Part shown: piece after piece, positions 1-64,000 of the stretch | Position numbering within the stretch: position 1 is the stretch's first letter | How the letters are laid out: every line of letters begins with the position of its first letter | Assembly: GCA_022826505.1 (NCBI GenBank) | Contig: JAJDUQ010000052.1 | Location: 62,001-126,000 of the forward strand | Source of the DNA: Gammaproteobacteria bacterium | GTDB lineage: Bacteria > Pseudomonadota > Gammaproteobacteria > HK1 | DNA: 64,000 bases | Reading direction: 5' to 3' | Translations under genes and position numbers: made by a program | The notes under the pieces: model-generated | Told to the model about the DNA's origin: nothing | What the model saw: the letters and a program-made list of their open reading frames with translations, nothing else | The model's database searches: none

Positions 1-2
1 CC

Positions 3-2066
3 CACCGGGGTCGGCTCAACGTGCTGGTGAACATCCTCGGCAAGCACCCGGGAGCACTGTTCGGAGAGTTCGAAGGCGAGATCGACGTCGGACTCGGCTC
101 CGGTGACGTCAAGTATCACCTCGGCTTCTCCTCCACGGTGGAAACGCCCGGCGATCCCGTTCACCTGGTGCTCGCGTTCAATCCTTCCCACCTCGAAGTC
201 ATCAATCCCGTCGTGGAAGGCTCGGTACGGGCACGCCAGGAGCGGCGCGGCAATTCCTCCCGCGACCAGGTGCTGCCGATTCTGATTCACGGAGATGCCG
301 CCTTCTCGGGTCAGGGAGTGGTCACCGAGACCCTGAACCTCTCGGAGACGCGCGGTTACGGCACCGGGGGAACCCTGCACATCGTGGTGAACAATCAGAT
401 CGGGTTCACCACCAGCGACCCCCTCGATTCGCGCTCGACCCTGTACTGCACCGATGTCGCGAAACTCGTGCAGGCGCCCATCTTCCACGTCAACGGCAAC
501 GACGCAGAGGCGGTGGTCTTCGTGGCCAAGCTCGCTCTCGACTTCCGGATGCGGTTCAACAAGGATGTGGTCGTCGACATGATCTGCTTCCGTCGTTACG
601 GCCACAACGAGGCCGACGAGCCGCTGGCGACGCAGCCGATGATGTACAAGAAGGTTCGGGATCAGCAGGGACCGCGCAAGGTCTACGCGGACCAGCTCGT
701 CGCCGAAGGCGTCATCGAACCCGGCGAGCCGGAAGCGATGTCCGAGGCGTATCTTTCAGACCTCGAAGCGGACCGGGTGGTGTCGAGACCTCTCGTCGAC
801 GACGAGAGGAACCGGTACCTGGCGAACTGGACGCCCTACATCGACACCGACTGGCGGGCATCGTGCGATACCGCGGTGGATGTCGAACGGATCGAACGCC
901 TCGGCAGGAAGCTCTGCGAGTATCCCGACGATTTCGAGCTGCATCGCAGCGTCAGGCGAATCGTCAACGCCCGACGGGAGATGGCCCGCGGCGAGCGGCC
1001 GATGGACTGGGGGTTCGCCGAGAACCTGGCCTATGCAACGCTGCTGGAAGACGGCTACTCGGTGCGCCTGTCCGGCCAGGACAGCCAGCGCGGCACGTTC
1101 TTCCATCGCCATGCCGTGCTTCACAACCAGAAGCAATTCGGTACTCATACCCCGCTCGAACACCTGTTCGAAGGTCAGCCACGATTTCGGGTCATCAACT
1201 CGATGCTTTCCGAAGTCGCAGTCCTCGGGTTCGAGTACGGCTACTGCACCGCCGAGCCGGAAGGCCTGACCATCTGGGAGGCCCAGTTCGGAGACTTCGC
1301 GAACGTTGCTCAGGTCGTCATCGACCAGTTCCTGAGCTCGTCGGAGGTGAAGTGGGGCCGGTACTGCGGACTGGTGCTGATGCTCCCGCACGGGTACGAC
1401 GGCCAGGGGCCCGAACACTCCTCGGCTCGCCTGGAACGATTTCTCCAGCTCTGCGCGGAAGACAACATGCAGGTGTGCGTGCCGACGACGCCGGCACAGA
1501 TGTTTCACTTGCTGAGACGGCAGCTCCTGCGGCCCTACCGCAAACCGCTCGCCATCATGAGTCCCAAGAGCCTGCTCCGACACCGGTTGTCGACCTCGAC
1601 TCGCGAAGATCTGTGCACGGGCGGATTTCAGGCGCTCATCGACGAAATCGACAATATCGATCCGGGCCAGGTCACCCGGCTCGTGATGTGCTCGGGAAAG
1701 GTCTTCTACAACGTCCTGGAACGACGGCGCGAGGCCGGACTGCGGCACGTGGCCATCGTCCGGGTGGAGCAGATCTACCCGTTTCCGGAAGAGGAGATTC
1801 GCGCGATCCTCAAACGATACCCCAAGGCCACGGAAATCTGCTGGGCGCAGGAGGAACCGCGCAACCAGGGGAGCTGGTTCTTCATGCTGTCGCGACGGCA
1901 CCTCGCGGGCTGCATCCAGCGAAAGCACAAGCTGATCTATGCGGGCCGCGACTACTCGGCCTCCCCTGCCGCGGGCTATCTCAATGTGCACACGAGCCAG
2001 CAGCGGGCTCTGGTCGAGACCGCGCTGGGACTTGATCAGGTGGCCTCCCGCAAGAAGAGCGCGTGA
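3..2066 (+). CDS. sucA: 2-oxoglutarate dehydrogenase E1 component, C-terminal part
   Basis: Thiamine-diphosphate E1 subunit of the 2-oxoglutarate dehydrogenase complex; it decarboxylates 2-oxoglutarate and passes the succinyl group to the lipoyl arm of SucB in the TCA cycle. The gene enters from the left edge: the first in-frame codons read HRGRLNVLVN, a block that lies well inside the family, so roughly the first quarter is missing and 687 residues are visible. Seen: the ThDP/metal-binding stretch HGDAAFSGQGVV followed by NNQIGFTT, the RRYGHNEADEP block, and the conserved transketolase-like C-terminal half. sucB and lpd follow on the same strand, but cargo genes lie between. No odd residues were noticed; codon use is high-GC like the rest of the chromosome. 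Confidence 0.97.
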   Translation, partial: HRGRLNVLVNILGKHPGALFGEFEGEIDVGLGSGDVKYHLGFSSTVETPGDPVHLVLAFNPSHLEVINPVVEGSVRARQERRGNSSRDQVLPILIHGDAAFSGQGVVTETLNLSETRGYGTGGTLHIVVNNQIGFTTSDPLDSRSTLYCTDVAKLVQAPIFHVNGNDAEAVVFVAKLALDFRMRFNKDVVVDMICFRRYGHNEADEPLATQPMMYKKVRDQQGPRKVYADQLVAEGVIEPGEPEAMSEAYLSDLEADRVVSRPLVDDERNRYLANWTPYIDTDWRASCDTAVDVERIERLGRKLCEYPDDFELHRSVRRIVNARREMARGERPMDWGFAENLAYATLLEDGYSVRLSGQDSQRGTFFHRHAVLHNQKQFGTHTPLEHLFEGQPRFRVINSMLSEVAVLGFEYGYCTAEPEGLTIWEAQFGDFANVAQVVIDQFLSSSEVKWGRYCGLVLMLPHGYDGQGPEHSSARLERFLQLCAEDNMQVCVPTTPAQMFHLLRRQLLRPYRKPLAIMSPKSLLRHRLSTSTREDLCTGGFQALIDEIDNIDPGQVTRLVMCSGKVFYNVLERRREAGLRHVAIVRVEQIYPFPEEEIRAILKRYPKATEICWAQEEPRNQGSWFFMLSRRHLAGCIQRKHKLIYAGRDYSASPAAGYLNVHTSQQRALVETALGLDQVASRKKSA

Positions 2067-2159
2067 GGATGAAAACTGCCTCGTCGCACCGAACAATGTG
2101 ATCGTCCGATGGCTCCGTCGATATGTGCGACAATCTCCCCTTCGGGAACTGCGTGAACC

Positions 2160-2588
2160 ATGGAAATGAATAAACAGTCGACGACCATCAACCGGGCAAT
2201 TGGAACCTGGATTTCGACCTTGCATACGCAATGGATGACTCCCGTCGAAAAAATTTCCGCCGAAAAATCTGCGGAGGAGGAAGACAAATTCTGGCAATCA
2301 TTGAAGCGATTCCTGATCGCATTGCTTGGTTCCTTTACCTTTCTTGGCGGTGTGCTTTTTTCTCGTGCGATGAATGTCGGAATTCAGTACATTTCCGATC
2401 CGTTGTTTACCCCCGTTTATCTTCTGGTACTTGTGATTGTGGTCCCATACAGCATGTTGTTCGCATGGCTTGTTAGTTGGCGGGATTTTGGGTATGGCCC
2501 GGTCCGACTGTTCCTGTCCGCTGTATTTCTTCCCGCTTTGGTGCTCGCCGTGATCGCACTTTCGGAGAGCAGACTTGCACAAGCATGA
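2160..2588 (+). CDS. Small membrane protein of unknown function (cargo in the suc operon)
   Basis: Unrecognised 142-residue protein. The N-terminal third is polar, with an acidic/lysine patch (EKSAEEEDKF); then come about three hydrophobic segments near residues 50-70, 82-104 and 115-135, so it is probably an inner-membrane protein with a cytoplasmic N-terminus. An alternative start two codons in (ATG at 2166) is equally possible; no strong ribosome-binding site marks either. The gene is visibly AT-richer than sucA and sucB and sits between them, 93 bp after sucA, as if inserted. The next gene, also unknown and exported, begins 18 bp downstream, so the two may form a unit. No function is assigned. 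Confidence 0.6.
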   Translation: MEMNKQSTTINRAIGTWISTLHTQWMTPVEKISAEKSAEEEDKFWQSLKRFLIALLGSFTFLGGVLFSRAMNVGIQYISDPLFTPVYLLVLVIVVPYSMLFAWLVSWRDFGYGPVRLFLSAVFLPALVLAVIALSESRLAQA

Positions 2589-2606
2589 CACCACGGAGAA
2601 TTCTCC

Positions 2607-3230
2607 ATGGAAACACATGGCCATATCATCCGATACAGAGCAATTGCCTCCAATTTGTCCGTCATTCTATTTTTCTTGATCATATCGCACGTTTCTCTCG
2701 CCCAGAGGACAGGCGGAAACTTGCAGATTTATCAAGAGACGAACGCCGAAGTCGGAATATTGACAGCCGCGACATGGTTGTTGAGTCCATCTGCATTCAG
2801 GGCATCATGGCCCCGGTATGGATATACATATGACGAATTCCGTTCATCATGTGATTCAGAGAGCCTCCAGCGCTACGACATCGGTAGCGGTGTGCTGGCA
2901 TCACCCGGTAATGGCACGTATTCCGAATCCGGGAGATACATCGGCCTTCCGTTGGCCGACAACACGAGACATGATGACATCGTATCGTTTATTGAAACGG
3001 TCGCCGGTGGCGCAGACATTTCCGCCACGAGTCGGACTCTGAACGCTGGCGGGGTGCAGGAGGGTGATGGTGAGCGCGGTATCGTCAGAATGCGGGAGAT
3101 ATGCAGTCTGCTTCCGGACCAGATTCCGGCTGACAATCCGACTAACAACTTGGTAGTGATCACGCAGCATCCTGTTCCCGGTTCTTCGGCCACTCTTCGA
3201 TTGTCCGAAGTGGATGCGGCATCCCGATAG
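2607..3230 (+). CDS. Secreted protein of unknown function (cargo in the suc operon)
   Basis: Unrecognised 207-residue protein. A signal peptide is likely: a short N-terminal region with Arg, a hydrophobic run around residues 17-30 ([14 protein letters not shown]), then a polar mature part starting near QRTGGN. The mature part has two cysteines (near SSCDS and REICS) that could pair in the periplasm. GGAG lies 9 bases upstream of the chosen ATG. Base composition is intermediate and lower in GC than sucB, which begins 41 bp downstream. Being exported, it has no obvious link to the cytosolic dehydrogenase complex, so position in the operon probably reflects insertion rather than function. Confidence 0.55.
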
Positions 3231-3271
3231 AGAACCTTGAGCCGCAGTATCAATGTCGAGGAGAAATTTCG

Positions 3272-4585
<1,314 letters not shown>

Positions 4586-4628
4586 TTCTCGGGGATGAAA
4601 TCCAAGCCTGTTACGGAACGTACACTTC

Positions 4629-5269
4629 ATGCAGCCATTGTCATATCAAACGACAGCAGTGACTTGTTGGATCACATCGATCCTGAATGCTATTCTGCTG
4701 TTCCGTGGAGTTGACGAAATACCGTTTCCCGTGTGTCGCAAATTGAATGGACTTGCTCTTGCTCGTGGGCGTTACGCCAATAAAGGAGTATTTTACTACA
4801 CCAAAGATCAATTGAACAGAAACAAGGATGCCATTGCATTCATAGGAAAGCATACAAAACTTGACATATGTTATAGGAAAAACGATGACGTCGAAGTCGC
4901 AATCCGAAAATTGGACTTCGAACATCAAGTTGCAGTGTGCGATATTCATGATGGATGGCATTCCATCTTATTGATCAACAATAAAATGGTCGTTACTACG
5001 GCTTCGATCCATGTTGGGAATATGTGTCACCTCCTGAATCGACAGGATTGTATGAAACATTGCCGGAACATCTTCCGAATGATCTGAAAAATGTAAAAGG
5101 AAATTCTGTAAATATAATGGTCAAGGATTGTCACTTGCTTGGCGAAATGAACCAGGAAAGATGTAGGCCCAGCACGGGCGCTGGATACAACAACGAAGAT
5201 AACAAATTTAAGATTGGATCCCATTATCGTCATATTACAATAATCACTACTGAGTCTGTAAAAACGTAA
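4629..5269 (+). pseudogene. C39-like cysteine peptidase-fold gene split by a frameshift
   Basis: AT-rich gene between sucB and lpd. The first frame gives the motif QTTAVTCW (Gln7, Cys13) and, at about residue 111, the His of DGWHSILL; these match the Gln-Cys-His order of C39-type papain-fold peptidases. The frame then runs out of homology near 4986. One frame over, from 4988, the reading continues as GRYYGFDPCWEYV (supplying the expected Asp at 5006-5008), through NDLKNVKGNS to a stop at 5267. The switch falls in a run of four A at 4983-4986, so it is a one-base loss, either genuine or a sequencing/assembly error. Restored length would be about 213 residues. It has no signal peptide and its target is unknown. 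Confidence 0.65.
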
Positions 5270-5329
5270 CACCTCACTTGGCGTCTCGACAAACGTTTGG
5301 GCGCCACACGACCGGAAAGACACATAGGT

Positions 5330-6751
5330 ATGGTGGACAATTTCGACGTCGTGATCATCGGCGCCGGTCCCGGCGGATACGTGGCGACAATCCGAGCCGC
5401 CCAGCTCGGGCTCCGCGCCGCGTGCGTGGACGCGTGGCTCGACGCGCGCGGGAAGCCCGCGCTCGGCGGCACCTGCCTGAACGTCGGTTGCATCCCCTCG
5501 AAAGCGCTCCTCGACTCCTCGCATCACTACCACAACGTGCGTCACCTGCTGCCCGCCCACGGCATCGAGGCGGGCGACGTGAAGCTCGATCTGCGCAAGA
5601 TGCTCGCGCGCAAGGACAAGGTGGTCAGGACCCTCACCCGCGGGGTCGCGGGGCTCCTGCGCAAGAACAAGGTCGAGTCGATTGCCGGCCTCGCATCCCT
5701 CAAGGGTGGCGGCCGGGTGGAGGTCGCCCCGCACGGCTCCGGCGACGTCCGAGCCCTGACCGCGCGGCATATCGTCCTCGCGACCGGCTCGGTCCCGATT
5801 CGCATCCCCGTCGCGGAGGTGGACGGAGACCGCATCGTCGACAACGAAGGCGCCCTCGCCTTCTCCGAGGTGCCGAAGCGGCTCGGTATCATCGGCGCCG
5901 GAGTCATCGGCCTGGAGTTCGGCAGCGTGTGGGGACGGCTCGGCTCCGAGGTGACGATCCTGGAAGCGCTCGACGACTTTCTCCCCGCCGCGGACCGGAG
6001 GGTCGCGGACGAAGCGCTGAAGGTGCTCAGGCGGCAGGGGCTCGACATCCGGCTCGGCGCCCGGGTGACCGGCGCGCGGCTGCAAGGAGACGCCGTCCTG
6101 GTGGGATACGAAGACGCGGGCGGAGCGCGCGAATGCGAGTTCGAGCGGCTCGTGGTCGCGGTCGGGCGCCGCGCCAACACCGAGGGTCTCGACCCGGCTG
6201 CGGCCGGCGTGGAGCTCGACGACCACGGCCGCATCGTCGTCGACGAGCATTGCCACACCACCGCGGACGGCATCTGGGCGATCGGCGACGCCGTGGCGGG
6301 ACCGATGCTCGCCCACAAGGCGTCGGAGGAGGGCGTCGCCGTCGCCGAGCGCATCGCGGGACGGGCCGCGCACATCGACCACGACATCATCCCCTGGGTC
6401 ATCTACACCCACCCGGAGATCGCATGGGTCGGCAAGACGGAGGCCGAGCTCGATGCAGCCGGCATCGCACATCGGGAGGGTTCGTTTCCGTTCCTCGCCA
6501 GCGGCCGCGCCCAGGGCTCGGGAGAGACCGACGGCGTGGTCAAGGTGATCGCCGACGCCGCGACCGACAGAATTCTCGGCGTCCACGTGTTCGCGGCGAA
6601 TGCATCGGAGCTGATCGCCGAGGCGGTGGTCGCGATGGCCTTCGACGCGAGCACCGAGGACATTGCCCGCACCATCCACGCCCACCCCACCCTTGCCGAG
6701 GCCATGCACGAGGCGGCGCTGGCGGTGGACGGGCGGGCGGTTCACATCTGA
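5330..6751 (+). CDS. lpd: Dihydrolipoyl dehydrogenase (E3)
   Basis: FAD flavoprotein that reoxidises the dihydrolipoyl arm of SucB with NAD+. Seen: N-terminal FAD-binding GAGPGGYVA, the redox-active disulfide GGTCLNVGC (Cys49/Cys54), the NAD-binding loop GAGVIGLEFGS, the second FAD motif IWAIGDAV, and the C-terminal dimer-interface active site HAHPTLAEAMHEA with the catalytic His and Glu. The ATG at 5330 gives a standard MVDNFDVVIIGAG start; an in-frame TTG at 5297 would add 11 poorly fitting residues. Final length is 473 residues, normal for the family. It is separated from sucB by 744 bp holding the AT-rich peptidase remnant. Confidence 0.97.
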   Translation: MVDNFDVVIIGAGPGGYVATIRAAQLGLRAACVDAWLDARGKPALGGTCLNVGCIPSKALLDSSHHYHNVRHLLPAHGIEAGDVKLDLRKMLARKDKVVRTLTRGVAGLLRKNKVESIAGLASLKGGGRVEVAPHGSGDVRALTARHIVLATGSVPIRIPVAEVDGDRIVDNEGALAFSEVPKRLGIIGAGVIGLEFGSVWGRLGSEVTILEALDDFLPAADRRVADEALKVLRRQGLDIRLGARVTGARLQGDAVLVGYEDAGGARECEFERLVVAVGRRANTEGLDPAAAGVELDDHGRIVVDEHCHTTADGIWAIGDAVAGPMLAHKASEEGVAVAERIAGRAAHIDHDIIPWVIYTHPEIAWVGKTEAELDAAGIAHREGSFPFLASGRAQGSGETDGVVKVIADAATDRILGVHVFAANASELIAEAVVAMAFDASTEDIARTIHAHPTLAEAMHEAALAVDGRAVHI

Positions 6752-6791
6752 GCCGAGCCTCGATTCGATTGTGTTGCGAGTGGTTGTCAGA

Positions 6792-6810
6792 TTGTAGTAC
6801 GTTGTAGTAC
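6792..6810 (+). promoter_or_regulatory. Tandem 9-bp repeat, probable antitoxin operator
   Basis: TTGTAGTAC occurs twice in direct orientation (6792-6800 and 6802-6810), one base apart and directly abutting the ATG of the antitoxin. Each copy contains GTAC, so the pair also forms partial dyad symmetry. RHH antitoxins commonly bind short repeated half-sites and repress their own operon; a site this close to the start codon leaves no room for a Shine-Dalgarno sequence and suggests a leaderless or nearly leaderless message. The regulatory role is inferred. Confidence 0.5.
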
Positions 6811-7026
6811 ATGACGACCTTGACCATACGGATCGACGACAAGTTGGACTCCCAACTACGCGAACTCGCGGCGCGAACGGGCAAGGGCAAAAGCGAGTTC
6901 GTGCGCGAAGCGATCAGGCGACAAATCGCGATCGCACGCTTCGAAGATCTCAGACGACGCTTGGCGCCGTTTGCCGAGGCCCATGGCTGGCTGACCGATG
7001 AGGATGTCTTCGAAGAAGTCTCGTGA
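6811..7026 (+). CDS. Ribbon-helix-helix antitoxin
   Basis: 71-residue CopG/Arc-type protein. The N-terminus (TTLTIRIDDKLDSQLREL) is a beta strand followed by a helix, then GKGKSEFVREAIRR gives the second helix of the RHH fold; the C-terminal tail (residues 45-71, ending DEDVFEEVS) is acidic and would wrap the toxin. Expected to neutralise the neighbouring PIN RNase and to repress the operon through the repeat at 6792-6810. Its stop codon overlaps the toxin start by four bases (GTGA), implying translational coupling. The ATG is chosen because the RHH strand begins right after it. Confidence 0.9.
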   Translation: MTTLTIRIDDKLDSQLRELAARTGKGKSEFVREAIRRQIAIARFEDLRRRLAPFAEAHGWLTDEDVFEEVS

Positions 7027-7430
7027 GGGTCCTGCTGGACACGAACGTGTTGGTGGCTGCCTTCGCGACCCGGGGTCTTTGCCAGGATGTTCTGCGGCTG
7101 GTGCTGGCCGAACACTCGCTGCTCGTCAGCGAGACGATTCTCGACGAGCTTGAACGCGCGCTCACGGACAAGCTCCGCGCGCCGGCTCGACGGGCCCGGG
7201 AGATCGTCGCGTTCATTCGCGAGCACGGGGAGGTGGTGGCCCCTGCCTGCCCGGCGCCGTGGCCGGAGAACGACCCTGACGATCGATGGATCGTGGCCGC
7301 TGCTCTCGATGGCGCGGCGGACATGTTGGTGACAGGAGACAAGGAACTTCTCCGGGTGAACGGCGAGGTGACGTTTCAAGTCGTCACACCGCGAGGTTTC
7401 TGGGAGTCGGTGCGTATTCGTTCGATTTGA
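7023..7430 (+). CDS. PIN-domain RNase toxin
   Basis: 135-residue PIN-family toxin (the COG1569-like branch). Acidic metal-binding residues are in place: Asp6 in LLDTNVLVAAF, the Glu of ETILDELERAL, the Asp of NDPDDRWI and the Asp of LVTGDKELL. Such proteins cleave RNA in a Mg2+-dependent way when the antitoxin is degraded; the exact target cannot be read from sequence. Starts at GTG overlapping the antitoxin stop. The pair sits between the suc operon and the convergent ABC transporter operon and looks intact. Confidence 0.88.
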   Translation: MRVLLDTNVLVAAFATRGLCQDVLRLVLAEHSLLVSETILDELERALTDKLRAPARRAREIVAFIREHGEVVAPACPAPWPENDPDDRWIVAAALDGAADMLVTGDKELLRVNGEVTFQVVTPRGFWESVRIRSI

Positions 7431-7468
7431 ACCCTGTCGGAACGAATCGAGTTTCGAAGACTCCGTCG

Positions 7469-8188
7469 CTACAGGTAGATGGTCCTCACGATATCGTCGT
7501 AGTTGCCTTCCAGTGTTCTCACGAAACCGCCGTCGCTGACCGTCCCGTCGCGCAGAATGATGAACCGGTCGGCGACCTTGAACGCCAGCGCCAGGTTCTG
7601 CTCCACCATCAGGATGGTGGCGCCGTCGTCCTTCAGCGCCTGGATGATGGTCCCGATCTCGTTGATGAACTGGGGAGCCAACCCGCCGGAAGGCTCGTCG
7701 AGGAGCAGTAGCCGCGGATTCGCCATCACCGCACGCCCGAGAGCCACCATCTGCTGCTCCCCGCCGGAGAGCGTGCGCGCCTGCTGGGTGCGGCGTTCCC
7801 GCAGGCGCGGGAAGTACTCGAACACCTGCGCGAGCCGCCCCTCGATCCCGCGCCGGTTCCGGATGACACCCCCGAGGCGCAGGTTGTGCTCGACGGTCAG
7901 GAACGGAAACAGGTCGCGGGACTGGGAAACCTGGACGACGCCGAGCCGGTAGATCCTGTGACCGGCGAGGCCGGTGATGTCGGTGCCGTCGAACACGATG
8001 CGGCCCGCGCTCGGCGCGACGAACCCGCTGATGGTGTTGAGCGACGTCGACTTGCCGCTGCCGTTGGCGCCGAGCACCGCGACCACCTCGCGCTCCGCCA
8101 CCTGGTAGTCGATCCCGCGCAGCACCTCCTTGGCGCCGTAGGAGACGTGCAGGCCTTCGACGCTCAGCAGCGACTCAGGCGTGGCCAC
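7469..8188 (-). CDS. livF: Branched-chain amino acid-type ABC transporter ATPase LivF
   Basis: Cytoplasmic ATPase of a HAAT-type (hydrophobic amino acid) importer. Seen in order: Walker A GANGSGKST (about residue 39), Q-loop region VVQVSQSRDLFPFLTV, signature LSGGEQQMVALGRA, Walker B RLLLLDEPSGGL, and the switch His region ILMVEQNLALA. 239 residues is the standard LivF length. It is the last gene of the operon on the minus strand. The GTG start lies at the downstream end of a tandem duplication: an earlier dead copy of the first 35 or so codons lies just upstream (8189-8303). Confidence 0.95.
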   Translation of the reverse strand: MATPESLLSVEGLHVSYGAKEVLRGIDYQVAEREVVAVLGANGSGKSTSLNTISGFVAPSAGRIVFDGTDITGLAGHRIYRLGVVQVSQSRDLFPFLTVEHNLRLGGVIRNRRGIEGRLAQVFEYFPRLRERRTQQARTLSGGEQQMVALGRAVMANPRLLLLDEPSGGLAPQFINEIGTIIQALKDDGATILMVEQNLALAFKVADRFIILRDGTVSDGGFVRTLEGNYDDIVRTIYL

Positions 8189-8303
8189 GGTATGCCTCCG
8201 CGACCTCGCGCTCCGTCACGCGGTCGTCGACTTCGCGCTGCACCTGCCTGTGTGTGCAGGAAATGCGCAGACCATGCACGCTCGGCAGCGGCTCAGGCGT
8301 GGC
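8189..8303 (-). pseudogene. Decayed duplicate of the livF 5' end at the livG/livF joint
   Basis: Reading on from the overlap with the livG stop codon, this stretch translates as ATPEPLPSVHGLRIS...VTEREV, clearly a diverged copy of the livF beginning ATPESLLSVEGLHVS...VAEREV. It then continues as AEAYRGHA and stop, which copies the end of livG (LEAYLGHA). The two copies are offset by 118 bp (8091-8209 against 8209-8327). So livF originally overlapped the livG stop by a few bases, and a tandem duplication separated them. The shared bases GCGAGGTC, present in both genes at the junction, could be the microhomology that caused it. Confidence 0.75.
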
Positions 8304-9057
8304 CAAGGTACGCCTCCAGGACCTCGCGGTTGCGCCTGACCTCCTGCGGCGTGCCCTCCGCGATCATCTCGCCGGAGCTGAGGACGACGATGACGTCGGA
8401 ACCGGCCATGACCAGGTCGATGACGTGCTCGATGAGCATGATCGCGATGCCCTCCTCGCCCGCCAGGCGCCGGATGATGCCCATCATCCGATCCCGCATG
8501 GGCGGGGACAGGCCCACCACCGGCTCGTCGAGCAGCAGCAGCGGCGGGTCGGTGGCCAGGGTGCGGACGATCTCCACCATGCGCTGCTGGCCGCCGGAGA
8601 GATCCTTGACCGGCTGGTCGGCGAGGGCCCCGAGGTCCATGAGATCGAGGAGCCGGCGCGCACGGGCGAGTCCCTCGCGCTCCGCCTCCCGCGCCGCCGG
8701 CGTGCCGAAGACGATCCCCAGGAAGCTGCTCTCGATCTTGACGTGAAGTCCGGCCAGCACGTTCTCCAGCACCGTCAGCTCGGGGAACAGTCCGCCGTTC
8801 TGGAAGGTGCGGCGGATGCCCTTCACGGAGATGTCGTGCGGCGCGAGCCCGTGGATCGGCTCGCCCCTGAAGTGGATGGCGCCGCCGGACGGCCGCACGT
8901 AGCCGGAGATGACGTTGAACAGCGTCGTCTTGCCGGCCCCGTTGGGTCCGATGACCGCGCGCACCTCCCCGCCGTGGGCCGCGAACGTCACACCGTCGAG
9001 CGCCTTGAGGCCGGCGAACCGGACCGAGACGTCCTCGAGCCTGAGCAGCGGTTCCAT
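8293..9057 (-). CDS. livG: Branched-chain amino acid-type ABC transporter ATPase LivG
   Basis: Second ATPase of the importer. Seen: Walker A GPNGAGKTT, signature LSGGQQRMVEIVR, Walker B PLLLLDEPVVGLSP and the switch region MLIEHVIDLV. Start set at ATG 9057 (MEPLLRLEDVSVRF), which gives a normal 254-residue LivG; the reading frame is open much further upstream to 9420, but that part lies opposite livM and has no LivG homology. It is 41 bp downstream of livM. The 3' end is part of the tandem duplication described for 8189-8303. Confidence 0.95.
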   Translation of the reverse strand: MEPLLRLEDVSVRFAGLKALDGVTFAAHGGEVRAVIGPNGAGKTTLFNVISGYVRPSGGAIHFRGEPIHGLAPHDISVKGIRRTFQNGGLFPELTVLENVLAGLHVKIESSFLGIVFGTPAAREAEREGLARARRLLDLMDLGALADQPVKDLSGGQQRMVEIVRTLATDPPLLLLDEPVVGLSPPMRDRMMGIIRRLAGEEGIAIMLIEHVIDLVMAGSDVIVVLSSGEMIAEGTPQEVRRNREVLEAYLGHA

Positions 9058-9098
9058 GCGCGATTCCTGGGAGTGATTCCTGGGGCCGTGTCCCGGGG

Positions 9099-10079
9099 TC
9101 AGTCCCGGTAGTACCGCTCGTTGAACACGGGCGAGATGCGGCACAGCAGGCTCACGAGACCCTTCGGCAGGAACAGCAGCACCGCGACGATGATGGCGCC
9201 GAAGAACAGCTCGTCCAGCCCCGGGAACTGGCGGAAGTACTCCGGCAGCGCGGTCAGGGTGATGGCCCCGAGCACGCTTCCGACGATGCTGCCGGTGCCG
9301 CCGACGAGCACCATGCCGAAGTGGATGATGACCTCGGTCAGTCCGAACGCCTCCGGCAGTACGCGCTGGGTCAGCACCGCGAACATGGCGCCGGCGATCC
9401 CCACCACCGCGCCGCTCCACACGAAGGCCAGCACCACGTAGCGCGCAGTGTGAATCCCGAGCGACGCGGTCGATGCCTCGTTGTCGCGAATGGCGACGAT
9501 GGCCCGTCCGATCCTGGAGCGCATCAGGTTGGAGGTGGCCTTGATGACCAGGACCGTCAGCAGCAGGAACACGTAGAACTTGGGGGTTTCCGAATCGAGC
9601 GCAATGCCCAGGAAGCTCGCCGGCGGCAGCAGCAGGCCGTCCGAGCCCATGGTCACGGCGTCTCCGTGCAGGTACACCCAGCGCATGAGCTCACCGAACG
9701 CGAGGGTGATGATCGCGAGGTAGTAGAGCCGGATTCCGCGCAGCGCGGCGACGCTCGCGAGGAAGCCGGCGACGCCTCCCACGATCGCGGAGGCGACGAT
9801 CGCGAGCAGGTACGGGAACCCGAGGTAGTGCATGAGGATCGCGGTCGTGTACGCGCCGATCCCGAAGAACGCGGTGTTGGCGAAGGCGAGCTGGCCGAGG
9901 TTGCCGATGACGATGTTGAAGCCGACCGTCACCAGGCTGTAGACCAGCATCGCGTTGACCACCCACAGCAGGTACTCGTTGGCCAGGAACGGGATGACCA
10001 GGGCGAGGACCGGCACGACGTAGTAGACGCGCCGCCACTGCGACATCGTCATTGCGGAACCGGACGCGTTCTGGCTCAT
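9099..10079 (-). CDS. livM: Branched-chain amino acid-type ABC transporter permease LivM
   Basis: Inner-membrane permease, 326 residues, with about nine hydrophobic segments. The family signature is visible early: FNIVIGNLGQLAFANTAFFG, then GAYTTAILM. The C-terminal part includes VLVGGTGSIVGSVLGA, where the permease couples to the ATPases. It follows livH by 10 bp. It pairs with LivH to form the membrane channel. Confidence 0.94.
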   Translation of the reverse strand: MSQNASGSAMTMSQWRRVYYVVPVLALVIPFLANEYLLWVVNAMLVYSLVTVGFNIVIGNLGQLAFANTAFFGIGAYTTAILMHYLGFPYLLAIVASAIVGGVAGFLASVAALRGIRLYYLAIITLAFGELMRWVYLHGDAVTMGSDGLLLPPASFLGIALDSETPKFYVFLLLTVLVIKATSNLMRSRIGRAIVAIRDNEASTASLGIHTARYVVLAFVWSGAVVGIAGAMFAVLTQRVLPEAFGLTEVIIHFGMVLVGGTGSIVGSVLGAITLTALPEYFRQFPGLDELFFGAIIVAVLLFLPKGLVSLLCRISPVFNERYYRD

Positions 10080-10089
10080 GCTCGACGGG

Positions 10090-10965
10090 TCACACGCGCA
10101 CGGTCACGGTCCGGCCGAACAGCCCGGCGGGACGGATGACCAGCACCGCGACGATGACGAGGTACGCGGTGATGTCGATCAGCGCCGAATTGACGTAGAA
10201 GCCGAGGTTCTGCTCCGCGACCCCCAGCAGGAGGCCGCCGACCACCGCTCCTCCCAGCGAGCCGAAGCCCCCGAGCGTCATGGCCGCGAACCCGCGGATC
10301 AGGAACGTCGCGCCCAGATCCGGGTGCAGGAGCGAGATGGGCGCAATCAGGATGCCGCCCATCGCCCCCATGGCGAGGCCCACGCCCCACATCGTCTGGT
10401 GGAACGCGTCGACGTTGACCCCGATGAGCGTCGCCCCGCGCTCGGACTGATAGACGGCCTGGATGACGGTGCCGACCGTCGTTCGGTAGAACACCAGGAA
10501 GAACGCCGCCAGCAGCAACGCCACGATGGCGGAGATGAACAGGACGTCACCGGTGACCACCAGGTCACCGAGGAAGATGGGCTCGATGTCGAACACGCGC
10601 GGCATCGGGAAGACCTCGCGCCCCCACAGCGCCCGCGCGCCACCCCGGAGCACGTAGCCGAGCGAGATGCTCATCATCGCGAAGCCGATGTGGGGGCCCG
10701 CCTTGATCGGGTCGATGAACCCGCGGCTGATCGCCACCCCGAGCAGGAACAGGATCCCGACCGCCAGCACCGAGGCCGGCACGTAGGGCATCCCGAGATA
10801 GATCACCAGCACGTAGACCACGAACGCGCCGGCCATCACGAAATCGCCGTGCCCGAAGTTGACGATGGTCGTGGCCCGGTACACCACCGTCAGGGAGAGC
10901 GCGATCAGGGCGTAGATCGCGCCCTGCATGAGGCCGCTGAGGGTGAGTTGAAGGAAGAACGTCAC
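10090..10965 (-). CDS. livH: Branched-chain amino acid-type ABC transporter permease LivH
   Basis: Inner-membrane permease of 291 residues with about eight hydrophobic segments. Typical LivH blocks: LMQGAIYALIALSLTVVYR near the N-terminus, IVNFGHGDFVMAGAF, and the cytoplasmic coupling region [20 protein letters not shown] near the end. Starts with GTG; no convincing Shine-Dalgarno was seen, so a slightly different start is possible. The binding-protein gene lies upstream with a 98-bp gap. Confidence 0.94.
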   Translation of the reverse strand: MTFFLQLTLSGLMQGAIYALIALSLTVVYRATTIVNFGHGDFVMAGAFVVYVLVIYLGMPYVPASVLAVGILFLLGVAISRGFIDPIKAGPHIGFAMMSISLGYVLRGGARALWGREVFPMPRVFDIEPIFLGDLVVTGDVLFISAIVALLLAAFFLVFYRTTVGTVIQAVYQSERGATLIGVNVDAFHQTMWGVGLAMGAMGGILIAPISLLHPDLGATFLIRGFAAMTLGGFGSLGGAVVGGLLLGVAEQNLGFYVNSALIDITAYLVIVAVLVIRPAGLFGRTVTVRV

Positions 10966-11063
10966 GTGAACGATCGTCCGCTACGCAAATGAGCCGGGCC
11001 GCTCCACACCCTGAAGTGCTGCCGGGGGCGGAACGGCCCGCAGGGCTTCAGATACCCGTCACC

Positions 11064-12245
11064 TCACCAGGGCTTGCCCCACGCCGACAGCACCGTCGGC
11101 TTGCCGTCGATGAAGCCGGCGACCGCGGACTTCTTGCAGCCGTGGCGGTCGGTCGGCGTCCATGTGATGTCGCAGGCGAGGATCCCCGTCTCCAGGCCGT
11201 TGATCTTCTCGAGCTCGGCGATGAACTTCGAGCGCGTGAGATCGGGGCCCACCGCTTCGAGCGCCTTCACCGCGGCGACGCCGCTCGCCATCGAGACCGC
11301 GCTGAACCCGGTGATGGTCTCGTCGGGGTTGTACTTCAGGATGATGTCGTTCCACTTCTGCATCTTCGGTCCGTCGACCTTGTCCACGAACGCGTGCAGC
11401 ACGTAGTAGTCCTTGACCGCGTCCGGATCCCCCAGCCGTTCCAGGGTGTTCTCTAGGTCCGTCCCCGCGGTGCCCATCACCGGGATCCTGACGCCGTACT
11501 TCTTGGCGTCGCGCAGGAAGATCACCGTCTCCGCTTCGTAGAGGCAGCCGAGGATGAAGTCGGGATTGGCCTGCTTCAGCTTCAGCACCTGGGCGGTGGC
11601 GTCGGTCTGGCCGCGCTCGAGCGCGAGCTCCTCGACGATTTCGCCGCCGGCGCCCTTGATCACCTCGATGGCGGGGTCGCAGTACGACTTCGCCCAGTCG
11701 TTGGTGTGGGTGACCATCGCGATGCGCTGCGCCCCGGGCTTGCTCATGACGAACTCGCCCATGGTGGAGCCGTAGGCCGGGCCGGCCGGGACGCCGTGGA
11801 AGATGTTCCGATTCTCGGTCACCGGCATGGAGATGTTGGGATTGACCGCGTGCGCGATGATCCAGGGGGTTCCCGTCGGCTCCACCGTCGGCTTGACGGC
11901 CATCGCGACGGCGCTGCAGGAGTTGCCGTGCAGGTAGAACACCTCGTCCTGGTGGAGCAGCTTCTTGGCCGCGGCCATGCCCTTGGCCGGAGCGCACGCG
12001 GTGTCCTCCACAATCATCTCGAACTTGCGCCCGTGGATTCCGCCCTGATCGTTGATGTGCTGGAAGTAGGCCATCAGCCCGATCTGGGTCTTGCTGTAGC
12101 TCGACGCGTTGCCCGTGAACGGCCCCATGACGCCGACCTTGATGGCGGTGTCGGTCAGGCCGGTGGTCTCGCCGGCATTCGCCGCGCCGGCCGCGATCAA
12201 GGCGGCGGAAGCGATCGCCGCCGGCACGAACCTGTGAAGTCTCAT
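11064..12245 (-). CDS. Periplasmic binding protein of the LivHMGF transporter
   Basis: 393-residue type I periplasmic ligand-binding protein (Peripla_BP_6 family) that delivers the substrate to LivHM. Signal peptide: MRLHRF, a hydrophobic stretch, cleavage after GAANA. The mature start [20 protein letters not shown] is the usual ligand-binding lobe; GTAGTDLEN and the C-terminal half follow family order. The family binds branched-chain amino acids but also amides, urea or aromatic acids, and the ligand cannot be told from sequence. AGGAG three bases before the ATG (with a second GGAGG just ahead) fixes the start. It is first in the operon, as expected for the most strongly expressed component. 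Confidence 0.92.
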
Positions 12246-12769
12246 GTTCTCCTGCCTCCCCTGGTTTGAATGAGTGCTTGCCGTCGAGCACAGTCGCTCG
12301 CACTCGCCGCGAGGCCGTGCCTGAAAGCGGCACGGACGTCGTGCCGGCGAGACGGCGTGCGGCGATTGTATGTCGGACGGCCGCGTCCGGTCACTTCACC
12401 GCATGTTCGCCGCACGGACGGCAGCCGGGTTCGCGACCGCAGGTCGATGAGCACAAGCGTCGCGCCGCGTCACGTCGGGCGAGTCGCTCACCGGACCGGC
12501 TGCGTCGGACTGTACCGCGGCGACCCGGCCGCGCCTGGTCGCGGGTTCACGGGCTGTGCGTCGGGCCCGCTCCCCGGAAGCAGCCGCCGGCACCACCGGC
12601 GCTTCGGGGGCCATGGCCGGAGAGCCACGTCAAGTCGACACTTCCCGAATCGGGCGGCGCGGGGCGGCGCGACCACGAGTGGGGGCGGGCGCGCCTACCA
12701 TCGCCGGGGGCATTCGAAGATAATGCTGCATCACAGCATCGCACCGCCTTCGCGGGGAGGATTCCGGGC
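12246..12769 (+). other. Divergent intergenic region, no gene seen
   Basis: 524 bp between the divergently transcribed binding-protein gene and acnA. Several frames stay open because of the high GC, including the acnA frame itself back to 12266, but their translations are Arg/Pro/Ala-rich and low in complexity and lack recognisable domains. It must hold both promoters. A GGGGAGG at 12754-12760 serves acnA. No clear sigma70 boxes stand out. Confidence 0.5.
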
Positions 12770-15496
<2,727 letters not shown>

Positions 15497-15569
15497 ACCG
15501 TGCCGCAATTCCGATCGGACCCGGAACATCCGGATTCGGCCGAAGTGCCGGGATCTGACGTCGAACCAA

Positions 15570-15656
15570 TATCATGATTTACATGAAAATATTTACCTAA
15601 TCATCTGATATTATTAAACATGACTCACTACAACATGGATGACTGAGGAGCCATCG
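15570..15656 (+). promoter_or_regulatory. AT-rich leader and probable promoter of the DUF1244-purB pair
   Basis: A short, strikingly AT-rich island in otherwise GC-rich DNA (for example TTTACATGAAAATATTTACC and TGATATTATTAAAC) directly before the DUF1244 gene. TTTACA at 15578-15583 and TATTAT at 15609-15614 resemble sigma70 boxes but their spacing (25 bp) is wrong, so I cannot name the exact promoter. GAGGAG at 15645-15650 is a strong ribosome-binding site six bases before the ATG at 15657 and decides that start. Confidence 0.35.
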
Positions 15657-17340
<1,684 letters not shown>

Positions 17341-17385
17341 GCGCGCCTCGGCGGTCCGCCGCAGTCCCGGCGGAACGCCGGTTTC

Positions 17386-18426
17386 CTACCAGGTCGGGCT
17401 GCTCGGCGCGGGGCACCAGTAGTACGGCGGCGCGCACCGCACCCATTGCACCGGTGCTTCCCCGCCGTCTTCCCGCACCGGGCTTGCGCGGCCTTCAGCG
17501 GACCACATCCACTCGCCAGCTCCGCCCGCGGACCAGCTCTCGCCGGTGGGGAGGCCGCGGAATCGTGGGTCACGATAGGGCCCGGCCGGCACGGGATACC
17601 GTCGGTCCGTCGCCACCGACGGCATGCCGGGCCCGCTCCCGCGGCCCGGGAAGGCCGCCGTCGCCATCGATGTCCGCATCGTGAATCCGCCGTCGTATGG
17701 CCCGGACGGCCCACGTCCGGCTCCCGGTGGACCGGCGGACATCGGTGCGTCGCGCAAGGACCCGCCGGCAGAGTCGAACGTTGCCTCGACCGCGGCACCT
17801 GCCGGCGGCGCGTCCAGCGCACCGATCTCGACCTCGCTCGCGACGTCGGGACCGGTGGCCACCGCGCTTTCACGCTCATCTCCCCCTCGGAATACGAGCA
17901 CGAGAAACGCGACGATGATCAACGGCCCCCACAGCGCCAGGATACTTCCGAGACCTCCGACGTGCTCCTGCACGGACTCCATGGCCGCCCCGGGGTGCAT
18001 GGGACCGGGCGGCCGTGGAGTTTCGACCGCCGGCCCGGAATCATGAGGCACGGCAGCCGGGACGCTCCCGACACCTCCGGAACCAGCCGCCGAGTCGGCA
18101 GCGGCGGCAGCGCGAGCGGTTCCGGACGCCGTCGTTGCCGCCTTGGCGGACTTCGCCGTCTGGGCCTTGGTCCTCGTTGCCGAGCTCCTGGTGGAAGCGG
18201 TCCTGGACGCGGGCGCGGAGACCTTGGTGGCAGCGGACCTGACCGTCTTTTTCGCCGTCTTGCCGGCAGTCGCAGCCGCCTTCTTCACGACTTTTTTCTG
18301 GCTCGCCTTTCTCGCAACCTTCCGGGCTGCCCTCTTCGCTGCGGCCCGAATGCCCCCGCGGCTTGCACCCAGTGCTTCGCGTTCGGGATTGCGCGCCGTG
18401 TCCCTTACGATCTTGTCGTCGGTCAT
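17386..18426 (-). CDS. Histone-H1-like, single-pass membrane protein of unknown function
   Basis: 346-residue protein unlike its neighbours. Residues about 25-100 are an Ala/Lys/Arg/Thr/Ser tract with repeated KKxxK and AxxKA motifs (for example RKVARKASQKKVVKKAAATA), like bacterial histone-H1-like DNA-binding tails. A single hydrophobic helix follows near 165-180 (ILALWGPLIIVAFLVLVFRG), then a Gly/Pro-rich tail of about 160 residues ending RCAPPYYWCPAP with two cysteines. Topology inferred: basic part inside, tail outside. It is convergent to purB and divergent from purL (117 bp). Alternatives are a nucleoid-to-membrane tether or simply a disordered scaffold; no family is recognised. Confidence 0.65.
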   Translation of the reverse strand: MTDDKIVRDTARNPEREALGASRGGIRAAAKRAARKVARKASQKKVVKKAAATAGKTAKKTVRSAATKVSAPASRTASTRSSATRTKAQTAKSAKAATTASGTARAAAAADSAAGSGGVGSVPAAVPHDSGPAVETPRPPGPMHPGAAMESVQEHVGGLGSILALWGPLIIVAFLVLVFRGGDERESAVATGPDVASEVEIGALDAPPAGAAVEATFDSAGGSLRDAPMSAGPPGAGRGPSGPYDGGFTMRTSMATAAFPGRGSGPGMPSVATDRRYPVPAGPYRDPRFRGLPTGESWSAGGAGEWMWSAEGRASPVREDGGEAPVQWVRCAPPYYWCPAPSSPTW

Positions 18427-18543
18427 CGCTCGTTCTCCCTGTCGTTACCCGGATGCTATCACGCCGATTCGGGACTCTCGGCGGCACGCCCGAACCGCCA
18501 TGCCATCCATGCGTCGCGATTCGAGTATCATCGCGGCCGCCAA

Positions 18544-21500
18544 ATGGATGCCCCGGCTTCTCCCGTCTCCGCCATCCTGCTGTTTCGTGGAAGGCGTGCC
18601 TTTTCGGCATTTCGGCGCGCGCGCCTCGTCGAACAGGTACGTGTGGAAACACCTGCGGTTCACGACATCCACGGCCGCTGGATCTACTTCGTGCGCAGCA
18701 ACGATGCCTCGGAGCGGGTCGTCCAACGGCTCGAATGCCTCCTCGACGCTTCATCGGCTCGGTGGGACGCTTCCGGGGCGGAATCGAGCACCAACGTCGT
18801 CGTGACCCCGCGCGCGGGCACGATTTCACCGTGGTCGAGCAAGGCCACCGACATCGCCCGCCGGTGCGGCCTCACCGACGTTTCGAGGATCGAACGGGGT
18901 ATCGAGTGGACGCCGGCGGTGAACGGCGGCGAGGGGTCCGGCGTGGCCCGCGCCCTCGCCGCATCGGGTCTGCTCCACGATCGCATGACGCAGCGCGCGT
19001 CGCCGGCCTGTGAATTCTTCGCCGGCGAGGAAATTCCCGGCGCCGCGATGACGGAGATATTCCTCGACGGCACCCCTCCACCTCACTCGACCATCCGTCT
19101 CGGAGCGGACGCGCACGGCGCCCTGGAGGAGGCGAACGCCACGCTCGGACTCGCTCTGGGCCCGGGGGAGATCGACTATCTGCGTACACGCTTCCGCGAG
19201 CTCGGCCGCGACCCCACCGACGCGGAGCTGATGATGTTCGCGCAAGTGAACTCCGAGCATTGCCGCCACAAGATATTCAATGCCTCCTGGACCATCGACG
19301 GCGTCGAATGCGAGCGGTCGCTGTTCGAGATGATCCGTCACACGCAGGCGTGCCACCCGGGGGAGGTGCTGTCCGCGTACCGGGACAATTCAGCGGTCGT
19401 TGCAGGGCATGCGGCGAGCTGGTTCGTTCCGCATCCGGTCACGGGACGCTACTCGGCGGTGCCCGGACGAGTCGAGATCCTGATGAAGGTGGAGACCCAC
19501 AACCATCCGACCGCGATCTCGCCGTTCCCGGGTGCCGCGACCGGCTCCGGCGGAGAAATCCGGGACGAGGCGGCGACGGGACGCGGGGCCCGGAGCAAGG
19601 CGGGCGTCACCGGATTTTCCGTCTCGGACCTGCTGATCCCGGGTTTCATCCAGCCATGGGAAAACGACCGAGGACGTCCTTCGCACATGGCTTCCGCGCT
19701 GGAGATCATGCTCGACGGGCCGATTGGTGCGGCGGCGTTCAACAACGAGTTCGGGCGACCCGCGCTCGGGGGATACTTCCGCACCTTCGAGTTCGACGCT
19801 GCGACCAGGGGCGCCACCGACGGGTCCGACCCGGAGGCGGGCGGGGTGGATGCCGGCGACGATCCGCGCCACGACGGGGCCGCGGGCGATGGGAGGCGAA
19901 CGCGAACATTCGGCTACCACAAGCCCATCATGGTCGCCGGTGGGGTCGGCAACATCCGCACCGATCAGGTTCACAAGTCCACGCTCGCTCCCGGTGCCCG
20001 CCTCGTCGTGCTCGGTGGACCCGCGATGCTCATCGGCCTCGGCGGGGGCGCGGCATCGTCGATTGCGTCGGGGAGCGGCGAGGAGTCGCTCGACTTTGCC
20101 TCCGTGCAGCGCGAGAACCCGGAGATGCAGCGCCGCTGTCAGGAGGTGATCGACCGATGCTGGCAGCTCGGTGCCGACAATCCGATCCTTTCCATCCACG
20201 ATGTCGGCGCCGGAGGGCTGTCCAACGCCCTTCCCGAGCTGGTCGACGGCGCGAAGCGGGGCGGGCGGTTCGAGCTGCGCGCCGTTCCCTGCGACGACCC
20301 CGGAATGTCGCCACTCGAGATCTGGTGCAACGAGTCCCAGGAGCGCTACGTCCTCGCAATCGATGCGGACCGACTTGCCGACTTCGCGGCGCTGTGCGAA
20401 CGCGAACGCTGTCCATGGGCGGAGGTCGGCGTGGCGACGCGGGACCGGATGCTGGTGGTGCAAGACGCCGAGTTCGATTCGATGCCGGTCGCCATGCCGA
20501 TGCCGACCCTGCTCGGCGACCTTCCCCGCATGCACCGCGACGCCGTCCGGGTGCCGCCCGTCGGCGATGGGTTCGAAATCGGTGGAATCGAGATTGGACC
20601 GGCCCTGGAGCGCGTGCTGCGCATGCCCGCGGTGGGGGACAAGTCGTTCCTGGTCACGATCGGCGACCGCACCGTCGGCGGACTGGTCGCCCGCGATCAG
20701 ATGGTGGGACCGTGGCAGGTGCCGGTGGCGGACTGCGCCGTCACCCTGAGCGATTTCCGCGGGTACACCGGCGAGGCGGTCGCGATGGGTGAACGCACGC
20801 CGCTCGCCGTGCTCGATGCGCGTGCCGCGGCCAGGATGGCGGTGGCGGAAGCGCTCACGAACATCGCGGCGGCGGACGTGGCGAGCATCGACCGGGTGGT
20901 GCTGTCGGCGAACTGGATGGCCGCCTGCGGTGAACCGGGCGAGGACGCAAGACTGTTCGATGCGGTGCGGGCGGTGGCGATGGAGCTCTGTCCCGCGCTC
21001 GGCATCTCGATTCCGGTCGGCAAGGACTCGTTGTCCATGAGCACCACCTGGCGCGACGATGCAGGCGCCCACAAGGTCGTCTCGCCGGTCTCGCCGGTCA
21101 TCACGGCGTTCGCACCGGTCGGAGACGCCCGGCGGAGCCTGGTGCCGATGCTGCGCACCGACCTCGGAGCGTCATCGCTGCTTCTGATCGATCTGGGTTG
21201 CGGCGCGAACCGCCTCGGCGGCTCCGCGCTCGCGCTGTCCCACGGACGTCTCGGCACCACTCCACCCGACCTCGACCGGCCCGAGGCGCTGCCTGCGCTG
21301 TTCCGCGTTCTGTCTCGCCTGCGTTGCGATGGGCTGGTCGCGGCGTACCACGACCGCTCCGACGGCGGTCTCGCCGCATGCGTGCTGGAGATGGTCTTCG
21401 CGGGCCGTACCGGGCTGGACATCGATCTCGACGCGCTCGGTCCGGACCCGATCACGGCGCTGTTCTGCGAGGAGCCCGGCGCGGTGCTCCAGGTGCGTGA

Positions 21501-22704
21501 CGCCGATCTCGGCACGGTTCGCGCGGTCTTCGACTCCGAACCCGTTCTCCGATCCTGCGTCCACCGTATCGGAGCGGTCGAGCCGGGAGATCGCATTCGA
21601 ATTCGGGCCGGCAGCCGTGTCCTTCACGAAGCATCCCGCACCGCGCTGCATCGGGTGTGGTCGGAGACCTCGTACCACATGCAGCACCTGCGCGACGACC
21701 CCGCCTGCGCGGACGAAGAGTACGCACGCATCGCCGACGCGAGCGAACGGGGGCTGTGGTCAAAGGTCACATTCGACGACATGGACAACGTCGCCGATGG
21801 CGCCCGGACCATCCGCATGGATGCCGAGTCCGGCACCGGCATGGACTCCGATGCCGGCAGGAACGCTGTCACCGGTACCGGCAATGACACCGATCCCGAT
21901 TCCGCTCCGGCCGCGCCCTTCATCGCGCACGCGCGCCCCCGGGTCGCGATTCTCCGCGAACAGGGCGTGAACGGACACATCGAGATGGCGGCCTCGTTCG
22001 ACGCCGCCGGCTTCGACGCCTTCGACGTGCACATGAGCGATCTGGCGCACGGCCGCGTCTCGCTCGCCGAGTTCATCGGACTGGCCGCCTGCGGCGGCTT
22101 CTCGTTCGGCGACGTGCTCGGAGCCGGCGGGGGATGGGCCCACTCGATTCGGTTCAACCCGCGTTGCCGGGACGAGTTCGAGGGATTCTTCGGGCGCGAC
22201 GACACCTTTGCGCTCGGCGTGTGCAACGGGTGCCAGATGCTCGAACGGCTGCGCGATCTGATTCCGGGTACGGCCGCCTGGCCCCGATTCCTGCGCAACC
22301 GCTCGGAACAGTTCGAGGCTCGGCTGGTGATGACCCGCATCGTGCGGTCGCCGTCGCTGTTCCTCGAGGGAATGGAAGGCTCCGAGCTCCCCACCGTGGT
22401 GTCGCACGGAGAGGGTCGGGCGGTCTTCGACGCCGATGCATCCGAGCGCGCGTTTCGCTCTCGACTCGTCAGCCTGCAGTACGTCGCATCCAACGGCAGT
22501 CCCGCCGAACGCTATCCCGCCAACCCGAACGGCTCGCAGGACGGGGTGGCCGGCGTCACCACCCCGGACGGGCGGGTGACGATCATGATGCCGCACCCCG
22601 AGCGCACGTTCCGCGCCGTGCAGCACTCGTGGCATCCCGCGCGCTGGGGCGAGCACGGGCCCTGGTTGCGGATGTTCGGAAATGCGCGGAGGTGGTCAGG
22701 CTGA
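18544..22704 (+). CDS. purL: Phosphoribosylformylglycinamidine synthase, single-chain
   Basis: ATP-dependent conversion of FGAR plus glutamine to FGAM in purine synthesis. 1,386 residues, the large one-piece form of beta/gammaproteobacteria. Order: N-terminal PurS-like domain (residues about 8-120), AIR-synthase-type halves with METHNHPTAISPFPGAATGSGG and a second catalytic half, and a C-terminal glutaminase with nucleophile CNGCQM and HPERTFR. Two stretches exceed the usual length: an acidic insert near residues 420-460 (DGSDPEAGGVDAGDDP) and an Asp/Thr/Gly linker before the glutaminase (TGTGNDTDPDS). The ATG at 18544 is set by the PurS-like start; the open frame runs back to 17446 opposite another gene but is not homologous. 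Confidence 0.94.
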   Translation: MDAPASPVSAILLFRGRRAFSAFRRARLVEQVRVETPAVHDIHGRWIYFVRSNDASERVVQRLECLLDASSARWDASGAESSTNVVVTPRAGTISPWSSKATDIARRCGLTDVSRIERGIEWTPAVNGGEGSGVARALAASGLLHDRMTQRASPACEFFAGEEIPGAAMTEIFLDGTPPPHSTIRLGADAHGALEEANATLGLALGPGEIDYLRTRFRELGRDPTDAELMMFAQVNSEHCRHKIFNASWTIDGVECERSLFEMIRHTQACHPGEVLSAYRDNSAVVAGHAASWFVPHPVTGRYSAVPGRVEILMKVETHNHPTAISPFPGAATGSGGEIRDEAATGRGARSKAGVTGFSVSDLLIPGFIQPWENDRGRPSHMASALEIMLDGPIGAAAFNNEFGRPALGGYFRTFEFDAATRGATDGSDPEAGGVDAGDDPRHDGAAGDGRRTRTFGYHKPIMVAGGVGNIRTDQVHKSTLAPGARLVVLGGPAMLIGLGGGAASSIASGSGEESLDFASVQRENPEMQRRCQEVIDRCWQLGADNPILSIHDVGAGGLSNALPELVDGAKRGGRFELRAVPCDDPGMSPLEIWCNESQERYVLAIDADRLADFAALCERERCPWAEVGVATRDRMLVVQDAEFDSMPVAMPMPTLLGDLPRMHRDAVRVPPVGDGFEIGGIEIGPALERVLRMPAVGDKSFLVTIGDRTVGGLVARDQMVGPWQVPVADCAVTLSDFRGYTGEAVAMGERTPLAVLDARAAARMAVAEALTNIAAADVASIDRVVLSANWMAACGEPGEDARLFDAVRAVAMELCPALGISIPVGKDSLSMSTTWRDDAGAHKVVSPVSPVITAFAPVGDARRSLVPMLRTDLGASSLLLIDLGCGANRLGGSALALSHGRLGTTPPDLDRPEALPALFRVLSRLRCDGLVAAYHDRSDGGLAACVLEMVFAGRTGLDIDLDALGPDPITALFCEEPGAVLQVRDADLGTVRAVFDSEPVLRSCVHRIGAVEPGDRIRIRAGSRVLHEASRTALHRVWSETSYHMQHLRDDPACADEEYARIADASERGLWSKVTFDDMDNVADGARTIRMDAESGTGMDSDAGRNAVTGTGNDTDPDSAPAAPFIAHARPRVAILREQGVNGHIEMAASFDAAGFDAFDVHMSDLAHGRVSLAEFIGLAACGGFSFGDVLGAGGGWAHSIRFNPRCRDEFEGFFGRDDTFALGVCNGCQMLERLRDLIPGTAAWPRFLRNRSEQFEARLVMTRIVRSPSLFLEGMEGSELPTVVSHGEGRAVFDADASERAFRSRLVSLQYVASNGSPAERYPANPNGSQDGVAGVTTPDGRVTIMMPHPERTFRAVQHSWHPARWGEHGPWLRMFGNARRWSG

Positions 22705-22903
22705 TCACGGCCACGTTGGAGGCTCGCCGCAAAATTTCACCGATTCTCGAAGCGAGGGCGTGGAGATGGCTGGATTCGCAAGGCGAACGCGAGTCAGGGC
22801 GCGCAGACGTACTTGACAGTACAATCGAGCACCCTGGCCGCGTTCAACGCAGCGAATCCAGTCAGACCCGCGTCCGCAGCCGTGAATTGGTGCAATATTG
22901 CGG

Positions 22904-25510
22904 CTAGTACGTCCTGGCGACCCGGAAGCCGATTTGGTCGCTGCGAATGCGGACCGCGAATGAACTGCGCACCGCCGAACGCACGCTGCGCGGACCGACT
23001 CTCCACGACCCGCCCCGCAGCATGCGGTGTTTGCAACTCGACTGCACGACCCATGCACTGCCATCCGAAGGCGAATTCTTGTAGTTCGCGTGCCAGCAGT
23101 CCTCCACCCACTCCCATACGTTGCCGTGCACGTCGAACAATCCGAACGGATTCGGCGGAAACGAACCCACCGGCAAGGTTTTCGAAGCGTCCGAACGATT
23201 TCCGCAACGCTTGCAATTCGCCCGATTCGGCCCTGGGTCGTCGCCCCAGTGGTAGCGAGTCGCGGTACCCCCCCTCGCCGCGTACTCCCACTCCGACTCG
23301 CTCAGCAGCCGGTATCGTTCCCCGGTCTTGTTCGACAGCCAACGCACGTAGTCCTGGGAATCCGTCCAGCTCACGTTGACGACCGGACGATTCTCGCGAC
23401 CCCAGCCGTTGTCCTTCGGGCGTGTGGGACACCCCCCCTCGCGGTGACACGCATCCCATTCGGAGAACGTGATCTCGTGTACTCCCACCGCAATCGACTC
23501 GGAAATCGTGACGTCATGCACCGGGCCTTCATCGCCAAAGCGTTCCACTTCGTCGGGCATCGACCCCATCCGAAATGTGCCCGACGGCAATACGACCATC
23601 AGTGGACACTCGGCGCAGTCCCGGAACGAATCCGCAGCTTCGATCGGTTTTTCGCCTCGCAGCACCATTTGCAATGCCGTCGCCATCTTCTTGCGCTCCG
23701 GATGGTCCCCGGGTGCTGCGCGAAGCCAGGACCGATATGCGGCCGCGGCCTGTTCGAACTGACCCAATCTCGAGTGCGCCTTCGCCTCGATGCGGTGCAG
23801 CGCCACTCGTTTACCCGCCACGTCCGCGATTCGTCTGACCGATTCCAGAGCGGACCGGGCACTGGCCTCATCCCTTGCCTGGATGTCCTTGATCAGCCCG
23901 TCGACCGCACTCTCGACCACCGATTCGACGGCATCGATCCTCCCGTACTTGCGCAGATGACCGGCCCCCTCCACCAGAAGTGAACGGTAGTCTCCCGATT
24001 CCAGTCGGTCCTGCGCCAGAAGCACCCAATCCGAGAGGCTCAACCCGCTGGAGAGAAAGATTCTGGTCGGGTCGGAAACCCGAGACGGGCTCGTTCTGTC
24101 GGCATCTCCGCCCGAGGGCTGCAGCAACATCGATCCCTCGCCGGCCGTCGACGCCGCAGTATCGGACGGTGCCGTCGCCGCAAGCAGCCTCTTCGCGGAC
24201 TCCGCGTCGAGATATCCTGTCTCCGCGATCCCGTACTCCTCCTGGTACGATCGGACCGCCAACCGGGTGCGGTTGCCGAACAAGCCGTCCGCCGGCCCCG
24301 GATTGAATCCCAATGCCGTCAGGCCTCGCTGGATTCGACGCCGTTCCGAACGATTCAGGCCAAGCGACGATTCAACCGTCTCCGGTGAAATCTCGGCGGA
24401 CACGGACGGCACCGAGGTTTCCCGCAATTCCGTCCCGGGCGCCACCGCGACGTCCGATGCCCCACCAGCCTGTGGCCCCTCCGATGCCTCCAGCCGACTC
24501 AGCCGGTTGCGGGCCAGCGCTTCGTACTCGCCATCCGGATACAGTCCCAGATAAGCACGAAAGTCCGCCGGCTCGTCGCTGTCCTTGATCGACTCCCAGA
24601 ACAGCAGCTCGCGCTCGACCGCCAGCCGCTCCGCCGCGAGCCGCTCCGCCGCCACCCGCTCGGATGCGGCCTCATCGCCGACATCCGATGAACCGGGGGC
24701 GGGCACCACGGAGGCCGGAGCCGCCGCCAGGTAAACCCCCCGACTCGACAACGATCCGTACACGAACGGTTGCTGCCGGCCCCCCGTCGAAGCCAATACT
24801 GCGTCGCGCACCTTGCGGAACATCAGCCCTACTTCGAGTCCCGGCTCCTCCAGGTGCGCGAGCAGCGCTTCGCTGTACGGACTGTTTCGGCCCGAACCGT
24901 CCGAGGCTACTGTCCCCTCCTTCGCCGCATACGCCACCAGGGTCTCTCCCGACGGCTCCACTCGTGCAAGCCCACGCCCGATCGAACGTGTCGCCCCGGC
25001 GCGTTGCATGTTCACCGCGAACGGGTTCTCCCGGCACGCATCGAGAATCACCAGCCGCAGCCCCGAAGCGCGTTCCACCGCCCGCGAGACCAGATCCAGC
25101 GGCACCGCCTCGAACTCCACGTCCTGGTCGCTCGCGAGACGTGCGTCCACCGGCACCAGGAAGTTGCGCTGGTCCACCTCGATGCCGTGTCCGGCGTAGA
25201 ACACCACCGCGACCTCGGAGGCCGACGCGGCAAGCGCGAACTCCTGGAGACCGCGCCGAAGTTCGAGCTGTCCCGCATTCTCGATCCGTGTCACCGAGAA
25301 CCCCAGGCGACCGAGCGCGGCACCGATGTCTGCCGCATCATTGAGGGGATTCGCGAGCGCCGGAGCATGCGCGTAGGAGGCATTGCCGATCACCAGCGCG
25401 ACCCGCTGTGACGCCGACACCGGGCCGGCCGACATGACCAGCAGGGCGGTCGCGGCCAAGCATCGGATAGCGCAGAGTGGAAGATTTTCGATCGCCCGGC
25501 CTTCCTTCAC
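22904..25510 (-). CDS. Exported caspase-like protease with peptidoglycan-binding and FGE-sulfatase domains (paralogue A)
   Basis: 868 residues. Signal peptide 1-33 (cleavage after GPVSA), caspase-like C14 domain about 34-261 with His108 in FYAGHG and Cys159 in LDACRENP, an Ala/Glu-rich connector, a peptidoglycan-binding-1-like domain about 382-444 (ALGFNPGPADGLFG), a helical TPR-like section about 490-610, and an FGE-sulfatase domain about 628-868 ending RGGSW...GFRVAR. The FGE catalytic cysteines are absent, so it likely binds a ligand rather than making formylglycine. GTG at 25510 is chosen because AGGAG lies just upstream. Last of a row of four minus-strand paralogues (94 bp after B); convergent with purL. 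Substrates are unknown. Confidence 0.9.
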   Translation of the reverse strand: MKEGRAIENLPLCAIRCLAATALLVMSAGPVSASQRVALVIGNASYAHAPALANPLNDAADIGAALGRLGFSVTRIENAGQLELRRGLQEFALAASASEVAVVFYAGHGIEVDQRNFLVPVDARLASDQDVEFEAVPLDLVSRAVERASGLRLVILDACRENPFAVNMQRAGATRSIGRGLARVEPSGETLVAYAAKEGTVASDGSGRNSPYSEALLAHLEEPGLEVGLMFRKVRDAVLASTGGRQQPFVYGSLSSRGVYLAAAPASVVPAPGSSDVGDEAASERVAAERLAAERLAVERELLFWESIKDSDEPADFRAYLGLYPDGEYEALARNRLSRLEASEGPQAGGASDVAVAPGTELRETSVPSVSAEISPETVESSLGLNRSERRRIQRGLTALGFNPGPADGLFGNRTRLAVRSYQEEYGIAETGYLDAESAKRLLAATAPSDTAASTAGEGSMLLQPSGGDADRTSPSRVSDPTRIFLSSGLSLSDWVLLAQDRLESGDYRSLLVEGAGHLRKYGRIDAVESVVESAVDGLIKDIQARDEASARSALESVRRIADVAGKRVALHRIEAKAHSRLGQFEQAAAAYRSWLRAAPGDHPERKKMATALQMVLRGEKPIEAADSFRDCAECPLMVVLPSGTFRMGSMPDEVERFGDEGPVHDVTISESIAVGVHEITFSEWDACHREGGCPTRPKDNGWGRENRPVVNVSWTDSQDYVRWLSNKTGERYRLLSESEWEYAARGGTATRYHWGDDPGPNRANCKRCGNRSDASKTLPVGSFPPNPFGLFDVHGNVWEWVEDCWHANYKNSPSDGSAWVVQSSCKHRMLRGGSWRVGPRSVRSAVRSSFAVRIRSDQIGFRVARTY

Positions 25511-25604
25511 CGCTCCTGCTCCTCCCTCAAAGTCGTTTCGTTGTCGGACCCGTGCCGGCGCCGATCCATTTTGGCCGGCGGTCAACTCGAGTACGGGATA
25601 CGCC

Positions 25605-27932
25605 TCATTGCAGTGTCCTCACGACCCGGAAACCGATATTCTGCGTCCGGATACTGGAGAGATTCCTTCCGCGAGTTGCGGAACGCACGAGTTGCACCGG
25701 ACTGATCATCGAGCCACCTCGAAATACCCGGCGGCTGCAGTCCCCGGACGCCATCCACGCGCTGCCGTCCGACGGCGCCCGCTCGTAGTCGCCGTGCCAG
25801 CAATCCTCGACCCACTCCCACACGTTGCCGTGCACGTCGTACAGACCGAACGCGTTCGGGGAGAACGAACCGAGCGGAGACGTCTGGTTCGAATCCCATC
25901 GACTGCCGCATCCGGCGCAATTCGCGCGACCGCGTTCAGGCTCGTTTCCCCAGTTGAATCGAGTCGTCGTGCCGCCCCGCGCCACGTACTCCCACTCCGA
26001 CTCGCTCAACAGTCGGTACGTCTCTCCCGTCTTCCTCGACAACCAGCGCACGTACTCTCTCGCGTCCTCCCAACTGACGTCGATCACCGGACGATTCACG
26101 CGTCCCCACTTCCGGTCGTCGGGATAGTGCGAACAGCCTCCGTCGCGGCGACACGCTTCCCACTCGCCGAAAGTCACCTCATACACTCCGACCGCCAGTG
26201 GCTCGGGGATGGTCACCTTGTGGCTGGGGCCCTCATCCTCGAACCGCGCCTCGTCGGTGCGGGGCGACCCCATTCGATACGAGCCCGCCGGCACGATCAC
26301 CAGGTCCGGACAGTCGGCGCAGTCCCGAATCCGACGACCCGGCTTGCGTTCGTTCGCCGCGCGTTCGGCCTCCTCGGCCTCCGATCTCAGGCGTCGCGCT
26401 TCGGCCACATGTCGACCCGCTGGAAACATGCCCACGTACTCCCCGTACGCCTTTGCGGTCCCCGACGACTTCGCCCGTGCGAATGCCGCGTCTTCGGCCG
26501 TCGCCAGCAGAAACTTGGCCGACTCCGCATCCAGATGTCCCGTCTCCTCCTCGCTGCGCGAGGACTGCCACCTGCCGATCGCACCGCGGGTGACGCGCCC
26601 GAACAGCCCGTCGGTGGGCCCCGGGTCGAACCCCAGCGACGCCAGCCCTGCCTGAATCAGGCGACGTTCCGAACGCTCCAGGCCCAGCGACGACTCCACT
26701 GCCTGCGCAGTGGGCGGCGGAGGCGGGATTTCGGCAGGCTCCTTCGACGGCACCGCGGCGGAGACCGTCGGTTCCACCGATGCCTGTGCCAGTGTCTCGG
26801 AGGTATTGGCAGCAGCGGTGGCTTTCGAGGGTGAAGCCGTCCCGGTCGCCCTCTGCAGCCGCTTCAGCCGATTGCGGGCCAGTACCCCGTAGGTGCCGCC
26901 GGGGTACTGGTCCAGATAGGCCTGAACGTCCGCCGCATCGACGCTGTCCTTGACAGAATCCCAGAACAGCAGCTCCAGTTCGGCCGCCAGGCGCTTTGCC
27001 GCAAGCTGCTCCGCAGTGAGACGGTCGGATGCGGACCCGCTTTGCGCCGAGTAGTCCGCCGGCGCGGCAGTCCCGCTCGCGGGCTGGCCCGGCCTCATCC
27101 CCTGTACGCCGACACTCGTCCCCGCCTGAGCGCCTGCGGCGTGCGCGGCAGGCAGAGGCACGAAGTAGAAATCACCGGTCAGCGAGCTGCTTTCCCATGG
27201 CGTCTGCTGCCGATTCGTTTCGTGCTCGACCGACACCCGGACCCGTTTGAAGATATCCTCCAGCTTCAACCCCGGTTCCGTCATGGCGAGCGCCAGGGCC
27301 GCGGTGTAGGGCGAGTTTGCCCCCTTCCCGTCCGTGGCCACCTTGCCCGGTGCCGCCGAGTAGGCGATCAGCGAGCCCGACGGCGCATCGACCCGCCCCA
27401 GGCCGCGGCTGCCACTTCGGAAGGTGTCCCCGTAGGGGTTGTTCCGGCACGCGTCCAGAATCACCATGTTGAGTCGGTTCCCCGCCTCTTCCATCCACGA
27501 AAGGATCCACTCCGCCGGTACCGCGTCGCTCTTGAGCTCGGTCTCGCTGCCTATCTCCGCGTTCAGTGGAATCAGGTAGTTGCTTCCACCAGCCTCCACG
27601 CCGTGACCCGCGTAGTAGAACAATCCCACCGCCTCGTCCCTGCCCCGGGCGAGCCGCCGCCCGAACGCCTTGATCGCCCGGTTCATCGCTTCCCGGTCGG
27701 CATCGATGACGAGGGAGACGTCGAACCCGAGCCCTTCGAGGGTTCGGGCCATCAGGGTCGCGTCGTTCACGGGGTTGTCGAGCTTCGAGATGCGGCCGTA
27801 GCCGCCATTGCCCACCACCAGGGCCACGCGTTCGGACGCCGGCGCCGCGCCGCCCCAGATCCCCAGCACCACACCGAGCGCCAGCAGTGCCCATGGAGCC
27901 ATCCGTGCACTTCCTTCCGAGCCCGTACGCAT
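25605..27932 (-). CDS. Exported caspase-like protease with peptidoglycan-binding and FGE-sulfatase domains (paralogue B)
   Basis: 775 residues with the same plan as its neighbours but the most diverged protease of the row. Signal peptide 1-33 (ends GGAAPAS), caspase-like domain with His110 in YYAGHG and Cys152 in LDACRNNP, a connector with the recurrent SVKDSVDAADVQAYLDQYPG repeat, a PG-binding-like domain (SLGFDPGPTDGLFG), an Ala/Arg-rich helical segment, and an FGE-sulfatase domain from about 545 (DCADCPDLVIVPAGSYRMGS) to the tail GFRVVRTLQ. It lacks the longer TPR-like section seen in A, C and D. ATG at 27932 has GGAGGG five bases upstream; a TTG overlapping the stop of C (28001) is a weaker option. 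The gap to C is 65 bp. Confidence 0.9.
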   Translation of the reverse strand: MRTGSEGSARMAPWALLALGVVLGIWGGAAPASERVALVVGNGGYGRISKLDNPVNDATLMARTLEGLGFDVSLVIDADREAMNRAIKAFGRRLARGRDEAVGLFYYAGHGVEAGGSNYLIPLNAEIGSETELKSDAVPAEWILSWMEEAGNRLNMVILDACRNNPYGDTFRSGSRGLGRVDAPSGSLIAYSAAPGKVATDGKGANSPYTAALALAMTEPGLKLEDIFKRVRVSVEHETNRQQTPWESSSLTGDFYFVPLPAAHAAGAQAGTSVGVQGMRPGQPASGTAAPADYSAQSGSASDRLTAEQLAAKRLAAELELLFWDSVKDSVDAADVQAYLDQYPGGTYGVLARNRLKRLQRATGTASPSKATAAANTSETLAQASVEPTVSAAVPSKEPAEIPPPPPTAQAVESSLGLERSERRLIQAGLASLGFDPGPTDGLFGRVTRGAIGRWQSSRSEEETGHLDAESAKFLLATAEDAAFARAKSSGTAKAYGEYVGMFPAGRHVAEARRLRSEAEEAERAANERKPGRRIRDCADCPDLVIVPAGSYRMGSPRTDEARFEDEGPSHKVTIPEPLAVGVYEVTFGEWEACRRDGGCSHYPDDRKWGRVNRPVIDVSWEDAREYVRWLSRKTGETYRLLSESEWEYVARGGTTTRFNWGNEPERGRANCAGCGSRWDSNQTSPLGSFSPNAFGLYDVHGNVWEWVEDCWHGDYERAPSDGSAWMASGDCSRRVFRGGSMISPVQLVRSATRGRNLSSIRTQNIGFRVVRTLQ

Positions 27933-27997
27933 CAGTCCCTCCGAGTCCTTCCGCCGCCTCGAACCGAACAATGGACGAGGAAGCGACGATACATCGC

Positions 27998-30457
27998 TCA
28001 ATCCAGTGCCCTGGCTACGCGGAAGCCGACAAGCTTGAGCCGGGCACCCACCGGATCCTGGCTGCGATACGCGGAACGCAGAAGTGGCGGCGCACTAAAG
28101 AATGAACCGCCCCGCAGCACCCGACGACTGCAGTCCCCGCCGGCGAGCCAGGGGCTTCCGTCGGACGGTGCGCCCGCGTAGTCCGCGTGCCAGCAGTCCT
28201 CCACCCACTCCCATGCGTTTCCGTGCATGTCGAACAGACCGAACGCATTCGGCGAGAACGATCCCGCCGGAGATGTGCTGCCGCCGTCCCAGCGACTACC
28301 GCAACCCGCGCAGTTCGCATCGTTGCGCTGCACGGCGTCCCCCCAGTGGTAGCGAGTCGTGGTGCCGCTCCGGGCAGCGTACTCCCACTCCGACTCGCTC
28401 AACAGGCGATACTCCTTCCCGGTCTTCGCCCGCAGCCATCGTACGTACTCCTGCGCGTCCTCCCAGCTCACGTTCACGACGGGACGCGTCTGACGGCCCC
28501 AGCCCTGATCGGACGGATCGTGCGAGCAGCCACGCTCGCGACGACAGGCATCCCACTCGGCGAACGTCACCTCGTACATCCCCACCGCCATTGGTCGTCC
28601 GATGATCACATCGTGCACCGGACCTTCGCCGTCGTCACGACCCTCTTCCCCCCTCGGAGAGCCCATTCGGTACATGCCATCCGGCACCACCACCATGTGT
28701 GGACATTCCCCACAATCCCTGAACTTGTCGCGCGGCGCCAACGGGATTTCGCCTCTCTGCGCCTTCTGCAGCCCGATCACCATCGCCTTGCGTTCGGGAT
28801 GCTCCGGCGGCGCGGTGCGGAGCCAGGACCGGTACGCCCTTATCGCGTCCTCGAATCGACCAAGCCTCGACCAGGCCTTGGCCTCGACGCGGTGCAGCGC
28901 CTGCTGCGGCCCCGATACGTCCTTGATCCGTTTCACGAAGTCGAGCGCGGAGCGTGCATCCGCTTCATCATTCACCCGAAGACCGTCGATCAATCCTTCG
29001 ATCGCTCGCTTCACTACCGAGACGACACCGTCGGATGGACCGTACTTGCGCGTATGACCGGCGCCTTCGACCAGCAGGGAACGGTACTCGCCCGATGCCA
29101 GCCGATCCTCGGCAAGCAGGACCCAATCGGAAAGACTGATTCCGCTGGCCAGAAATATCGTCGCCGGGTCGGTCACCGGCGACGTTCTCGCCCCGGCCGC
29201 GGCGTCCTGTGCGGACCCGTCCGACCCCGCCCCCGCGGCCAGCAACAACTTCACTCCATCGGCGTCCAGGTGACCTGTGACCGACAGCTTGCCGGCAGCC
29301 TGCCAACCACGTATCGCTGCGCGCGTGCCGCGTCCGAAGAGACCGTCGATCGGTCCGGGATCGAATCCCTGAATCGCCAGCGCCCGTTGAATCCGGCGCC
29401 GGTCGTGGCGCGTGAGTCCCAGCGCGGCTTCGTCCGAGCCTTTCGACGACGATGTCTGCGCAGGCGCGGAATCCGATGCCTGCAAACTCTTCAGGCGGAT
29501 GTCGGCCAGCGCGATGTAAATGCCGTTCGGATACTGTGTCCTGTAGGCCAGCAGGGCGGCTGCCCGGGCCGACGGATTCTCCATGGCTTCAATCGACTTC
29601 CAGAACTGAACCTCGGCCGCCGATTCACCATCGTGGGTGCTGCCGCCGGTAGTGGTGAGGGCTCCACTCGGGTCCGAGTCGGCGGGGGGAATGAGATACA
29701 CTCCGCGGCTCGACAGCGACCCGTATACGAACGGCTCCTGCCGACCCCCCGTCGAGGCCAGCACCGTATCGCGCACCTTGCGGAACATGAGCCCCACCTC
29801 GAGACCCGGTTCCTCCAGGTACGCAAGCAGCGCCGAGCTGTACGGACTGTTGCGACCCGAACCGTCCGACGCCACCGTGCCCTCCTTCGCCGCATACGCC
29901 ACCAGCGTCTCGCCCGACGGCTCCACGCGCGCGAGACCGCGACCAATCGAGCGGGTCGCGCCGGCGCGCTGCATCGTCGTCAGAAACGGGTTCTCCCGGC
30001 AGGCATCGAGAATTACCAGCCGTAGACTCGCGGCGCGCTCCACCGCCCGCGAGAGCAGCTCGAGCGGCACCGCTTCGAACTCCACGTCCTGATCGCTCGC
30101 CAGGCGTGCGTCCACCGGCACGAGAAAGTTGCGGCGGTCCACCTCGATACCGTGGCCGGCGTAGAACACCACGGCGACCTCGGAGGCCGAGGCCGCGCGC
30201 TGGAACTCCTTCAGACCACGGCGCATCGCCGCATCGCCCACATTCTCGAGGCGCGTGACCGCAAAGCCGAGGCGTTTCATTGCCGCGCCGACATCCGCCG
30301 CGTCATTGAGAGGATTGGCGAGCGCCGGGGCGTGGGCGTAGGAGGCGTTGCCGATGACCAGAGCCACACGCTCGGCGGCCGGGGCGGGAAGTGAGGTCGC
30401 GACCAGCACAAGAGCTGCGAGGAACGCCGGGAAGTGTGTGAGCCGAATTCCGGTCAT
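27998..30457 (-). CDS. Exported caspase-like protease with peptidoglycan-binding and FGE-sulfatase domains (paralogue C)
   Basis: 819 residues. Signal peptide 1-28 (ends LPAPAA), caspase-like domain with His102 (FYAGHG) and Cys153 (LDACRENP), a short WKSIEAMENPSA-type connector, PG-binding-like domain (GFDPGPIDGLFG), TPR-like helices, and an FGE-sulfatase domain with the paired cysteines NCAGCGSRWD and tail GFRVARALD. The protease domain is nearly identical to that of A over long blocks (for example VEPSGETLVAYAAKEGTVAS is shared), whereas the FGE ends differ. The chosen ATG is 17 bp after the stop of D, indicating one transcript. The frame upstream of 30457 overlaps D and is not used. Confidence 0.9.
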   Translation of the reverse strand: MTGIRLTHFPAFLAALVLVATSLPAPAAERVALVIGNASYAHAPALANPLNDAADVGAAMKRLGFAVTRLENVGDAAMRRGLKEFQRAASASEVAVVFYAGHGIEVDRRNFLVPVDARLASDQDVEFEAVPLELLSRAVERAASLRLVILDACRENPFLTTMQRAGATRSIGRGLARVEPSGETLVAYAAKEGTVASDGSGRNSPYSSALLAYLEEPGLEVGLMFRKVRDTVLASTGGRQEPFVYGSLSSRGVYLIPPADSDPSGALTTTGGSTHDGESAAEVQFWKSIEAMENPSARAAALLAYRTQYPNGIYIALADIRLKSLQASDSAPAQTSSSKGSDEAALGLTRHDRRRIQRALAIQGFDPGPIDGLFGRGTRAAIRGWQAAGKLSVTGHLDADGVKLLLAAGAGSDGSAQDAAAGARTSPVTDPATIFLASGISLSDWVLLAEDRLASGEYRSLLVEGAGHTRKYGPSDGVVSVVKRAIEGLIDGLRVNDEADARSALDFVKRIKDVSGPQQALHRVEAKAWSRLGRFEDAIRAYRSWLRTAPPEHPERKAMVIGLQKAQRGEIPLAPRDKFRDCGECPHMVVVPDGMYRMGSPRGEEGRDDGEGPVHDVIIGRPMAVGMYEVTFAEWDACRRERGCSHDPSDQGWGRQTRPVVNVSWEDAQEYVRWLRAKTGKEYRLLSESEWEYAARSGTTTRYHWGDAVQRNDANCAGCGSRWDGGSTSPAGSFSPNAFGLFDMHGNAWEWVEDCWHADYAGAPSDGSPWLAGGDCSRRVLRGGSFFSAPPLLRSAYRSQDPVGARLKLVGFRVARALD

Positions 30458-30474
30458 CGCACTATCGTCGCAAT

Positions 30475-32898
30475 TCAATCCAGTGCCCTGGCGACTCGAA
30501 TTCCGGAATTGGCGACCCGGTATCCCGGCGGAATCTTGACCCGGTTCGCCGAGCGCAGGCCCATCGGCCAGTTGAACCAGGATCCGCCCCGCAATACCCG
30601 ATAGGCGCAGTTTCCTCCGGTCGTCCAGGCACTCCCGTCGCGTGGGGCTCCCACGTAACCTCGATGCCAGCAGTCCTCCACCCACTCCTGAACGTTCCCG
30701 TGCACATCGTGCAGGCCGAACCCGTTGGCCGAGAACGATCCTACCGGGGATGTCCGGTTGCCGGGCTGGTGCTCCCGGCATCCGTTGCAGTTCGTGCGGC
30801 CCCGGCCTTCCTCGTCTCCCCACCAGTACCGTGTCTCCGTCCCCGCCCTTGCCACGTACTCCCATTCCGATTCGCTCAGCAACCGAAATTCCTTCCCGGT
30901 CGTACTCGACAGCCAGTCCACGTAGGATTGCGCATCGACCCAACTGACGTTCAGCACCGGCCGCGTCCCACGTCCCCATCCCTCGTCGTGGGGATTGTGC
31001 GTACACCCGCCCCCGCGTCGGCAGGCCTCCCATTGCGCGAACGTCACCTCGTACACCCCCACCGCAAAGGGTTCGGAAATCGTCACGCGATGTACCGGCC
31101 CCTCGTCCTTTTCCCGTCCGCCTTCGCCCACCGGACTGCCCATCTCGAACGTCCCCGACGGCACCACGACCAACTCCGGACACTCCGCACAGTCGCGAAT
31201 CCGTTCCCCGACGATGGGCCTGCGCTCTCCGCGCTCAGCGTTGCGCATCTGTGCCAGCATCTTCCGCCGCATCGGATGATCCGCGGGCGCCAGACGCAGC
31301 CACGACCGATATGCCTCCACCGCCTGGGCGAACTGTCCGAGACGCACGTGCGCCCGCGCCTCAACCCGAGCCAGGTCCGCACGTTCGCCCGCAACGTCAC
31401 GAATTCGCTTCGCCGTCGCGAGCGCCGAGCGTGCGCTCGCGACGTCCGTCACCCGCGCCTCCGCGAGCATGCCCGCAACCGCCCGCTCCACCACGTTCTC
31501 GACCGGTGCATGGCGACCGTGCTCGCGCAGATGACGCGTCCCCTCGACCAGCAGCTTTCGGTAGTCGCGCTCCGTCAGCCGATCCTCGGCCAGCATCACC
31601 CAGTCCGACAGCCGCAGTCCGCTCGCCAGCGCGATCGACGACGACTGCGACTTCGGTACCTCGCGTTGCGGCTCCGCCACGCGAACAAGCAACGCCTTGA
31701 CCGCGTCCGCATCCAGGTGGCCGGTCGACGCCATGCCTTCGGTCGTCTGCCAGGCGGAGATGGCGGCCCTCGTTCGGCGCCCGAACCACCCGTCCGTCGG
31801 GCCGGGATCGAAACCGGTTGCGCGGAGCGCGCGCTGGATTCGACGTCGATCCTCGCGCGCCAGGCCAAGCGCGGCCTCGACCGCCTCACTGGACATCGCC
31901 TGCGCCGGTGCCTGCGTACGGTGTGCCGTCCTGAGACTGTCCAGTCGAATCTCGGCGAGATCCGAATACACACCGCCAGGAAACTTCGCCTTGTAGTCGA
32001 GCAGCGCCGCGATTCTCGCTGCCGGATCCCCGATGGTGTTGATCGCCTTCCAGTGCTCGATCTCGACCGCCGGCCCGAACGCCGTCCCGGTCGGTCCTGC
32101 CGTCGAATCCTGACTCGCGGGAGGAATGAGGTACGCGCCTCGTGCAGAAAGGGAGCTGTATGCGAACGGCTCCTGGTTCCGGCCGGTGGCCTCCAGCACC
32201 GCGTCGCGCACCTTTCGAAACATCAACCCCACCTCCAGCCCCGGCTCCTCCACGTAACGGAGCAGCGCGCTGGTGTAAGGGCTGTTGCGGCCCGTGCCGT
32301 CCAGGGCCAACGTGCCCTCCTTCGCGGAGTAGGCGAGCAGCGTTCCGCCGCTGGAAGGCTCGGCCCTCGCCAGACCACGACCGATCGAACGCGTCGAGCC
32401 CCTTTCTCGCTTCATCGACGCCAGGAACGGGTTGTCGCGGCATGCATCGAGCACCACCAGGCGGAACTCGGAAGCGCCCTCCACGGCGCTCATCACCAGA
32501 TCGAGCGACACCGTCTCGAACTCGACGTCCCCGTCGGTCTGCAGGCGCGCATCCACCGGAACGAGGAAGTTGTGCTTGTTCATCTCGATGCCGTGACCGG
32601 CGTAGAACACCACGGCGATCTTCGCTACCCCCGCCCCACGTCTGAACCTCTTGAGGCCGTGGCGCATCTCCGCGTCGCCGGCATCGGCCAGCCGCGTCAC
32701 CGTGAAGCCGAGACGTTCGAGCGCCGCACCCACGTCCGCGGCGTCGTTGAGCGGATTCGCAAGCGCCGGGGCGTGCGCGTAGGAAGCGTTCCCGATGACC
32801 AGCGCCACCCGCTCGGCCGCGAGTGCGGGAACGGACAGCATGACCGACGAGACCACGACGAGCCAGAGATGAAGAGAGCTGTGCCGGAATCTTGTCAT
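30475..32898 (-). CDS. Exported caspase-like protease with peptidoglycan-binding and FGE-sulfatase domains (paralogue D)
   Basis: 807 residues and first of the four-gene row, so probably nearest the promoter. Signal peptide 1-28 (ends VPALAA), caspase-like domain with His102 and Cys153 (LDACRDNP), PG-binding-like domain (ATGFDPGPTDGWFG), an Arg/Ala-rich TPR-like section, and an FGE-sulfatase domain ending GIRVARALD. The usual CGSRWD pair is changed here to NCNGCREHQPG. GGAG six bases before the ATG fixes the start. The 263 bp upstream separate it from a divergent gene at 33162 and should hold both promoters. Confidence 0.9.
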   Translation of the reverse strand: MTRFRHSSLHLWLVVVSSVMLSVPALAAERVALVIGNASYAHAPALANPLNDAADVGAALERLGFTVTRLADAGDAEMRHGLKRFRRGAGVAKIAVVFYAGHGIEMNKHNFLVPVDARLQTDGDVEFETVSLDLVMSAVEGASEFRLVVLDACRDNPFLASMKRERGSTRSIGRGLARAEPSSGGTLLAYSAKEGTLALDGTGRNSPYTSALLRYVEEPGLEVGLMFRKVRDAVLEATGRNQEPFAYSSLSARGAYLIPPASQDSTAGPTGTAFGPAVEIEHWKAINTIGDPAARIAALLDYKAKFPGGVYSDLAEIRLDSLRTAHRTQAPAQAMSSEAVEAALGLAREDRRRIQRALRATGFDPGPTDGWFGRRTRAAISAWQTTEGMASTGHLDADAVKALLVRVAEPQREVPKSQSSSIALASGLRLSDWVMLAEDRLTERDYRKLLVEGTRHLREHGRHAPVENVVERAVAGMLAEARVTDVASARSALATAKRIRDVAGERADLARVEARAHVRLGQFAQAVEAYRSWLRLAPADHPMRRKMLAQMRNAERGERRPIVGERIRDCAECPELVVVPSGTFEMGSPVGEGGREKDEGPVHRVTISEPFAVGVYEVTFAQWEACRRGGGCTHNPHDEGWGRGTRPVLNVSWVDAQSYVDWLSSTTGKEFRLLSESEWEYVARAGTETRYWWGDEEGRGRTNCNGCREHQPGNRTSPVGSFSANGFGLHDVHGNVQEWVEDCWHRGYVGAPRDGSAWTTGGNCAYRVLRGGSWFNWPMGLRSANRVKIPPGYRVANSGIRVARALD

Positions 32899-33161
32899 GG
32901 CGCCACTCCGATCATTGGCGAGGCCGCCCTGCCGCCTGCGCATCGCACGTGGAGGCCGGTCGGGCTCCGCGCATGGTTCGGTACCCTCCACGCGGCGATT
33001 CGACCGGGACGAGGGCAGCGTAACCGGTGGCACCCGCAAGGTACAAACGCAACCGGTCGGATACTCCACCGTGGCGTGGCGACCCTCCCGGCAGGTTGTA
33101 GGCCCGCCAGGCGGCGGTATATCTTGCGAGCCGGCGACTTGCGCTGGGAGGATGGCGAGCG

Positions 33162-33875
33162 TTGATTGCGGAAGACACCTCACGAGCCCACGGCAACGAA
33201 TCCGACCCGTTCGATGACGAAGCCGAGACGATGCGCGACATCCGGACCTGCGAAGCGCTGCACGAGGCCAGGGCGGCATTTCACGACGCGCTGGTGGAGG
33301 ACTCGGCAGTCCAGGATCGCCACTTCGCCGTGCAGCTTCGGCAGGAACCGCCCTACCAGATTGCGGAGTTCTTCTTTCTCCTGCGTGCATTTCAGCTCGA
33401 CAGCGAGACGAAGGTTCGACGCTATGCCGAGCTGCACAACCTCCATCTCGAACGGCTGCTGGCCGACCGTACGAAGATGCGCAGGTTGGGTCTGAGCCCC
33501 ACCCGGGTCCGAAAGGGCATGTTCTCGCCCGAGAGCATCCCGAAGCTGGTAGAGAATTACCGCTCGGGAGACGGTGCCATCGACCAATCCGATCTGTCGC
33601 GCCTGCTTATCGAGGTGATGTCGCCCGAGACCTGCCGCAAGACGGCGGTGGTACTCGCCGATGCCGGCTACCTCGAGCGTCATCGGTCGCCCTACCAGTC
33701 GGTGCTGGTGCGCTCGACCGGCGAGCTGGAACGAATCTTCGCCCGCTGCCTGCGCCATGTTCGCGCGAGCCTCGCGCTCGACGGCGCCCCGCTGCACACG
33801 ACCGATTTCGACCGACACGCGGTGCCGCCGAACTCCGGTGGCGCTGCCGAGGCCGACGAGAGGACGGCGCGATGA
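33162..33875 (+). CDS. Unrecognised helical, soluble protein
   Basis: 237 residues, no signal peptide or membrane segment, mostly charged helices (for example EFFFLLRAFQLDSETKVRRY). No family recognised. The start is uncertain: TTG at 33162 with GGGAGG ten bases upstream, or ATG at 33231 (MRDIRTCEALHEAR). It is divergent from the caspase row and overlaps the next gene by four bases (ATGA), so the two are translated together. As one of only two plus-strand genes within the minus-strand caspase block and apparently cytosolic, it could be a regulator or adaptor, but nothing in the sequence proves that. Confidence 0.7.
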   Translation: MIAEDTSRAHGNESDPFDDEAETMRDIRTCEALHEARAAFHDALVEDSAVQDRHFAVQLRQEPPYQIAEFFFLLRAFQLDSETKVRRYAELHNLHLERLLADRTKMRRLGLSPTRVRKGMFSPESIPKLVENYRSGDGAIDQSDLSRLLIEVMSPETCRKTAVVLADAGYLERHRSPYQSVLVRSTGELERIFARCLRHVRASLALDGAPLHTTDFDRHAVPPNSGGAAEADERTAR

Positions 33876-34306
33876 AGTACCGACACAGGTATCGGTGTGA
33901 CCCGAAGACACTCGCGAACAAGAGGATGTTCGAGCACCGGCGAATGGTTCTGGCCGCCGCGCTCGCGCTCTTCCTGCCGACCCCGGCCGCGGCTGAGCTG
34001 ACGGGGCACAAGGAGTTCCGCGCCGCGCTGGCCGGCAAGTCGGACCAGGTGCTGGTCGCAGCAAACCCGGAGCTCGAACGAATCGCCCGGGAGAATCCGG
34101 AGTTGCTGCACGAGGTGCTCCGACGCCTGCGGGAGTCGACATTCTCCTACAGTCGTGCGCTCACGAAGGCCCGACCGAAGCCGGCGTCTGCGGCCGAAAG
34201 TGCGATACTCGCCGAGAACCCGGATCTCGACGAGTTCTACCGCGAGTCCCCCGAGGCGGCGCTCGACTTGCTTCGCCTCATACGGGAAGCGGCGAAGAGG
34301 CAGTAG
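33872..34306 (+). CDS. Small exported protein with NPEL-type repeats
   Basis: 144 residues. A hydrophobic stretch near residues 26-40 (MVLAAALALFLPTPAAA) preceded by Arg residues makes a signal peptide; an internal Met (MFEHRRMVL, residue 19) may be the real start. The mature part is helical and repeats a short theme: NPELERIAREN, NPELLHEVLRR, and NPDLDEFYRESPE, each followed by a helix. Not recognised. It overlaps the preceding gene (ATGA) and is convergent with the caspase-DUF4384 gene at 34365. Likely a periplasmic partner of its soluble neighbour. Confidence 0.7.
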   Translation: MKYRHRYRCDPKTLANKRMFEHRRMVLAAALALFLPTPAAAELTGHKEFRAALAGKSDQVLVAANPELERIARENPELLHEVLRRLRESTFSYSRALTKARPKPASAAESAILAENPDLDEFYRESPEAALDLLRLIREAAKRQ

Positions 34307-34364
34307 CCGCTGCCGGCCGGGTGCCGGTGTTGTCCACGGGTCCCGCCCTGTTGAACGACTTCCC

Positions 34365-36125
34365 TCACTGAACGATTTCGTACTCGACCCGGGCTGCGGA
34401 CCAGCGCGGCTGGCGAGTCCCCGACTCCTCCAGCAACGGTTCCCGCAGCCGCCCACCAAGCGCGAGGAGCCAGTCTCTGGCGTTCGCTACGGGGTGCAGG
34501 TCCCGATTCGGAACCAGGAGATCGTCGAGATCGATCGCATCTTCGGTCACGATTGCAAACACGTTCCCGCGCCCGAGCGGCGGGCTCGCCACCAGACGGA
34601 AGCCGTAGTAGGCATTCGGGATCTCGACGATGCGCCCTGCCCCGATTGCCGCGCCTTGTCCCGCCCGCTCGGAGAACCGGTTCGGAAAGAGTTGAGTCAC
34701 CGTCCCGTCCGCCGCCGCGTCCACGAGCAACAGGTGGCCGGAGCGCTCGCTCCGCACCCTGTAGGTGACAGGCTCGCCGACCCGTACCCGCTGTGAAGGC
34801 CGAATGTCGAGTCGCACTCCGGCTGCGTTGCCATGACCGAGGGTTCCGGCCGCCGTCGCTCCCGAGGCCCGCTCCCGAGTTCCTGCTACCGAGGCACCGG
34901 TCAATACCTCCGTGATCAGCAGATCCCGCCTCCCGACCAAAGACGGGGTCAGTCCTGCTTCGCAGTCACGAACGTGGCGCGAGCAGTACGCCTCGGACTC
35001 GGCGCGAACGTAGTCGAGCAGCTCGGCGTTCACCACCCGTCCGTCTCCGTCGCGGTCCGCGAGGCCCTCGGCGATGCCCTGGACAAAGCGGCTGGTGAAC
35101 ACGCCCTGCGGCTCTCTCGATTCCCGATCCTCCAGAGCGAGCTGCAGCGGCGAAACCGCGGTCCAGACAGTGACGTTACCCTTCGCTTCGACAAAGCCCG
35201 CGTCTCGCTGGCGGGCCACCGCAACGCTGCGCGTGAACGGGGCACGACTTCCGGTCAGCGCTCTCTGCGCGTCCGCCCCCCCGAGCCCGATCGTTCGGAC
35301 GTAGCGCGGGTCCGCCGCCGGCGGGGCGAGCGAACGCGTCATCGTGCCCGCGTGGCACGAGTCGACAATCACGTGCACCACTCGGTCGTGCAGTCCATCG
35401 AGCAGGGTGTGGATCTCGTCGTCCAGGATGAGGTTGGCGACTTGCATCGGACGCGTTTCGTACGAGATCAGGCGTGCATCGTGAGGCACGAGCGCCTCGT
35501 CGTAGCCGTCGGGCTCGTCGTTGTCCTCGTCGGACTGGAAGTAACCGTGACCCGAAAAATAGAGCACCGCTCTGGCCCCGGGCTGGGTGCCTGCCACAAG
35601 CCAGTCCCGTATCCCGGACACGATACCGTCGCGGGTCGCACCGCCATCGGTGAGCATCAGGATTTCACTGGAATCGAATCCCAGGTGCTCGATCAGCAGC
35701 CGCCGGACATTGCGTGCGTCGCGCGCCGCGCCACGCAGGTCCGTGATGCCCACGTCGTCGTAGCGATCGATGCCGACGAGCAACGCCCGGTCGCCACGCT
35801 CCGGCGACTGGTCCGCCCCCGCCGGCGCGCCGACCGTGGACAGCAGGAGCAACATGAGCAACAACCTGAATGACGTCCGCCCGGACTCGGACGTCGAAGC
35901 CCTCGCCTGACCGTTCGCCATCCACGAAATCGAAACAGACTCTCGCTTGCCCGCGCGCCGGACACACCCGCCCGCCGGCACGGTTCGAGAGCGCTGGATC
36001 ACTCTCGACACCCGTCTCGCGAGAGCACGCATCCGGCTGTCTGCGGCGATGGACGGCATCCATCTTCCGCAGCCGCACCACCACGCCGCGAGTGGGCCCT
36101 GTCGATGCACTCTTGCGATACCCAT
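34365..36125 (-). CDS. Caspase-like protease with EF-hand and DUF4384 domains (paralogue E)
   Basis: 586 residues. A long Arg-rich N-terminus (1-85) leads to a hydrophobic signal/anchor (about 87-100, LLLMLLLLSTVGAP). The caspase-like domain has His193 (YFSGHG) and Cys257 (VDSCHAG). A canonical EF-hand loop follows (residues 357-368, DRDGDGRVVNAE), then a C-terminal DUF4384 domain (HLLLVDAAADGTVTQLFPN). The start at 36125 is favoured because AAGGAG (36133-36138) overlaps the stop codon of gene F and lies seven bases away, which implies translational coupling; a later ATG at 35921 would give a conventional signal peptide. Calcium control of the protease is inferred from the EF-hand. Confidence 0.85.
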   Translation of the reverse strand: MGIARVHRQGPLAAWWCGCGRWMPSIAADSRMRALARRVSRVIQRSRTVPAGGCVRRAGKRESVSISWMANGQARASTSESGRTSFRLLLMLLLLSTVGAPAGADQSPERGDRALLVGIDRYDDVGITDLRGAARDARNVRRLLIEHLGFDSSEILMLTDGGATRDGIVSGIRDWLVAGTQPGARAVLYFSGHGYFQSDEDNDEPDGYDEALVPHDARLISYETRPMQVANLILDDEIHTLLDGLHDRVVHVIVDSCHAGTMTRSLAPPAADPRYVRTIGLGGADAQRALTGSRAPFTRSVAVARQRDAGFVEAKGNVTVWTAVSPLQLALEDRESREPQGVFTSRFVQGIAEGLADRDGDGRVVNAELLDYVRAESEAYCSRHVRDCEAGLTPSLVGRRDLLITEVLTGASVAGTRERASGATAAGTLGHGNAAGVRLDIRPSQRVRVGEPVTYRVRSERSGHLLLVDAAADGTVTQLFPNRFSERAGQGAAIGAGRIVEIPNAYYGFRLVASPPLGRGNVFAIVTEDAIDLDDLLVPNRDLHPVANARDWLLALGGRLREPLLEESGTRQPRWSAARVEYEIVQ

Positions 36126-36136
36126 GGTTCGTCTCC

Positions 36137-37870
36137 TTACGGTACGGTAAAGAGGCCCTGAATTCCGGACCACCATCCCCGGGTCCCGGCGGCTGCATCG
36201 GCCAGCCGTTCCACGGCTCGACGTGCGGCCGGCCGACCATCCAGCCCGCGAAGCTCGGCATTCAAGGCGGTCAAGGGCGTCTCGGAGGACACCGCCACGA
36301 CGTGGTCCGCCCCGAATGGAGGCGTCACTTCCAGCTCCAGCCGAAATGGCACACCGAGCGGTACGTCGACCGGATCGGACGGCAGAGGATAGAGGTAGTG
36401 AACAACGCCGTTCCCCGAGAGCCCGAGCAGGGTGAGCCTGGGATGTGGCAGGCGGTCGACCTCGATCTCGACACGTGCTCCCTCTCGATGAACGCCGTCG
36501 TGCGGATACACTCGCAAGCGCAGGCTCGCACGCGCGCTGATCGCTCGCACCGTGCGAACCGCCTCCCATTTTTCGATCACCGCGGCGAGCTCCGCGAGAC
36601 CGATGTCGTGTGCGGCCACGTCGCCCAGACCGGTGACCACCTGCCGGCTCGTCGCGTCCCAGATGAGATCGGGCGATTGTGCGCCCGACACCAGAAGAAC
36701 GTTGTCCAGCGTGTCTCGCGCGGCGGCCGGAATTCCGGGGTCAGCGCGCAGTATTGCCAGCCGCACGGGTTCGGTACTCGACAGCGCGTGGTTGGTTCCG
36801 GAGCCGGCGCCGCCGGCTTCCATCGCCGTTGCCGGCCCGCTCGGCCGATTCAGACGCAGGACGGCTTCGCCGCCCCGCGCATTGGGCATCAGGTTGGGCG
36901 TCTGGCGCGCCGCACTCATCATGCGGACGTTCTCGCGCACGTACCGCCACAGCTCTTCGCGGCGAAGCACGCCGTCGTCGTCGAAATCCGCATCGCCCTC
37001 GACCGCCCGCGCAAACATGTAGCTGAGAGCGCCTCGAGGCTCGGGTCGCCCCGAATCATCGGGCAGCGATATTTCGGGAACCTGCTCGTGCTCCTGACCC
37101 GCGGCCAGGAAGCTGACGTGGTCGAGATCGGATTCTTCGATCGCCGCCGCCTCGGGCATCGAAAACTCGAGCATGTCGTCCGTGATCGTGTACGACGCCG
37201 ATCGCAGCGACTGCCGGGGCGCACGAGGATCGACGGAGCGGGTCAGGGTCCCGGAGTGGCAGGAGTCCGCCACGAAGACCACGCGCAGTCCGCGCTCGCC
37301 CGCCTCCATGAACCACTGGTTGAGCTCGTCGTCGAATATCCGTTCCCGGGTCCCGGAGCCCTCGCTTCGAAAGCCGCCGAGAAGCAGCACCTCGTCGCGC
37401 CCGTCACGCTCGGCCCCCGGAACCCGCTCGGGTTCCTGTCCGCCGTGCCCGGCGTACGTCAGCACGAGAGTGTCGTCGGAATCGGCGCGCCTCACGAGTT
37501 CGGTCCACTCCTCCACGATGCGCGCTCGGGTCGCCTCTGCGTTCTCCAGCACGACGAGGTCCTGGATGCCGCTGCCCGAGAGCGCCTGCGCGACGTCCCG
37601 GGCATCGTTGACTGCGCCCCCGAGATCCGGAAGCTCCGCGTACTCGTCGATTCCGATGACCAGTCCGCGAGCCGTCAGGGCCTCGACACGAGGCACCCCG
37701 ATCGACGCAATGGCCCAGAGGATCAGGATCATCGATACGCCCGGCGCCGCTCGCGGTTGCCGGGCATCCCGGCTGCGACGCCCGCAGGGGCTGCGTCGCC
37801 GAATCACCGCCTCGACCCCCGGGGAGACGGCGCACGGGCGCGCGGACCATGGGCCATCGGGAGCGAGCAA
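36137..37870 (-). CDS. Caspase-like protease with EF-hand and DUF4384-like tail (paralogue F)
   Basis: 577 residues in the longest form. After an Arg-rich lead comes a hydrophobic segment (about 47-58, MILILWAIASIG) that acts as signal or anchor; an ATG at 37733 starts right there but would leave no positive N-region. Caspase-like domain with His142 (TYAGHG) and Cys204 (ADSCHSG), an EF-hand loop at 295-306 (DFDDDGVLRREE), and a C-terminal part resembling DUF4384 (LTLLGLSGNGVVHYLYPLP). It shares the ALSYMFARAVEGDADFDDDG arrangement with E and H, where the EF-hand sits just after the protease. E starts 11 bp downstream. Confidence 0.85.
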   Translation of the reverse strand: MLAPDGPWSARPCAVSPGVEAVIRRRSPCGRRSRDARQPRAAPGVSMILILWAIASIGVPRVEALTARGLVIGIDEYAELPDLGGAVNDARDVAQALSGSGIQDLVVLENAEATRARIVEEWTELVRRADSDDTLVLTYAGHGGQEPERVPGAERDGRDEVLLLGGFRSEGSGTRERIFDDELNQWFMEAGERGLRVVFVADSCHSGTLTRSVDPRAPRQSLRSASYTITDDMLEFSMPEAAAIEESDLDHVSFLAAGQEHEQVPEISLPDDSGRPEPRGALSYMFARAVEGDADFDDDGVLRREELWRYVRENVRMMSAARQTPNLMPNARGGEAVLRLNRPSGPATAMEAGGAGSGTNHALSSTEPVRLAILRADPGIPAAARDTLDNVLLVSGAQSPDLIWDATSRQVVTGLGDVAAHDIGLAELAAVIEKWEAVRTVRAISARASLRLRVYPHDGVHREGARVEIEVDRLPHPRLTLLGLSGNGVVHYLYPLPSDPVDVPLGVPFRLELEVTPPFGADHVVAVSSETPLTALNAELRGLDGRPAARRAVERLADAAAGTRGWWSGIQGLFTVP

Positions 37871-38000
37871 CCGAATTCGGCGCCCATTGTTCGCCCGTTG
37901 TCGTCACGATCGACATTCGGGGGCGTTCTCATGCGCAGACCGAGCATCGTCATGCGGCGGGCCGCGGTCTCGTTCGGCTGCAATCGATGGCGCCCTTCGT

Positions 38001-38954
38001 TCATCGGATCAACTCGACCCGGCGATCCATCTGCCACCGCTGCTGGCGCGAGTAGGGGCTCGAATCGTCCACCGGAAAGCGTTCGCTCTCGCCCTTCGCG
38101 ATGACCTGGATCCGTCCTTCGAATCCGTTCACACGCAGGTAGTGCGCCACCGCCTCCGCCCGCCGGCGGGACAGCGTCAGGTTGTATGCTTCCTCGCCGC
38201 GCGGATCCGTATGTCCGGCGACGGTGATCCCGCCTGACTTCTGAATGGTCAGGTACTCCAGCATGTCTGCCGCCGCACGCCGACCCTTCTCGGTGAATTC
38301 CGCGGTGTCGGTATGGAAAGTGATGGGCACCGGAACGCGCTCGATAGCGAATCCCCTGATGCTTTCCGCGGCCAGACCGCCGGGCGCGCCGGAGCGGGTC
38401 CTGGGCGGCGGCTGGTAATCCTCCGCCAGCAACCGGCTCTGCGCCGCGCGGCGGAAGATACGCTCGATCTCCGATTGGGGTGGCGGCCTGGGGGTTTCGA
38501 CGGCATCGTCGATCACGACCAACGCCTCCTGATACCGAGCGGATGCCCCGTCGTAGTCCTCCGCGTCGTGGGCAACGTCACCGAGCAGCGCGAGGACCGG
38601 CCAGGTCCGGGCGTAGCCCAGACCCCGCTGGAGCACGGAACGCTGGGAAACGAGGCTCGTCCCACCCCTCGCCCGTTCCTGCACTACCCGGGCGAACACC
38701 ATCGATACGGCGCGGCCCGCCTGATCGCGGAATCCGTCACTGCATGCAGGTTCATGAAGCACGGATTCGAAGCGGCTCTCCACCGCTTCGAGATCTCTCG
38801 CCGCGATTGCCTCCTTCAATGCCTGCGCGACGCCCCGACAGTCCGCGCGAACCGGCTCGACGGCGGCGGTCGAGATCGCTGCTGCGACCGCGGTCAACCC
38901 CAGGACGCGAAGCACGACGAAACTGCGAACTGACGATCTTTCCGTTGCTCTCAC
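38001..38954 (-). CDS. OmpA-family peptidoglycan-associated protein
   Basis: 317 residues. Signal peptide with hydrophobic core VLRVLGLTAVAAAISTAA, then a helical TPR-like region (about 35-185) and a C-terminal OmpA-like domain (about 205-317) with the peptidoglycan-contact motif GHTDPRGEEAYNLTLSRRRA and the terminal DRRVEL. Such domains hold proteins on the cell wall. GTG at 38954 is chosen since GGGAG lies upstream at proper spacing; the frame is open 14 codons further. It lies 130 bp upstream of F, in the same direction, and so may be co-transcribed with the caspases E and F. Confidence 0.88.
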   Translation of the reverse strand: MRATERSSVRSFVVLRVLGLTAVAAAISTAAVEPVRADCRGVAQALKEAIAARDLEAVESRFESVLHEPACSDGFRDQAGRAVSMVFARVVQERARGGTSLVSQRSVLQRGLGYARTWPVLALLGDVAHDAEDYDGASARYQEALVVIDDAVETPRPPPQSEIERIFRRAAQSRLLAEDYQPPPRTRSGAPGGLAAESIRGFAIERVPVPITFHTDTAEFTEKGRRAAADMLEYLTIQKSGGITVAGHTDPRGEEAYNLTLSRRRAEAVAHYLRVNGFEGRIQVIAKGESERFPVDDSSPYSRQQRWQMDRRVELIR

Positions 38955-39362
38955 TGCTTCTCTCCCTCTGACTCGTGTTGCCGGCGCCGGTCGCACGAAT
39001 CGGATCGACGCGATGCGCGCAATGATTCGAATTCACCGAGGACCATCCAACCAAATGTCGGAGAATCGACCCGAGGACTGCATCCGGCACGCAAACTTCG
39101 CAAGAGCGCCTCCAAGACGACAGAGATCGGAATCATTATCCACGCAGGAGCCGAGTGAGGAAGACATTCAGGGCGTTCCCACGAATTGGGAGAGGAACCA
39201 GATGGCGGTAGTCGAACAGAGGAACGACATGAATGCCGCCGTCCGATTCAATTGCAAGAATCGAACGCGCGTGACGGCAAGACAACATGCACCCTTGCGC
39301 GCGAGTGTGCGCAAGGGTGCGACAGCACGGACGTGGAACTCGTACGAACGCTCACCCCCGCA
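38955..39362 (-). other. Intergenic region, hairpin only
   Basis: 408 bp between the OmpA-type gene and the DUF4384 lipoprotein gene, both on the minus strand. Apart from the hairpin at 39289-39320 I see no gene; the open frames here have no signal peptide, domain or ribosome-binding site. It probably contains the promoter of the OmpA-F-E gene set. Confidence 0.45.
39289..39320 (-). terminator. Perfect 12-bp hairpin, terminator-like
   Basis: GCACCCTTGCGC and its exact reverse complement GCGCAAGGGTGC are separated by an 8-base loop (GCGAGTGT). It lies 42 bp past the stop of the DUF4384 lipoprotein gene on the minus strand. On that strand the hairpin is followed by ATGTTGTCTT, only weakly T-rich, so it is a possible rather than a classical intrinsic terminator. 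Confidence 0.45.
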
Positions 39363-39992
39363 TCAACGCCCGACGACCGAGGTGTGGAGGGTCGTGATGC
39401 TCCAGTCGTCCGGATTGATTCGCCCGCGCGCATCCTTGAGGTGCTGGTAGAACTGGGCTGGACTCAAGTCGAGAGAGGCGATGCCCATGGATTCGCTCAG
39501 GATGTCGGAGGCCGCCAGGAAGTCCATCGGGTTTCGCGTGGCAACGAAATAGAACACTTCATCGCCCGCCGGCGGCTTCACCGTCATCTGGAGTCCGCTT
39601 TCGGGAAGCGGGAAGTTGACGATCTCCGCCTCCGCCGTCTGGCGATTGGCGAGAAGCCGGGTCACCTTGCACGAGGTGCTCACATAGAAGATGTTCACGT
39701 ACGACGGCGTGCTTACCCGCATCTGCAGATTGAGTGGCTCGCCGACGTCGAATCGTGCATCCGGAATGGCCCACGCCTCGACCCGGAACTTGCGTCCCTC
39801 CTCGAACACGGGCAGCTCGCAATTCGGAACTTCGACCGGCACGAACTCCACGGTCGGCGGCGGGGGCGCGCAGGCCGTGAGTACCGCCACCATTCCAAGG
39901 CCGGCGAGCGACATGCCGCATCCGCGCACGAGCCTTGCGCCGAACGATGGATTCGCGCTGGTGTCCGTTCGTTCCTCGATTGGTCCTTTCAT
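39363..39992 (-). CDS. DUF4384-like lipoprotein
   Basis: 209 residues. A lipobox (VAVLTAC, cysteine near residue 41) after a hydrophobic stretch marks a lipoprotein. The mature part carries a DUF4384-like beta domain: FDVGEPLNLQMRVSTPSYVN, then CKVTRLLANR and LQMTVKPPAGDEVFYFVAT. It is a close paralogue of the gene at 48048 (both share RNP/RNQ, ADILSE or SDILSE, IASLDL and NPDDWS). Lies 72 bp downstream of the barrel protein gene. No residue suggests catalysis; the domain may bind ligand or other cluster members. Confidence 0.85.
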   Translation of the reverse strand: MKGPIEERTDTSANPSFGARLVRGCGMSLAGLGMVAVLTACAPPPPTVEFVPVEVPNCELPVFEEGRKFRVEAWAIPDARFDVGEPLNLQMRVSTPSYVNIFYVSTSCKVTRLLANRQTAEAEIVNFPLPESGLQMTVKPPAGDEVFYFVATRNPMDFLAASDILSESMGIASLDLSPAQFYQHLKDARGRINPDDWSITTLHTSVVGR

Positions 39993-40064
39993 CGGTCTGT
40001 CTCCTCGTTGTCAAATGCGACCCGGTACCCGCCGAAGCGGCCTGCTCGCCGTAACGGCGTCCCC

Positions 40065-42983
40065 CTAGAACCGCAGCCGGCCGACCAGACCGACGCGGTG
40101 TTCGGAATCGTCCCATGCGTGGTCACGACGCTCACCCGACAGCTCCACGCTGAGAATGCCGAGACTGCGGGATTGTCGAGCGAATTGCGCCCCGACACGC
40201 ACCCGCCGGCTGTCCTCGTTGCGCACACCAAATTCACCGAACGGAGTCAGCAACCCGTCCATCGATCGGAGGCCGTATCCCAGCCGAGCGTCGAACGACA
40301 GCGCATCACGCCGCTCGTCGCTCGAATCGAGCCGCTCGAGCGCGTGGTCGCGCCACAATGTCTCCGCATCCCCCGTCGGCGCCCCCCAGCGTGGCGACAA
40401 CGACAGCGAGAGACCAAGATCCCCGGGACCCGGCGACACGCTCGCCGTCACGCTCACACCCCGCTCCTTGTAGTTCTCCGCCGAGTGCAGCGCCAGCAGC
40501 CGGCCGCGCACTTCCACACCGATTCCCGTGCTCGGGTCGGAGAGATAGAATCCGGGAGAAATCTCGAGTCCGACTTCCTCCTCGTCTCCGCCGCCGTCGA
40601 ATCGCCCCGCAACCTCCATGAACGATGTGAGGGCCGCGCCGCTCTCCAGCTCCGCGCTATGGGATGCCTCCACTCCCATGCGGAGTCGCCATGTATCGAC
40701 CGTGAGGCCATCAATCGCCTCGAGCCCGTCATCGGTCTCGACCCGCGCAAAGCCGACGTCGCTCAGGTAGGCGAAATTCAGCGACTCGACCGGATCCAGC
40801 GAGTGGCGTATGCCGGCCGCGCCCATCAGCATGCGCATGTCGCTCGTCTCGCGGGTCGTGTCACCGGCGGATGTGTTCTCGATCTCGCCCTGGCCCGCAC
40901 CGAGGATGGTCCAGAGCTCGCTTCGGGCGTCGGCCACGTAGCGCAGATACGGATGCACGCCCGTCAGCTTGACCTCCAGGCTTCCGCTTTCCGCCGCGCC
41001 GTCGCCGCCCGTGTCGTAGTCCGCCTCCGCATTCGTCCTCGAGACCGCCACACCCGCGAGCCATCGATCGCCGAACCGCGCGTCGATGCCGAGATAACCG
41101 GCCCTCAGGTCGCCGTCGTAGGTCGCACCGCGATCCGGCCGGCTCTCGAAGAACTGGAGATCTCCCCGGCCCCACACCGTCCACTGCGCCGATCCGACGC
41201 TCATCTCGTCGCCGTCCTCCGCGGCGTTCAGCGAGATCTCGAACGCGCTCGACTGCAGCAAATCGTCGATGCCGGGACTCCAAGTCTCGTCGATGCGGCC
41301 GGGCTTCGCCGGGGAGTCCCGGTCGCGGCCAGTGGCCACCGGAAGCTCCGATGACGTTGAACCGGATCCGAGATTGAGCGTTCTCCCGCCCACGACGACC
41401 ACACTTCCACTGCTTGGCGTTGCGGAGAATCGTGTACCGATGTTGGCGGTGATGTTCGCCGCCGTGGCGGCCGTCACCGCTTCCACGGTCTCCGTGACGG
41501 CCTCCTTTACCTCCTCGCCGGCCGTCGGCGTTGCACTGTCGGAAGCCGATACGGATTCCGAGCTGGGGCTGTCCTCGCTGACCGAATTGACCGCCCGCAC
41601 CCTGAACGTGTAGCTCGTGCCGTTGACGAGGTTGCGGACCACGTGGCTGGTCGCCGTCCCGCCCGTGGGCACCCACTGTTCGTCGTCGACCTGATAGTCG
41701 TAGCGGGTGATCGGCGAGCCACCGTCGCTCGCCGGCTCTGTCCAATTCAGAGACACCTGCCCGTCGCCCGGGGTCGCTGTGAGGTTCCTGGGCGGACCCG
41801 GCACGGTGGCCGGGTCGGTGATGCTTACCGTCACATCATCGGCGGTCGTCACCGAGCCATAACCGCTCACCGCATGACTGATTGTTGCACTCTCGTCGAG
41901 AGCATCGTCATCCTTCGCGGCGCTCACGGTGACCTCTTGTGGAGAATTCCAGTCGTTGGGCGTGAACGTGAGCCTTGCCGGAGAAACCGTGAGGTCCGGA
42001 TTGTCGCTGCTCGGCGTGATGGTCACCGTGCCCGCCGGCTCGGTGGTCAGACTCACCGTGTAGCTCTCGCTCGAACCCTCCGCCACCACCAGAGGCGACA
42101 TTGACGTCACCGCAACCCCGACCGTGTCGTCATCGTCAACATGCACCGTTACGTGACTGACGGTCTCGCCTCCGTCCAACAGGAGTGCGGTCGTCCGGTT
42201 GGCAATCCTTACCGTCTCGTCGTCGGCGTCGTCATCGTCCTCCGCGTAGACGGTGACGGTTTGTCGGGAATTCCAGTTCGTCGGCGTAAACGTCAAGCGA
42301 ACGCTGTCACGTCTCGCGGTCGAAGCGCCGCGAGAAACTGTCACGGCCGGATCTCCGCTCGTCACATCCACGGGGACGTTGTCGGAGGGCCGACTCGTGA
42401 GCACAACCGTGTAGGATCCGGTGGAGTTCTCGACGAGTCGCAGGTCACTCGTCGACAGACGCAATTCCGGTGGTGCCTCGAGCCTGTAGGCGAGCCGATA
42501 ATCCGTGAAATTCCCGGAATAGAGGTCAACTCTGATGTAGTAGGTACCAGGACCAAGTGGCCATCTGACCGTATCGATCGTCGTGCTCCCGTCCGACGAC
42601 TTGCCAAGACGGCCGTCTTGACCCCGGTCAGTGTGATGACACTTGCGCGTTTCAGCGGATTCTCTGTCTACGGAACTGTCGTAGAGACAGAGATCCGCGT
42701 CGGCAGCGAGTTCACTGATAGTGAGGGTAACCGTTCCACTGCCACTCAGCGTGAACAAATACCAGTCGTTTCGATCGTCCGTGCTGACCGAACCGCCGGT
42801 TGATCCGCCGGAAACAACGTCAATTCGCCTAACGCCGTCCTGCGCATGCAGTTCACCAACGGCAAAACAAGTTATCAGTAGTGCAAGTACTCGGCATGCT
42901 CGATCGGACAAGTTCTTGCCGTGCCTCGATGCACTGGGCAACCTTGATACTCGACGCCACAGTCCACCTTGCAAATGTTTCAT
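40065..42983 (-). CDS. Autotransporter-like surface protein with Calx-beta and fibronectin III domains
   Basis: 972 residues. Signal peptide ending GELHA, a PPC-like domain (about 50-150, ending TYYIRVDLYSGNFTDYRL), at least two Calx-beta/immunoglobulin-like repeats (each ending in LTFTPxxWNSxQxVTV and a DDDD stretch), one fibronectin type III domain (PGPPRNLTATPGDGQVSLNW), a Thr/Ala/Glu helix, and a C-terminal beta-barrel of about 280 residues with strands such as GRGDLQFFESRPD and terminal aromatic residue (GRLRF). GGAGG eight bases upstream fixes ATG 42983. The barrel places it in the outer membrane with the Calx/FN3 part displayed or periplasmic; the acidic repeats suggest Ca2+ binding. 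Confidence 0.88.
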   Translation of the reverse strand: MKHLQGGLWRRVSRLPSASRHGKNLSDRACRVLALLITCFAVGELHAQDGVRRIDVVSGGSTGGSVSTDDRNDWYLFTLSGSGTVTLTISELAADADLCLYDSSVDRESAETRKCHHTDRGQDGRLGKSSDGSTTIDTVRWPLGPGTYYIRVDLYSGNFTDYRLAYRLEAPPELRLSTSDLRLVENSTGSYTVVLTSRPSDNVPVDVTSGDPAVTVSRGASTARRDSVRLTFTPTNWNSRQTVTVYAEDDDDADDETVRIANRTTALLLDGGETVSHVTVHVDDDDTVGVAVTSMSPLVVAEGSSESYTVSLTTEPAGTVTITPSSDNPDLTVSPARLTFTPNDWNSPQEVTVSAAKDDDALDESATISHAVSGYGSVTTADDVTVSITDPATVPGPPRNLTATPGDGQVSLNWTEPASDGGSPITRYDYQVDDEQWVPTGGTATSHVVRNLVNGTSYTFRVRAVNSVSEDSPSSESVSASDSATPTAGEEVKEAVTETVEAVTAATAANITANIGTRFSATPSSGSVVVVGGRTLNLGSGSTSSELPVATGRDRDSPAKPGRIDETWSPGIDDLLQSSAFEISLNAAEDGDEMSVGSAQWTVWGRGDLQFFESRPDRGATYDGDLRAGYLGIDARFGDRWLAGVAVSRTNAEADYDTGGDGAAESGSLEVKLTGVHPYLRYVADARSELWTILGAGQGEIENTSAGDTTRETSDMRMLMGAAGIRHSLDPVESLNFAYLSDVGFARVETDDGLEAIDGLTVDTWRLRMGVEASHSAELESGAALTSFMEVAGRFDGGGDEEEVGLEISPGFYLSDPSTGIGVEVRGRLLALHSAENYKERGVSVTASVSPGPGDLGLSLSLSPRWGAPTGDAETLWRDHALERLDSSDERRDALSFDARLGYGLRSMDGLLTPFGEFGVRNEDSRRVRVGAQFARQSRSLGILSVELSGERRDHAWDDSEHRVGLVGRLRF

Positions 42984-43345
42984 TCTTTCATCCTCCGGAA
43001 TTGATGCGGCCATACCACATGCATCCTTGTCATGTTCCCGGAATCAACTCCCGCAGAAATTCCGGTGCGAATGGCGGCCATGTTATTTGCATAGCAATTG
43101 CTCAAGCAAGCTGGATCGATGGGCCACCTGGTGCGATCCGGATGCGATACCTGCACGTGGGCCAATTGGCCGGCGATGTGGTCGTGACTGCGGTGGCTCC
43201 GGCAGTCATGTGAGCTGTTTCCCGTGCAAATCGACGCAGGCCTCCAAAATGCAGAATTGCAAATGAAGCAAACCAGTGCGGATCAGATCTGACATGTAGT
43301 CACAATTCCCATGTGTGACTTCGGAGATGTTACGCAATTGCCCGG
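42984..43345 (-). other. Intergenic region, no gene seen
   Basis: 362 bp between the WD-caspase gene and the barrel protein gene, both minus strand. It is somewhat AT-richer than the coding DNA, as expected for a promoter of the barrel gene. A perfect 12-bp palindrome GGCCAATTGGCC lies at 43160-43171 and could be a protein-binding site. GGAGG before 42983 belongs to the barrel gene. Nothing else was recognised. Confidence 0.4.
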
Positions 43346-45880
43346 TCACAGCTCTGCGACGGAGAAATCCGTCCCACGCGAGTAACCCATCGGTCGTTGC
43401 TTGAGCGCGTACTGACCGAGCCTGTTGCCGAGGGTCGGCATCTCCCGGGATGCGTAGTCGACGATCTCCCGCACCGAGACCTGCCCGTCGCTCGCGCCGT
43501 CGTCCACTCCGTCGGCTTGCCCTTCAAGGCTCTCGAGCACGAGATAGGTCAGCGCCCCGTGATCCGCCGCCATCAGCTCCTTGGCCCTCTCCTGCGCCTG
43601 AGAAGCGGCGAGAACGTGGATGCCGCCCACACGGGCGAGACGCCGCAAGGACTTCTGCTCGACCGCGACCTGACTGTCGCGATCGGATGCCGCTGCCGTC
43701 CTGAACGCCCCTGCCGCCGCACCGGAGTAACACGAATCGAGAACGAGAAACACGCGTTGCGCCCGCGCTCGCGTCAGAAGCTGCATCAGATGCTTGCTCG
43801 AAAGCCCGAGACGACGCACGCTGTCGGCCCGAATGGACCCACTGGCCCACTCGGGCGCGAACGGAATCATGTACCACTCGGAATAGTCTTCCTCGCGAAG
43901 TGCCACGCCGTGGCCGGAGTAGTAGACGACGAGCACGTCGTGCGGCGAGGCAGGAGTGTCGAGAATGCGTTCGATGGCCGCCTTGTCGGCCGAGGCATCG
44001 AGCAGCGTCGCGGTGTCGACGTCGGCGAAGAGTCCGCCGCTTCGCTCGCGTATCGTCTCCACCAGCGTCCGTACGTCGTTGGGCGGATAGGACAGCTCGA
44101 GCGACGGGTTGGCATAGTCGCCGATGCCGATGGCGACCACATGCAGTTTGGGTCGCGAGGGCGGCGCCGCGACGGCGATGATGGTGACGGGCGACGGCGG
44201 TCCATCGATGTTGCGGTCTCCGACACCGACCGCCCGGAGTTCATTCTTCCCGGGTGCCAGGCGTACCTCGAATCGGCCAAAACCTTCGGCTTTCGAAAAC
44301 CGGACGTCGGGGACGAGTTTCCCGTTGTGATAGAGCCGGACCGCGGCGAGCAGGTCCGCCGGGTAGTCGGACTCCGCCAAGCGTACCGTCACCCGTACCG
44401 CATCACCCGGGGATCGGCCCTCGGCCGGAATCGGATCGATGACCACCTCGGGCGGACGCAAATAGCCTTGTGCAGGGAGATCGACGGCCTCGGTGGTCAG
44501 ATAATCGGAGCGTTCGGGTGCATCGAGCTTCGCCAGGAGTCCGGGCTCGAAGTAGCTCTCCGAGAACGCATCGGCGGACAGCTCCAGAGAGTACCGGGTC
44601 CTGGTCCGGCCCGCCCATCTGATTGCATCGATCCCGCCCTGCGAGCCATCGAATCGCCCCTTGCGGTCGAGCACCGCCCAGCCCCGGACAGTGGAGACGA
44701 GCCGGCCGAGCAGTCCGGCTTTGCGGTTCTTGCGCGCCTTCCGGCTTGCGTACGAATAGATGGCGATGGTCCCGTCACGTTCCCCGCCGAACAGCCATTC
44801 TCTCGACGTGTCCAGCAGCAGCAGGGATGCAGCGTCCGGAAAGTCCTTGACCTTCACCAGGGAGCGGAAATCCTTCTTTCTGCCGGACACCGGCCAGATC
44901 CGGATCTGCCCGGTCGCGTCTCGCGCCGCGAACCGAGTGCCGTCACCATTCATCGCGAGATCTTCGACCGCGCCCTTCAGCCGCCTGGATCCGGTGAAGA
45001 GTCGCCGCGGCGCATCGGCGCCGGCAAGCGACCATACGCAAAGACGCCCCCGCGCGTCACCGAGCACGAGACGTGTCCCGTCCGGTGTGAACACCGCCGC
45101 CGTGGTGCCGGTTCCGCGCTTGCAACCATCGAGGGAGCCCAGCACCCGCACCCCCGATCTGTCGACCCGCCCCACGATCAAGGTGCCGCCGGCCGCACGA
45201 TACACGATGGTGGATCCGTCGGGCGAGAGGAGCGGCCGCGCCCCCTTCGCCGCATCGGGCAGAGGCGCCGGCAGGGTCCTCATCGCCGCACCATGCCATC
45301 GACCGTCCCGGGTTCGAAAGGCCATCGCGGTGCCGGCCTCCGCAACCGCCGGAACGGCACCGGCATCGAAACCGCCGATCGCGGCCCCGAGGGTGCGGCG
45401 GCGGCCATCGAGGTGCATCGACCGCGCGGAGCCGTCCGCGTGCACGGTCACGATTTCTGTCAGGAGACCCGCGCGCCGCACCGTCCCTGCGAGCACGTCG
45501 CTGAAGCCCCCATCGATCCGTACGCCGCGTTCGAGATCCCACAGGTAGGCGGCGCCGTCGCCGTGCACCGCCAGCACGAGCCGTCGTTCCGAGTCGGCCG
45601 ACAGACCGGTGGTGGCGCCCCTCCGGCGCCTCGGATCGATGGTGAGCGTCGGTTTGATCAGCAGCCGCTGGCGCTGGGATTCGGTAAGGCGTGCTCCTGA
45701 GTCGACGATTGGTCGGACAACACCGGACATCACGCGTCCCAGTTGCGCCTCGGCCGGGAAAGCGCCGACCGTGGCAAGCAACACGCCGCCAGATACCATG
45801 AGCACTCGCCAATTTCTCTCCGCCCGCAGGCGGAGTGCGCCGTGGAGAACGCGCCGCCCTTTCGACAACATCCGGTTCAT
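43346..45880 (-). CDS. Beta-propeller-like plus caspase-like protein (paralogue G)
   Basis: 844 residues. N-terminal basic part and hydrophobic segment ending AFPAEA give a signal peptide. Residues about 80-400 form WD40-like blades (LSADSERRLVLAVHGDGAAYLWDLERG, shortened here to its core VHGDGAAYLWDL; also TPDGTRLVLGDARGRLCVWS and GDGTRFAARDATGQIRIW). A middle beta region (about 460-580) leads to a C-terminal caspase-like domain with His657 (YYSGHG) and Cys717 (LDSCYSG), followed by an EF-hand-like DGQVSVREI. The ATG at 45880 has GGAGG five bases upstream. 98 bp downstream of H. WD-caspase fusions are known, mostly cytosolic; the export signal is unusual. Confidence 0.86.
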   Translation of the reverse strand: MNRMLSKGRRVLHGALRLRAERNWRVLMVSGGVLLATVGAFPAEAQLGRVMSGVVRPIVDSGARLTESQRQRLLIKPTLTIDPRRRRGATTGLSADSERRLVLAVHGDGAAYLWDLERGVRIDGGFSDVLAGTVRRAGLLTEIVTVHADGSARSMHLDGRRRTLGAAIGGFDAGAVPAVAEAGTAMAFRTRDGRWHGAAMRTLPAPLPDAAKGARPLLSPDGSTIVYRAAGGTLIVGRVDRSGVRVLGSLDGCKRGTGTTAAVFTPDGTRLVLGDARGRLCVWSLAGADAPRRLFTGSRRLKGAVEDLAMNGDGTRFAARDATGQIRIWPVSGRKKDFRSLVKVKDFPDAASLLLLDTSREWLFGGERDGTIAIYSYASRKARKNRKAGLLGRLVSTVRGWAVLDRKGRFDGSQGGIDAIRWAGRTRTRYSLELSADAFSESYFEPGLLAKLDAPERSDYLTTEAVDLPAQGYLRPPEVVIDPIPAEGRSPGDAVRVTVRLAESDYPADLLAAVRLYHNGKLVPDVRFSKAEGFGRFEVRLAPGKNELRAVGVGDRNIDGPPSPVTIIAVAAPPSRPKLHVVAIGIGDYANPSLELSYPPNDVRTLVETIRERSGGLFADVDTATLLDASADKAAIERILDTPASPHDVLVVYYSGHGVALREEDYSEWYMIPFAPEWASGSIRADSVRRLGLSSKHLMQLLTRARAQRVFLVLDSCYSGAAAGAFRTAAASDRDSQVAVEQKSLRRLARVGGIHVLAASQAQERAKELMAADHGALTYLVLESLEGQADGVDDGASDGQVSVREIVDYASREMPTLGNRLGQYALKQRPMGYSRGTDFSVAEL

Positions 45881-45978
45881 CTCCGCCTCCACGGTGGTGA
45901 GTCGGTGACGAGTTCAGGCCGTCGCGAATACACCGGGCCATAGCCCCGCCGGTGCGCGCCTGACACGGTCCCGACCCT

Positions 45979-47988
45979 CTACGGAGCCGACACGGTCTCG
46001 TAAACCACGCTCGCGACCGACAGATGGGGAGGACTGTCCGCGTCGGCGCGAAGCACCTCGGCCAGCTCGACCAGATAGGCCTTCGGACGCTCGATGACCG
46101 CCAGATCCTTGTGTGCGGTGGTCAGCTTCTCGATGCGGGTGGAGTCTCCATGGGACACCACGGCCACCAGGGTTCCGGGGCCCGCAGGAGGGCTTATCCG
46201 GATTCGGAAGGTCCTGTCGCCGGAACCGGGCACCTTCTTCGGCTCGCCTGCTTCAATTCGCGTCGGCACCTTGTCCCTGAGGCTGTACTCATTGGGAAAG
46301 AGCTGCATCATCTCTCCCGTGGGGGAGACGTCGAGCAACACGAGCTCGCCGTCGCGGGGGCTCGTGACGACGATGTCCACCGCGGTGCCGATCTCGAGGC
46401 GCGTGCCCTGCTCGATTCGTACCTGCACCCCGCCCCCTGCCTGCGCGCCGGCCGTTGGCACCGGGCCCACGAGGATGTCCTTCACGGCCAGCGGGCTCGA
46501 CGGAGTCGCCATCGCGACCGGCATGAACGCGGGTGCGTCCATCGCATTCGAGGCTCCATGAATCTGTGGAGTGAGCCCGTCGGCGCAACGTTCCGGGTGC
46601 CGGCCGCAGTAGGCTTCCGACTCCCGGAGCACGTACCGGTACAGCTCCGCGCGAGTGACGGTTCCGTCGGCGTCGGCGTCGGCCATGGCGTCTCTCGCTC
46701 CGGCCAGCAGCCGCCTGGTGAACACGCTCATCGGAGCCCGAACCTCCTCGTCCACGAGTGCCTTCTGATGGGCTTCCACTGCGGCCCATACCGTGATGTC
46801 GGCCGTTCGGAACTTGGGATCCTTCGTCGAGACGAACGTGTCGGGCTCCGAATCGCGGACGACTTCCCGGTTCGCGTCCGGGGTGCGGAGCTTGAGCGGT
46901 CCCCCGTCGGAGCGGCGCGGGCTCTTGATGTAGCGCCAATGGTCGCCGACGACCATCATCTTGTCGCTGGTCCCGGCATGACAGGAATCGACCACCACGT
47001 TGATGCGGCGCCCGTCGAGACGTGCAAGCATCGCCCCGATTTCGTCGTCGGTAATCATCCCGTCAACCGTGTTGTTCGCACGCACGGCAACGTCGACGGG
47101 GACCAGCGTCTCGTCGTAGCGATCGGGCTCGTCGCCATTGGTGTCGAGCTGTTGCCAGCCATGTCCGCTGAAGTAGATGAACACCTCGTCGCCCGGGCCC
47201 GTCCCGCCGATGAGCCACTCGTCCATGGCGCCGAGTATCGCCGACCGGGTGGCCTCTGCATCGAGCAGCATCTTGACGTCGCGCGCGTCATATCCCAGAA
47301 CGCCGGTGACGAACGCGCGCATCGCCTTCGCGTCGCTTACCGGACCAATCAGGCGCCCGACGTTCCGGTAGGCACCGATACCGATCAACAACGCCTTGCG
47401 GCGGACGTTCGGGGACGCCGAGGACGTGCGGCCCTTGTCGGTCGAGCCGAGACGCACGATCTCGACGCGTCGATTCCTCCCGTCGTCCGGACTCATGTCC
47501 GGCAGCGGATAGTCTTCGCCCATGCCGACGTCGACGAGGCGGTGTTCGGCAATGCCCGCGGAGACCAGGGTGCGCTTGACCGAGCCCGCCCGCTTCACCG
47601 AGAGCCGCCGGTTGTAGTCCCGCCCCCCGACGCTGTCGGTATGTCCCTGGACCGCGAACGAGTAGTGGCGCAGTGTCTTCAGCTCCAGCGCCCTGGCAAC
47701 CTCGTCGAGCTGTTCCACTGCCCTTGCGGTCAGTCGATGCGAATTGAACTCGAACTCGATGGCGGGCAGACCGATTCGATATGACAGGGGACTCGGGTCA
47801 GGTTCCGGCGGAGAGTCGTCACCCTCGACCACCATTGCCTTGTCCGCACCGCACCTGTCGCCTTGGAGCAGCTTGCACTCGATCGTCTTGTAGCTGAACA
47901 CCGTGGGGCGTTCCGAGGCAGCGGCGACGCCTGACGCAAGTCCGCCAAACGCGGCAACCACGGCCAGGAGGCGTAGCATTGAATTCAT
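45979..47988 (-). CDS. OmpA-caspase-EF-hand-DUF4384 fusion (paralogue H)
   Basis: 669 residues. Signal peptide 1-24 (ends SGVAAA), an OmpA-like peptidoglycan-binding domain about 75-180 (GHTDSVGGRDYNRRLSVKRA), a caspase-like domain about 195-340 with His276 (YFSGHG) and Cys336 (VDSCHAG), an EF-hand loop at 437-448 (DADADGTVTRAE), and a C-terminal DUF4384 domain (about 525-620, VLLDVSPTGEMMQLFPNEY). This single chain unites modules that are separate proteins elsewhere in the cluster. Start at ATG 47988 after GGAG; the open frame further upstream lies in the paralogous DUF4384 gene. Located 59 bp after that gene. Predicted to be a wall-anchored, Ca2+-responsive periplasmic protease. Confidence 0.88.
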   Translation of the reverse strand: MNSMLRLLAVVAAFGGLASGVAAASERPTVFSYKTIECKLLQGDRCGADKAMVVEGDDSPPEPDPSPLSYRIGLPAIEFEFNSHRLTARAVEQLDEVARALELKTLRHYSFAVQGHTDSVGGRDYNRRLSVKRAGSVKRTLVSAGIAEHRLVDVGMGEDYPLPDMSPDDGRNRRVEIVRLGSTDKGRTSSASPNVRRKALLIGIGAYRNVGRLIGPVSDAKAMRAFVTGVLGYDARDVKMLLDAEATRSAILGAMDEWLIGGTGPGDEVFIYFSGHGWQQLDTNGDEPDRYDETLVPVDVAVRANNTVDGMITDDEIGAMLARLDGRRINVVVDSCHAGTSDKMMVVGDHWRYIKSPRRSDGGPLKLRTPDANREVVRDSEPDTFVSTKDPKFRTADITVWAAVEAHQKALVDEEVRAPMSVFTRRLLAGARDAMADADADGTVTRAELYRYVLRESEAYCGRHPERCADGLTPQIHGASNAMDAPAFMPVAMATPSSPLAVKDILVGPVPTAGAQAGGGVQVRIEQGTRLEIGTAVDIVVTSPRDGELVLLDVSPTGEMMQLFPNEYSLRDKVPTRIEAGEPKKVPGSGDRTFRIRISPPAGPGTLVAVVSHGDSTRIEKLTTAHKDLAVIERPKAYLVELAEVLRADADSPPHLSVASVVYETVSAP

Positions 47989-48047
47989 GGCATGGTGCTC
48001 CGTTGGTGAGATGACAGTGGATCCCGCTCTGCGGCAACCGGCGTGGC

Positions 48048-48605
48048 TCAATGGGCCACCACCGTAGTCGAGAGCGTCATCACGCTCCAGTCGTCGGGAT
48101 TCACGCGGCCGAGCGCATCGTTCAGCCGTCGGTGGAACTGACCCGGGTTCAGGTCGAGGCTGGCGATCCCGCCCGCCCCCTCGCTCAGGATGTCGGCTCC
48201 GGAGAGGAATTCGAACTGGTTTCGGGTCGAGACCAGGTAGAACGCCTCGGGCCCGGCGGGGGGCTTCACCACAACCTGAAGTCCACTCGCAGGCGAGGGA
48301 AAGTCGACAATCTCGGCCGGAGACATCTGGAAGTTCCGCAGCAGTCGGGTGACCTTGCACGAGGTGCTGACGTGAAAGAGGCTCAGGAATGCAGGGGTGC
48401 TGACCCGCATCTGAATGCGAAACGGTTCGCCCACGTTGAATCGCGCATCGGGCACGGCCCACGCTTCGGTGACGAACTTTCGGCCCTCGTTGACGTCCGG
48501 GAGCACGCACGGCGCTGCGTGGGCCGAGGACCCGATCAGTGTTGCAGCCGACACGAAAGCGAGCGTGGCGAGTGGGAAGATGCGGCGGCGAATGGAACTT
48601 GACAT
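48048..48605 (-). CDS. Exported DUF4384-like protein
   Basis: 185 residues. Signal peptide MSSSIRRRIFPLATLAF...ending SSAHA, then a mature part starting APCVLPDVNEGRKF. The DUF4384-like core (FNVGEPFRIQMRVSTPAFLS, CKVTRLLRN, VVVKPPAGPEAFYLVSTRN) and tail (GRVNPDDWSVMTLSTTVV) parallel the lipoprotein at 39363; here the lipobox cysteine is missing, so it is soluble periplasmic. The start at 48605 (not the longer 48659) is set by the signal peptide. It stands 70 bp from the previous gene and 59 bp before H. Confidence 0.85.
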   Translation of the reverse strand: MSSSIRRRIFPLATLAFVSAATLIGSSAHAAPCVLPDVNEGRKFVTEAWAVPDARFNVGEPFRIQMRVSTPAFLSLFHVSTSCKVTRLLRNFQMSPAEIVDFPSPASGLQVVVKPPAGPEAFYLVSTRNQFEFLSGADILSEGAGGIASLDLNPGQFHRRLNDALGRVNPDDWSVMTLSTTVVAH

Positions 48606-48630
48606 GGCAACAGTCTCCGATTTTTCAGTC

Positions 48631-48656
48631 GCCCCGCGCGCGAGTGCGCGCAGGGC
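48631..48656. other. Intergenic GC-rich hairpin
   Basis: GCCCCGCGCGC and GCGCGCAGGGC form an 11-bp stem with one mismatch and a GAGT loop, between the two exported DUF4384 genes. The minus strand has an A-run rather than a T-run after it, so it is not a standard terminator for these genes; it may stabilise or attenuate the message. Its loop resembles that of the hairpin at 39289, also beside a DUF4384 gene. Confidence 0.35.
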
Positions 48657-48675
48657 CATTGGGAGCCGGATCGGC

Positions 48676-49308
48676 CTATTCGATGTAGACGACCTGATTG
48701 TGTACCACCCGGCTCGCAGGTTTCTCCTTCAGCGTGAATTTCAAGTCCTTGGCGACCGAGACGGCATCGCCGCGAAGCGCAAGAAAGGGTCCCGCCTCGG
48801 TGCTGTCGTCGACGAGATTCCGAGTCATGGGGACATTGTCCTTCGAGGCAATCACGGTCAGCAGTTCGGCGCCCTTGGGGTGCGATACGAGGAGCTGATA
48901 CTCGGACCCGGCGGGCGGAATCGAAATCGCCTTTCCCGCGCGCACGAAGTTGTCTGACTCGTAGCGGTTGGGAAAGATCTGATGCACCTTGCCGCTCGTC
49001 CCGGTGTCGAATACCCAGACGTAGGCGTCCTCGGTTACGTCGACGGTGAGGGTGAGGGTGTCGCCATGGCCGTAGCGTGCGTCCGGACGGTCCACCGCCG
49101 TCTTTACCGCAAGCTCCGTGCCGGCGGTGTTCTGTGTGCTCACGGGCGCCGCCTCGAGCTTCGCCATCGGGACCTGACGGATGTCGAGATCCTTGATGTA
49201 CGAAGGCTCCGTTGCGTTCGCGAGGGAAGCTGCAAACTGCGACAGCACCACCAGCATGGTTGCCGCAAGACCCGTACCGCAGGGGGTGATTCGTGAAGAA
49301 GCGTTCAT
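48676..49308 (-). CDS. Exported DUF4384 protein
   Basis: 210 residues. Signal peptide with core AATMLVVLSQFAASLANA, mature part beginning TEPSYIKDLDIRQVP, and one clean DUF4384 domain: DARYGHGDTLTLTVDVTEDA, VWVFDTGTSGKVHQIFPNRY, AISIPPAGSEYQLLVSHPKG. The C-terminus adds a short basic tail (FTLKEKPASRVVHNQVVYIE). GGAGG eight bases upstream fixes ATG 49308. It is the first of four closely spaced minus-strand genes leading to H and G, and is separated from the vWA gene by 228 bp that hold a dead DUF4384 remnant. Confidence 0.88.
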   Translation of the reverse strand: MNASSRITPCGTGLAATMLVVLSQFAASLANATEPSYIKDLDIRQVPMAKLEAAPVSTQNTAGTELAVKTAVDRPDARYGHGDTLTLTVDVTEDAYVWVFDTGTSGKVHQIFPNRYESDNFVRAGKAISIPPAGSEYQLLVSHPKGAELLTVIASKDNVPMTRNLVDDSTEAGPFLALRGDAVSVAKDLKFTLKEKPASRVVHNQVVYIE

Positions 49309-49396
49309 CACGTGGTCCTCCAGTGAAGTGTGTGTGGATGAGCCGACACAACCCCGGTCATCGACCGGCGAACACGATACCCGGGGTTGCAGGACT

Positions 49397-49536
49397 TCAG
49401 TCGTCCGGATCGATGCAAGAGAGTGCACCGTCCAGGCGCTTGAAGAATGGGACGGGCTCGAGCCGAGAATCGCGACGCCCGCCGTCTCTCTCTCGGGATG
49501 TCGTCGTGCGAGAGAATATTCATCGGATTTCGAACC
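49397..49536 (-). pseudogene. Remnant of a DUF4384-type gene C-terminus
   Basis: Directly after the vWA stop codon the minus strand reads VRNPMNILSHDDI, then after a one-base shift GVAILGSSPSH, then after another shift PFFKRLDGALSCIDPDD followed by TGA. These three pieces line up in order with the C-terminal segments of the intact paralogues at 39363 and 48048 (TRNPMDFL..SDIL; GIASLDLSP; QFYQHLKDA..INPDDWS). The stop replaces the conserved Trp. So a third gene of this subfamily once ended here and has lost its 5' part and its frame. Confidence 0.65.
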
Positions 49537-51582
49537 CTAGTGTTCCAACTCGGCAATCGACCTGGCCAGGCGCACGAGTCGGACGAACTCGTTGCGGTAG
49601 CCGAACGGGTCGTCGCCGCGCGCGCCCTGCGCAAGGGTGACGATGTCGCCGTAGCCGTAGTCGCCAATGTGGCGGCCACCGCGCAGCAGCTCGCCGAAGG
49701 CGGCCACCGCCGCGGCGAAACGCACGTCTCTCGGGGCGTCGTCCACGCTCGCGAACGCGTCGGCGACGGTCACCGCCCGAGTCATCAAGGTGCTCGTCTC
49801 GGCGTCGGGCAGCTTGTAGCGCAGCTTCAGGAAGGCAAGCTCACCGTCGAACGCCGACGCCGGCGTCGCTTCCCCGGCCTGGTAGCGCAGGGACGGAACG
49901 CGGGTCGCGTCCGAGCCGGCCGGAATGAGCTCGTAGATCGCGGTCACGGTGTGCCCTGCGCCAATCTCGCCCGCATCGACCTTGTCGTTGCGGAAGTCCT
50001 CGCGTGCGAGCAACCGGGTTTCGTACCCGATCAGCCGATACTCGCTGACCGTCGCAGGATTGAACTCCACCTGAATCTTCACGTCCTTCGCGATTGTCAC
50101 GAGCGTCGACGCCGCTTCCTCGAGCAGCACCTTGCGCGCCTCGGCGAGCGAATCGATGTAGGCGGCGTTACCGTCGCCGTGCTGCGCGAGGCGCTGCATC
50201 AGCGCGTCGTTGTAGTTGCCCATTCCAAAACCGAGCACCGAGAGGGCGATGCCGCTCGAGCGCTTGCGCGCGATGTAGTCCTCGAGTACGTCGGGGTTGG
50301 AGATGCCGACGTTGAAGTCCCCGTCGGTGGCGAGGATGACGCGATTGACGCCACCCTCGATGAAGTGCAGCCCGGCCAGCCGATAGGCTTCGCGAATGCC
50401 TTCCGCGCCGGCGGTGGAGCCACTGGCCCGCAGTCGTTCGAGGCTCGCCAGAATCGTGCTCCGCTCAGCCACGGGCGTCGGCTCCAGCACCACACCGGCC
50501 GAGCCGGCGTACGCCACTATCGCCACCCGATCCTCGGGCGCCAGCGCACCCAGCAGGAGCTTGAACGAGCGCACGAGCAGCGGCAGCTTGTTCGGGCGGT
50601 GCATCGAGCCCGAGGTGTCGATGAGGAACACCAGGTTCGCCTGCGGCGCGGTGACACGGTTCAGCACATGGCCCTTGATGCCGATGTGCAGCAGCCGGGC
50701 CGCGTCGTCCCACGGTGCAGGCATTACCGCGACATGGGTGGCGAACGGGGGATCGCGGGTCTCGGGCGGCGCGTAGTCGTAGGGGAAGTAGTTCACCAGC
50801 TCCTCGGTGCGCACCGCATCGCTGGGCGGCAGAAGGCCGTCGTTCAGCGACGCACGCATGAACGCGTACGCGGCAGTGTCGACATCGATGGAGAAGGTCG
50901 ATACCGGCTCTTCGGCGACGACCTTGACGGGGTTGGGGCTGAGCTCGGCAAAGCGGTCCCGGCTCTGCGCGGCATCGTGGGCCGGCGCTGCCTCATGTGC
51001 ACGCGACCTCGAGGCCTGCCCCGCCGGGTGTGACCAGCCCAGGATCCCACTGCCGCCCATTGCCGCTGGTGGGGAGGACGATTTCGAGACCGAACGCTCG
51101 GCGTCGTTGCCCTGGACCGGCGTGCCGGGAGCCGTCGTCAGGGCCGTCGCGGGGGACGATTCCGGCGCCTCGCCGGCTGTGGACGCGAGACGCTGTTCGT
51201 CCGCCGGTGCTTCCGGCAATGGCAGCGACAGGCCTTTCTGGAACGTGGGAGCAGGATCCTCGTTCGCTTTCCCTGAATGCTCCGGACGCAAGAGGTTCGG
51301 CGTCATGAAGAGCTGATGCGAGACGACGACCGCGACCATGATCGCGGCGGCACCGCCGGCAAATGCGAGTGAGGGGCGCGACAAGGGCATGACAAGTTTC
51401 CGAATCCACGACCTGGCGAATTTCGATTCTCGTCTCCTGTGACGCGTCTGCTCGCCAGTTCCTTGGTGGTGGCGATCGAATGCCGCCATCGCCTCGTGGA
51501 TTGCCTGTTCACGCGCCACCGCCGGTGCCCGCGGCGAGGTCTCGCGAAGAACCGACTCCAGCCTGTCAAGCTCGTCGCTCAC
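49537..51582 (-). CDS. YfbK-type von Willebrand factor A protein, probable partner of the ECF sigma factor
   Basis: 681 residues. Short cytoplasmic N-terminus (1-70, with an Arg/His-rich patch), one membrane helix (about 72-90, LAFAGGAAAIMVAVVVSHQ), a Pro/Ser/Ala-rich spacer, then the YfbK N-terminal module (VSTFSIDVDTAAYAFMR) and a vWA domain with complete MIDAS motif DTSGS (322-326), plus TDGDFN. The C-terminal YfbK part follows. It overlaps the sigma gene by four bases (ATGA), the classical layout of a sigma/anti-sigma pair; the N-terminal 70 residues would be the sigma-binding side. vWA domains bind protein ligands through Mg2+, so it may sense a periplasmic partner. Anti-sigma activity is inferred from gene order. 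Confidence 0.88.
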   Translation of the reverse strand: MSDELDRLESVLRETSPRAPAVAREQAIHEAMAAFDRHHQGTGEQTRHRRRESKFARSWIRKLVMPLSRPSLAFAGGAAAIMVAVVVSHQLFMTPNLLRPEHSGKANEDPAPTFQKGLSLPLPEAPADEQRLASTAGEAPESSPATALTTAPGTPVQGNDAERSVSKSSSPPAAMGGSGILGWSHPAGQASRSRAHEAAPAHDAAQSRDRFAELSPNPVKVVAEEPVSTFSIDVDTAAYAFMRASLNDGLLPPSDAVRTEELVNYFPYDYAPPETRDPPFATHVAVMPAPWDDAARLLHIGIKGHVLNRVTAPQANLVFLIDTSGSMHRPNKLPLLVRSFKLLLGALAPEDRVAIVAYAGSAGVVLEPTPVAERSTILASLERLRASGSTAGAEGIREAYRLAGLHFIEGGVNRVILATDGDFNVGISNPDVLEDYIARKRSSGIALSVLGFGMGNYNDALMQRLAQHGDGNAAYIDSLAEARKVLLEEAASTLVTIAKDVKIQVEFNPATVSEYRLIGYETRLLAREDFRNDKVDAGEIGAGHTVTAIYELIPAGSDATRVPSLRYQAGEATPASAFDGELAFLKLRYKLPDAETSTLMTRAVTVADAFASVDDAPRDVRFAAAVAAFGELLRGGRHIGDYGYGDIVTLAQGARGDDPFGYRNEFVRLVRLARSIAELEH

Positions 51583-52124
51583 CGCACTGCCTCCTCGTCC
51601 GCGGCCAGTGCACGCAGTCGCTTGCGTACCTCGTGCATGCGCCAGGACACCGTCGATTCCGAGACGCCGAGCACATCACCCGCTTCCGCATGACGCAGGC
51701 CCTCTTCGAGCACGAGGAATACGGTGGTGCGCAGATCCTCGGACAGCCGGCCCAGGGCCTGGCGCAGCCAGGACGACTCGCGCGCACTGATATCGGCCTG
51801 GACGCGCGCCAATTGGTCGAACTCGGCATAGCTGCGTTCGCCCCGGTACCGCGCGGCCTTGCGTCGCAAGGCATCGCGTGCGGCATTGACCACCACGGAG
51901 TAGAGCCAGGTGGTGAACCGGCTCTTCGCGCGATAGGACGCGAGCTTGCCGGGAAGCGAGATGCAGACGTCCTGTGCCAAGTCCGCAGCTTCCTCCGAGT
52001 CGCCGAGCACACGTGCTCCGACTCGATAAATCAGATCGTAGTGACGCTCGAGCAGTGCACCGAACGCATCGCGATCTCCCGCCGCTGCCCGGAACGCCAA
52101 CGAACTGTCCGTGTTGTCAGTCAT
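51579..52124 (-). CDS. ECF-family RNA polymerase sigma factor
   Basis: 181 residues. Region 2 is clear (DLIYRVGARVLGDSEEAADL, then QDVCISLPGKLASYRAKSRF with TWLYSVVVNAARD), and region 4 has the helix-turn-helix EAGDVLGVSESTVSWRMHEV. Only regions 2 and 4, as in ECF sigma factors. Overlaps the vWA gene by ATGA. It heads the minus-strand gene series vWA, DUF4384, DUF4384, H, G and is the only transcription factor seen in the cluster, so it is the natural candidate regulator. Confidence 0.93.
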   Translation of the reverse strand: MTDNTDSSLAFRAAAGDRDAFGALLERHYDLIYRVGARVLGDSEEAADLAQDVCISLPGKLASYRAKSRFTTWLYSVVVNAARDALRRKAARYRGERSYAEFDQLARVQADISARESSWLRQALGRLSEDLRTTVFLVLEEGLRHAEAGDVLGVSESTVSWRMHEVRKRLRALAADEEAVR

Positions 52125-52590
52125 GCGGAGACATCATCCGCCGCCTTCGCATCGATTTCCCGCGTTTTTTCGATATGACGCACGCCACGACGGTATTCCT
52201 TGGAATCGAGATTCGGAACGCATCTCGCGTGAGCCACGCGATCGTTTCCATGTGCTTCCGATGGAGATGGTGCGCCGCGACGCAAATGGACGCCCGGAAA
52301 CCGAGACGCTATCGTTCATTGTCAGCCTGTATGTATCAGATTTCAGCCATGGCGACTGTGCGTAGATTGCGCCTACGGGTTCGCGAACAGCGGTCGCAAC
52401 AACAAGCCGACAGATCAGTGTCCACGGATCGGCGGCCGGGAACTCGACACGGCATCGCTCGGAATGCGCTTGCGACGAAGCTGCCTCACGTTGCGAGGGA
52501 GTCGGTGTTCCCCGAACCGCGCCCGCATGCAGCCCCCCAAGGGGGGACCCGTTCCTGGTATGGCAACTGACCGTGCCGGAGAACCCCGAC
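52125..52590. other. Divergent intergenic region, no gene seen
   Basis: 466 bp between the sigma factor (minus) and the repeat-FGE protein (plus). It must contain both promoters. A GGAAC at 52215-52219, the usual -35 core of ECF promoters, faces the plus strand, but no convincing CGTC-type -10 sits 16-17 bases beyond it. On the minus strand GGAAT near 52200 is followed 14 bases later by CGTC, close to but shorter than the usual spacing. Autoregulation is thus possible but not shown. Confidence 0.4.
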
Positions 52591-55500
52591 ATGCGCACCA
52601 GAACAGCAACGAACGGCGATACGCGGCGCAACTTGGGACCGCGGGCGCAGACGCTGGCCGCGTTGGCGTGCTCGCTCGCGATCGCGTGCGGCGCGGCGCA
52701 CGCACAGTCCTCGGACAACCCCTCCGATTCCGGCAGTCCGAAGGGGGAAATTTCCTTCATCGAGATGATCAGGCAGGCCAACGAGCAATACGAGAGCCAG
52801 GTGTCGGAGGCGATTGCCCGAGGCGAGTTCGAGGAAGCCAGAGAGCACGTGCGGGAGCTGGAGTCGGTGATCCCGGGGTCTCCTCACGTGAAGAAGCTGA
52901 CGACGATGATCGACGAGGCGTTCGGCGCGGCGGCACGCGCGGAGCGCAAGGTGCGCAACGCGATTGCCCGCGGCGAGTTCGATGCCGCGAAGGAGCATGT
53001 GCACGATCTCGCGAGCGTCGTTCCGCACTCGCCGCGGGCGCGGGAGATGCTGCAGGAGATCGATCAGGCACGGGTGGCGGCAACCGTCATCGAGCAGGAA
53101 GCGCTGGAAGCCGTCGCTCGGGGTGACTTCTCGGGTGCGCACGAGCATATGCAGGACCTGACCGGTGTGATTCCGAAGTCGTCGCGGATCACGGAGATGG
53201 AGGCGAAGATTGCGCAGGCTCGAGCGTTGGTGGCGATCCTCGAGCACGAGGTCTCGACGGCGATCGTGGGGGGCGAGTTCGAATCGGCGTCCCGATACAT
53301 GGACGAGCTGAGGAGCCTGACGCCGGAATCATCGCGGGTGCAGACGCTCGCGGACCGGATCGGGCGCGTGCGGGCAGCAGCAAATCGCGCCCAACGCAAT
53401 ATGTCCGCCGCAATCGCCCGAGGAGATTTCGCAGATGCGAGGACCCATGCGGACGAACTGGCGAGCGTGATTCTGTGGTCGCCACGCGTGCCCGAGGCGC
53501 AGGCGAAGATCGAACGGATCGAGGCCGCCGCACAGAGCGTACAGGGGAAGATTTCGAGAGCAGTGGCCCGAGGCGATTTCGAAGCTGCCGGGGGGCTGGT
53601 GGAAGAGCTGGCGCGCCTGATTCCGGACTCTCCGCGGGTGCCGGAGACACAAGCGACGATCGAGCGAATTCGGACCGCAGCAGGCAGCGTCGTGAACAGG
53701 GTTCGGGCGGCGCTCGCGCGGGGAGCGCTCGATGAGGCGAGACGGCACCAGCAGGAGCTGGCGAATCTGACTCCGGAGGCATCACGAGTGCAGGAATTCT
53801 CGGATGCGATCGAGCGAGTGCAGCGTACGGAGCTGAACGTACTGGCAGCGGCGACCCGGGGCGCGTTCGAGGAAGCCGGGATCCATTTGAAGGAGCTGGA
53901 GAGCATGACCCCGGACTCGCCCAGGGTGCCGGACATCGCGCAGCGACTCGCGGACTCGCAGACCGACGCGCATGGCGCGGCGAGCAAGGTACTGGAGGCG
54001 GTTGGCCGAGGCGCATTCGAGGAGGCGCGGGGGCACCTGGAGGAACTGTCGGCGGTGACGCCGAAATCGCCGCGGGTGCGGCACCTGCGCGAGAGCATCG
54101 AGGAGGCCGAGGCCACCGAGCAGGAAGTATCGGTGGTGGTCGCCCGAGGTGAGTTCGATCAGGCCCGGCGGCTTGCGAAGGCGCTCGGGAGCATGACCCC
54201 GGATTCGCCCCGGGTGGCGAACATCGCGCAGCGGATCGAGGACGTGCACGCGCAAGCGCAGCGGGTGGAGGCGCTGGTATCGGGGGCGGTCGCCGGGGGC
54301 GAATATGCGCAAGCAACGCGGCATGTGCAGGAGCTGGCGGCAGTGACCCCGGACTCCATGCGGGTACCGGCTCTGGCGAAGCGAATCGATGAAGTACGCG
54401 CGCGGGAGCGGCACGTGTTGGACATGGTGCAGTCGGCGATCAGTATGGGTGAGTTCGACCAGGCCAGGGGGCATGTGAGCGAGCAGTTGGCGAGCGTGAC
54501 CCCGGACTCCCCGCGGGTGGCGGAGATGGAGAAGAGAATTGCACGGGTGCAGTCCGGCGTGCGGCGCGCGGAGCAGGAGATCGCGGAGGCAATCGACCGG
54601 GCGGATTTCGATGCAGCCCGGAGCCTGGTGAAAACGCTTGCGGATCTGACACCGAGCTCACCGCAAGTGACGAGGCTGAGCGAATCGATCGATGCGGCGC
54701 AGGGGTCGGCGCTGAATTCCGGCGAGCTGATCGCGGCGGCGATCGAACAGGGTGACTTCGAGGACGCACGCCGGCTCGTGAGGGAGCTGGCGAAGATGAC
54801 TCCGGACTCGCCGCAGATTCCCGTCATGAACGAGAGGATCGGACAGGCACAGACCGCGGTGAGGCGTACCGAGCAGGCGGTGGGCGGCGCAATTGAACGG
54901 GGAGAGTTCACCAGATCCCGGGGGCTGGTGACGGAGCTGGCCGGGATCATTCCGCGGTCGAGCCGACTGGACGTGTTGGAGAACGCGATCGAGCGGGCCC
55001 GGGAGGCGGCCGCAGCGGCGGAGAGAAACGCGCTGGACGCCATCGCGAAGGCGCTCGTGGCCGTCGACCGCGGCGACCACGACTCCCGGGCTGCATCCGT
55101 CGAAGCGGCCAGGGGACACATGGCGGAGCTCGCGGGGGTGACTCCGCGATCGCGGCTCGTGACCGATCTCGAAGAGAAGATTGATCGGGCGGAGCTGATC
55201 CCCGCGATGGTGCGAATCCGGGCCGGCAAGCTGAAGATGAAGAAGGGCGCCGGTCAAGTCAGGACGATAGGCGCCGACGAATTCTGGATCGGCAAGTACG
55301 AGGTGACGTTCGACGAGTACGACCGATTCGTTGCGGAGACGCGTGGACCGAAGCCGAGTGACAAGGGCTGGGGCCGAGACCGCCGTCCAGTCATCAACGT
55401 AAGCTGGATCGAGGCGAACGAGTATGTGCGATGGCTGTCGGAGAGGCTGGGAGAGCGCTACCGATTGCCGACGGCGGAGGAATGGGAATATGCCGCGCGT

Positions 55501-55914
55501 GCGGGGAGCGTGACCGAGTATCCATGGGGTGAGGAAGTGGGCAGCAACCGTGCGAACTGCAAGGGCTGCGGAAGCCGGTGGGACAAGCGGTCTACAGCCC
55601 CGGTGGGCTCATTCACCGCAAATGCATGGGGACTGCACGACATTGTCGGAAACGTGTGCGAGTGGACGTGCTCCACCCATGCCACCGGCCTCCCTTCACG
55701 CGAGTGCGCGCCCGACGTGGAGTGGAAGCAAGGGGAGGACGCGGCCAAGAAGGACACCGGCGTCATGAGCTGGTTGCAGAAAAAGGTCAATTCTCGTGTA
55801 TGCCGGGGTGGGTCCTGGAAACACAGCGGGAAACGAAAGCTGCTCTCCTGGGAGGACACGCACGAGCAGACACACAGGTCGACGACGATCGGCTTCCGCC
55901 TCGCCCGCGACTGA
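52591..55914 (+). CDS. Exported repeat protein with C-terminal FGE-sulfatase domain (J)
   Basis: 1,107 residues. Signal peptide ending GAAHA (about residue 40), a short spacer, then 16 consecutive helical repeats of about 50 residues (52810-55200), and a C-terminal FGE-sulfatase domain (about 870-1107) with the usual GWGRDRRPVINVSW, YRLPTAEEWEYAARAG, NCKGCGSRWD and RGGSW...GFRLARD. It has no caspase domain; the repeats take its place. The FGE domain has an extra Cys-containing insert (CEWTCSTHATG to SRVCRGGSW). Start at ATG 52591 because GGAG lies nine bases upstream; an in-frame GTG at 52573 adds six residues. It converges on gene I with 13 bp between stop codons. Confidence 0.88.
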   Translation: MRTRTATNGDTRRNLGPRAQTLAALACSLAIACGAAHAQSSDNPSDSGSPKGEISFIEMIRQANEQYESQVSEAIARGEFEEAREHVRELESVIPGSPHVKKLTTMIDEAFGAAARAERKVRNAIARGEFDAAKEHVHDLASVVPHSPRAREMLQEIDQARVAATVIEQEALEAVARGDFSGAHEHMQDLTGVIPKSSRITEMEAKIAQARALVAILEHEVSTAIVGGEFESASRYMDELRSLTPESSRVQTLADRIGRVRAAANRAQRNMSAAIARGDFADARTHADELASVILWSPRVPEAQAKIERIEAAAQSVQGKISRAVARGDFEAAGGLVEELARLIPDSPRVPETQATIERIRTAAGSVVNRVRAALARGALDEARRHQQELANLTPEASRVQEFSDAIERVQRTELNVLAAATRGAFEEAGIHLKELESMTPDSPRVPDIAQRLADSQTDAHGAASKVLEAVGRGAFEEARGHLEELSAVTPKSPRVRHLRESIEEAEATEQEVSVVVARGEFDQARRLAKALGSMTPDSPRVANIAQRIEDVHAQAQRVEALVSGAVAGGEYAQATRHVQELAAVTPDSMRVPALAKRIDEVRARERHVLDMVQSAISMGEFDQARGHVSEQLASVTPDSPRVAEMEKRIARVQSGVRRAEQEIAEAIDRADFDAARSLVKTLADLTPSSPQVTRLSESIDAAQGSALNSGELIAAAIEQGDFEDARRLVRELAKMTPDSPQIPVMNERIGQAQTAVRRTEQAVGGAIERGEFTRSRGLVTELAGIIPRSSRLDVLENAIERAREAAAAAERNALDAIAKALVAVDRGDHDSRAASVEAARGHMAELAGVTPRSRLVTDLEEKIDRAELIPAMVRIRAGKLKMKKGAGQVRTIGADEFWIGKYEVTFDEYDRFVAETRGPKPSDKGWGRDRRPVINVSWIEANEYVRWLSERLGERYRLPTAEEWEYAARAGSVTEYPWGEEVGSNRANCKGCGSRWDKRSTAPVGSFTANAWGLHDIVGNVCEWTCSTHATGLPSRECAPDVEWKQGEDAAKKDTGVMSWLQKKVNSRVCRGGSWKHSGKRKLLSWEDTHEQTHRSTTIGFRLARD
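52810..55200 (+). repeat. Sixteen tandem ~50-residue helical repeats inside J
   Basis: The consensus per unit is roughly AIARGEFEEARxHVxEL, then xSxTPDSPRVxx, then a second helix IxxxxxAxxxxE. Most units are 46-51 residues (about 150 bp). GEF/GDF/GAF and the P-(D/K)-S-(P/S)-R-V turn recur in nearly every unit; units 1-15 are contiguous and unit 16 carries an insert (VDRGDHDSRAASV). Each unit looks like two antiparallel helices, so the array probably makes a rod or superhelix as TPR-type repeats do. DNA identity between units is low, so they are old. Confidence 0.8.
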
Positions 55915-55927
55915 GCGTGCGGAGCGT

Positions 55928-57670
55928 TCAGTTCAGCGCTCGAGCGACCCGGAAACCGTTGGCGCTGAACCGGATGCCGATCGTTCCCCTGTCGCGGGCC
56001 GAAGAGCGCACCCCTCCCGGCCCGTCGAGCCACGAACCGCCTCGCAGCACGCGCAGCTCGCAGGTTCCGTCGTCCGTCCACGCGCTTCCGTCCGTCGGCG
56101 CATCGCCGTAGTCGCGATGCCAGCAATCCTCCACCCATTCCCGCGCGTTCCCCAGCATGTCGTACAAGCCGAATTCGTTCGACCCGTAGCGGCCCGCCTC
56201 GGAGGTGTGGGCGGACCCGTCATCGCACGAGGCAGTCAGTTCGAACCAGTCCGAGTAGTACGTCTTCAGCGACTCGTCGGCGCCGTTGGCGTTTCCGCAT
56301 TGCCGGGAATCGCTCGTGTCCCAGTAGCGCGGTGTGGCGGTCTTGCCACGCGCTGCGTACTCCCACTCCGACTCGCTCAACAGTCGATACTTCTTCCGCG
56401 TCTTCCTCGACAGCCAATCCACATACGCCTTCGCATCCGTCCAGCTCACGCAGACCATCGGCTCCTTCTCGCCCTGAACGAACCCCGGATCCGCCGGTCC
56501 GCTGCCCTCCTTCGTCGTCACACCGTCGTACTGCCAGCACGCACTGCCGCCCGACTGATTCGTCTCCTTCAGGAACTGGGCGAACTCGCCGCGTTGCACC
56601 TCGAACACGCCGACCGCAATCGGCTCGGGGATGGTCACCCGGTGTCGCTGCACTTCATCGTGAGCGCCCTCGCCCGATGGCGAACCCATGGCGTAGCTGC
56701 CTGCCGGAATCACGACCATCCGGGGACACTGCGGACAGTCTCTGAACCCGCCGTCGTGCTGAAGATCCGGCGCCGCGAGACCCTCGCCCGCCCCAGGCGT
56801 TGCGACCACCTGCGGCGCCGCCGCGTGAGGTCTGGTCGTCGCTTGCGGCGCAGTGGTCGTCGGGCGTGATGCCGCATACGCGGACGGTATGAAGTAGAAC
56901 GGCTTTCGAAGGGAGGAGTGAGTCCACGGCTGCTGTTCGTCGTGCGTGGCGGTCATCACCGTATCGGTCACCGTGGCAAGCAGATCGTTCACGCTCAGCC
57001 CCGGCGTCGCAATGTGAGCAAGCAACGCACCGGTGAACGGCGAGTTTCGACCGACACCGTCATCGGCCACGTTTCCGGGCTGCGTGGCATAGGCGATCAG
57101 CGTCCCGCTCGCATCCGTCACCCGACCGAGGCCTCGCTGGATCGCGGCGGAACGGCTCACACCCATCGAGCGCTTCAGGCCATCCGCCAGAGGGTTGTCT
57201 CGGCACGCATCCAGAAACACGAGATTTGTTCTGCTTCTCATCTGGCCCATGAATGCGGCGAGCTCGAACGCTTCGAGGCGAAGGTCCACCTCCTCCTTCA
57301 GCCTGGCGTCGATCGGCACCAGGTAGTTGTCACCGTCCACTTGCAAACCGTGCCCGGCATAGAAGAACAGGGATATGTCGGCGCGTCGCGCCGCTCTGGC
57401 GAACTCCCGGAGCTTCGTGGCGAATCCGTTCTTGTCGAGATCCAGTCCGGCAATCACCTCGAAGCCCAGATCCGAGAGCGCCCGGGACATGTCGCCGGCA
57501 TCGTTCCTGGGGTTTCGCAGGGGTGTCGTATGCTCGTACGCGGAGTTCCCGATCACCAGCGCGACGCGTCCCGCCGCCTGCGCCGGCTCCGCCAATGCAC
57601 CCAGCCAGGTCAGGGCAAGGAACATGGCAACCGCTCCGGGCGTCCAGCTTGTTCCGTTCCGTATTTCCAT
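55928..57670 (-). CDS. Exported caspase-like protease with FGE-sulfatase domain (paralogue I)
   Basis: 580 residues, the shortest caspase-FGE protein. Signal peptide 1-33 (ends AEPAQAA), caspase-like domain with His107 (FYAGHG) and Cys155 (LDACRDNP), a Pro/Thr/Ala-rich linker of about 40 residues in place of the peptidoglycan-binding domain, and an FGE-sulfatase domain from about 310 (CPQCPRMVVIPAGSYAMGS) to the end RGGSW...GFRVARALN. GAGG about six bases ahead supports the ATG. It is transcribed towards the repeat protein J. Last gene of the caspase cluster before msrP. Confidence 0.89.
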   Translation of the reverse strand: MEIRNGTSWTPGAVAMFLALTWLGALAEPAQAAGRVALVIGNSAYEHTTPLRNPRNDAGDMSRALSDLGFEVIAGLDLDKNGFATKLREFARAARRADISLFFYAGHGLQVDGDNYLVPIDARLKEEVDLRLEAFELAAFMGQMRSRTNLVFLDACRDNPLADGLKRSMGVSRSAAIQRGLGRVTDASGTLIAYATQPGNVADDGVGRNSPFTGALLAHIATPGLSVNDLLATVTDTVMTATHDEQQPWTHSSLRKPFYFIPSAYAASRPTTTAPQATTRPHAAAPQVVATPGAGEGLAAPDLQHDGGFRDCPQCPRMVVIPAGSYAMGSPSGEGAHDEVQRHRVTIPEPIAVGVFEVQRGEFAQFLKETNQSGGSACWQYDGVTTKEGSGPADPGFVQGEKEPMVCVSWTDAKAYVDWLSRKTRKKYRLLSESEWEYAARGKTATPRYWDTSDSRQCGNANGADESLKTYYSDWFELTASCDDGSAHTSEAGRYGSNEFGLYDMLGNAREWVEDCWHRDYGDAPTDGSAWTDDGTCELRVLRGGSWLDGPGGVRSSARDRGTIGIRFSANGFRVARALN

Positions 57671-58045
57671 GTTCGCCTCGTTTTGCGCCGCCCCGGCAAT
57701 CGTAGCGCGAGATCACTGCCACTTCACGGCTTCCGGCGCGAATGTCACTGCATCGGCTACGCCGTGATGCGTGGGCGTCCAGTCCGTCAAGTCGGCGAGA
57801 ACGCACTTTTCCGGCCCGGAACCGGACTCCGATACAATGCCGTCGAACCCGCCGTCGCCCCTTCTCGTACCCCGGCCCAAGGAAGGTGCCCGTGAAGACG
57901 TCGAGTCCAAATTCGCAATGAGCACGTGAACCTTTCGTGAAATCCGCCGCCCACACTGTACCTTCCATCGAAACGCGGCACGGCAGCGCCCAACGCGTCG
58001 GGCGCGGTGCGCCGGCAAGACAACTCGCGACGCGCGGAGCGTGAC
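57671..58045. other. Divergent intergenic region, no gene seen
   Basis: 375 bp between gene I (minus) and msrP (plus). TACAAT at 57833-57838 is a good -10 box on the plus strand, but no matching -35 sits 17 bp upstream. The region otherwise shows no coding signal. It marks the right border of the caspase cluster. Confidence 0.4.
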
Positions 58046-59026
58046 ATGCTGATCAAACGTCCGAACGACATTCAGCCCTCGGAAATCACCCCTCGATCGG
58101 TCTTCCGCGAGCGGCGGCGGTTCATGAGCGATACCGCGGGCCTCGCGACCGCGGCGATGTTCGGCGGCGCACTCTCGCTGCTGGGCTCGCGCCGGGCGGC
58201 GGCGCTCGCGGTCGATCCGGACGCCAAGGGGCCGAAGCTCGAAGGGATTGTCGAGAGCGACTACCGAACGGACGAGGAGCTGACGCCGTACTCCGACATC
58301 ACGAGCTACAACAACTTCTACGAGTTCGGCACCGACAAGCGCGATCCCGCACGACACTCGGACAAGTTCACTCCGCTGCCCTGGAAGGTCAAGGTGCTCG
58401 GCGAGTGCGAGAAGCCGGGCGAGTACGACTACGACGACATCGTGAAGCCCCACCGGCTCGAAGAGCGCATCTACCGGTTGCGGTGCGTGGAGGCGTGGTC
58501 GATGGTGGTTCCGTGGGTCGGCATCCCTCTTGCGGACGTGCTGGCACGGTTCGCCCCCACCTCGAAGGCGAAGTACGTCGCATTCCGCACCGTGTTCCGG
58601 CCCGAGGAGATGCGCGGCCAGAAGCGGCCCATTCTCGACTGGCCCTACGTCGAGGGACTGCGGATCGACGAGGCGATGCACCCGCTGACGCTGCTTACCG
58701 TCGGGCTCTACGGCGAAGTGCTGCCCAACCAGAACGGCGCCCCCGTTCGCCTGGTCGTGCCCTGGAAGTACGGCTTCAAGAGCATCAAGTCGATTGACAC
58801 CATCGAGTTCACGCAGACGCAGCCTCCGACGAGCTGGAATCTGGCGGCACCGCACGAGTACGGGTTCTATTCCAATGTCAATCCCGACGTCTCCCACCCG
58901 CGCTGGAGCCAGCGGCGCGAGCGGCGAATCGGCGAGCTGTTCAAACGCGAGACGCTGATGTTCAACGGGTACGCGGACGAGGTCGCCGGCCTGTACGCGG
59001 GGATGAATCTCAAGAAGAACCACTGA
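58046..59026 (+). CDS. msrP: Protein-methionine-sulfoxide reductase catalytic subunit
   Basis: Periplasmic molybdopterin enzyme that reduces methionine sulfoxide in oxidised envelope proteins. 326 residues. A twin-arginine signal is present ([12 protein letters not shown] followed by a hydrophobic stretch), the Mo-ligand cysteine lies in [16 protein letters not shown], and the family blocks [11 protein letters not shown] and [13 protein letters not shown] are intact. ATG at 58046 (MLIKRPNDI) is chosen because GGAG is six bases upstream; a start 13 codons earlier is less likely. msrQ follows 41 bp later. Confidence 0.96.
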
Positions 59027-59067
59027 GCTCCGACGTCCCCACGATACGCAACGCGACGGAGCGCCGG

Positions 59068-59787
59068 ATGAACCGGGAAAAGCGAATCGCCGCCTTCAAG
59101 GTCTGCCTGTTCGCCGCGGCGCTGGTCCCGATCACGGCTCTGGTCGTCGCCGGATTCACCGGCCGTCTCGGTGCGAATCCGGTCGAGAACATCACTCATA
59201 CCACGGGTGAATGGACCTTGCGTCTGTTGCTCGTGACGCTTGCGATCACCCCGCTCCGCCACCTCACCGGCTGGATGTGGCTCACACGGATGCGCCGGAT
59301 GCTCGGGCTGTTCGCGTTCTTCTACCTGATGCTGCACTTCGCGACCTACGCGGTGCTCGACGCCTCGCTCGACCTCGCCTACGTCGTCGAGGATGTCGCG
59401 GATCGCCTGTACATCACCGCGGGCTTCGCGGCTTTCGTGATGCTGGTGCCGCTGGCCGCAACGTCGACGAACGCGATGGTGCGCCGGCTCGGACCGCTGC
59501 GCTGGCGCAGACTGCATCGGCTCGTCTACGCCGCCGCGATATGCGGTGCGCTGCACTTCCTGTGGCTGGTCAAGGCCGATCTGCGCGAACCGCTCATCTA
59601 CACCGGCATCCTCGCCGTCCTGCTTGCGGCACGTTTCCCGGTCATCGCACGCAGGCTGCGGATTCGCCGAGCGACGGCAAGTGTCGGGGCGACGGGCGGT
59701 GAGATCCGGGAACGCAAGAATCCGGGACGATCCGGAGGCGAGCGAACGTGGCGTCCACGCGATGCCGCGTCCGGCGTTTCGAACTGA
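59068..59787 (+). CDS. msrQ: Haem-binding membrane subunit of the MsrPQ system
   Basis: Inner-membrane b-type cytochrome that passes electrons to MsrP. 239 residues with about six hydrophobic helices; conserved histidines include those of THTTGEW, LMLHFATYAV and RLHRLVYAAA. The C-terminal tail after about residue 200 is Arg/Gly-rich and longer than usual. Second gene of the msrPQ operon. Confidence 0.94.
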   Translation: MNREKRIAAFKVCLFAAALVPITALVVAGFTGRLGANPVENITHTTGEWTLRLLLVTLAITPLRHLTGWMWLTRMRRMLGLFAFFYLMLHFATYAVLDASLDLAYVVEDVADRLYITAGFAAFVMLVPLAATSTNAMVRRLGPLRWRRLHRLVYAAAICGALHFLWLVKADLREPLIYTGILAVLLAARFPVIARRLRIRRATASVGATGGEIRERKNPGRSGGERTWRPRDAASGVSN

Positions 59788-60287
59788 TTGTCCCATCGCG
59801 ACGACACCGGTCGCGTCGCGAGCATCGATACCGCCGGTGGGTGCCGGCGTATCGGATCGCCCTGCGAACGCGCGGTGTCGATGTCGCGGCGCGGCATCCG
59901 TCGACGATTCGCAGCGCGCTCGTGATCGGTGCGAGGCGTGGGCTTCCGGGTTGGCCTGCAATCCGATGCGGTTGCGTCGAGCGACGCAATCAGCGTGCGT
60001 CACAGGGCCGCATCAACGTATGATTGCCACCCAATCGGCCAAATCTCCGGTCAGGCGAGGTGCCGGGTTCGATGGGTTCAACACTCGATCGGGTCAGAAG
60101 GTGCGCGGGATGGGCGCCGCGGCGGCGTGGTCGCGCCGCACTCCCCATCTTCCCGTGGCGAACGAGCACGGTTGTCGCCGGTGCCGGTGATGGCGGACAT
60201 CGGCCCATCGAGAGGACGAACGGCCGTCGTCCGCCGTGCACCGGGGTTCCCGGTACGTCGTCTCGTCGCGGGAGGCGATGGCGGGGA
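59788..60287 (+). other. Region of 500 bp without a convincing gene
   Basis: Lies between msrQ and the secreted protein at 60288. Frames are open but Arg-rich, in keeping with shadow frames of GC-rich DNA. The frame of the downstream gene is open back to 60024, so that gene may start earlier than I annotate, though this part lacks a ribosome-binding site and any domain. Confidence 0.4.
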
Positions 60288-60917
60288 TTGAAGGCCGGGG
60301 TCACCGCGGCGGCGCTGTTCGCATTTGCGGGCGTGGCCGAGGCCGACGAGCCGGTGGCGATTGTCGAAGACGTCAGCGCCGGCGCGCCGGTGACGCTGTT
60401 CAGCTACCTGTTGCAAGGTCAGGTCATCTTCCTCGACACGGATGCGGAGATGCAAATCGGGTATCTGCACAGTTGTGTACAGGAGCAGGTACGCGGCGGC
60501 ATGGTCACCATCGGGCGCGAACGCAGCCGCGTCGCCGGCGGTGAACGCACCGAGACCGTACTCGACTGTCGAGGCGCCACGGCGGTGCTGACCCGGTCCG
60601 AAATCGAACGCGGCGCCGTCATGGTCGTGCGCAAGACCATTGAGCCGACTCCTCCGCTTCGTCTTTTCTCGGCGTCCCCATTCATCGCTCCACGAGGAAA
60701 GGCGGACTCGGTGAGCTGGAAGCGCCTCGACCGCGACGAGCCCGCGACGACAGTGGCGCTTTCAGACGGTGCCGCCGATCTTTCCGGCCTCGGCGTTGCC
60801 CTGGACCGGGGCGGCATCTACCGGTTCGAGGCGGGCGAGTCTTCCGTCATCGTCGAGGTGGCGGCGGACGCGCGCTCCGGACCCGGACCGATTCTGCTGC
60901 GCCTGCTGTCATTCTGA
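60288..60917 (+). CDS. Exported protein of unknown function, paired with a CHASE2 cyclase
   Basis: 209 residues if started at TTG 60288 (GGAGG is 12 bases upstream), which gives a signal peptide ending GVAEA and a mature start DEPVAIVEDVS. The mature part is beta-rich with two cysteines (LHSCVQEQV and VLDCRGATA). It resembles proteins often found beside CHASE2-domain cyclases, but I cannot name a family with certainty. The cyclase gene starts 10 bp downstream, so the two are one operon; a periplasmic ligand or regulator for the CHASE2 sensor is a reasonable guess. Start uncertain (see 59788-60287). Confidence 0.65.
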   Translation: MKAGVTAAALFAFAGVAEADEPVAIVEDVSAGAPVTLFSYLLQGQVIFLDTDAEMQIGYLHSCVQEQVRGGMVTIGRERSRVAGGERTETVLDCRGATAVLTRSEIERGAVMVVRKTIEPTPPLRLFSASPFIAPRGKADSVSWKRLDRDEPATTVALSDGAADLSGLGVALDRGGIYRFEAGESSVIVEVAADARSGPGPILLRLLSF

Positions 60918-60927
60918 GGCGGTTTCC

Positions 60928-62844
60928 TTGCTGCGACGCGACTCGCCGGCTCTCGCCGCGACCGTCGTTATCGTTGCGCTGATTCTGCTCGCAGGGCCAA
61001 CCGCCTGGCTGCGTGGACTGTCCCTGGACGGCCTGCTTCTGCTGCGCGCGAAGATCTTCGGCATGCCGCCGTCGGGATCGACGTCGATTGCGGTGGTCGC
61101 CATCGACGAGGAGACGTATCACCGCCCGCCATTTCGCGGCACGCCGACTCCCCTGTGGACCCCTCGGATCGGACACGTACTGAACGCCGTGCTCGACGGG
61201 GGCGCTTCAGTGGTGGGCTTCGACCTGATTCTGCCGACATCGGTGGAGGCACATCTGCCGGGACACGATCTGCCGCTTCTGCTCGCCCTGCGGCGGGGCG
61301 GCCGGGAGAACCGCATCGTGCTCTCCCGGGTGCAGCATCAGACCAAACCCATCAGTCCCTTTCCCGGACTCGTCATCGCCGTGGGACGCGGGTCCAACAT
61401 TCGGCTCGGCAACGTGTTCACCGATCCCGACGGAGTCGTGCGTCGCGTCCCGCTCTGGTTCCGATTGAGCCACCCGGACAGGGACGTCTTCGAACCGAGT
61501 TTCGGGTTGGAGATCGCCGCACGCCATCTCGACCTGGCGCCCGGCCGAACGGAAGCGGCGCATGCGACGCTCGGGGGCGTACCGATACGTGGAGCGGGGC
61601 AGGCGAGAGGCCTTCTCCTCAACTTCGATGCGGGCGCGGGCACCTTTCCGGTTCACTCCCTCGCAGATCTTCACGCCTGTGCGGAAGCCGACCGCGAAAA
61701 CTTCTTCCGGGAGACCTTCGCGGACAAGGTCGTGCTGTTCGGTGCGGTGCTCGACGCCGAAGACCGGCTGTTGACCTCCAAGCGCTTCATCACGGGACCG
61801 GAGCACGACCGGCCGGCGCCGCGTTGCGTGCACCCGGTGATGCACGAGCTCTTTCTTCGGGACGGACGCCGGCAACGCATCCCGGGCGTCATCGTGCAGG
61901 CGACCGCCATCGACAACCTGGTGCGCAACAACGGACTGGTTTCTTTGGCTCCGGTCACGGAAGCGGCAATCGTCCTCCTCCTTGCCGCCGCCTGCGTTCT
62001 CATATTCCAGCGCATGGCGTTGGGACGGGCGGTCGTGGGACTTCTTGCATTCGGCAGCGCATGGACGATCGCCGGCTCCTACGCGCTTGGTCTCGGGCTC
62101 GTGCTGCCCGGTTTGACGCTTGCCGCAGCGCTGGCCGCCGCCGCGGTTGTCGGGCTGGTCTACCGGTATTTCGTCTCCGATCGGGAAAGGAACGCGATCC
62201 GACGCTATTTCTCGCTGTATCTCGCACCCGACATCGTCGACCGACTGCTGGCCTCCGGCACCCCTCCAGCGCTTGGAGGCGAACGGCGGGAGGTGACCAT
62301 TCTCGTCAGCGACATCGTGGGCTACACGGAGATGGCCGAGAGCATGGCACCGGAGAACGTCGTCGACCTCGTCAACCGGTATTTCAGCAATGCGGCGGAG
62401 GCAGTGGAGCGTCATCACGGCTTCGTCGACAAGTTCATGGGAGACGGAATGCTCGCGGTCTTCGGCGCACCGCTTGCCTATCCAGACCACGCCGCGCGTG
62501 CGGTCGCGGCGGCAGCGGACTTGCTGCGCGCCACCGGCGCCGATGCCGGGTTGACCGATCCCGACGGCACCCCTCTGCGCACTCGCATCGGAATGGCCAC
62601 GGGTCCGGCGGTGATCGGAAACGTCGGCTCCGATCGGCGCCTGAACTACACCGTGATCGGCGATACGGTGAATCTCGCAAGCCGCCTCGAAGCGGAGAAC
62701 AAGACGTATGGCACGAACATTCTCGTGACCGAGCAGACCGCACGCGCCGCGGGCCTGGACCGCTTCGACCTGGTCGGCCACGTCACTGTACGAGGCCGCC
62801 ACGCAGAGGCTACCGTCTATACGCCGAAGCGGCCGCCGACGTGA
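60928..62844 (+). CDS. CHASE2-domain adenylate/guanylate cyclase
   Basis: 638 residues. N-terminal membrane helix (about 9-28), a large CHASE2 extracytoplasmic sensor (about 40-330, with AVVAIDEETYHR and VVGFDLILP), three membrane helices (about 350-430), and a C-terminal class III nucleotide cyclase domain with metal-binding SDIVGYTEMAE, FMGDGMLAVFG and the GDTVNLASRLE block. It should make cAMP or cGMP in response to an envelope signal. TTG at 60928 is chosen as the start because GAGG lies eight bases upstream and the first membrane helix follows; the gene is 10 bp after the secreted partner. Confidence 0.92.
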   Translation: MLRRDSPALAATVVIVALILLAGPTAWLRGLSLDGLLLLRAKIFGMPPSGSTSIAVVAIDEETYHRPPFRGTPTPLWTPRIGHVLNAVLDGGASVVGFDLILPTSVEAHLPGHDLPLLLALRRGGRENRIVLSRVQHQTKPISPFPGLVIAVGRGSNIRLGNVFTDPDGVVRRVPLWFRLSHPDRDVFEPSFGLEIAARHLDLAPGRTEAAHATLGGVPIRGAGQARGLLLNFDAGAGTFPVHSLADLHACAEADRENFFRETFADKVVLFGAVLDAEDRLLTSKRFITGPEHDRPAPRCVHPVMHELFLRDGRRQRIPGVIVQATAIDNLVRNNGLVSLAPVTEAAIVLLLAAACVLIFQRMALGRAVVGLLAFGSAWTIAGSYALGLGLVLPGLTLAAALAAAAVVGLVYRYFVSDRERNAIRRYFSLYLAPDIVDRLLASGTPPALGGERREVTILVSDIVGYTEMAESMAPENVVDLVNRYFSNAAEAVERHHGFVDKFMGDGMLAVFGAPLAYPDHAARAVAAAADLLRATGADAGLTDPDGTPLRTRIGMATGPAVIGNVGSDRRLNYTVIGDTVNLASRLEAENKTYGTNILVTEQTARAAGLDRFDLVGHVTVRGRHAEATVYTPKRPPT

Positions 62845-62877
62845 TTCAGTAACGGACAGGTCATCGAGCAGGCGACG

Positions 62878-63417
62878 ATGTCCAAGCGCGGTCACATCAG
62901 CGAGGAGGATCGGGAGCTCTTTCGCCGGGCCACCGGGGACGTGCGGCGCCTCGATGACGACCGCGCGCCTCCGGAGCGAACTCCGAGACCGCCGCGCACC
63001 AGGGCGCGCACGCACACCGGGCCCCCGGAGGAACCCCGGGACCTTGCCGAGTCGGAATGGACCTCGGACGTCGGGCCGGGCGACGTGCTCAGCTTCGCGC
63101 GCGCAGGGGTACGGCGCCGCGACATGGAGCGGCTGCGGCGAGGCCGGTTCAGGATCGAAGCGGACCTCGATCTGCACGGGCGAATCGTCGCCGACGCCGT
63201 CACCGCCCTCGACGACTTTCTGGTGGACTCGCGCCGGCGCGGTCGCCGCTGCGTGCGCATCGTTCACGGCAAGGGGTTCGGGTCCCGGAGCGGACTGCCG
63301 ATCATGAAGTCCCACGTCGACCGGTGGCTGCGGTCCCGCTCCGAGGTGCTGGCATTCTGTTCCGCGACGCCGCCCGACGGAGGCACCGGCGCGCTCTACG
63401 TGCTGCTTCGGCGGTAG
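62878..63417 (+). CDS. Smr-domain endonuclease-like protein
   Basis: 179 residues. A basic, Pro/Arg-rich N-terminal half leads to a Smr domain (about 95-179): DLDLHGRIVADAV with the DLHG motif and VRIVHGKGFGSRSG with the HGKG motif. Smr domains of this size (the YdaL/SmrA type) act as nicking or RNA endonucleases. It follows the cyclase by 33 bp and could be in the same transcript. Confidence 0.92.
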   Translation: MSKRGHISEEDRELFRRATGDVRRLDDDRAPPERTPRPPRTRARTHTGPPEEPRDLAESEWTSDVGPGDVLSFARAGVRRRDMERLRRGRFRIEADLDLHGRIVADAVTALDDFLVDSRRRGRRCVRIVHGKGFGSRSGLPIMKSHVDRWLRSRSEVLAFCSATPPDGGTGALYVLLRR

Positions 63418-63529
63418 CGCCGCCGGCGAGAGCCGCCCGGCGGCCGGAATGCGAGCTGCCGACTTCCGGGCCGCGCGGCTCCGATTCGGACCGCGAGGTG
63501 GACGGAGCCGAATGGCCTGGTCACGCGGC

Positions 63530-64000
63530 TCAGTAATGGATGGTGGCGTAGACGGAGCCGGACAGTCTCGCGGCGCGCAGCACGAACTCGTCGAAATGCC
63601 CTCCGTAGCGGTAACGACTCTCCACACCAAGCAGCAGATTCGGGCCCACCTCGCGTTCCAGGCGCAGCCCCATGCTCCCGCTGTGGTCCGCCAGTCCGTG
63701 CAGAGCGGTCAGCTCGACCACGACGTCGTCACCGAACAGGCCGGGATGGTGCGCTCTGAGAAAGCCGTAGTGACGCCGCAACGTGAACCGGTCGAGCTTC
63801 GCGCTCAGTCGCAGGAGGTTGCCGGTGGCGAGCGCTTCGAGCCGCCCTGCCCTGCGGGCCGCGTCGTTTTCGAAAACGAGGCCCGTGATCTCGTCCCATT
63901 CTGCGGACGAGTAGCCGTTGGCATCGAAGTGGTACTCGAGGTTGAAGGTCGCCCCGGAGTCGAATGTGTAACCGGTTCCGATGCTTGATTGCGGGAACCA
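63530..64000 (-). CDS. Outer-membrane-type protein, C-terminal part (runs off the window)
   Basis: The minus strand is open from the stop at 63530 to the window edge, giving at least 156 residues and no natural start here. The translation alternates polar and hydrophobic residues with beta-strand pieces ATFNLEYHFDANGY, LRLSAKLDRFTL, GPNLLLGVESRYRYG and ends in an aromatic residue (SVYATIHY), as outer-membrane barrel proteins do. No specific family recognised. Convergent with the Smr gene. Confidence 0.7.
   Translation of the reverse strand, partial: WFPQSSIGTGYTFDSGATFNLEYHFDANGYSSAEWDEITGLVFENDAARRAGRLEALATGNLLRLSAKLDRFTLRRHYGFLRAHHPGLFGDDVVVELTALHGLADHSGSMGLRLEREVGPNLLLGVESRYRYGGHFDEFVLRAARLSGSVYATIHY

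What the first reader, a model, noticed from the sequence alone, without database searches (positions are those of the whole stretch)
22904..57670. A 35-kb cluster of exported caspases, lectin-fold sensors, DUF4384 modules, OmpA and an ECF sigma factor
Seen: nine caspase-like proteins with intact His/Cys dyads, six FGE-sulfatase domains, DUF4384-type domains in six proteins, two OmpA domains, a vWA protein, an ECF sigma factor, a surface barrel protein and a repeat-FGE protein, most with signal peptides, in one stretch between purL and msrP. Known: bacterial caspases (orthocaspases/metacaspases) are usually single genes or in cytosolic defence systems. Inference: this is a dedicated periplasmic proteolytic or sensing network, perhaps for self/non-self or envelope-damage recognition, and is a strong candidate for an undescribed system.
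Basis: partly seen in the sequence, partly recalled or inferred. Interest (0 to 1): 0.92.

Follow-up and report, generated by a model that had tools for sequence, protein, structure and literature searches.

The report
Exported, wall-anchored bacterial caspase island
A 35-kb DNA island in one gammaproteobacterium carries nine caspase-like proteases with export signals, several with cell-wall-binding parts; a core of it recurs in distant bacteria, and in some relatives the sensor end of such caspases is rewritten by a mutation-generating retroelement, so this looks like an undescribed envelope surveillance system.

Summary
Window 22904-57670 encodes nine Peptidase_C14 proteins with intact His/Cys motifs, six FGE-fold domains, six DUF4384 proteins, two OmpA domains, YfbK, an ECF sigma factor and an autotransporter-type protein; 15 of 17 genes have signal-peptide-like starts. 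The block is a discrete 35.2-kb insertion: in four congeners and one family member purL is followed by msrP.
It is not just scattered paralogs. A core, OmpA - caspase 'C14c' - caspase-DUF4384, recurs: 17 of 20 C14c loci elsewhere have such neighbours against 1 of 24 control windows, with the same order in Cucumibacter. The ECF-YfbK pair is not a regular partner.
Best reading: peptidoglycan-tethered caspases with C-terminal lectin-fold sensors, working with DUF4384 caspases. In a same-family genome and in a Binatia MAG, exported caspase-PG_binding-FGE genes are targets of diversity-generating retroelements (12-18 adenine changes, 0-1 others). The window's genome has no such retroelement; its sensors multiplied by duplication. 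Trigger, substrates and outcome (death, defence, envelope repair) are unknown. The domain pairings are published; I found no paper on the gene cluster.

The parts
22716..57906 (.). 35.2-kb island inserted between purL and msrP
   Evidence: blastn homology to three congeners stops at 22695-22715 and resumes at 57907-58028; purL and msrP neighbours, gaps about 0.1-1.6 kb, in 5 of 5 relatives looked at; no tRNA in the window, no terminal direct repeat of 9 bases or more
22904..25510 (-). c1: signal peptide - caspase C14 - PG_binding_1 - FGE/lectin fold
25605..27932 (-). c2: signal peptide - caspase C14 - PG_binding_1 - FGE
27998..30457 (-). c3: signal peptide - caspase C14 - PG_binding_1 - FGE
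30475..32898 (-). c4: signal peptide - caspase C14 - PG_binding_1 - FGE; modelled, matches MALT1 and PvdO/TvpA
34365..35921 (-). c5: exported caspase C14b with EF-hand-like loop - DUF4384
36137..37807 (-). c6: exported caspase C14c with EF-hand-like loop and C-terminal DUF4384-like domain; core gene used as probe (start uncertain, 37735 or 37807)
38001..38954 (-). exported OmpA-family protein, upstream of c6 as in relatives
39363..39992 (-). DUF4384 protein with lipobox-like signal
40065..42911 (-). PPC-fn3-autotransporter beta-domain surface protein
43346..45880 (-). c7: exported beta-propeller-like region (weak WD40 matches) - caspase C14
45979..47988 (-). c8: exported OmpA - caspase C14b (EF-hand-like loop) - DUF4384
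48048..48605 (-). exported DUF4384 protein, paralog of 39363
48676..49308 (-). DUF4384 protein, borderline signal-peptide score
49537..51582 (-). YfbK-type vWA protein with N-terminal segment before one transmembrane-like stretch; possible anti-sigma factor (inferred)
51579..52124 (-). ECF sigma factor, 4-bp overlap with YfbK
52591..55914 (+). exported repeat protein (TPR-like matches) with C-terminal FGE
55928..57670 (-). c9: exported caspase C14 - FGE, no PG_binding domain

Best explanation
This is a gained island encoding a peptidoglycan-tethered caspase surveillance system of the cell envelope. Shown by sequence: export signals, caspase domains with intact dyads, peptidoglycan-binding modules in five of the nine caspases (PG_binding_1 in c1-c4, OmpA in c8), lectin-fold C-termini without the FGE cysteine pair, and a recurring core OmpA - C14c - C14b-DUF4384. 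Inferred: the C14-PG_binding-FGE proteins are sensors moored in the periplasm or on the surface; ligand binding by the FGE fold clusters them and switches on the caspase; they pass the signal by cleavage to the DUF4384 caspases; OmpA and DUF4384 proteins hold the set on the wall; EF-hand-like loops would let calcium outside the cytoplasm tune the loop-bearing caspases. The outcome is most likely controlled envelope proteolysis, ending in killing of an attacked cell or in disarming an invader.
For: Domains, dyads and export. Core neighbourhood 17 of 20 against 1 of 24 controls, Fisher p 2.7e-8; OmpA 9 of 20 against 0 of 24; same order in Cucumibacter marinus L039. C14-PG_binding-FGE loci have OmpA in 7 of 14 against 0 of 24. 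Model of c4: caspase part matches MALT1 (Z 26.0), C-terminal part PvdO (Z 30.6) and the DGR variable protein TvpA (Z 24.1). DGR targets of the same build in same-family G015 and in Binatia: pressure for sensor diversity. The C-terminal 43-residue block is the more diverged part of FGE in all six c1-c4 pairs, 41-59% against 62-69%. The single caspase-FGE gene of congener G003 differs from the L026 template at 17 of 28 adenines and 4 of 62 other bases, p 7e-8.
Against: No assay, no substrate, no ligand. The island is missing in congeners, so it is dispensable. No DGR in the window's genome. C14c loci L114, L115 and L123 have no partner; seeds from one genus are not independent. ECF-YfbK not linked elsewhere; no shared promoter. 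Model of c6 too poor to use. The signal-peptide rule also passes 66 of 250 control ORFs. dN/dS stays below 1 in the sensor block. A calcium-tuned second tier is not cleanly separate: the loop follows caspase subfamily, and caspase-FGE proteins of relatives in the C14b/C14w groups have it in 12 of 17, the five DGR-target caspases checked included; a review calls orthocaspase activation calcium-independent (PMC5756287, passages).
Confidence: 0.5

Rival explanations
1. Envelope housekeeping: exported caspases anchored to the wall process or clear damaged envelope proteins or help remodel peptidoglycan, without any recognition of foreign cells or phages.
For: PG_binding and OmpA domains; in Cucumibacter a caspase with SH3 domains and a D-Ala-D-Ala dipeptidase inside the cluster; no known defence profile beyond a generic caspase model and weak side hits in the seven caspases scanned.
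Against: Adenine-targeted hypermutation of the FGE end in relatives is hard to explain for a housekeeping protease; island is dispensable within the genus.
Confidence: 0.25
2. Loose accumulation: an island that gathered unrelated exported paralogs by duplication, with no common pathway.
For: Four tandem C14-PG_binding-FGE copies with swapped parts, c1 and c3 caspases 89% identical but FGE 65%; island not conserved in genus; ECF-YfbK not a regular partner; the autotransporter protein was not looked for in whole genomes.
Against: Recurring core order across classes with adjoining or overlapping genes.
Confidence: 0.15
3. Secreted or surface effectors for contact with a eukaryotic host or neighbour: the caspases act outside the cell on other organisms.
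For: Autotransporter-type surface protein in the island.
Against: Peptidoglycan-binding and OmpA domains point to retention; apart from the autotransporter beta-domain no secretion machinery among the 17 island genes scanned.
Confidence: 0.1

Closest known systems
DGR-diversified putative antigen sensors of Thiohalocapsa PB-PSB1 and other multicellular bacteria (PMC10907252, passages read)
   Same: C-type-lectin/FGE-fold sensors rewritten by DGRs and coupled to trypsin- or caspase-type peptidases; some targets predicted secreted or periplasmic
   Different: Built round STAND or MoxR NTPases and adaptor domains in the passages read; no wall-binding caspase-FGE protein or OmpA-C14c-DUF4384 core there
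Cyanobacterial DGR variable proteins with orthocaspase N-termini (PMC7517822, passages read)
   Same: Caspase domain fused to a lectin-fold variable end rewritten by a DGR
   Different: Most are predicted cytosolic (membrane or signal regions in 4 DGR-linked and 9 remote proteins); here targets look exported and carry a peptidoglycan-binding domain
Prokaryotic caspase homologs, survey of Asplund-Samuelsson 2012 (PMC3501461, passages read)
   Same: C14 with FGE, C14 with a peptidoglycan-binding domain, and N-terminal helices that may be signal peptides are listed
   Different: No gene cluster, OmpA-C14c-DUF4384 core or sensor diversification in the passages read
Pseudo-orthocaspases with trypsin and DUF4384 (PMC6426788, passages read)
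   Same: Trypsin-caspase-DUF4384 architecture, as in our relative L109:7204-9753; EF-hand motifs in some archaeal orthocaspases
   Different: Neighbourhood with OmpA and an active caspase not in the passages read
Secreted Bradyrhizobium caspase with YARHG domains (PMC3355149, passages read)
   Same: Signal peptide, caspase, and a domain proposed to bind peptidoglycan
   Different: Single protein, other domain, no cluster
NTP-dependent conflict systems with caspases, FGS domains and vWA (PMC7159879, PMC8195603, passages read)
   Same: Caspase effectors, FGE/FGS lectin fold, beta-propellers
   Different: Those centre on NTPases such as MoxR or STAND; none was found in the 17 island genes scanned

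Membership tests
Peptidase C14 caspase fold | Catalytic His and Cys motifs | tested here: met
   9 of 9 window proteins; fold match to MALT1 for c4
Peptidase C14 caspase fold | Proteolytic activity | not testable with these tools
   needs purified protein
Formylglycine-generating enzyme | FGE/C-type-lectin fold | tested here: met
   (sequence, five caspases and the repeat protein); fold for c4 only
Formylglycine-generating enzyme | Catalytic cysteine pair after GGSF (role recalled; the two Cys are visible in the aligned T. curvata enzyme) | tested here: not met
   c4 reads GGSWFNWPMGLRSANR there, no cysteine; c1-c3 and c9 also none from GGS to the end
DGR variable protein | Reverse transcriptase and template repeat in the genome | tested here: not met
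   window's 94.5%-complete genome: only an RT on C24 that reads as group II intron type; met in G015 and Binatia relatives
DGR variable protein | Adenine-only differences from a template repeat | tested here: inconclusive
   window copies differ from the G015 template at 18-24 of 30 A and 13-21 of 60 non-A; a non-caspase FGE control L006 also leans that way, p 0.0095
EACC1-associated caspase system (NCBIfam NF047832) | Score over the curated cut-off | tested here: not met
   36.6-83.1 bits against 140 in the six of nine window caspases scanned
MoxR-vWA ternary conflict systems | MoxR AAA+ partner | tested here: not met
   no AAA+ domain in the 17 island proteins scanned with Pfam
Known anti-phage caspase systems (PADLOC) | Specific system profile | tested here: inconclusive
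   seven of nine caspases plus 48048 and 49537 scanned: generic caspase model PDLC02987 in all seven, weak ZorB/MotB hits through OmpA in c8 and a weak HEAT hit in c7
OmpA - C14c - C14b-DUF4384 core (defined here) | Core order on one strand | tested here: met
   window and L039; OmpA directly upstream of C14c in seven of the nine seed loci that have OmpA

The most novel reading that the evidence does not exclude
Bacteria run an adaptive caspase surveillance system outside the cytoplasm: wall-moored caspases carry lectin sensors whose binding faces are rewritten by a retroelement (one template serving several caspase genes) or multiplied by duplication, and they trigger a second tier of DUF4384 caspases, a calcium-tuned periplasmic proteolytic cascade analogous to animal innate immunity.
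Probability: 0.28. Interest if true: 0.92.

Novelty: new variant of a known kind. Interest (0 to 1): 0.74.

Why it matters
Bacterial caspases are mostly discussed as cytosolic proteases (my general knowledge and the passages read). A cluster in which many look exported, several carry wall-binding domains and lectin-fold sensors, and the same build is diversified by retroelements in relatives gives a concrete, testable model for caspase signalling in the envelope and for what DUF4384 does.

Tried and rejected
DGR in the window's own genome: RT family search found one hit, cut by a contig end, that reads as group II intron type; a search with the L010 RT found only the same place. ECF regulon motif: the best shared dyad has 2 hits in the window against 0.66 expected, 14 of 100 shuffles as good; dropped. 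ECF-YfbK as a fixed part: 31 of 274 class genomes, own genome included, have close YfbK; in the 30 others the local match starts at profile position 181 or later, so the N-terminal part is not matched; in five genomes that also gave hits to the C14c profile (G117, G152, G205, G211, G214) it sits on another contig. In its favour, an Arenicellales locus L028 has the ECF-YfbK pair (58-60% identical) beside FGE genes, and L118 has an ECF hit near C14c. Dropped as a core part. Structure of c6: mean pLDDT 54.9; no fold search run. Island ends: no direct repeat, no tRNA; tetranucleotide usage mostly host-like, donor unknown. Loop as mark of a second tier: weakened; I lowered confidence from 0.55 to 0.5 for it. 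Defence library: generic or weak hits. Literature: nine searches; DUF4384 occurs in five papers of the library; none seen describes the cluster. One search was my framing error and was repeated correctly.
Full report
What is there. The window lies in G000:C77, a 6.23-Mb assembly of 346 contigs, 94.5% complete and 7.4% contaminated. Its family-mate G015 is the record Gammaproteobacteria jk18x27bins.56 (L150 is the reverse complement of L058), hence the class. Pfam scans confirm nine C14 caspases, six FGE domains, YfbK, ECF, two OmpA domains and an autotransporter-type protein; five DUF4384 proteins pass Pfam and the sixth, c6, is supported through a homologue. Four tandem genes (c1-c4) are caspase - PG_binding_1 - FGE, c9 is caspase-FGE, c5 caspase-DUF4384, c8 OmpA-caspase-DUF4384, c7 a caspase after a propeller-like region. 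All nine dyads are intact. Fifteen of 17 genes have signal-peptide-like starts by my rule, 14 at a score of 3.5 or more. Over the loci then held (identical ORFs counted once), 136 of 161 C14 proteins pass 3.5 against 66 of 250 control ORFs of at least 250 aa; the controls include genuine exported proteins and possibly wrong frames.

It is an island. In the four congeners G001-G004 and in G005 the PurL gene is followed by the MsrP-like gene with gaps of about 0.1 to 1.6 kb. DNA homology with three congeners ends at window 22695-22715 and resumes at 57907-58028, so about 35.2 kb is inserted. Of the four congeners one has a single C14. Ends show no direct repeat, and there is no tRNA. One contig spans both borders and the right flank is syntenic as far as looked at, so contamination is an unlikely source. 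Gain in this species is the simplest reading; loss in the others is not excluded.

A core recurs. I used c6 with three relatives as a profile. It hits 17 of 369 class genomes at E 1e-20 and 14 of 398 phylum genomes at 1e-45, each count including the own genome. For the test I took all 16 phylum places and the four strongest class places outside the own genome, 20 loci of 7.5-20 kb (L089-L092, L109-L124). A C14, OmpA or DUF4384 neighbour is present in 17 of 20 against 1 of 24 windows placed elsewhere in six of these genomes (Fisher 2.7e-8); OmpA 9 against 0; DUF4384 7 against 0. Misses: L114, L115, L123. OmpA is directly upstream and co-directional in seven of nine; a caspase scored as c7's type lies directly beside C14c in seven loci, with WD40 repeats confirmed by Pfam in the one I scanned, L112. 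Nine weaker class hits were looked at but not counted: five (L093, L095, L096, L105, L107) have a further C14 or OmpA, four (L094, L097, L106, L108) do not; hits in G044, G267, G332 and one in G356 were not fetched. Some seeds share a genus, so the p-value is optimistic, and controls come only from genomes with long contigs. In Cucumibacter marinus (L039) the order OmpA - C14c - C14b-DUF4384 - C14a is that of the window; a caspase with SH3 domains and a D-Ala-D-Ala dipeptidase (its own SH3 match weak) lie in the same cluster. DUF4384 is fused to OmpA and to trypsin in such loci, and to a PG_binding match just under Pfam's cut-off in L119, which suggests an adaptor that ties proteases to the wall (inference). 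Separately, 7 of 14 loci with a C14-PG_binding-FGE protein have OmpA against 0 of 24.

Calcium-loop motif. After the catalytic Cys, C14c-DUF4384 proteins carry an EF-hand-like loop in 24 of 28, C14a proteins in 2 of 78. The window's c5, c6 and c8 have it; c1-c4, c7 and c9 do not. But it is a mark of caspase subfamily, not of the second tier: C14b/C14w caspases fused to FGE have it in 12 of 17, and the five DGR-target caspases checked all have it. Calcium control is inferred, and a review regards orthocaspases as calcium-independent (PMC5756287, passages). Some relatives have caspase-like proteins lacking one or both motifs (L089, L116, L117).

The sensor end. An 18-row model of c4 has mean pLDDT 83.7 but pTM 0.47, so domain placement is unknown. 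Its caspase part matches MALT1 (Z 26.0, rmsd 2.7, 212 aligned), its C-terminal part PvdO (Z 30.6, 2.3, 239), TvpA (Z 24.1, 2.8, 224) and FGE enzymes. The cysteine pair of FGE enzymes is absent. Among c1-c4 the last 43-44 residues are 41-59% identical against 62-69% for the rest of FGE, with dN/dS about two to three times as high though below 1 and dS near saturation. c1 and c3 share 89% in the caspase but 65% in FGE, and c2 has a different caspase with a similar FGE, so modules have been exchanged.

Retroelements in relatives. In G015 a bAvd gene, an RT and a template repeat sit beside an exported C14-PEGA-PG_binding-FGE gene. Over 90 bases the variable repeat differs at 18 of 29 template adenines and 0 of 61 other bases; a second C14-PG_binding-FGE gene differs at 12 and 0. 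In Binatia jk18x7bins.45 one template fits three exported C14-PG_binding-FGE genes: 14, 15 and 16 of 30 adenines, 0, 0 and 1 of 60 others; two of these are in tandem on a contig that also has OmpA (L010, L049). L026 and L055 have DGRs whose targets were seen as FGE proteins without a caspase hit. RT motifs were found in 4 of the loci then held. The window's genome has no DGR RT. Two congeners hold 42-residue matches to the RT at 52-60% identity that may be remnants; the G002 piece has no Pfam hit. The lone caspase-FGE gene of congener G003 differs from the foreign L026 template at 17 of 28 adenines and 4 of 62 others (p 7e-8), a sign of past DGR action in the genus. The window's five blocks differ from the G015 template more at adenines than elsewhere (p 7e-6 to 0.02), but a non-caspase FGE control also does (p 0.0095) while the repeat protein does not; I treat this as weak and old at best.

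What it means. The parts describe an extracytoplasmic, wall-bound protease set with recognition modules under diversifying pressure in sister lineages. The order of events (binding, clustering, caspase activation, cleavage of the second tier) is inference from animal caspases and from architecture. ECF-YfbK could report envelope state, since YfbK has a short inner segment and one membrane-like stretch, but it is not a regular partner and no promoter link was found.

Known versus new. C14-FGE and C14-PG_binding pairings (PMC3501461), DGR-diversified orthocaspases in cyanobacteria (PMC7517822), DGR-diversified sensors coupled to peptidases in Thiohalocapsa, some predicted periplasmic (PMC10907252), a secreted caspase with a putative wall-binding domain (PMC3355149) and trypsin-caspase-DUF4384 (PMC6426788) are in print; I read passages only. 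I saw no description of the OmpA-C14c-DUF4384 neighbourhood or of exported, PG-binding caspases as DGR targets in nine searches; the library lacks most subscription papers.

Noticed in passing
L149 (G015) 9149-14219: DGR (bAvd, RT, template repeat) whose target is an exported caspase with PEGA, PG_binding and FGE domains.
   Followed up: yes
L160:8076-8390 (G002) and L159 about 8971-9096 (G003): Short DGR-RT-like matches (42 residues, 52-60% identity) in two congeners of the window's organism, possibly remnants; the L160 piece has no Pfam hit.
   Followed up: partly
L098:8570-10375 (G003): Lone caspase-FGE gene of a congener whose end differs from the Binatia L026 template mostly at adenines, with no matching RT confirmed in that genome.
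   Followed up: partly
L002:8945-11754 (own contig C312): Another caspase and PG_binding-FGE pair read in different frames, FGE profile cut at position 226; looks like a degraded copy.
   Followed up: no
L005:7654-8889 (own contig C52): FGE protein without caspase whose end holds a run of asparagines, resembling a DGR variable region.
   Followed up: no
window 1-5000: Tetranucleotide usage departs from the host background (z 3.9) and GC3 is low in ORFs 2160-5087; possible small insertion.
   Followed up: no
window 33872-34306, + strand: Small ORF of 144 aa with signal-peptide-like start in the gap between c4 and c5; Pfam gives only one weak match below its cut-off.
   Followed up: partly
L039:11746-12840: D-Ala-D-Ala dipeptidase between two exported caspases in Cucumibacter marinus.
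   Followed up: partly
L116:7048-8328, L117:11706-13064, L089:14919-16586: Caspase-like DUF4384 proteins lacking one or both catalytic motifs next to intact ones, possible pseudo-protease partners.
   Followed up: no

Follow-up and report, generated by a model that had tools for sequence, protein, structure and literature searches.

A tandem array of putative wall-bound caspase-FGE receptors in a gammaproteobacterium, with a domain plan that is a DGR target in a relative

Variable proteins of diversity-generating retroelements (DGRs) with orthocaspase N-termini have been described in cyanobacteria, where DGR-free paralogues also exist (Vallota-Eastman 2020, PMC7517822). DGR-diversified sensors of conflict systems were reported for Thiohalocapsa PB-PSB1 (Dore 2024, PMC10907252), and ternary conflict systems were described by Kaur 2020 (PMC7159879). 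A survey of 2012 (Asplund-Samuelsson, PMC3501461) recorded fusions of metacaspases, 33 with an FGE domain and 11 with a peptidoglycan-binding domain (PGB). So far, the DGR-diversified sensors proposed for bacteria come from cyanobacteria and one purple sulfur bacterium, and most are taken to be intracellular.

We analyzed a window of 64,000 nucleotides (G000:C77:62001-126000) from a 6.23 Mb gammaproteobacterial draft genome (346 contigs, 94.5% complete), which holds four related genes, A to D. As in the cyanobacterial system (PMC7517822), the encoded proteins have an N-terminal caspase-type peptidase and a C-terminal C-type-lectin/FGE-like domain, and there are several paralogues per genome, some of them lacking a nearby DGR. 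Most of the cyanobacterial proteins were predicted to be cytosolic, whereas in A-D a signal-like N-terminus is combined with a peptidoglycan-binding domain; also unlike the cyanobacterial system, four genes stand in tandem, and protease type and FGE are exchanged, in proteobacterial relatives. The conflict systems (PMC10907252, PMC7159879) resemble A-D in that a variable C-type-lectin/FGS domain is the proposed sensor and a caspase- or trypsin-type peptidase the proposed effector, but there the two are mostly separate proteins accompanied by MoxR or NACHT ATPases, whereas in A-D they are fused. Among the annotated neighbors of A-D no MoxR or NACHT partner was found, the nearest hint being a YfbK-type vWA protein (49537-51582). 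The pairwise domain fusions of A-D were already recorded in the 2012 survey (PMC3501461), which regarded FGE as an enzyme and contained no discussion of DGRs, of the variable patch or of the exchange of modules. None of the papers found in a literature search describes arrays of exported caspase-PGB-FGE proteins that DGRs target; cyanobacteria are known to have orthocaspases linked to DGRs, and the putatively exported, PGB-carrying form appears to be new. In A-D, protease and variable sensor are fused in proteins with signal-like N-termini and a wall-binding domain. We estimate a probability of roughly 0.6 that A-D are exported, wall-bound orthocaspase receptors with an FGE sensor of the DGR class, now lacking a DGR.

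The array, its domains and its surroundings

The four genes occupy 22904-32898 on the minus strand in the order D-C-B-A, with intergenic gaps of 17, 65 and 94 bases. The claim of four tandem caspase-PGB-FGE paralogues, made earlier in a sequence-only reading, was borne out, as each gene combines a putative signal peptide, a caspase, a PG_binding_1 and an FGE domain:

30475..32898, minus strand: gene D, 807 aa, ATG at 32898; signal peptide, caspase ~32146-32811, PGB 31690-31857, helical linker, FGE 30487-31182
27998..30457, minus strand: gene C, 819 aa, ATG at 30457; signal peptide, caspase 29714-30370, PGB 29258-29404, helical linker ~28757-29137, FGE 28010-28705
25605..27932, minus strand: gene B, 775 aa, ATG at 27932; signal peptide, caspase (other clade) 27165-27830, PGB 26523-26675, FGE 25617-26312, no helical linker
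22904..25510, minus strand: gene A, 868 aa, GTG at 25510, start preceded by GGAGGAGCAGGAG; signal peptide, caspase 24749-25405, PGB 24191-24352, helical linker, FGE 22913-23608

The Peptidase_C14, PG_binding_1 and FGE-sulfatase domains of A-D all score far above the Pfam cut-offs (Peptidase_C14: E 1e-33 to 1e-40, over the curated cut-off; FGE-sulfatase fold family: E 1e-49 to 1e-54). The His-Cys dyad motifs AGHG and LDACR are aligned and intact in all four, and the nearest in structure to the caspase is MALT1. The N-termini, as read directly from the sequence, appear hydrophobic and signal-like and end in A-x-A. Between PGB and FGE, an additional linker module of ~120 residues, helical throughout, is found in A, C and D and is absent from B; in the AlphaFold2 model of C (mean pLDDT 77) it is predicted to comprise the helices at 442-567.

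Nine of the eleven caspases of the genome are found within ~35 kb. Those outside the array are:

34365-36569: caspase with DUF4384
36137-37870: caspase alone
43346-45892: caspase with WD40-like repeats
45979-48510: caspase with OmpA and DUF4384
55928..57670, minus strand: caspase-FGE gene without PGB, of another caspase clade; a relative outside the array

Tail to tail with the last of these lies a gene for a large TPR protein (1113 aa; 52573-55914, plus strand), which ends in an FGE domain. An ORF of 237 aa (33162-33875, plus strand), divergent from gene D, had no Pfam or NCBIfam match, and an Rfam search of 20000-40000 returned nothing. PADLOC matched no known anti-phage system and gave only weak generic 'caspase' matches.

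The combination of a signal-like N-terminus, a wall-binding domain, an intact dyad and a variable tip makes an envelope receptor protease the most likely identity of A-D. In the following scheme we infer their location, ligand binding, protease activation and biological role, and that their own ancestors may have been DGR targets. The PGB and the helical linker would anchor the proteins at the wall, and the C-terminal non-canonical FGE (C-type-lectin-like) domain would be the recognition module. Binding of a ligand to the variable face of the FGE would cluster or release the caspase, and the triggered caspase would cleave envelope proteins, so that the cell is stopped or killed, or a signal is processed. 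The FGE tip is of the class of variable domains rewritten by DGRs, as a relative's DGR does on the same architecture, and A-D evolve through gene copying together with the swapping of modules (protease type, linker/PGB and FGE).

The caspase-rich neighborhood with its OmpA, autotransporter, DUF4384 and WD40 genes would also suit envelope housekeeping, in which wall-bound proteases process envelope proteins under stress and the patch binds fixed endogenous partners; cyanobacterial orthocaspases have likewise been discussed as homeostatic (PMC7517822). Considering the patchy presence of caspases in the same family (0 to 11 per genome), and the fact that relatives exchange modules and have DGRs that target such genes, which suggests a changing ligand, we regard such housekeeping as rather unlikely, and it is similarly doubtful that A-D are without a role in defense or recognition.

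The nearest solved structure to the FGE domain is that of PvdO (5HHA; E 1e-54, ~40% identity in the fold match), a single-domain siderophore maturation protein that is periplasmic, as is predicted for A-D, and required for the last oxidation of pyoverdine. Given this relation, and the fact that members of the FGE family are often enzymes, the FGE domains might be working enzymes that perform a PvdO-like oxidation or another modification, with a patch that varies with the substrate of each paralogue. This is unlikely, as A-D miss the NCBIfam PvdO equivalog cut-off (231-236 of 500 bits). Canonical FGEs bind copper through a cysteine pair in the C-terminal segment, and the RGGS...GFR segment of A-D, which includes the patch, contains no cysteine; A-D belong to the fold family and lack the pair. 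Purified PvdO was itself inactive and had no detectable cofactor (PMC6206403), and in the relative G015, described below, the DGR would randomize the pocket. Such genes should not be annotated as sulfatase-modifying enzymes.

Divergence along the genes and exchange of modules

The sequence-only reading had proposed that A, C and D share a near-identical protease, kept so by constraint or gene conversion, while the remainder differs much more through diversifying selection on the recognition end. The block ALVIGNASYAHAPALANPLN is indeed identical in all three, and the caspases of A and C are 89% identical at the amino acid level (82% at the nucleotide level); D is too distant to be called near-identical (74% to C and 72% to A). 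The different protease ascribed to B was confirmed (40-42% identity to the others), the plan being the same apart from the helical linker. The PGB (54-69%), the linkers (30-64%) and the FGE (59-66% in every pair, B included) do differ more, except that the contrast is reversed in B, whose FGE is equally close and whose protease is the most different.

The caspase pS is near saturation (0.48 for A/C, 0.51 for D/C and 0.57 for D/A), compared to 0.57-0.65 for the FGE over all pairs (0.59-0.65 among A, C and D). By Fisher's test, four-fold sites showed no significant difference between the caspase and the remaining parts (p 0.056, 0.09 and 0.38), and a GENECONV-like permutation test on the silent sites of A-D gave no significant tract (lowest p 0.145). 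Windowed identity and silent sites were the check that had been suggested, and the high silent divergence in the caspase as well speaks for selection only. Recent conversion within A-D was therefore dropped in favor of old constraint and module shuffling. The constraint on the protease is evident from a dN/dS of 0.10 for the A/C caspase. Diversifying selection across the whole FGE was also dropped (dN/dS 0.21-0.28), and what is left of that claim concerns a C-terminal patch of ~34 residues, which shows an excess of amino acid changes and is a DGR variable region in relatives, where the FGE end is also exchanged as a block. That conversion keeps the protease of A, C and D uniform while selection diversifies the sensor end is, all in all, very improbable and for the genes of the window largely refuted: the similarity of the A/C caspases, with a pS slightly below that of the rest, and a stretch with pS 0 in the tandem caspase pair of a relative (L054) would fit, but the silent sites and the missing tract do not, the caspase of D is not a supported sister of those of A and C, and B contradicts the rule.

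In a caspase tree that included relatives, B joined the caspases of L053 (99% support), apart from the A/C/D group, and a single caspase clade for A-D was rejected by 124 log units. For linker1 plus PGB, the grouping of A with B was supported (AU 0.998; alternatives AU ~0.002), and the four-fold sites of linker1 are 70% identical between A and B versus 44% expected by chance. The FGE tree was unresolved and did not reject A-D together, and therefore we make no claim as to which FGEs pair. This implies that protease type and the rest differ in history; recombination did shape A-D, as module mosaicism and not as homogenization of the protease.

The A/C/D type of caspase is uncommon: in an even sample of 369 genomes of the class, only the genome of the window and one other had a match past E 1e-60. 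They were found in the MAGs L052-L055, with tandem copies in L052, L053 and L054. The C-terminal module is FGE in L052 and L053 and consists of MORN repeats in L054; in L055 and in contig C221 of the window's own genome MORN repeats were read from the sequence. The gene on C221 (L086 8923-10284) has an A/C/D-type caspase that ends in MORN-like repeats and not in PGB-FGE. Within the same family, this PGB-FGE end also occurs on caspases of another type, where ankyrin or PEGA domains are inserted. In one reading frame of G015 (L078 8067-11837, contig C117), three FGE and two PGB domains occur in series.

Exchange of the FGE end was most apparent in G006, which like G015 and the genome of the window is a draft (contamination estimates 5-8%). 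Two of its genes (L083:4948-7860 and L084:621-3512) are mostly 88-100% identical in amino acids over caspase-Ank-PGB (with a dip to 78%; pS ~0.03-0.28) and 30-78% identical inside the FGE (pS 0.36-0.81). The flanks are homologous (DNA identity 90.5% upstream and 94% downstream), which makes the FGE a replaced block within otherwise matching loci; the two may be strain alleles or paralogues, or, less probably, reflect an assembly error at a repeat. In a second pair (L082), the PGB-linker tract is shared (pS 0.03-0.3) between diverged ends.

The C-terminal patch and the DGRs of relatives

The most variable columns of 23 FGEs of the family cluster at domain residues 193-226 (~34 residues), where they alternate with an invariant frame of R-GGS, RSA, R and GFR. 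In eight one-use pairs, pN/pS was 0.85 in the patch versus 0.34 in the rest of the FGE (chi2 p 3e-8; windows outside the patch 0.21-0.56); since the ratio does not reach 1 and these very sequences had served to define the region, this indicates concentrated change and not formal positive selection. The patches within the array are:

30490..30603, minus strand: variable C-terminal patch of D; its 38 codons enclose the hypervariable core
28013..28126, minus strand: variable C-terminal patch of C
25620..25733, minus strand: variable C-terminal patch of B
22916..23029, minus strand: variable C-terminal patch of A

A complete DGR was found in G015, a member of the same family, on contig C417. It consists of an Avd (PF22296, E 3e-19; NF033474, 98.8 bits with a cut-off of 80), a reverse transcriptase of 375 aa with the motifs LPIGNLTSQ and YVDD, and a template (L115:5407-5529) that reads RGGSWNNKPRNLRSANRNRNETGNRNNNIGFRIA. 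Three genes have a variable region at the 3' end:

L115:2149-5298: caspase-PEGA-PGB-FGE gene
C417:1964-2710: FGE gene
L151:93-3695: caspase-PGB-FGE gene, on contig C162

Over 114 bases these regions have 18, 16 and 12 mismatches to the template, all at template adenines (18/18, 16/16 and 12/12, or 46/46). Two of the three targets are caspase-PGB-FGE genes and one is an FGE gene. The caspase-PGB-FGE genes of G015 have all that marks a DGR target (reverse transcriptase, Avd, template and adenine-only differences), and the pattern is characteristic of a DGR that acted recently, here on the domain plan of the window.

The patch of D is the best match to the G015 template in the window's genome (75% over 59 bases). 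In a gapless alignment, A-D vary at 16 of the 17 template codons that have A in the first two bases, compared to 9 of the 21 other codons (p 0.0015; for distinct residues p 2e-6), and they share the template residue at 15-20 of the 21 fixed codons and at 0-4 of the 17 mutable ones. A control set taken from other families of the class (14 FGEs) showed the same contrast between positions (2.64 vs 1.15 bits), which means that the mutable codons lie on a face of this fold whose variability does not depend on a DGR; the correspondence was therefore no longer taken to prove DGR ancestry. A DGR may have acted on A-D in the past. Given that A-D match only 55-62 of the 83 non-adenine bases of the template, no DGR related to that of G015 has recently copied its template into them.

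Within their own draft genome A-D do not have the marks of DGR targets. No Avd matched NF033474, no template was found, A-D also differ from the G015 template at non-adenine positions, and no DGR reverse transcriptase was found; the sole reverse transcriptase match was rejected as a candidate, being a fragment of the group II intron type that lies at the end of a contig. That A-D are live targets of a DGR missing merely through incomplete assembly is extremely improbable: the draft state of the genome (346 contigs, 94.5% complete) and the DGR in the same family would allow it, but true variable regions match every non-adenine template base, and the patches of A-D show silent differences among themselves.

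Remains of a DGR occur in G003, a single-contig genome of the window's genus, in which a template-like copy comes after an FGE gene (L146:3006-4031). An IS66 element interrupts this copy behind base 86 (split template at L146 4123-6799), and the two halves of the copy overlap by 9 bases, possibly a target-site duplication. No reverse transcriptase follows the split template; only short reverse transcriptase fragments were found in G003 and G002, and two Avd fragments in G003. A second template-like copy in G003 (L147 5391-5530) is unbroken (86%) and lies beside a leucyl-tRNA-synthetase-like gene, with no reverse transcriptase match nearby. In the class survey, a single-contig genome of 1.5 Mb (G339:C1) gave twelve Avd-like matches, all below the family cut-off.

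A proposed sensor family with and without DGRs

With the DGR decayed in the sister genome G003 and not detectable here, A-D would today change through ordinary mutation and the exchange of modules. As the same patch of the same kind of protein is rewritten in a relative, A-D resemble dormant members of a sensor family that is capable of change. More tentatively, the wall-anchored caspase and the DGR-rewritable sensor on one polypeptide might constitute an envelope-facing, self-diversifying receptor for cell death or defense, of which the window would represent the DGR-free stage, G015 the active one and G003 the dead one. The occurrence of active, decayed and absent DGR states in one family makes the fate of a hypervariable receptor after loss of its mutator addressable, and A-D permit asking whether caspases guard the envelope.
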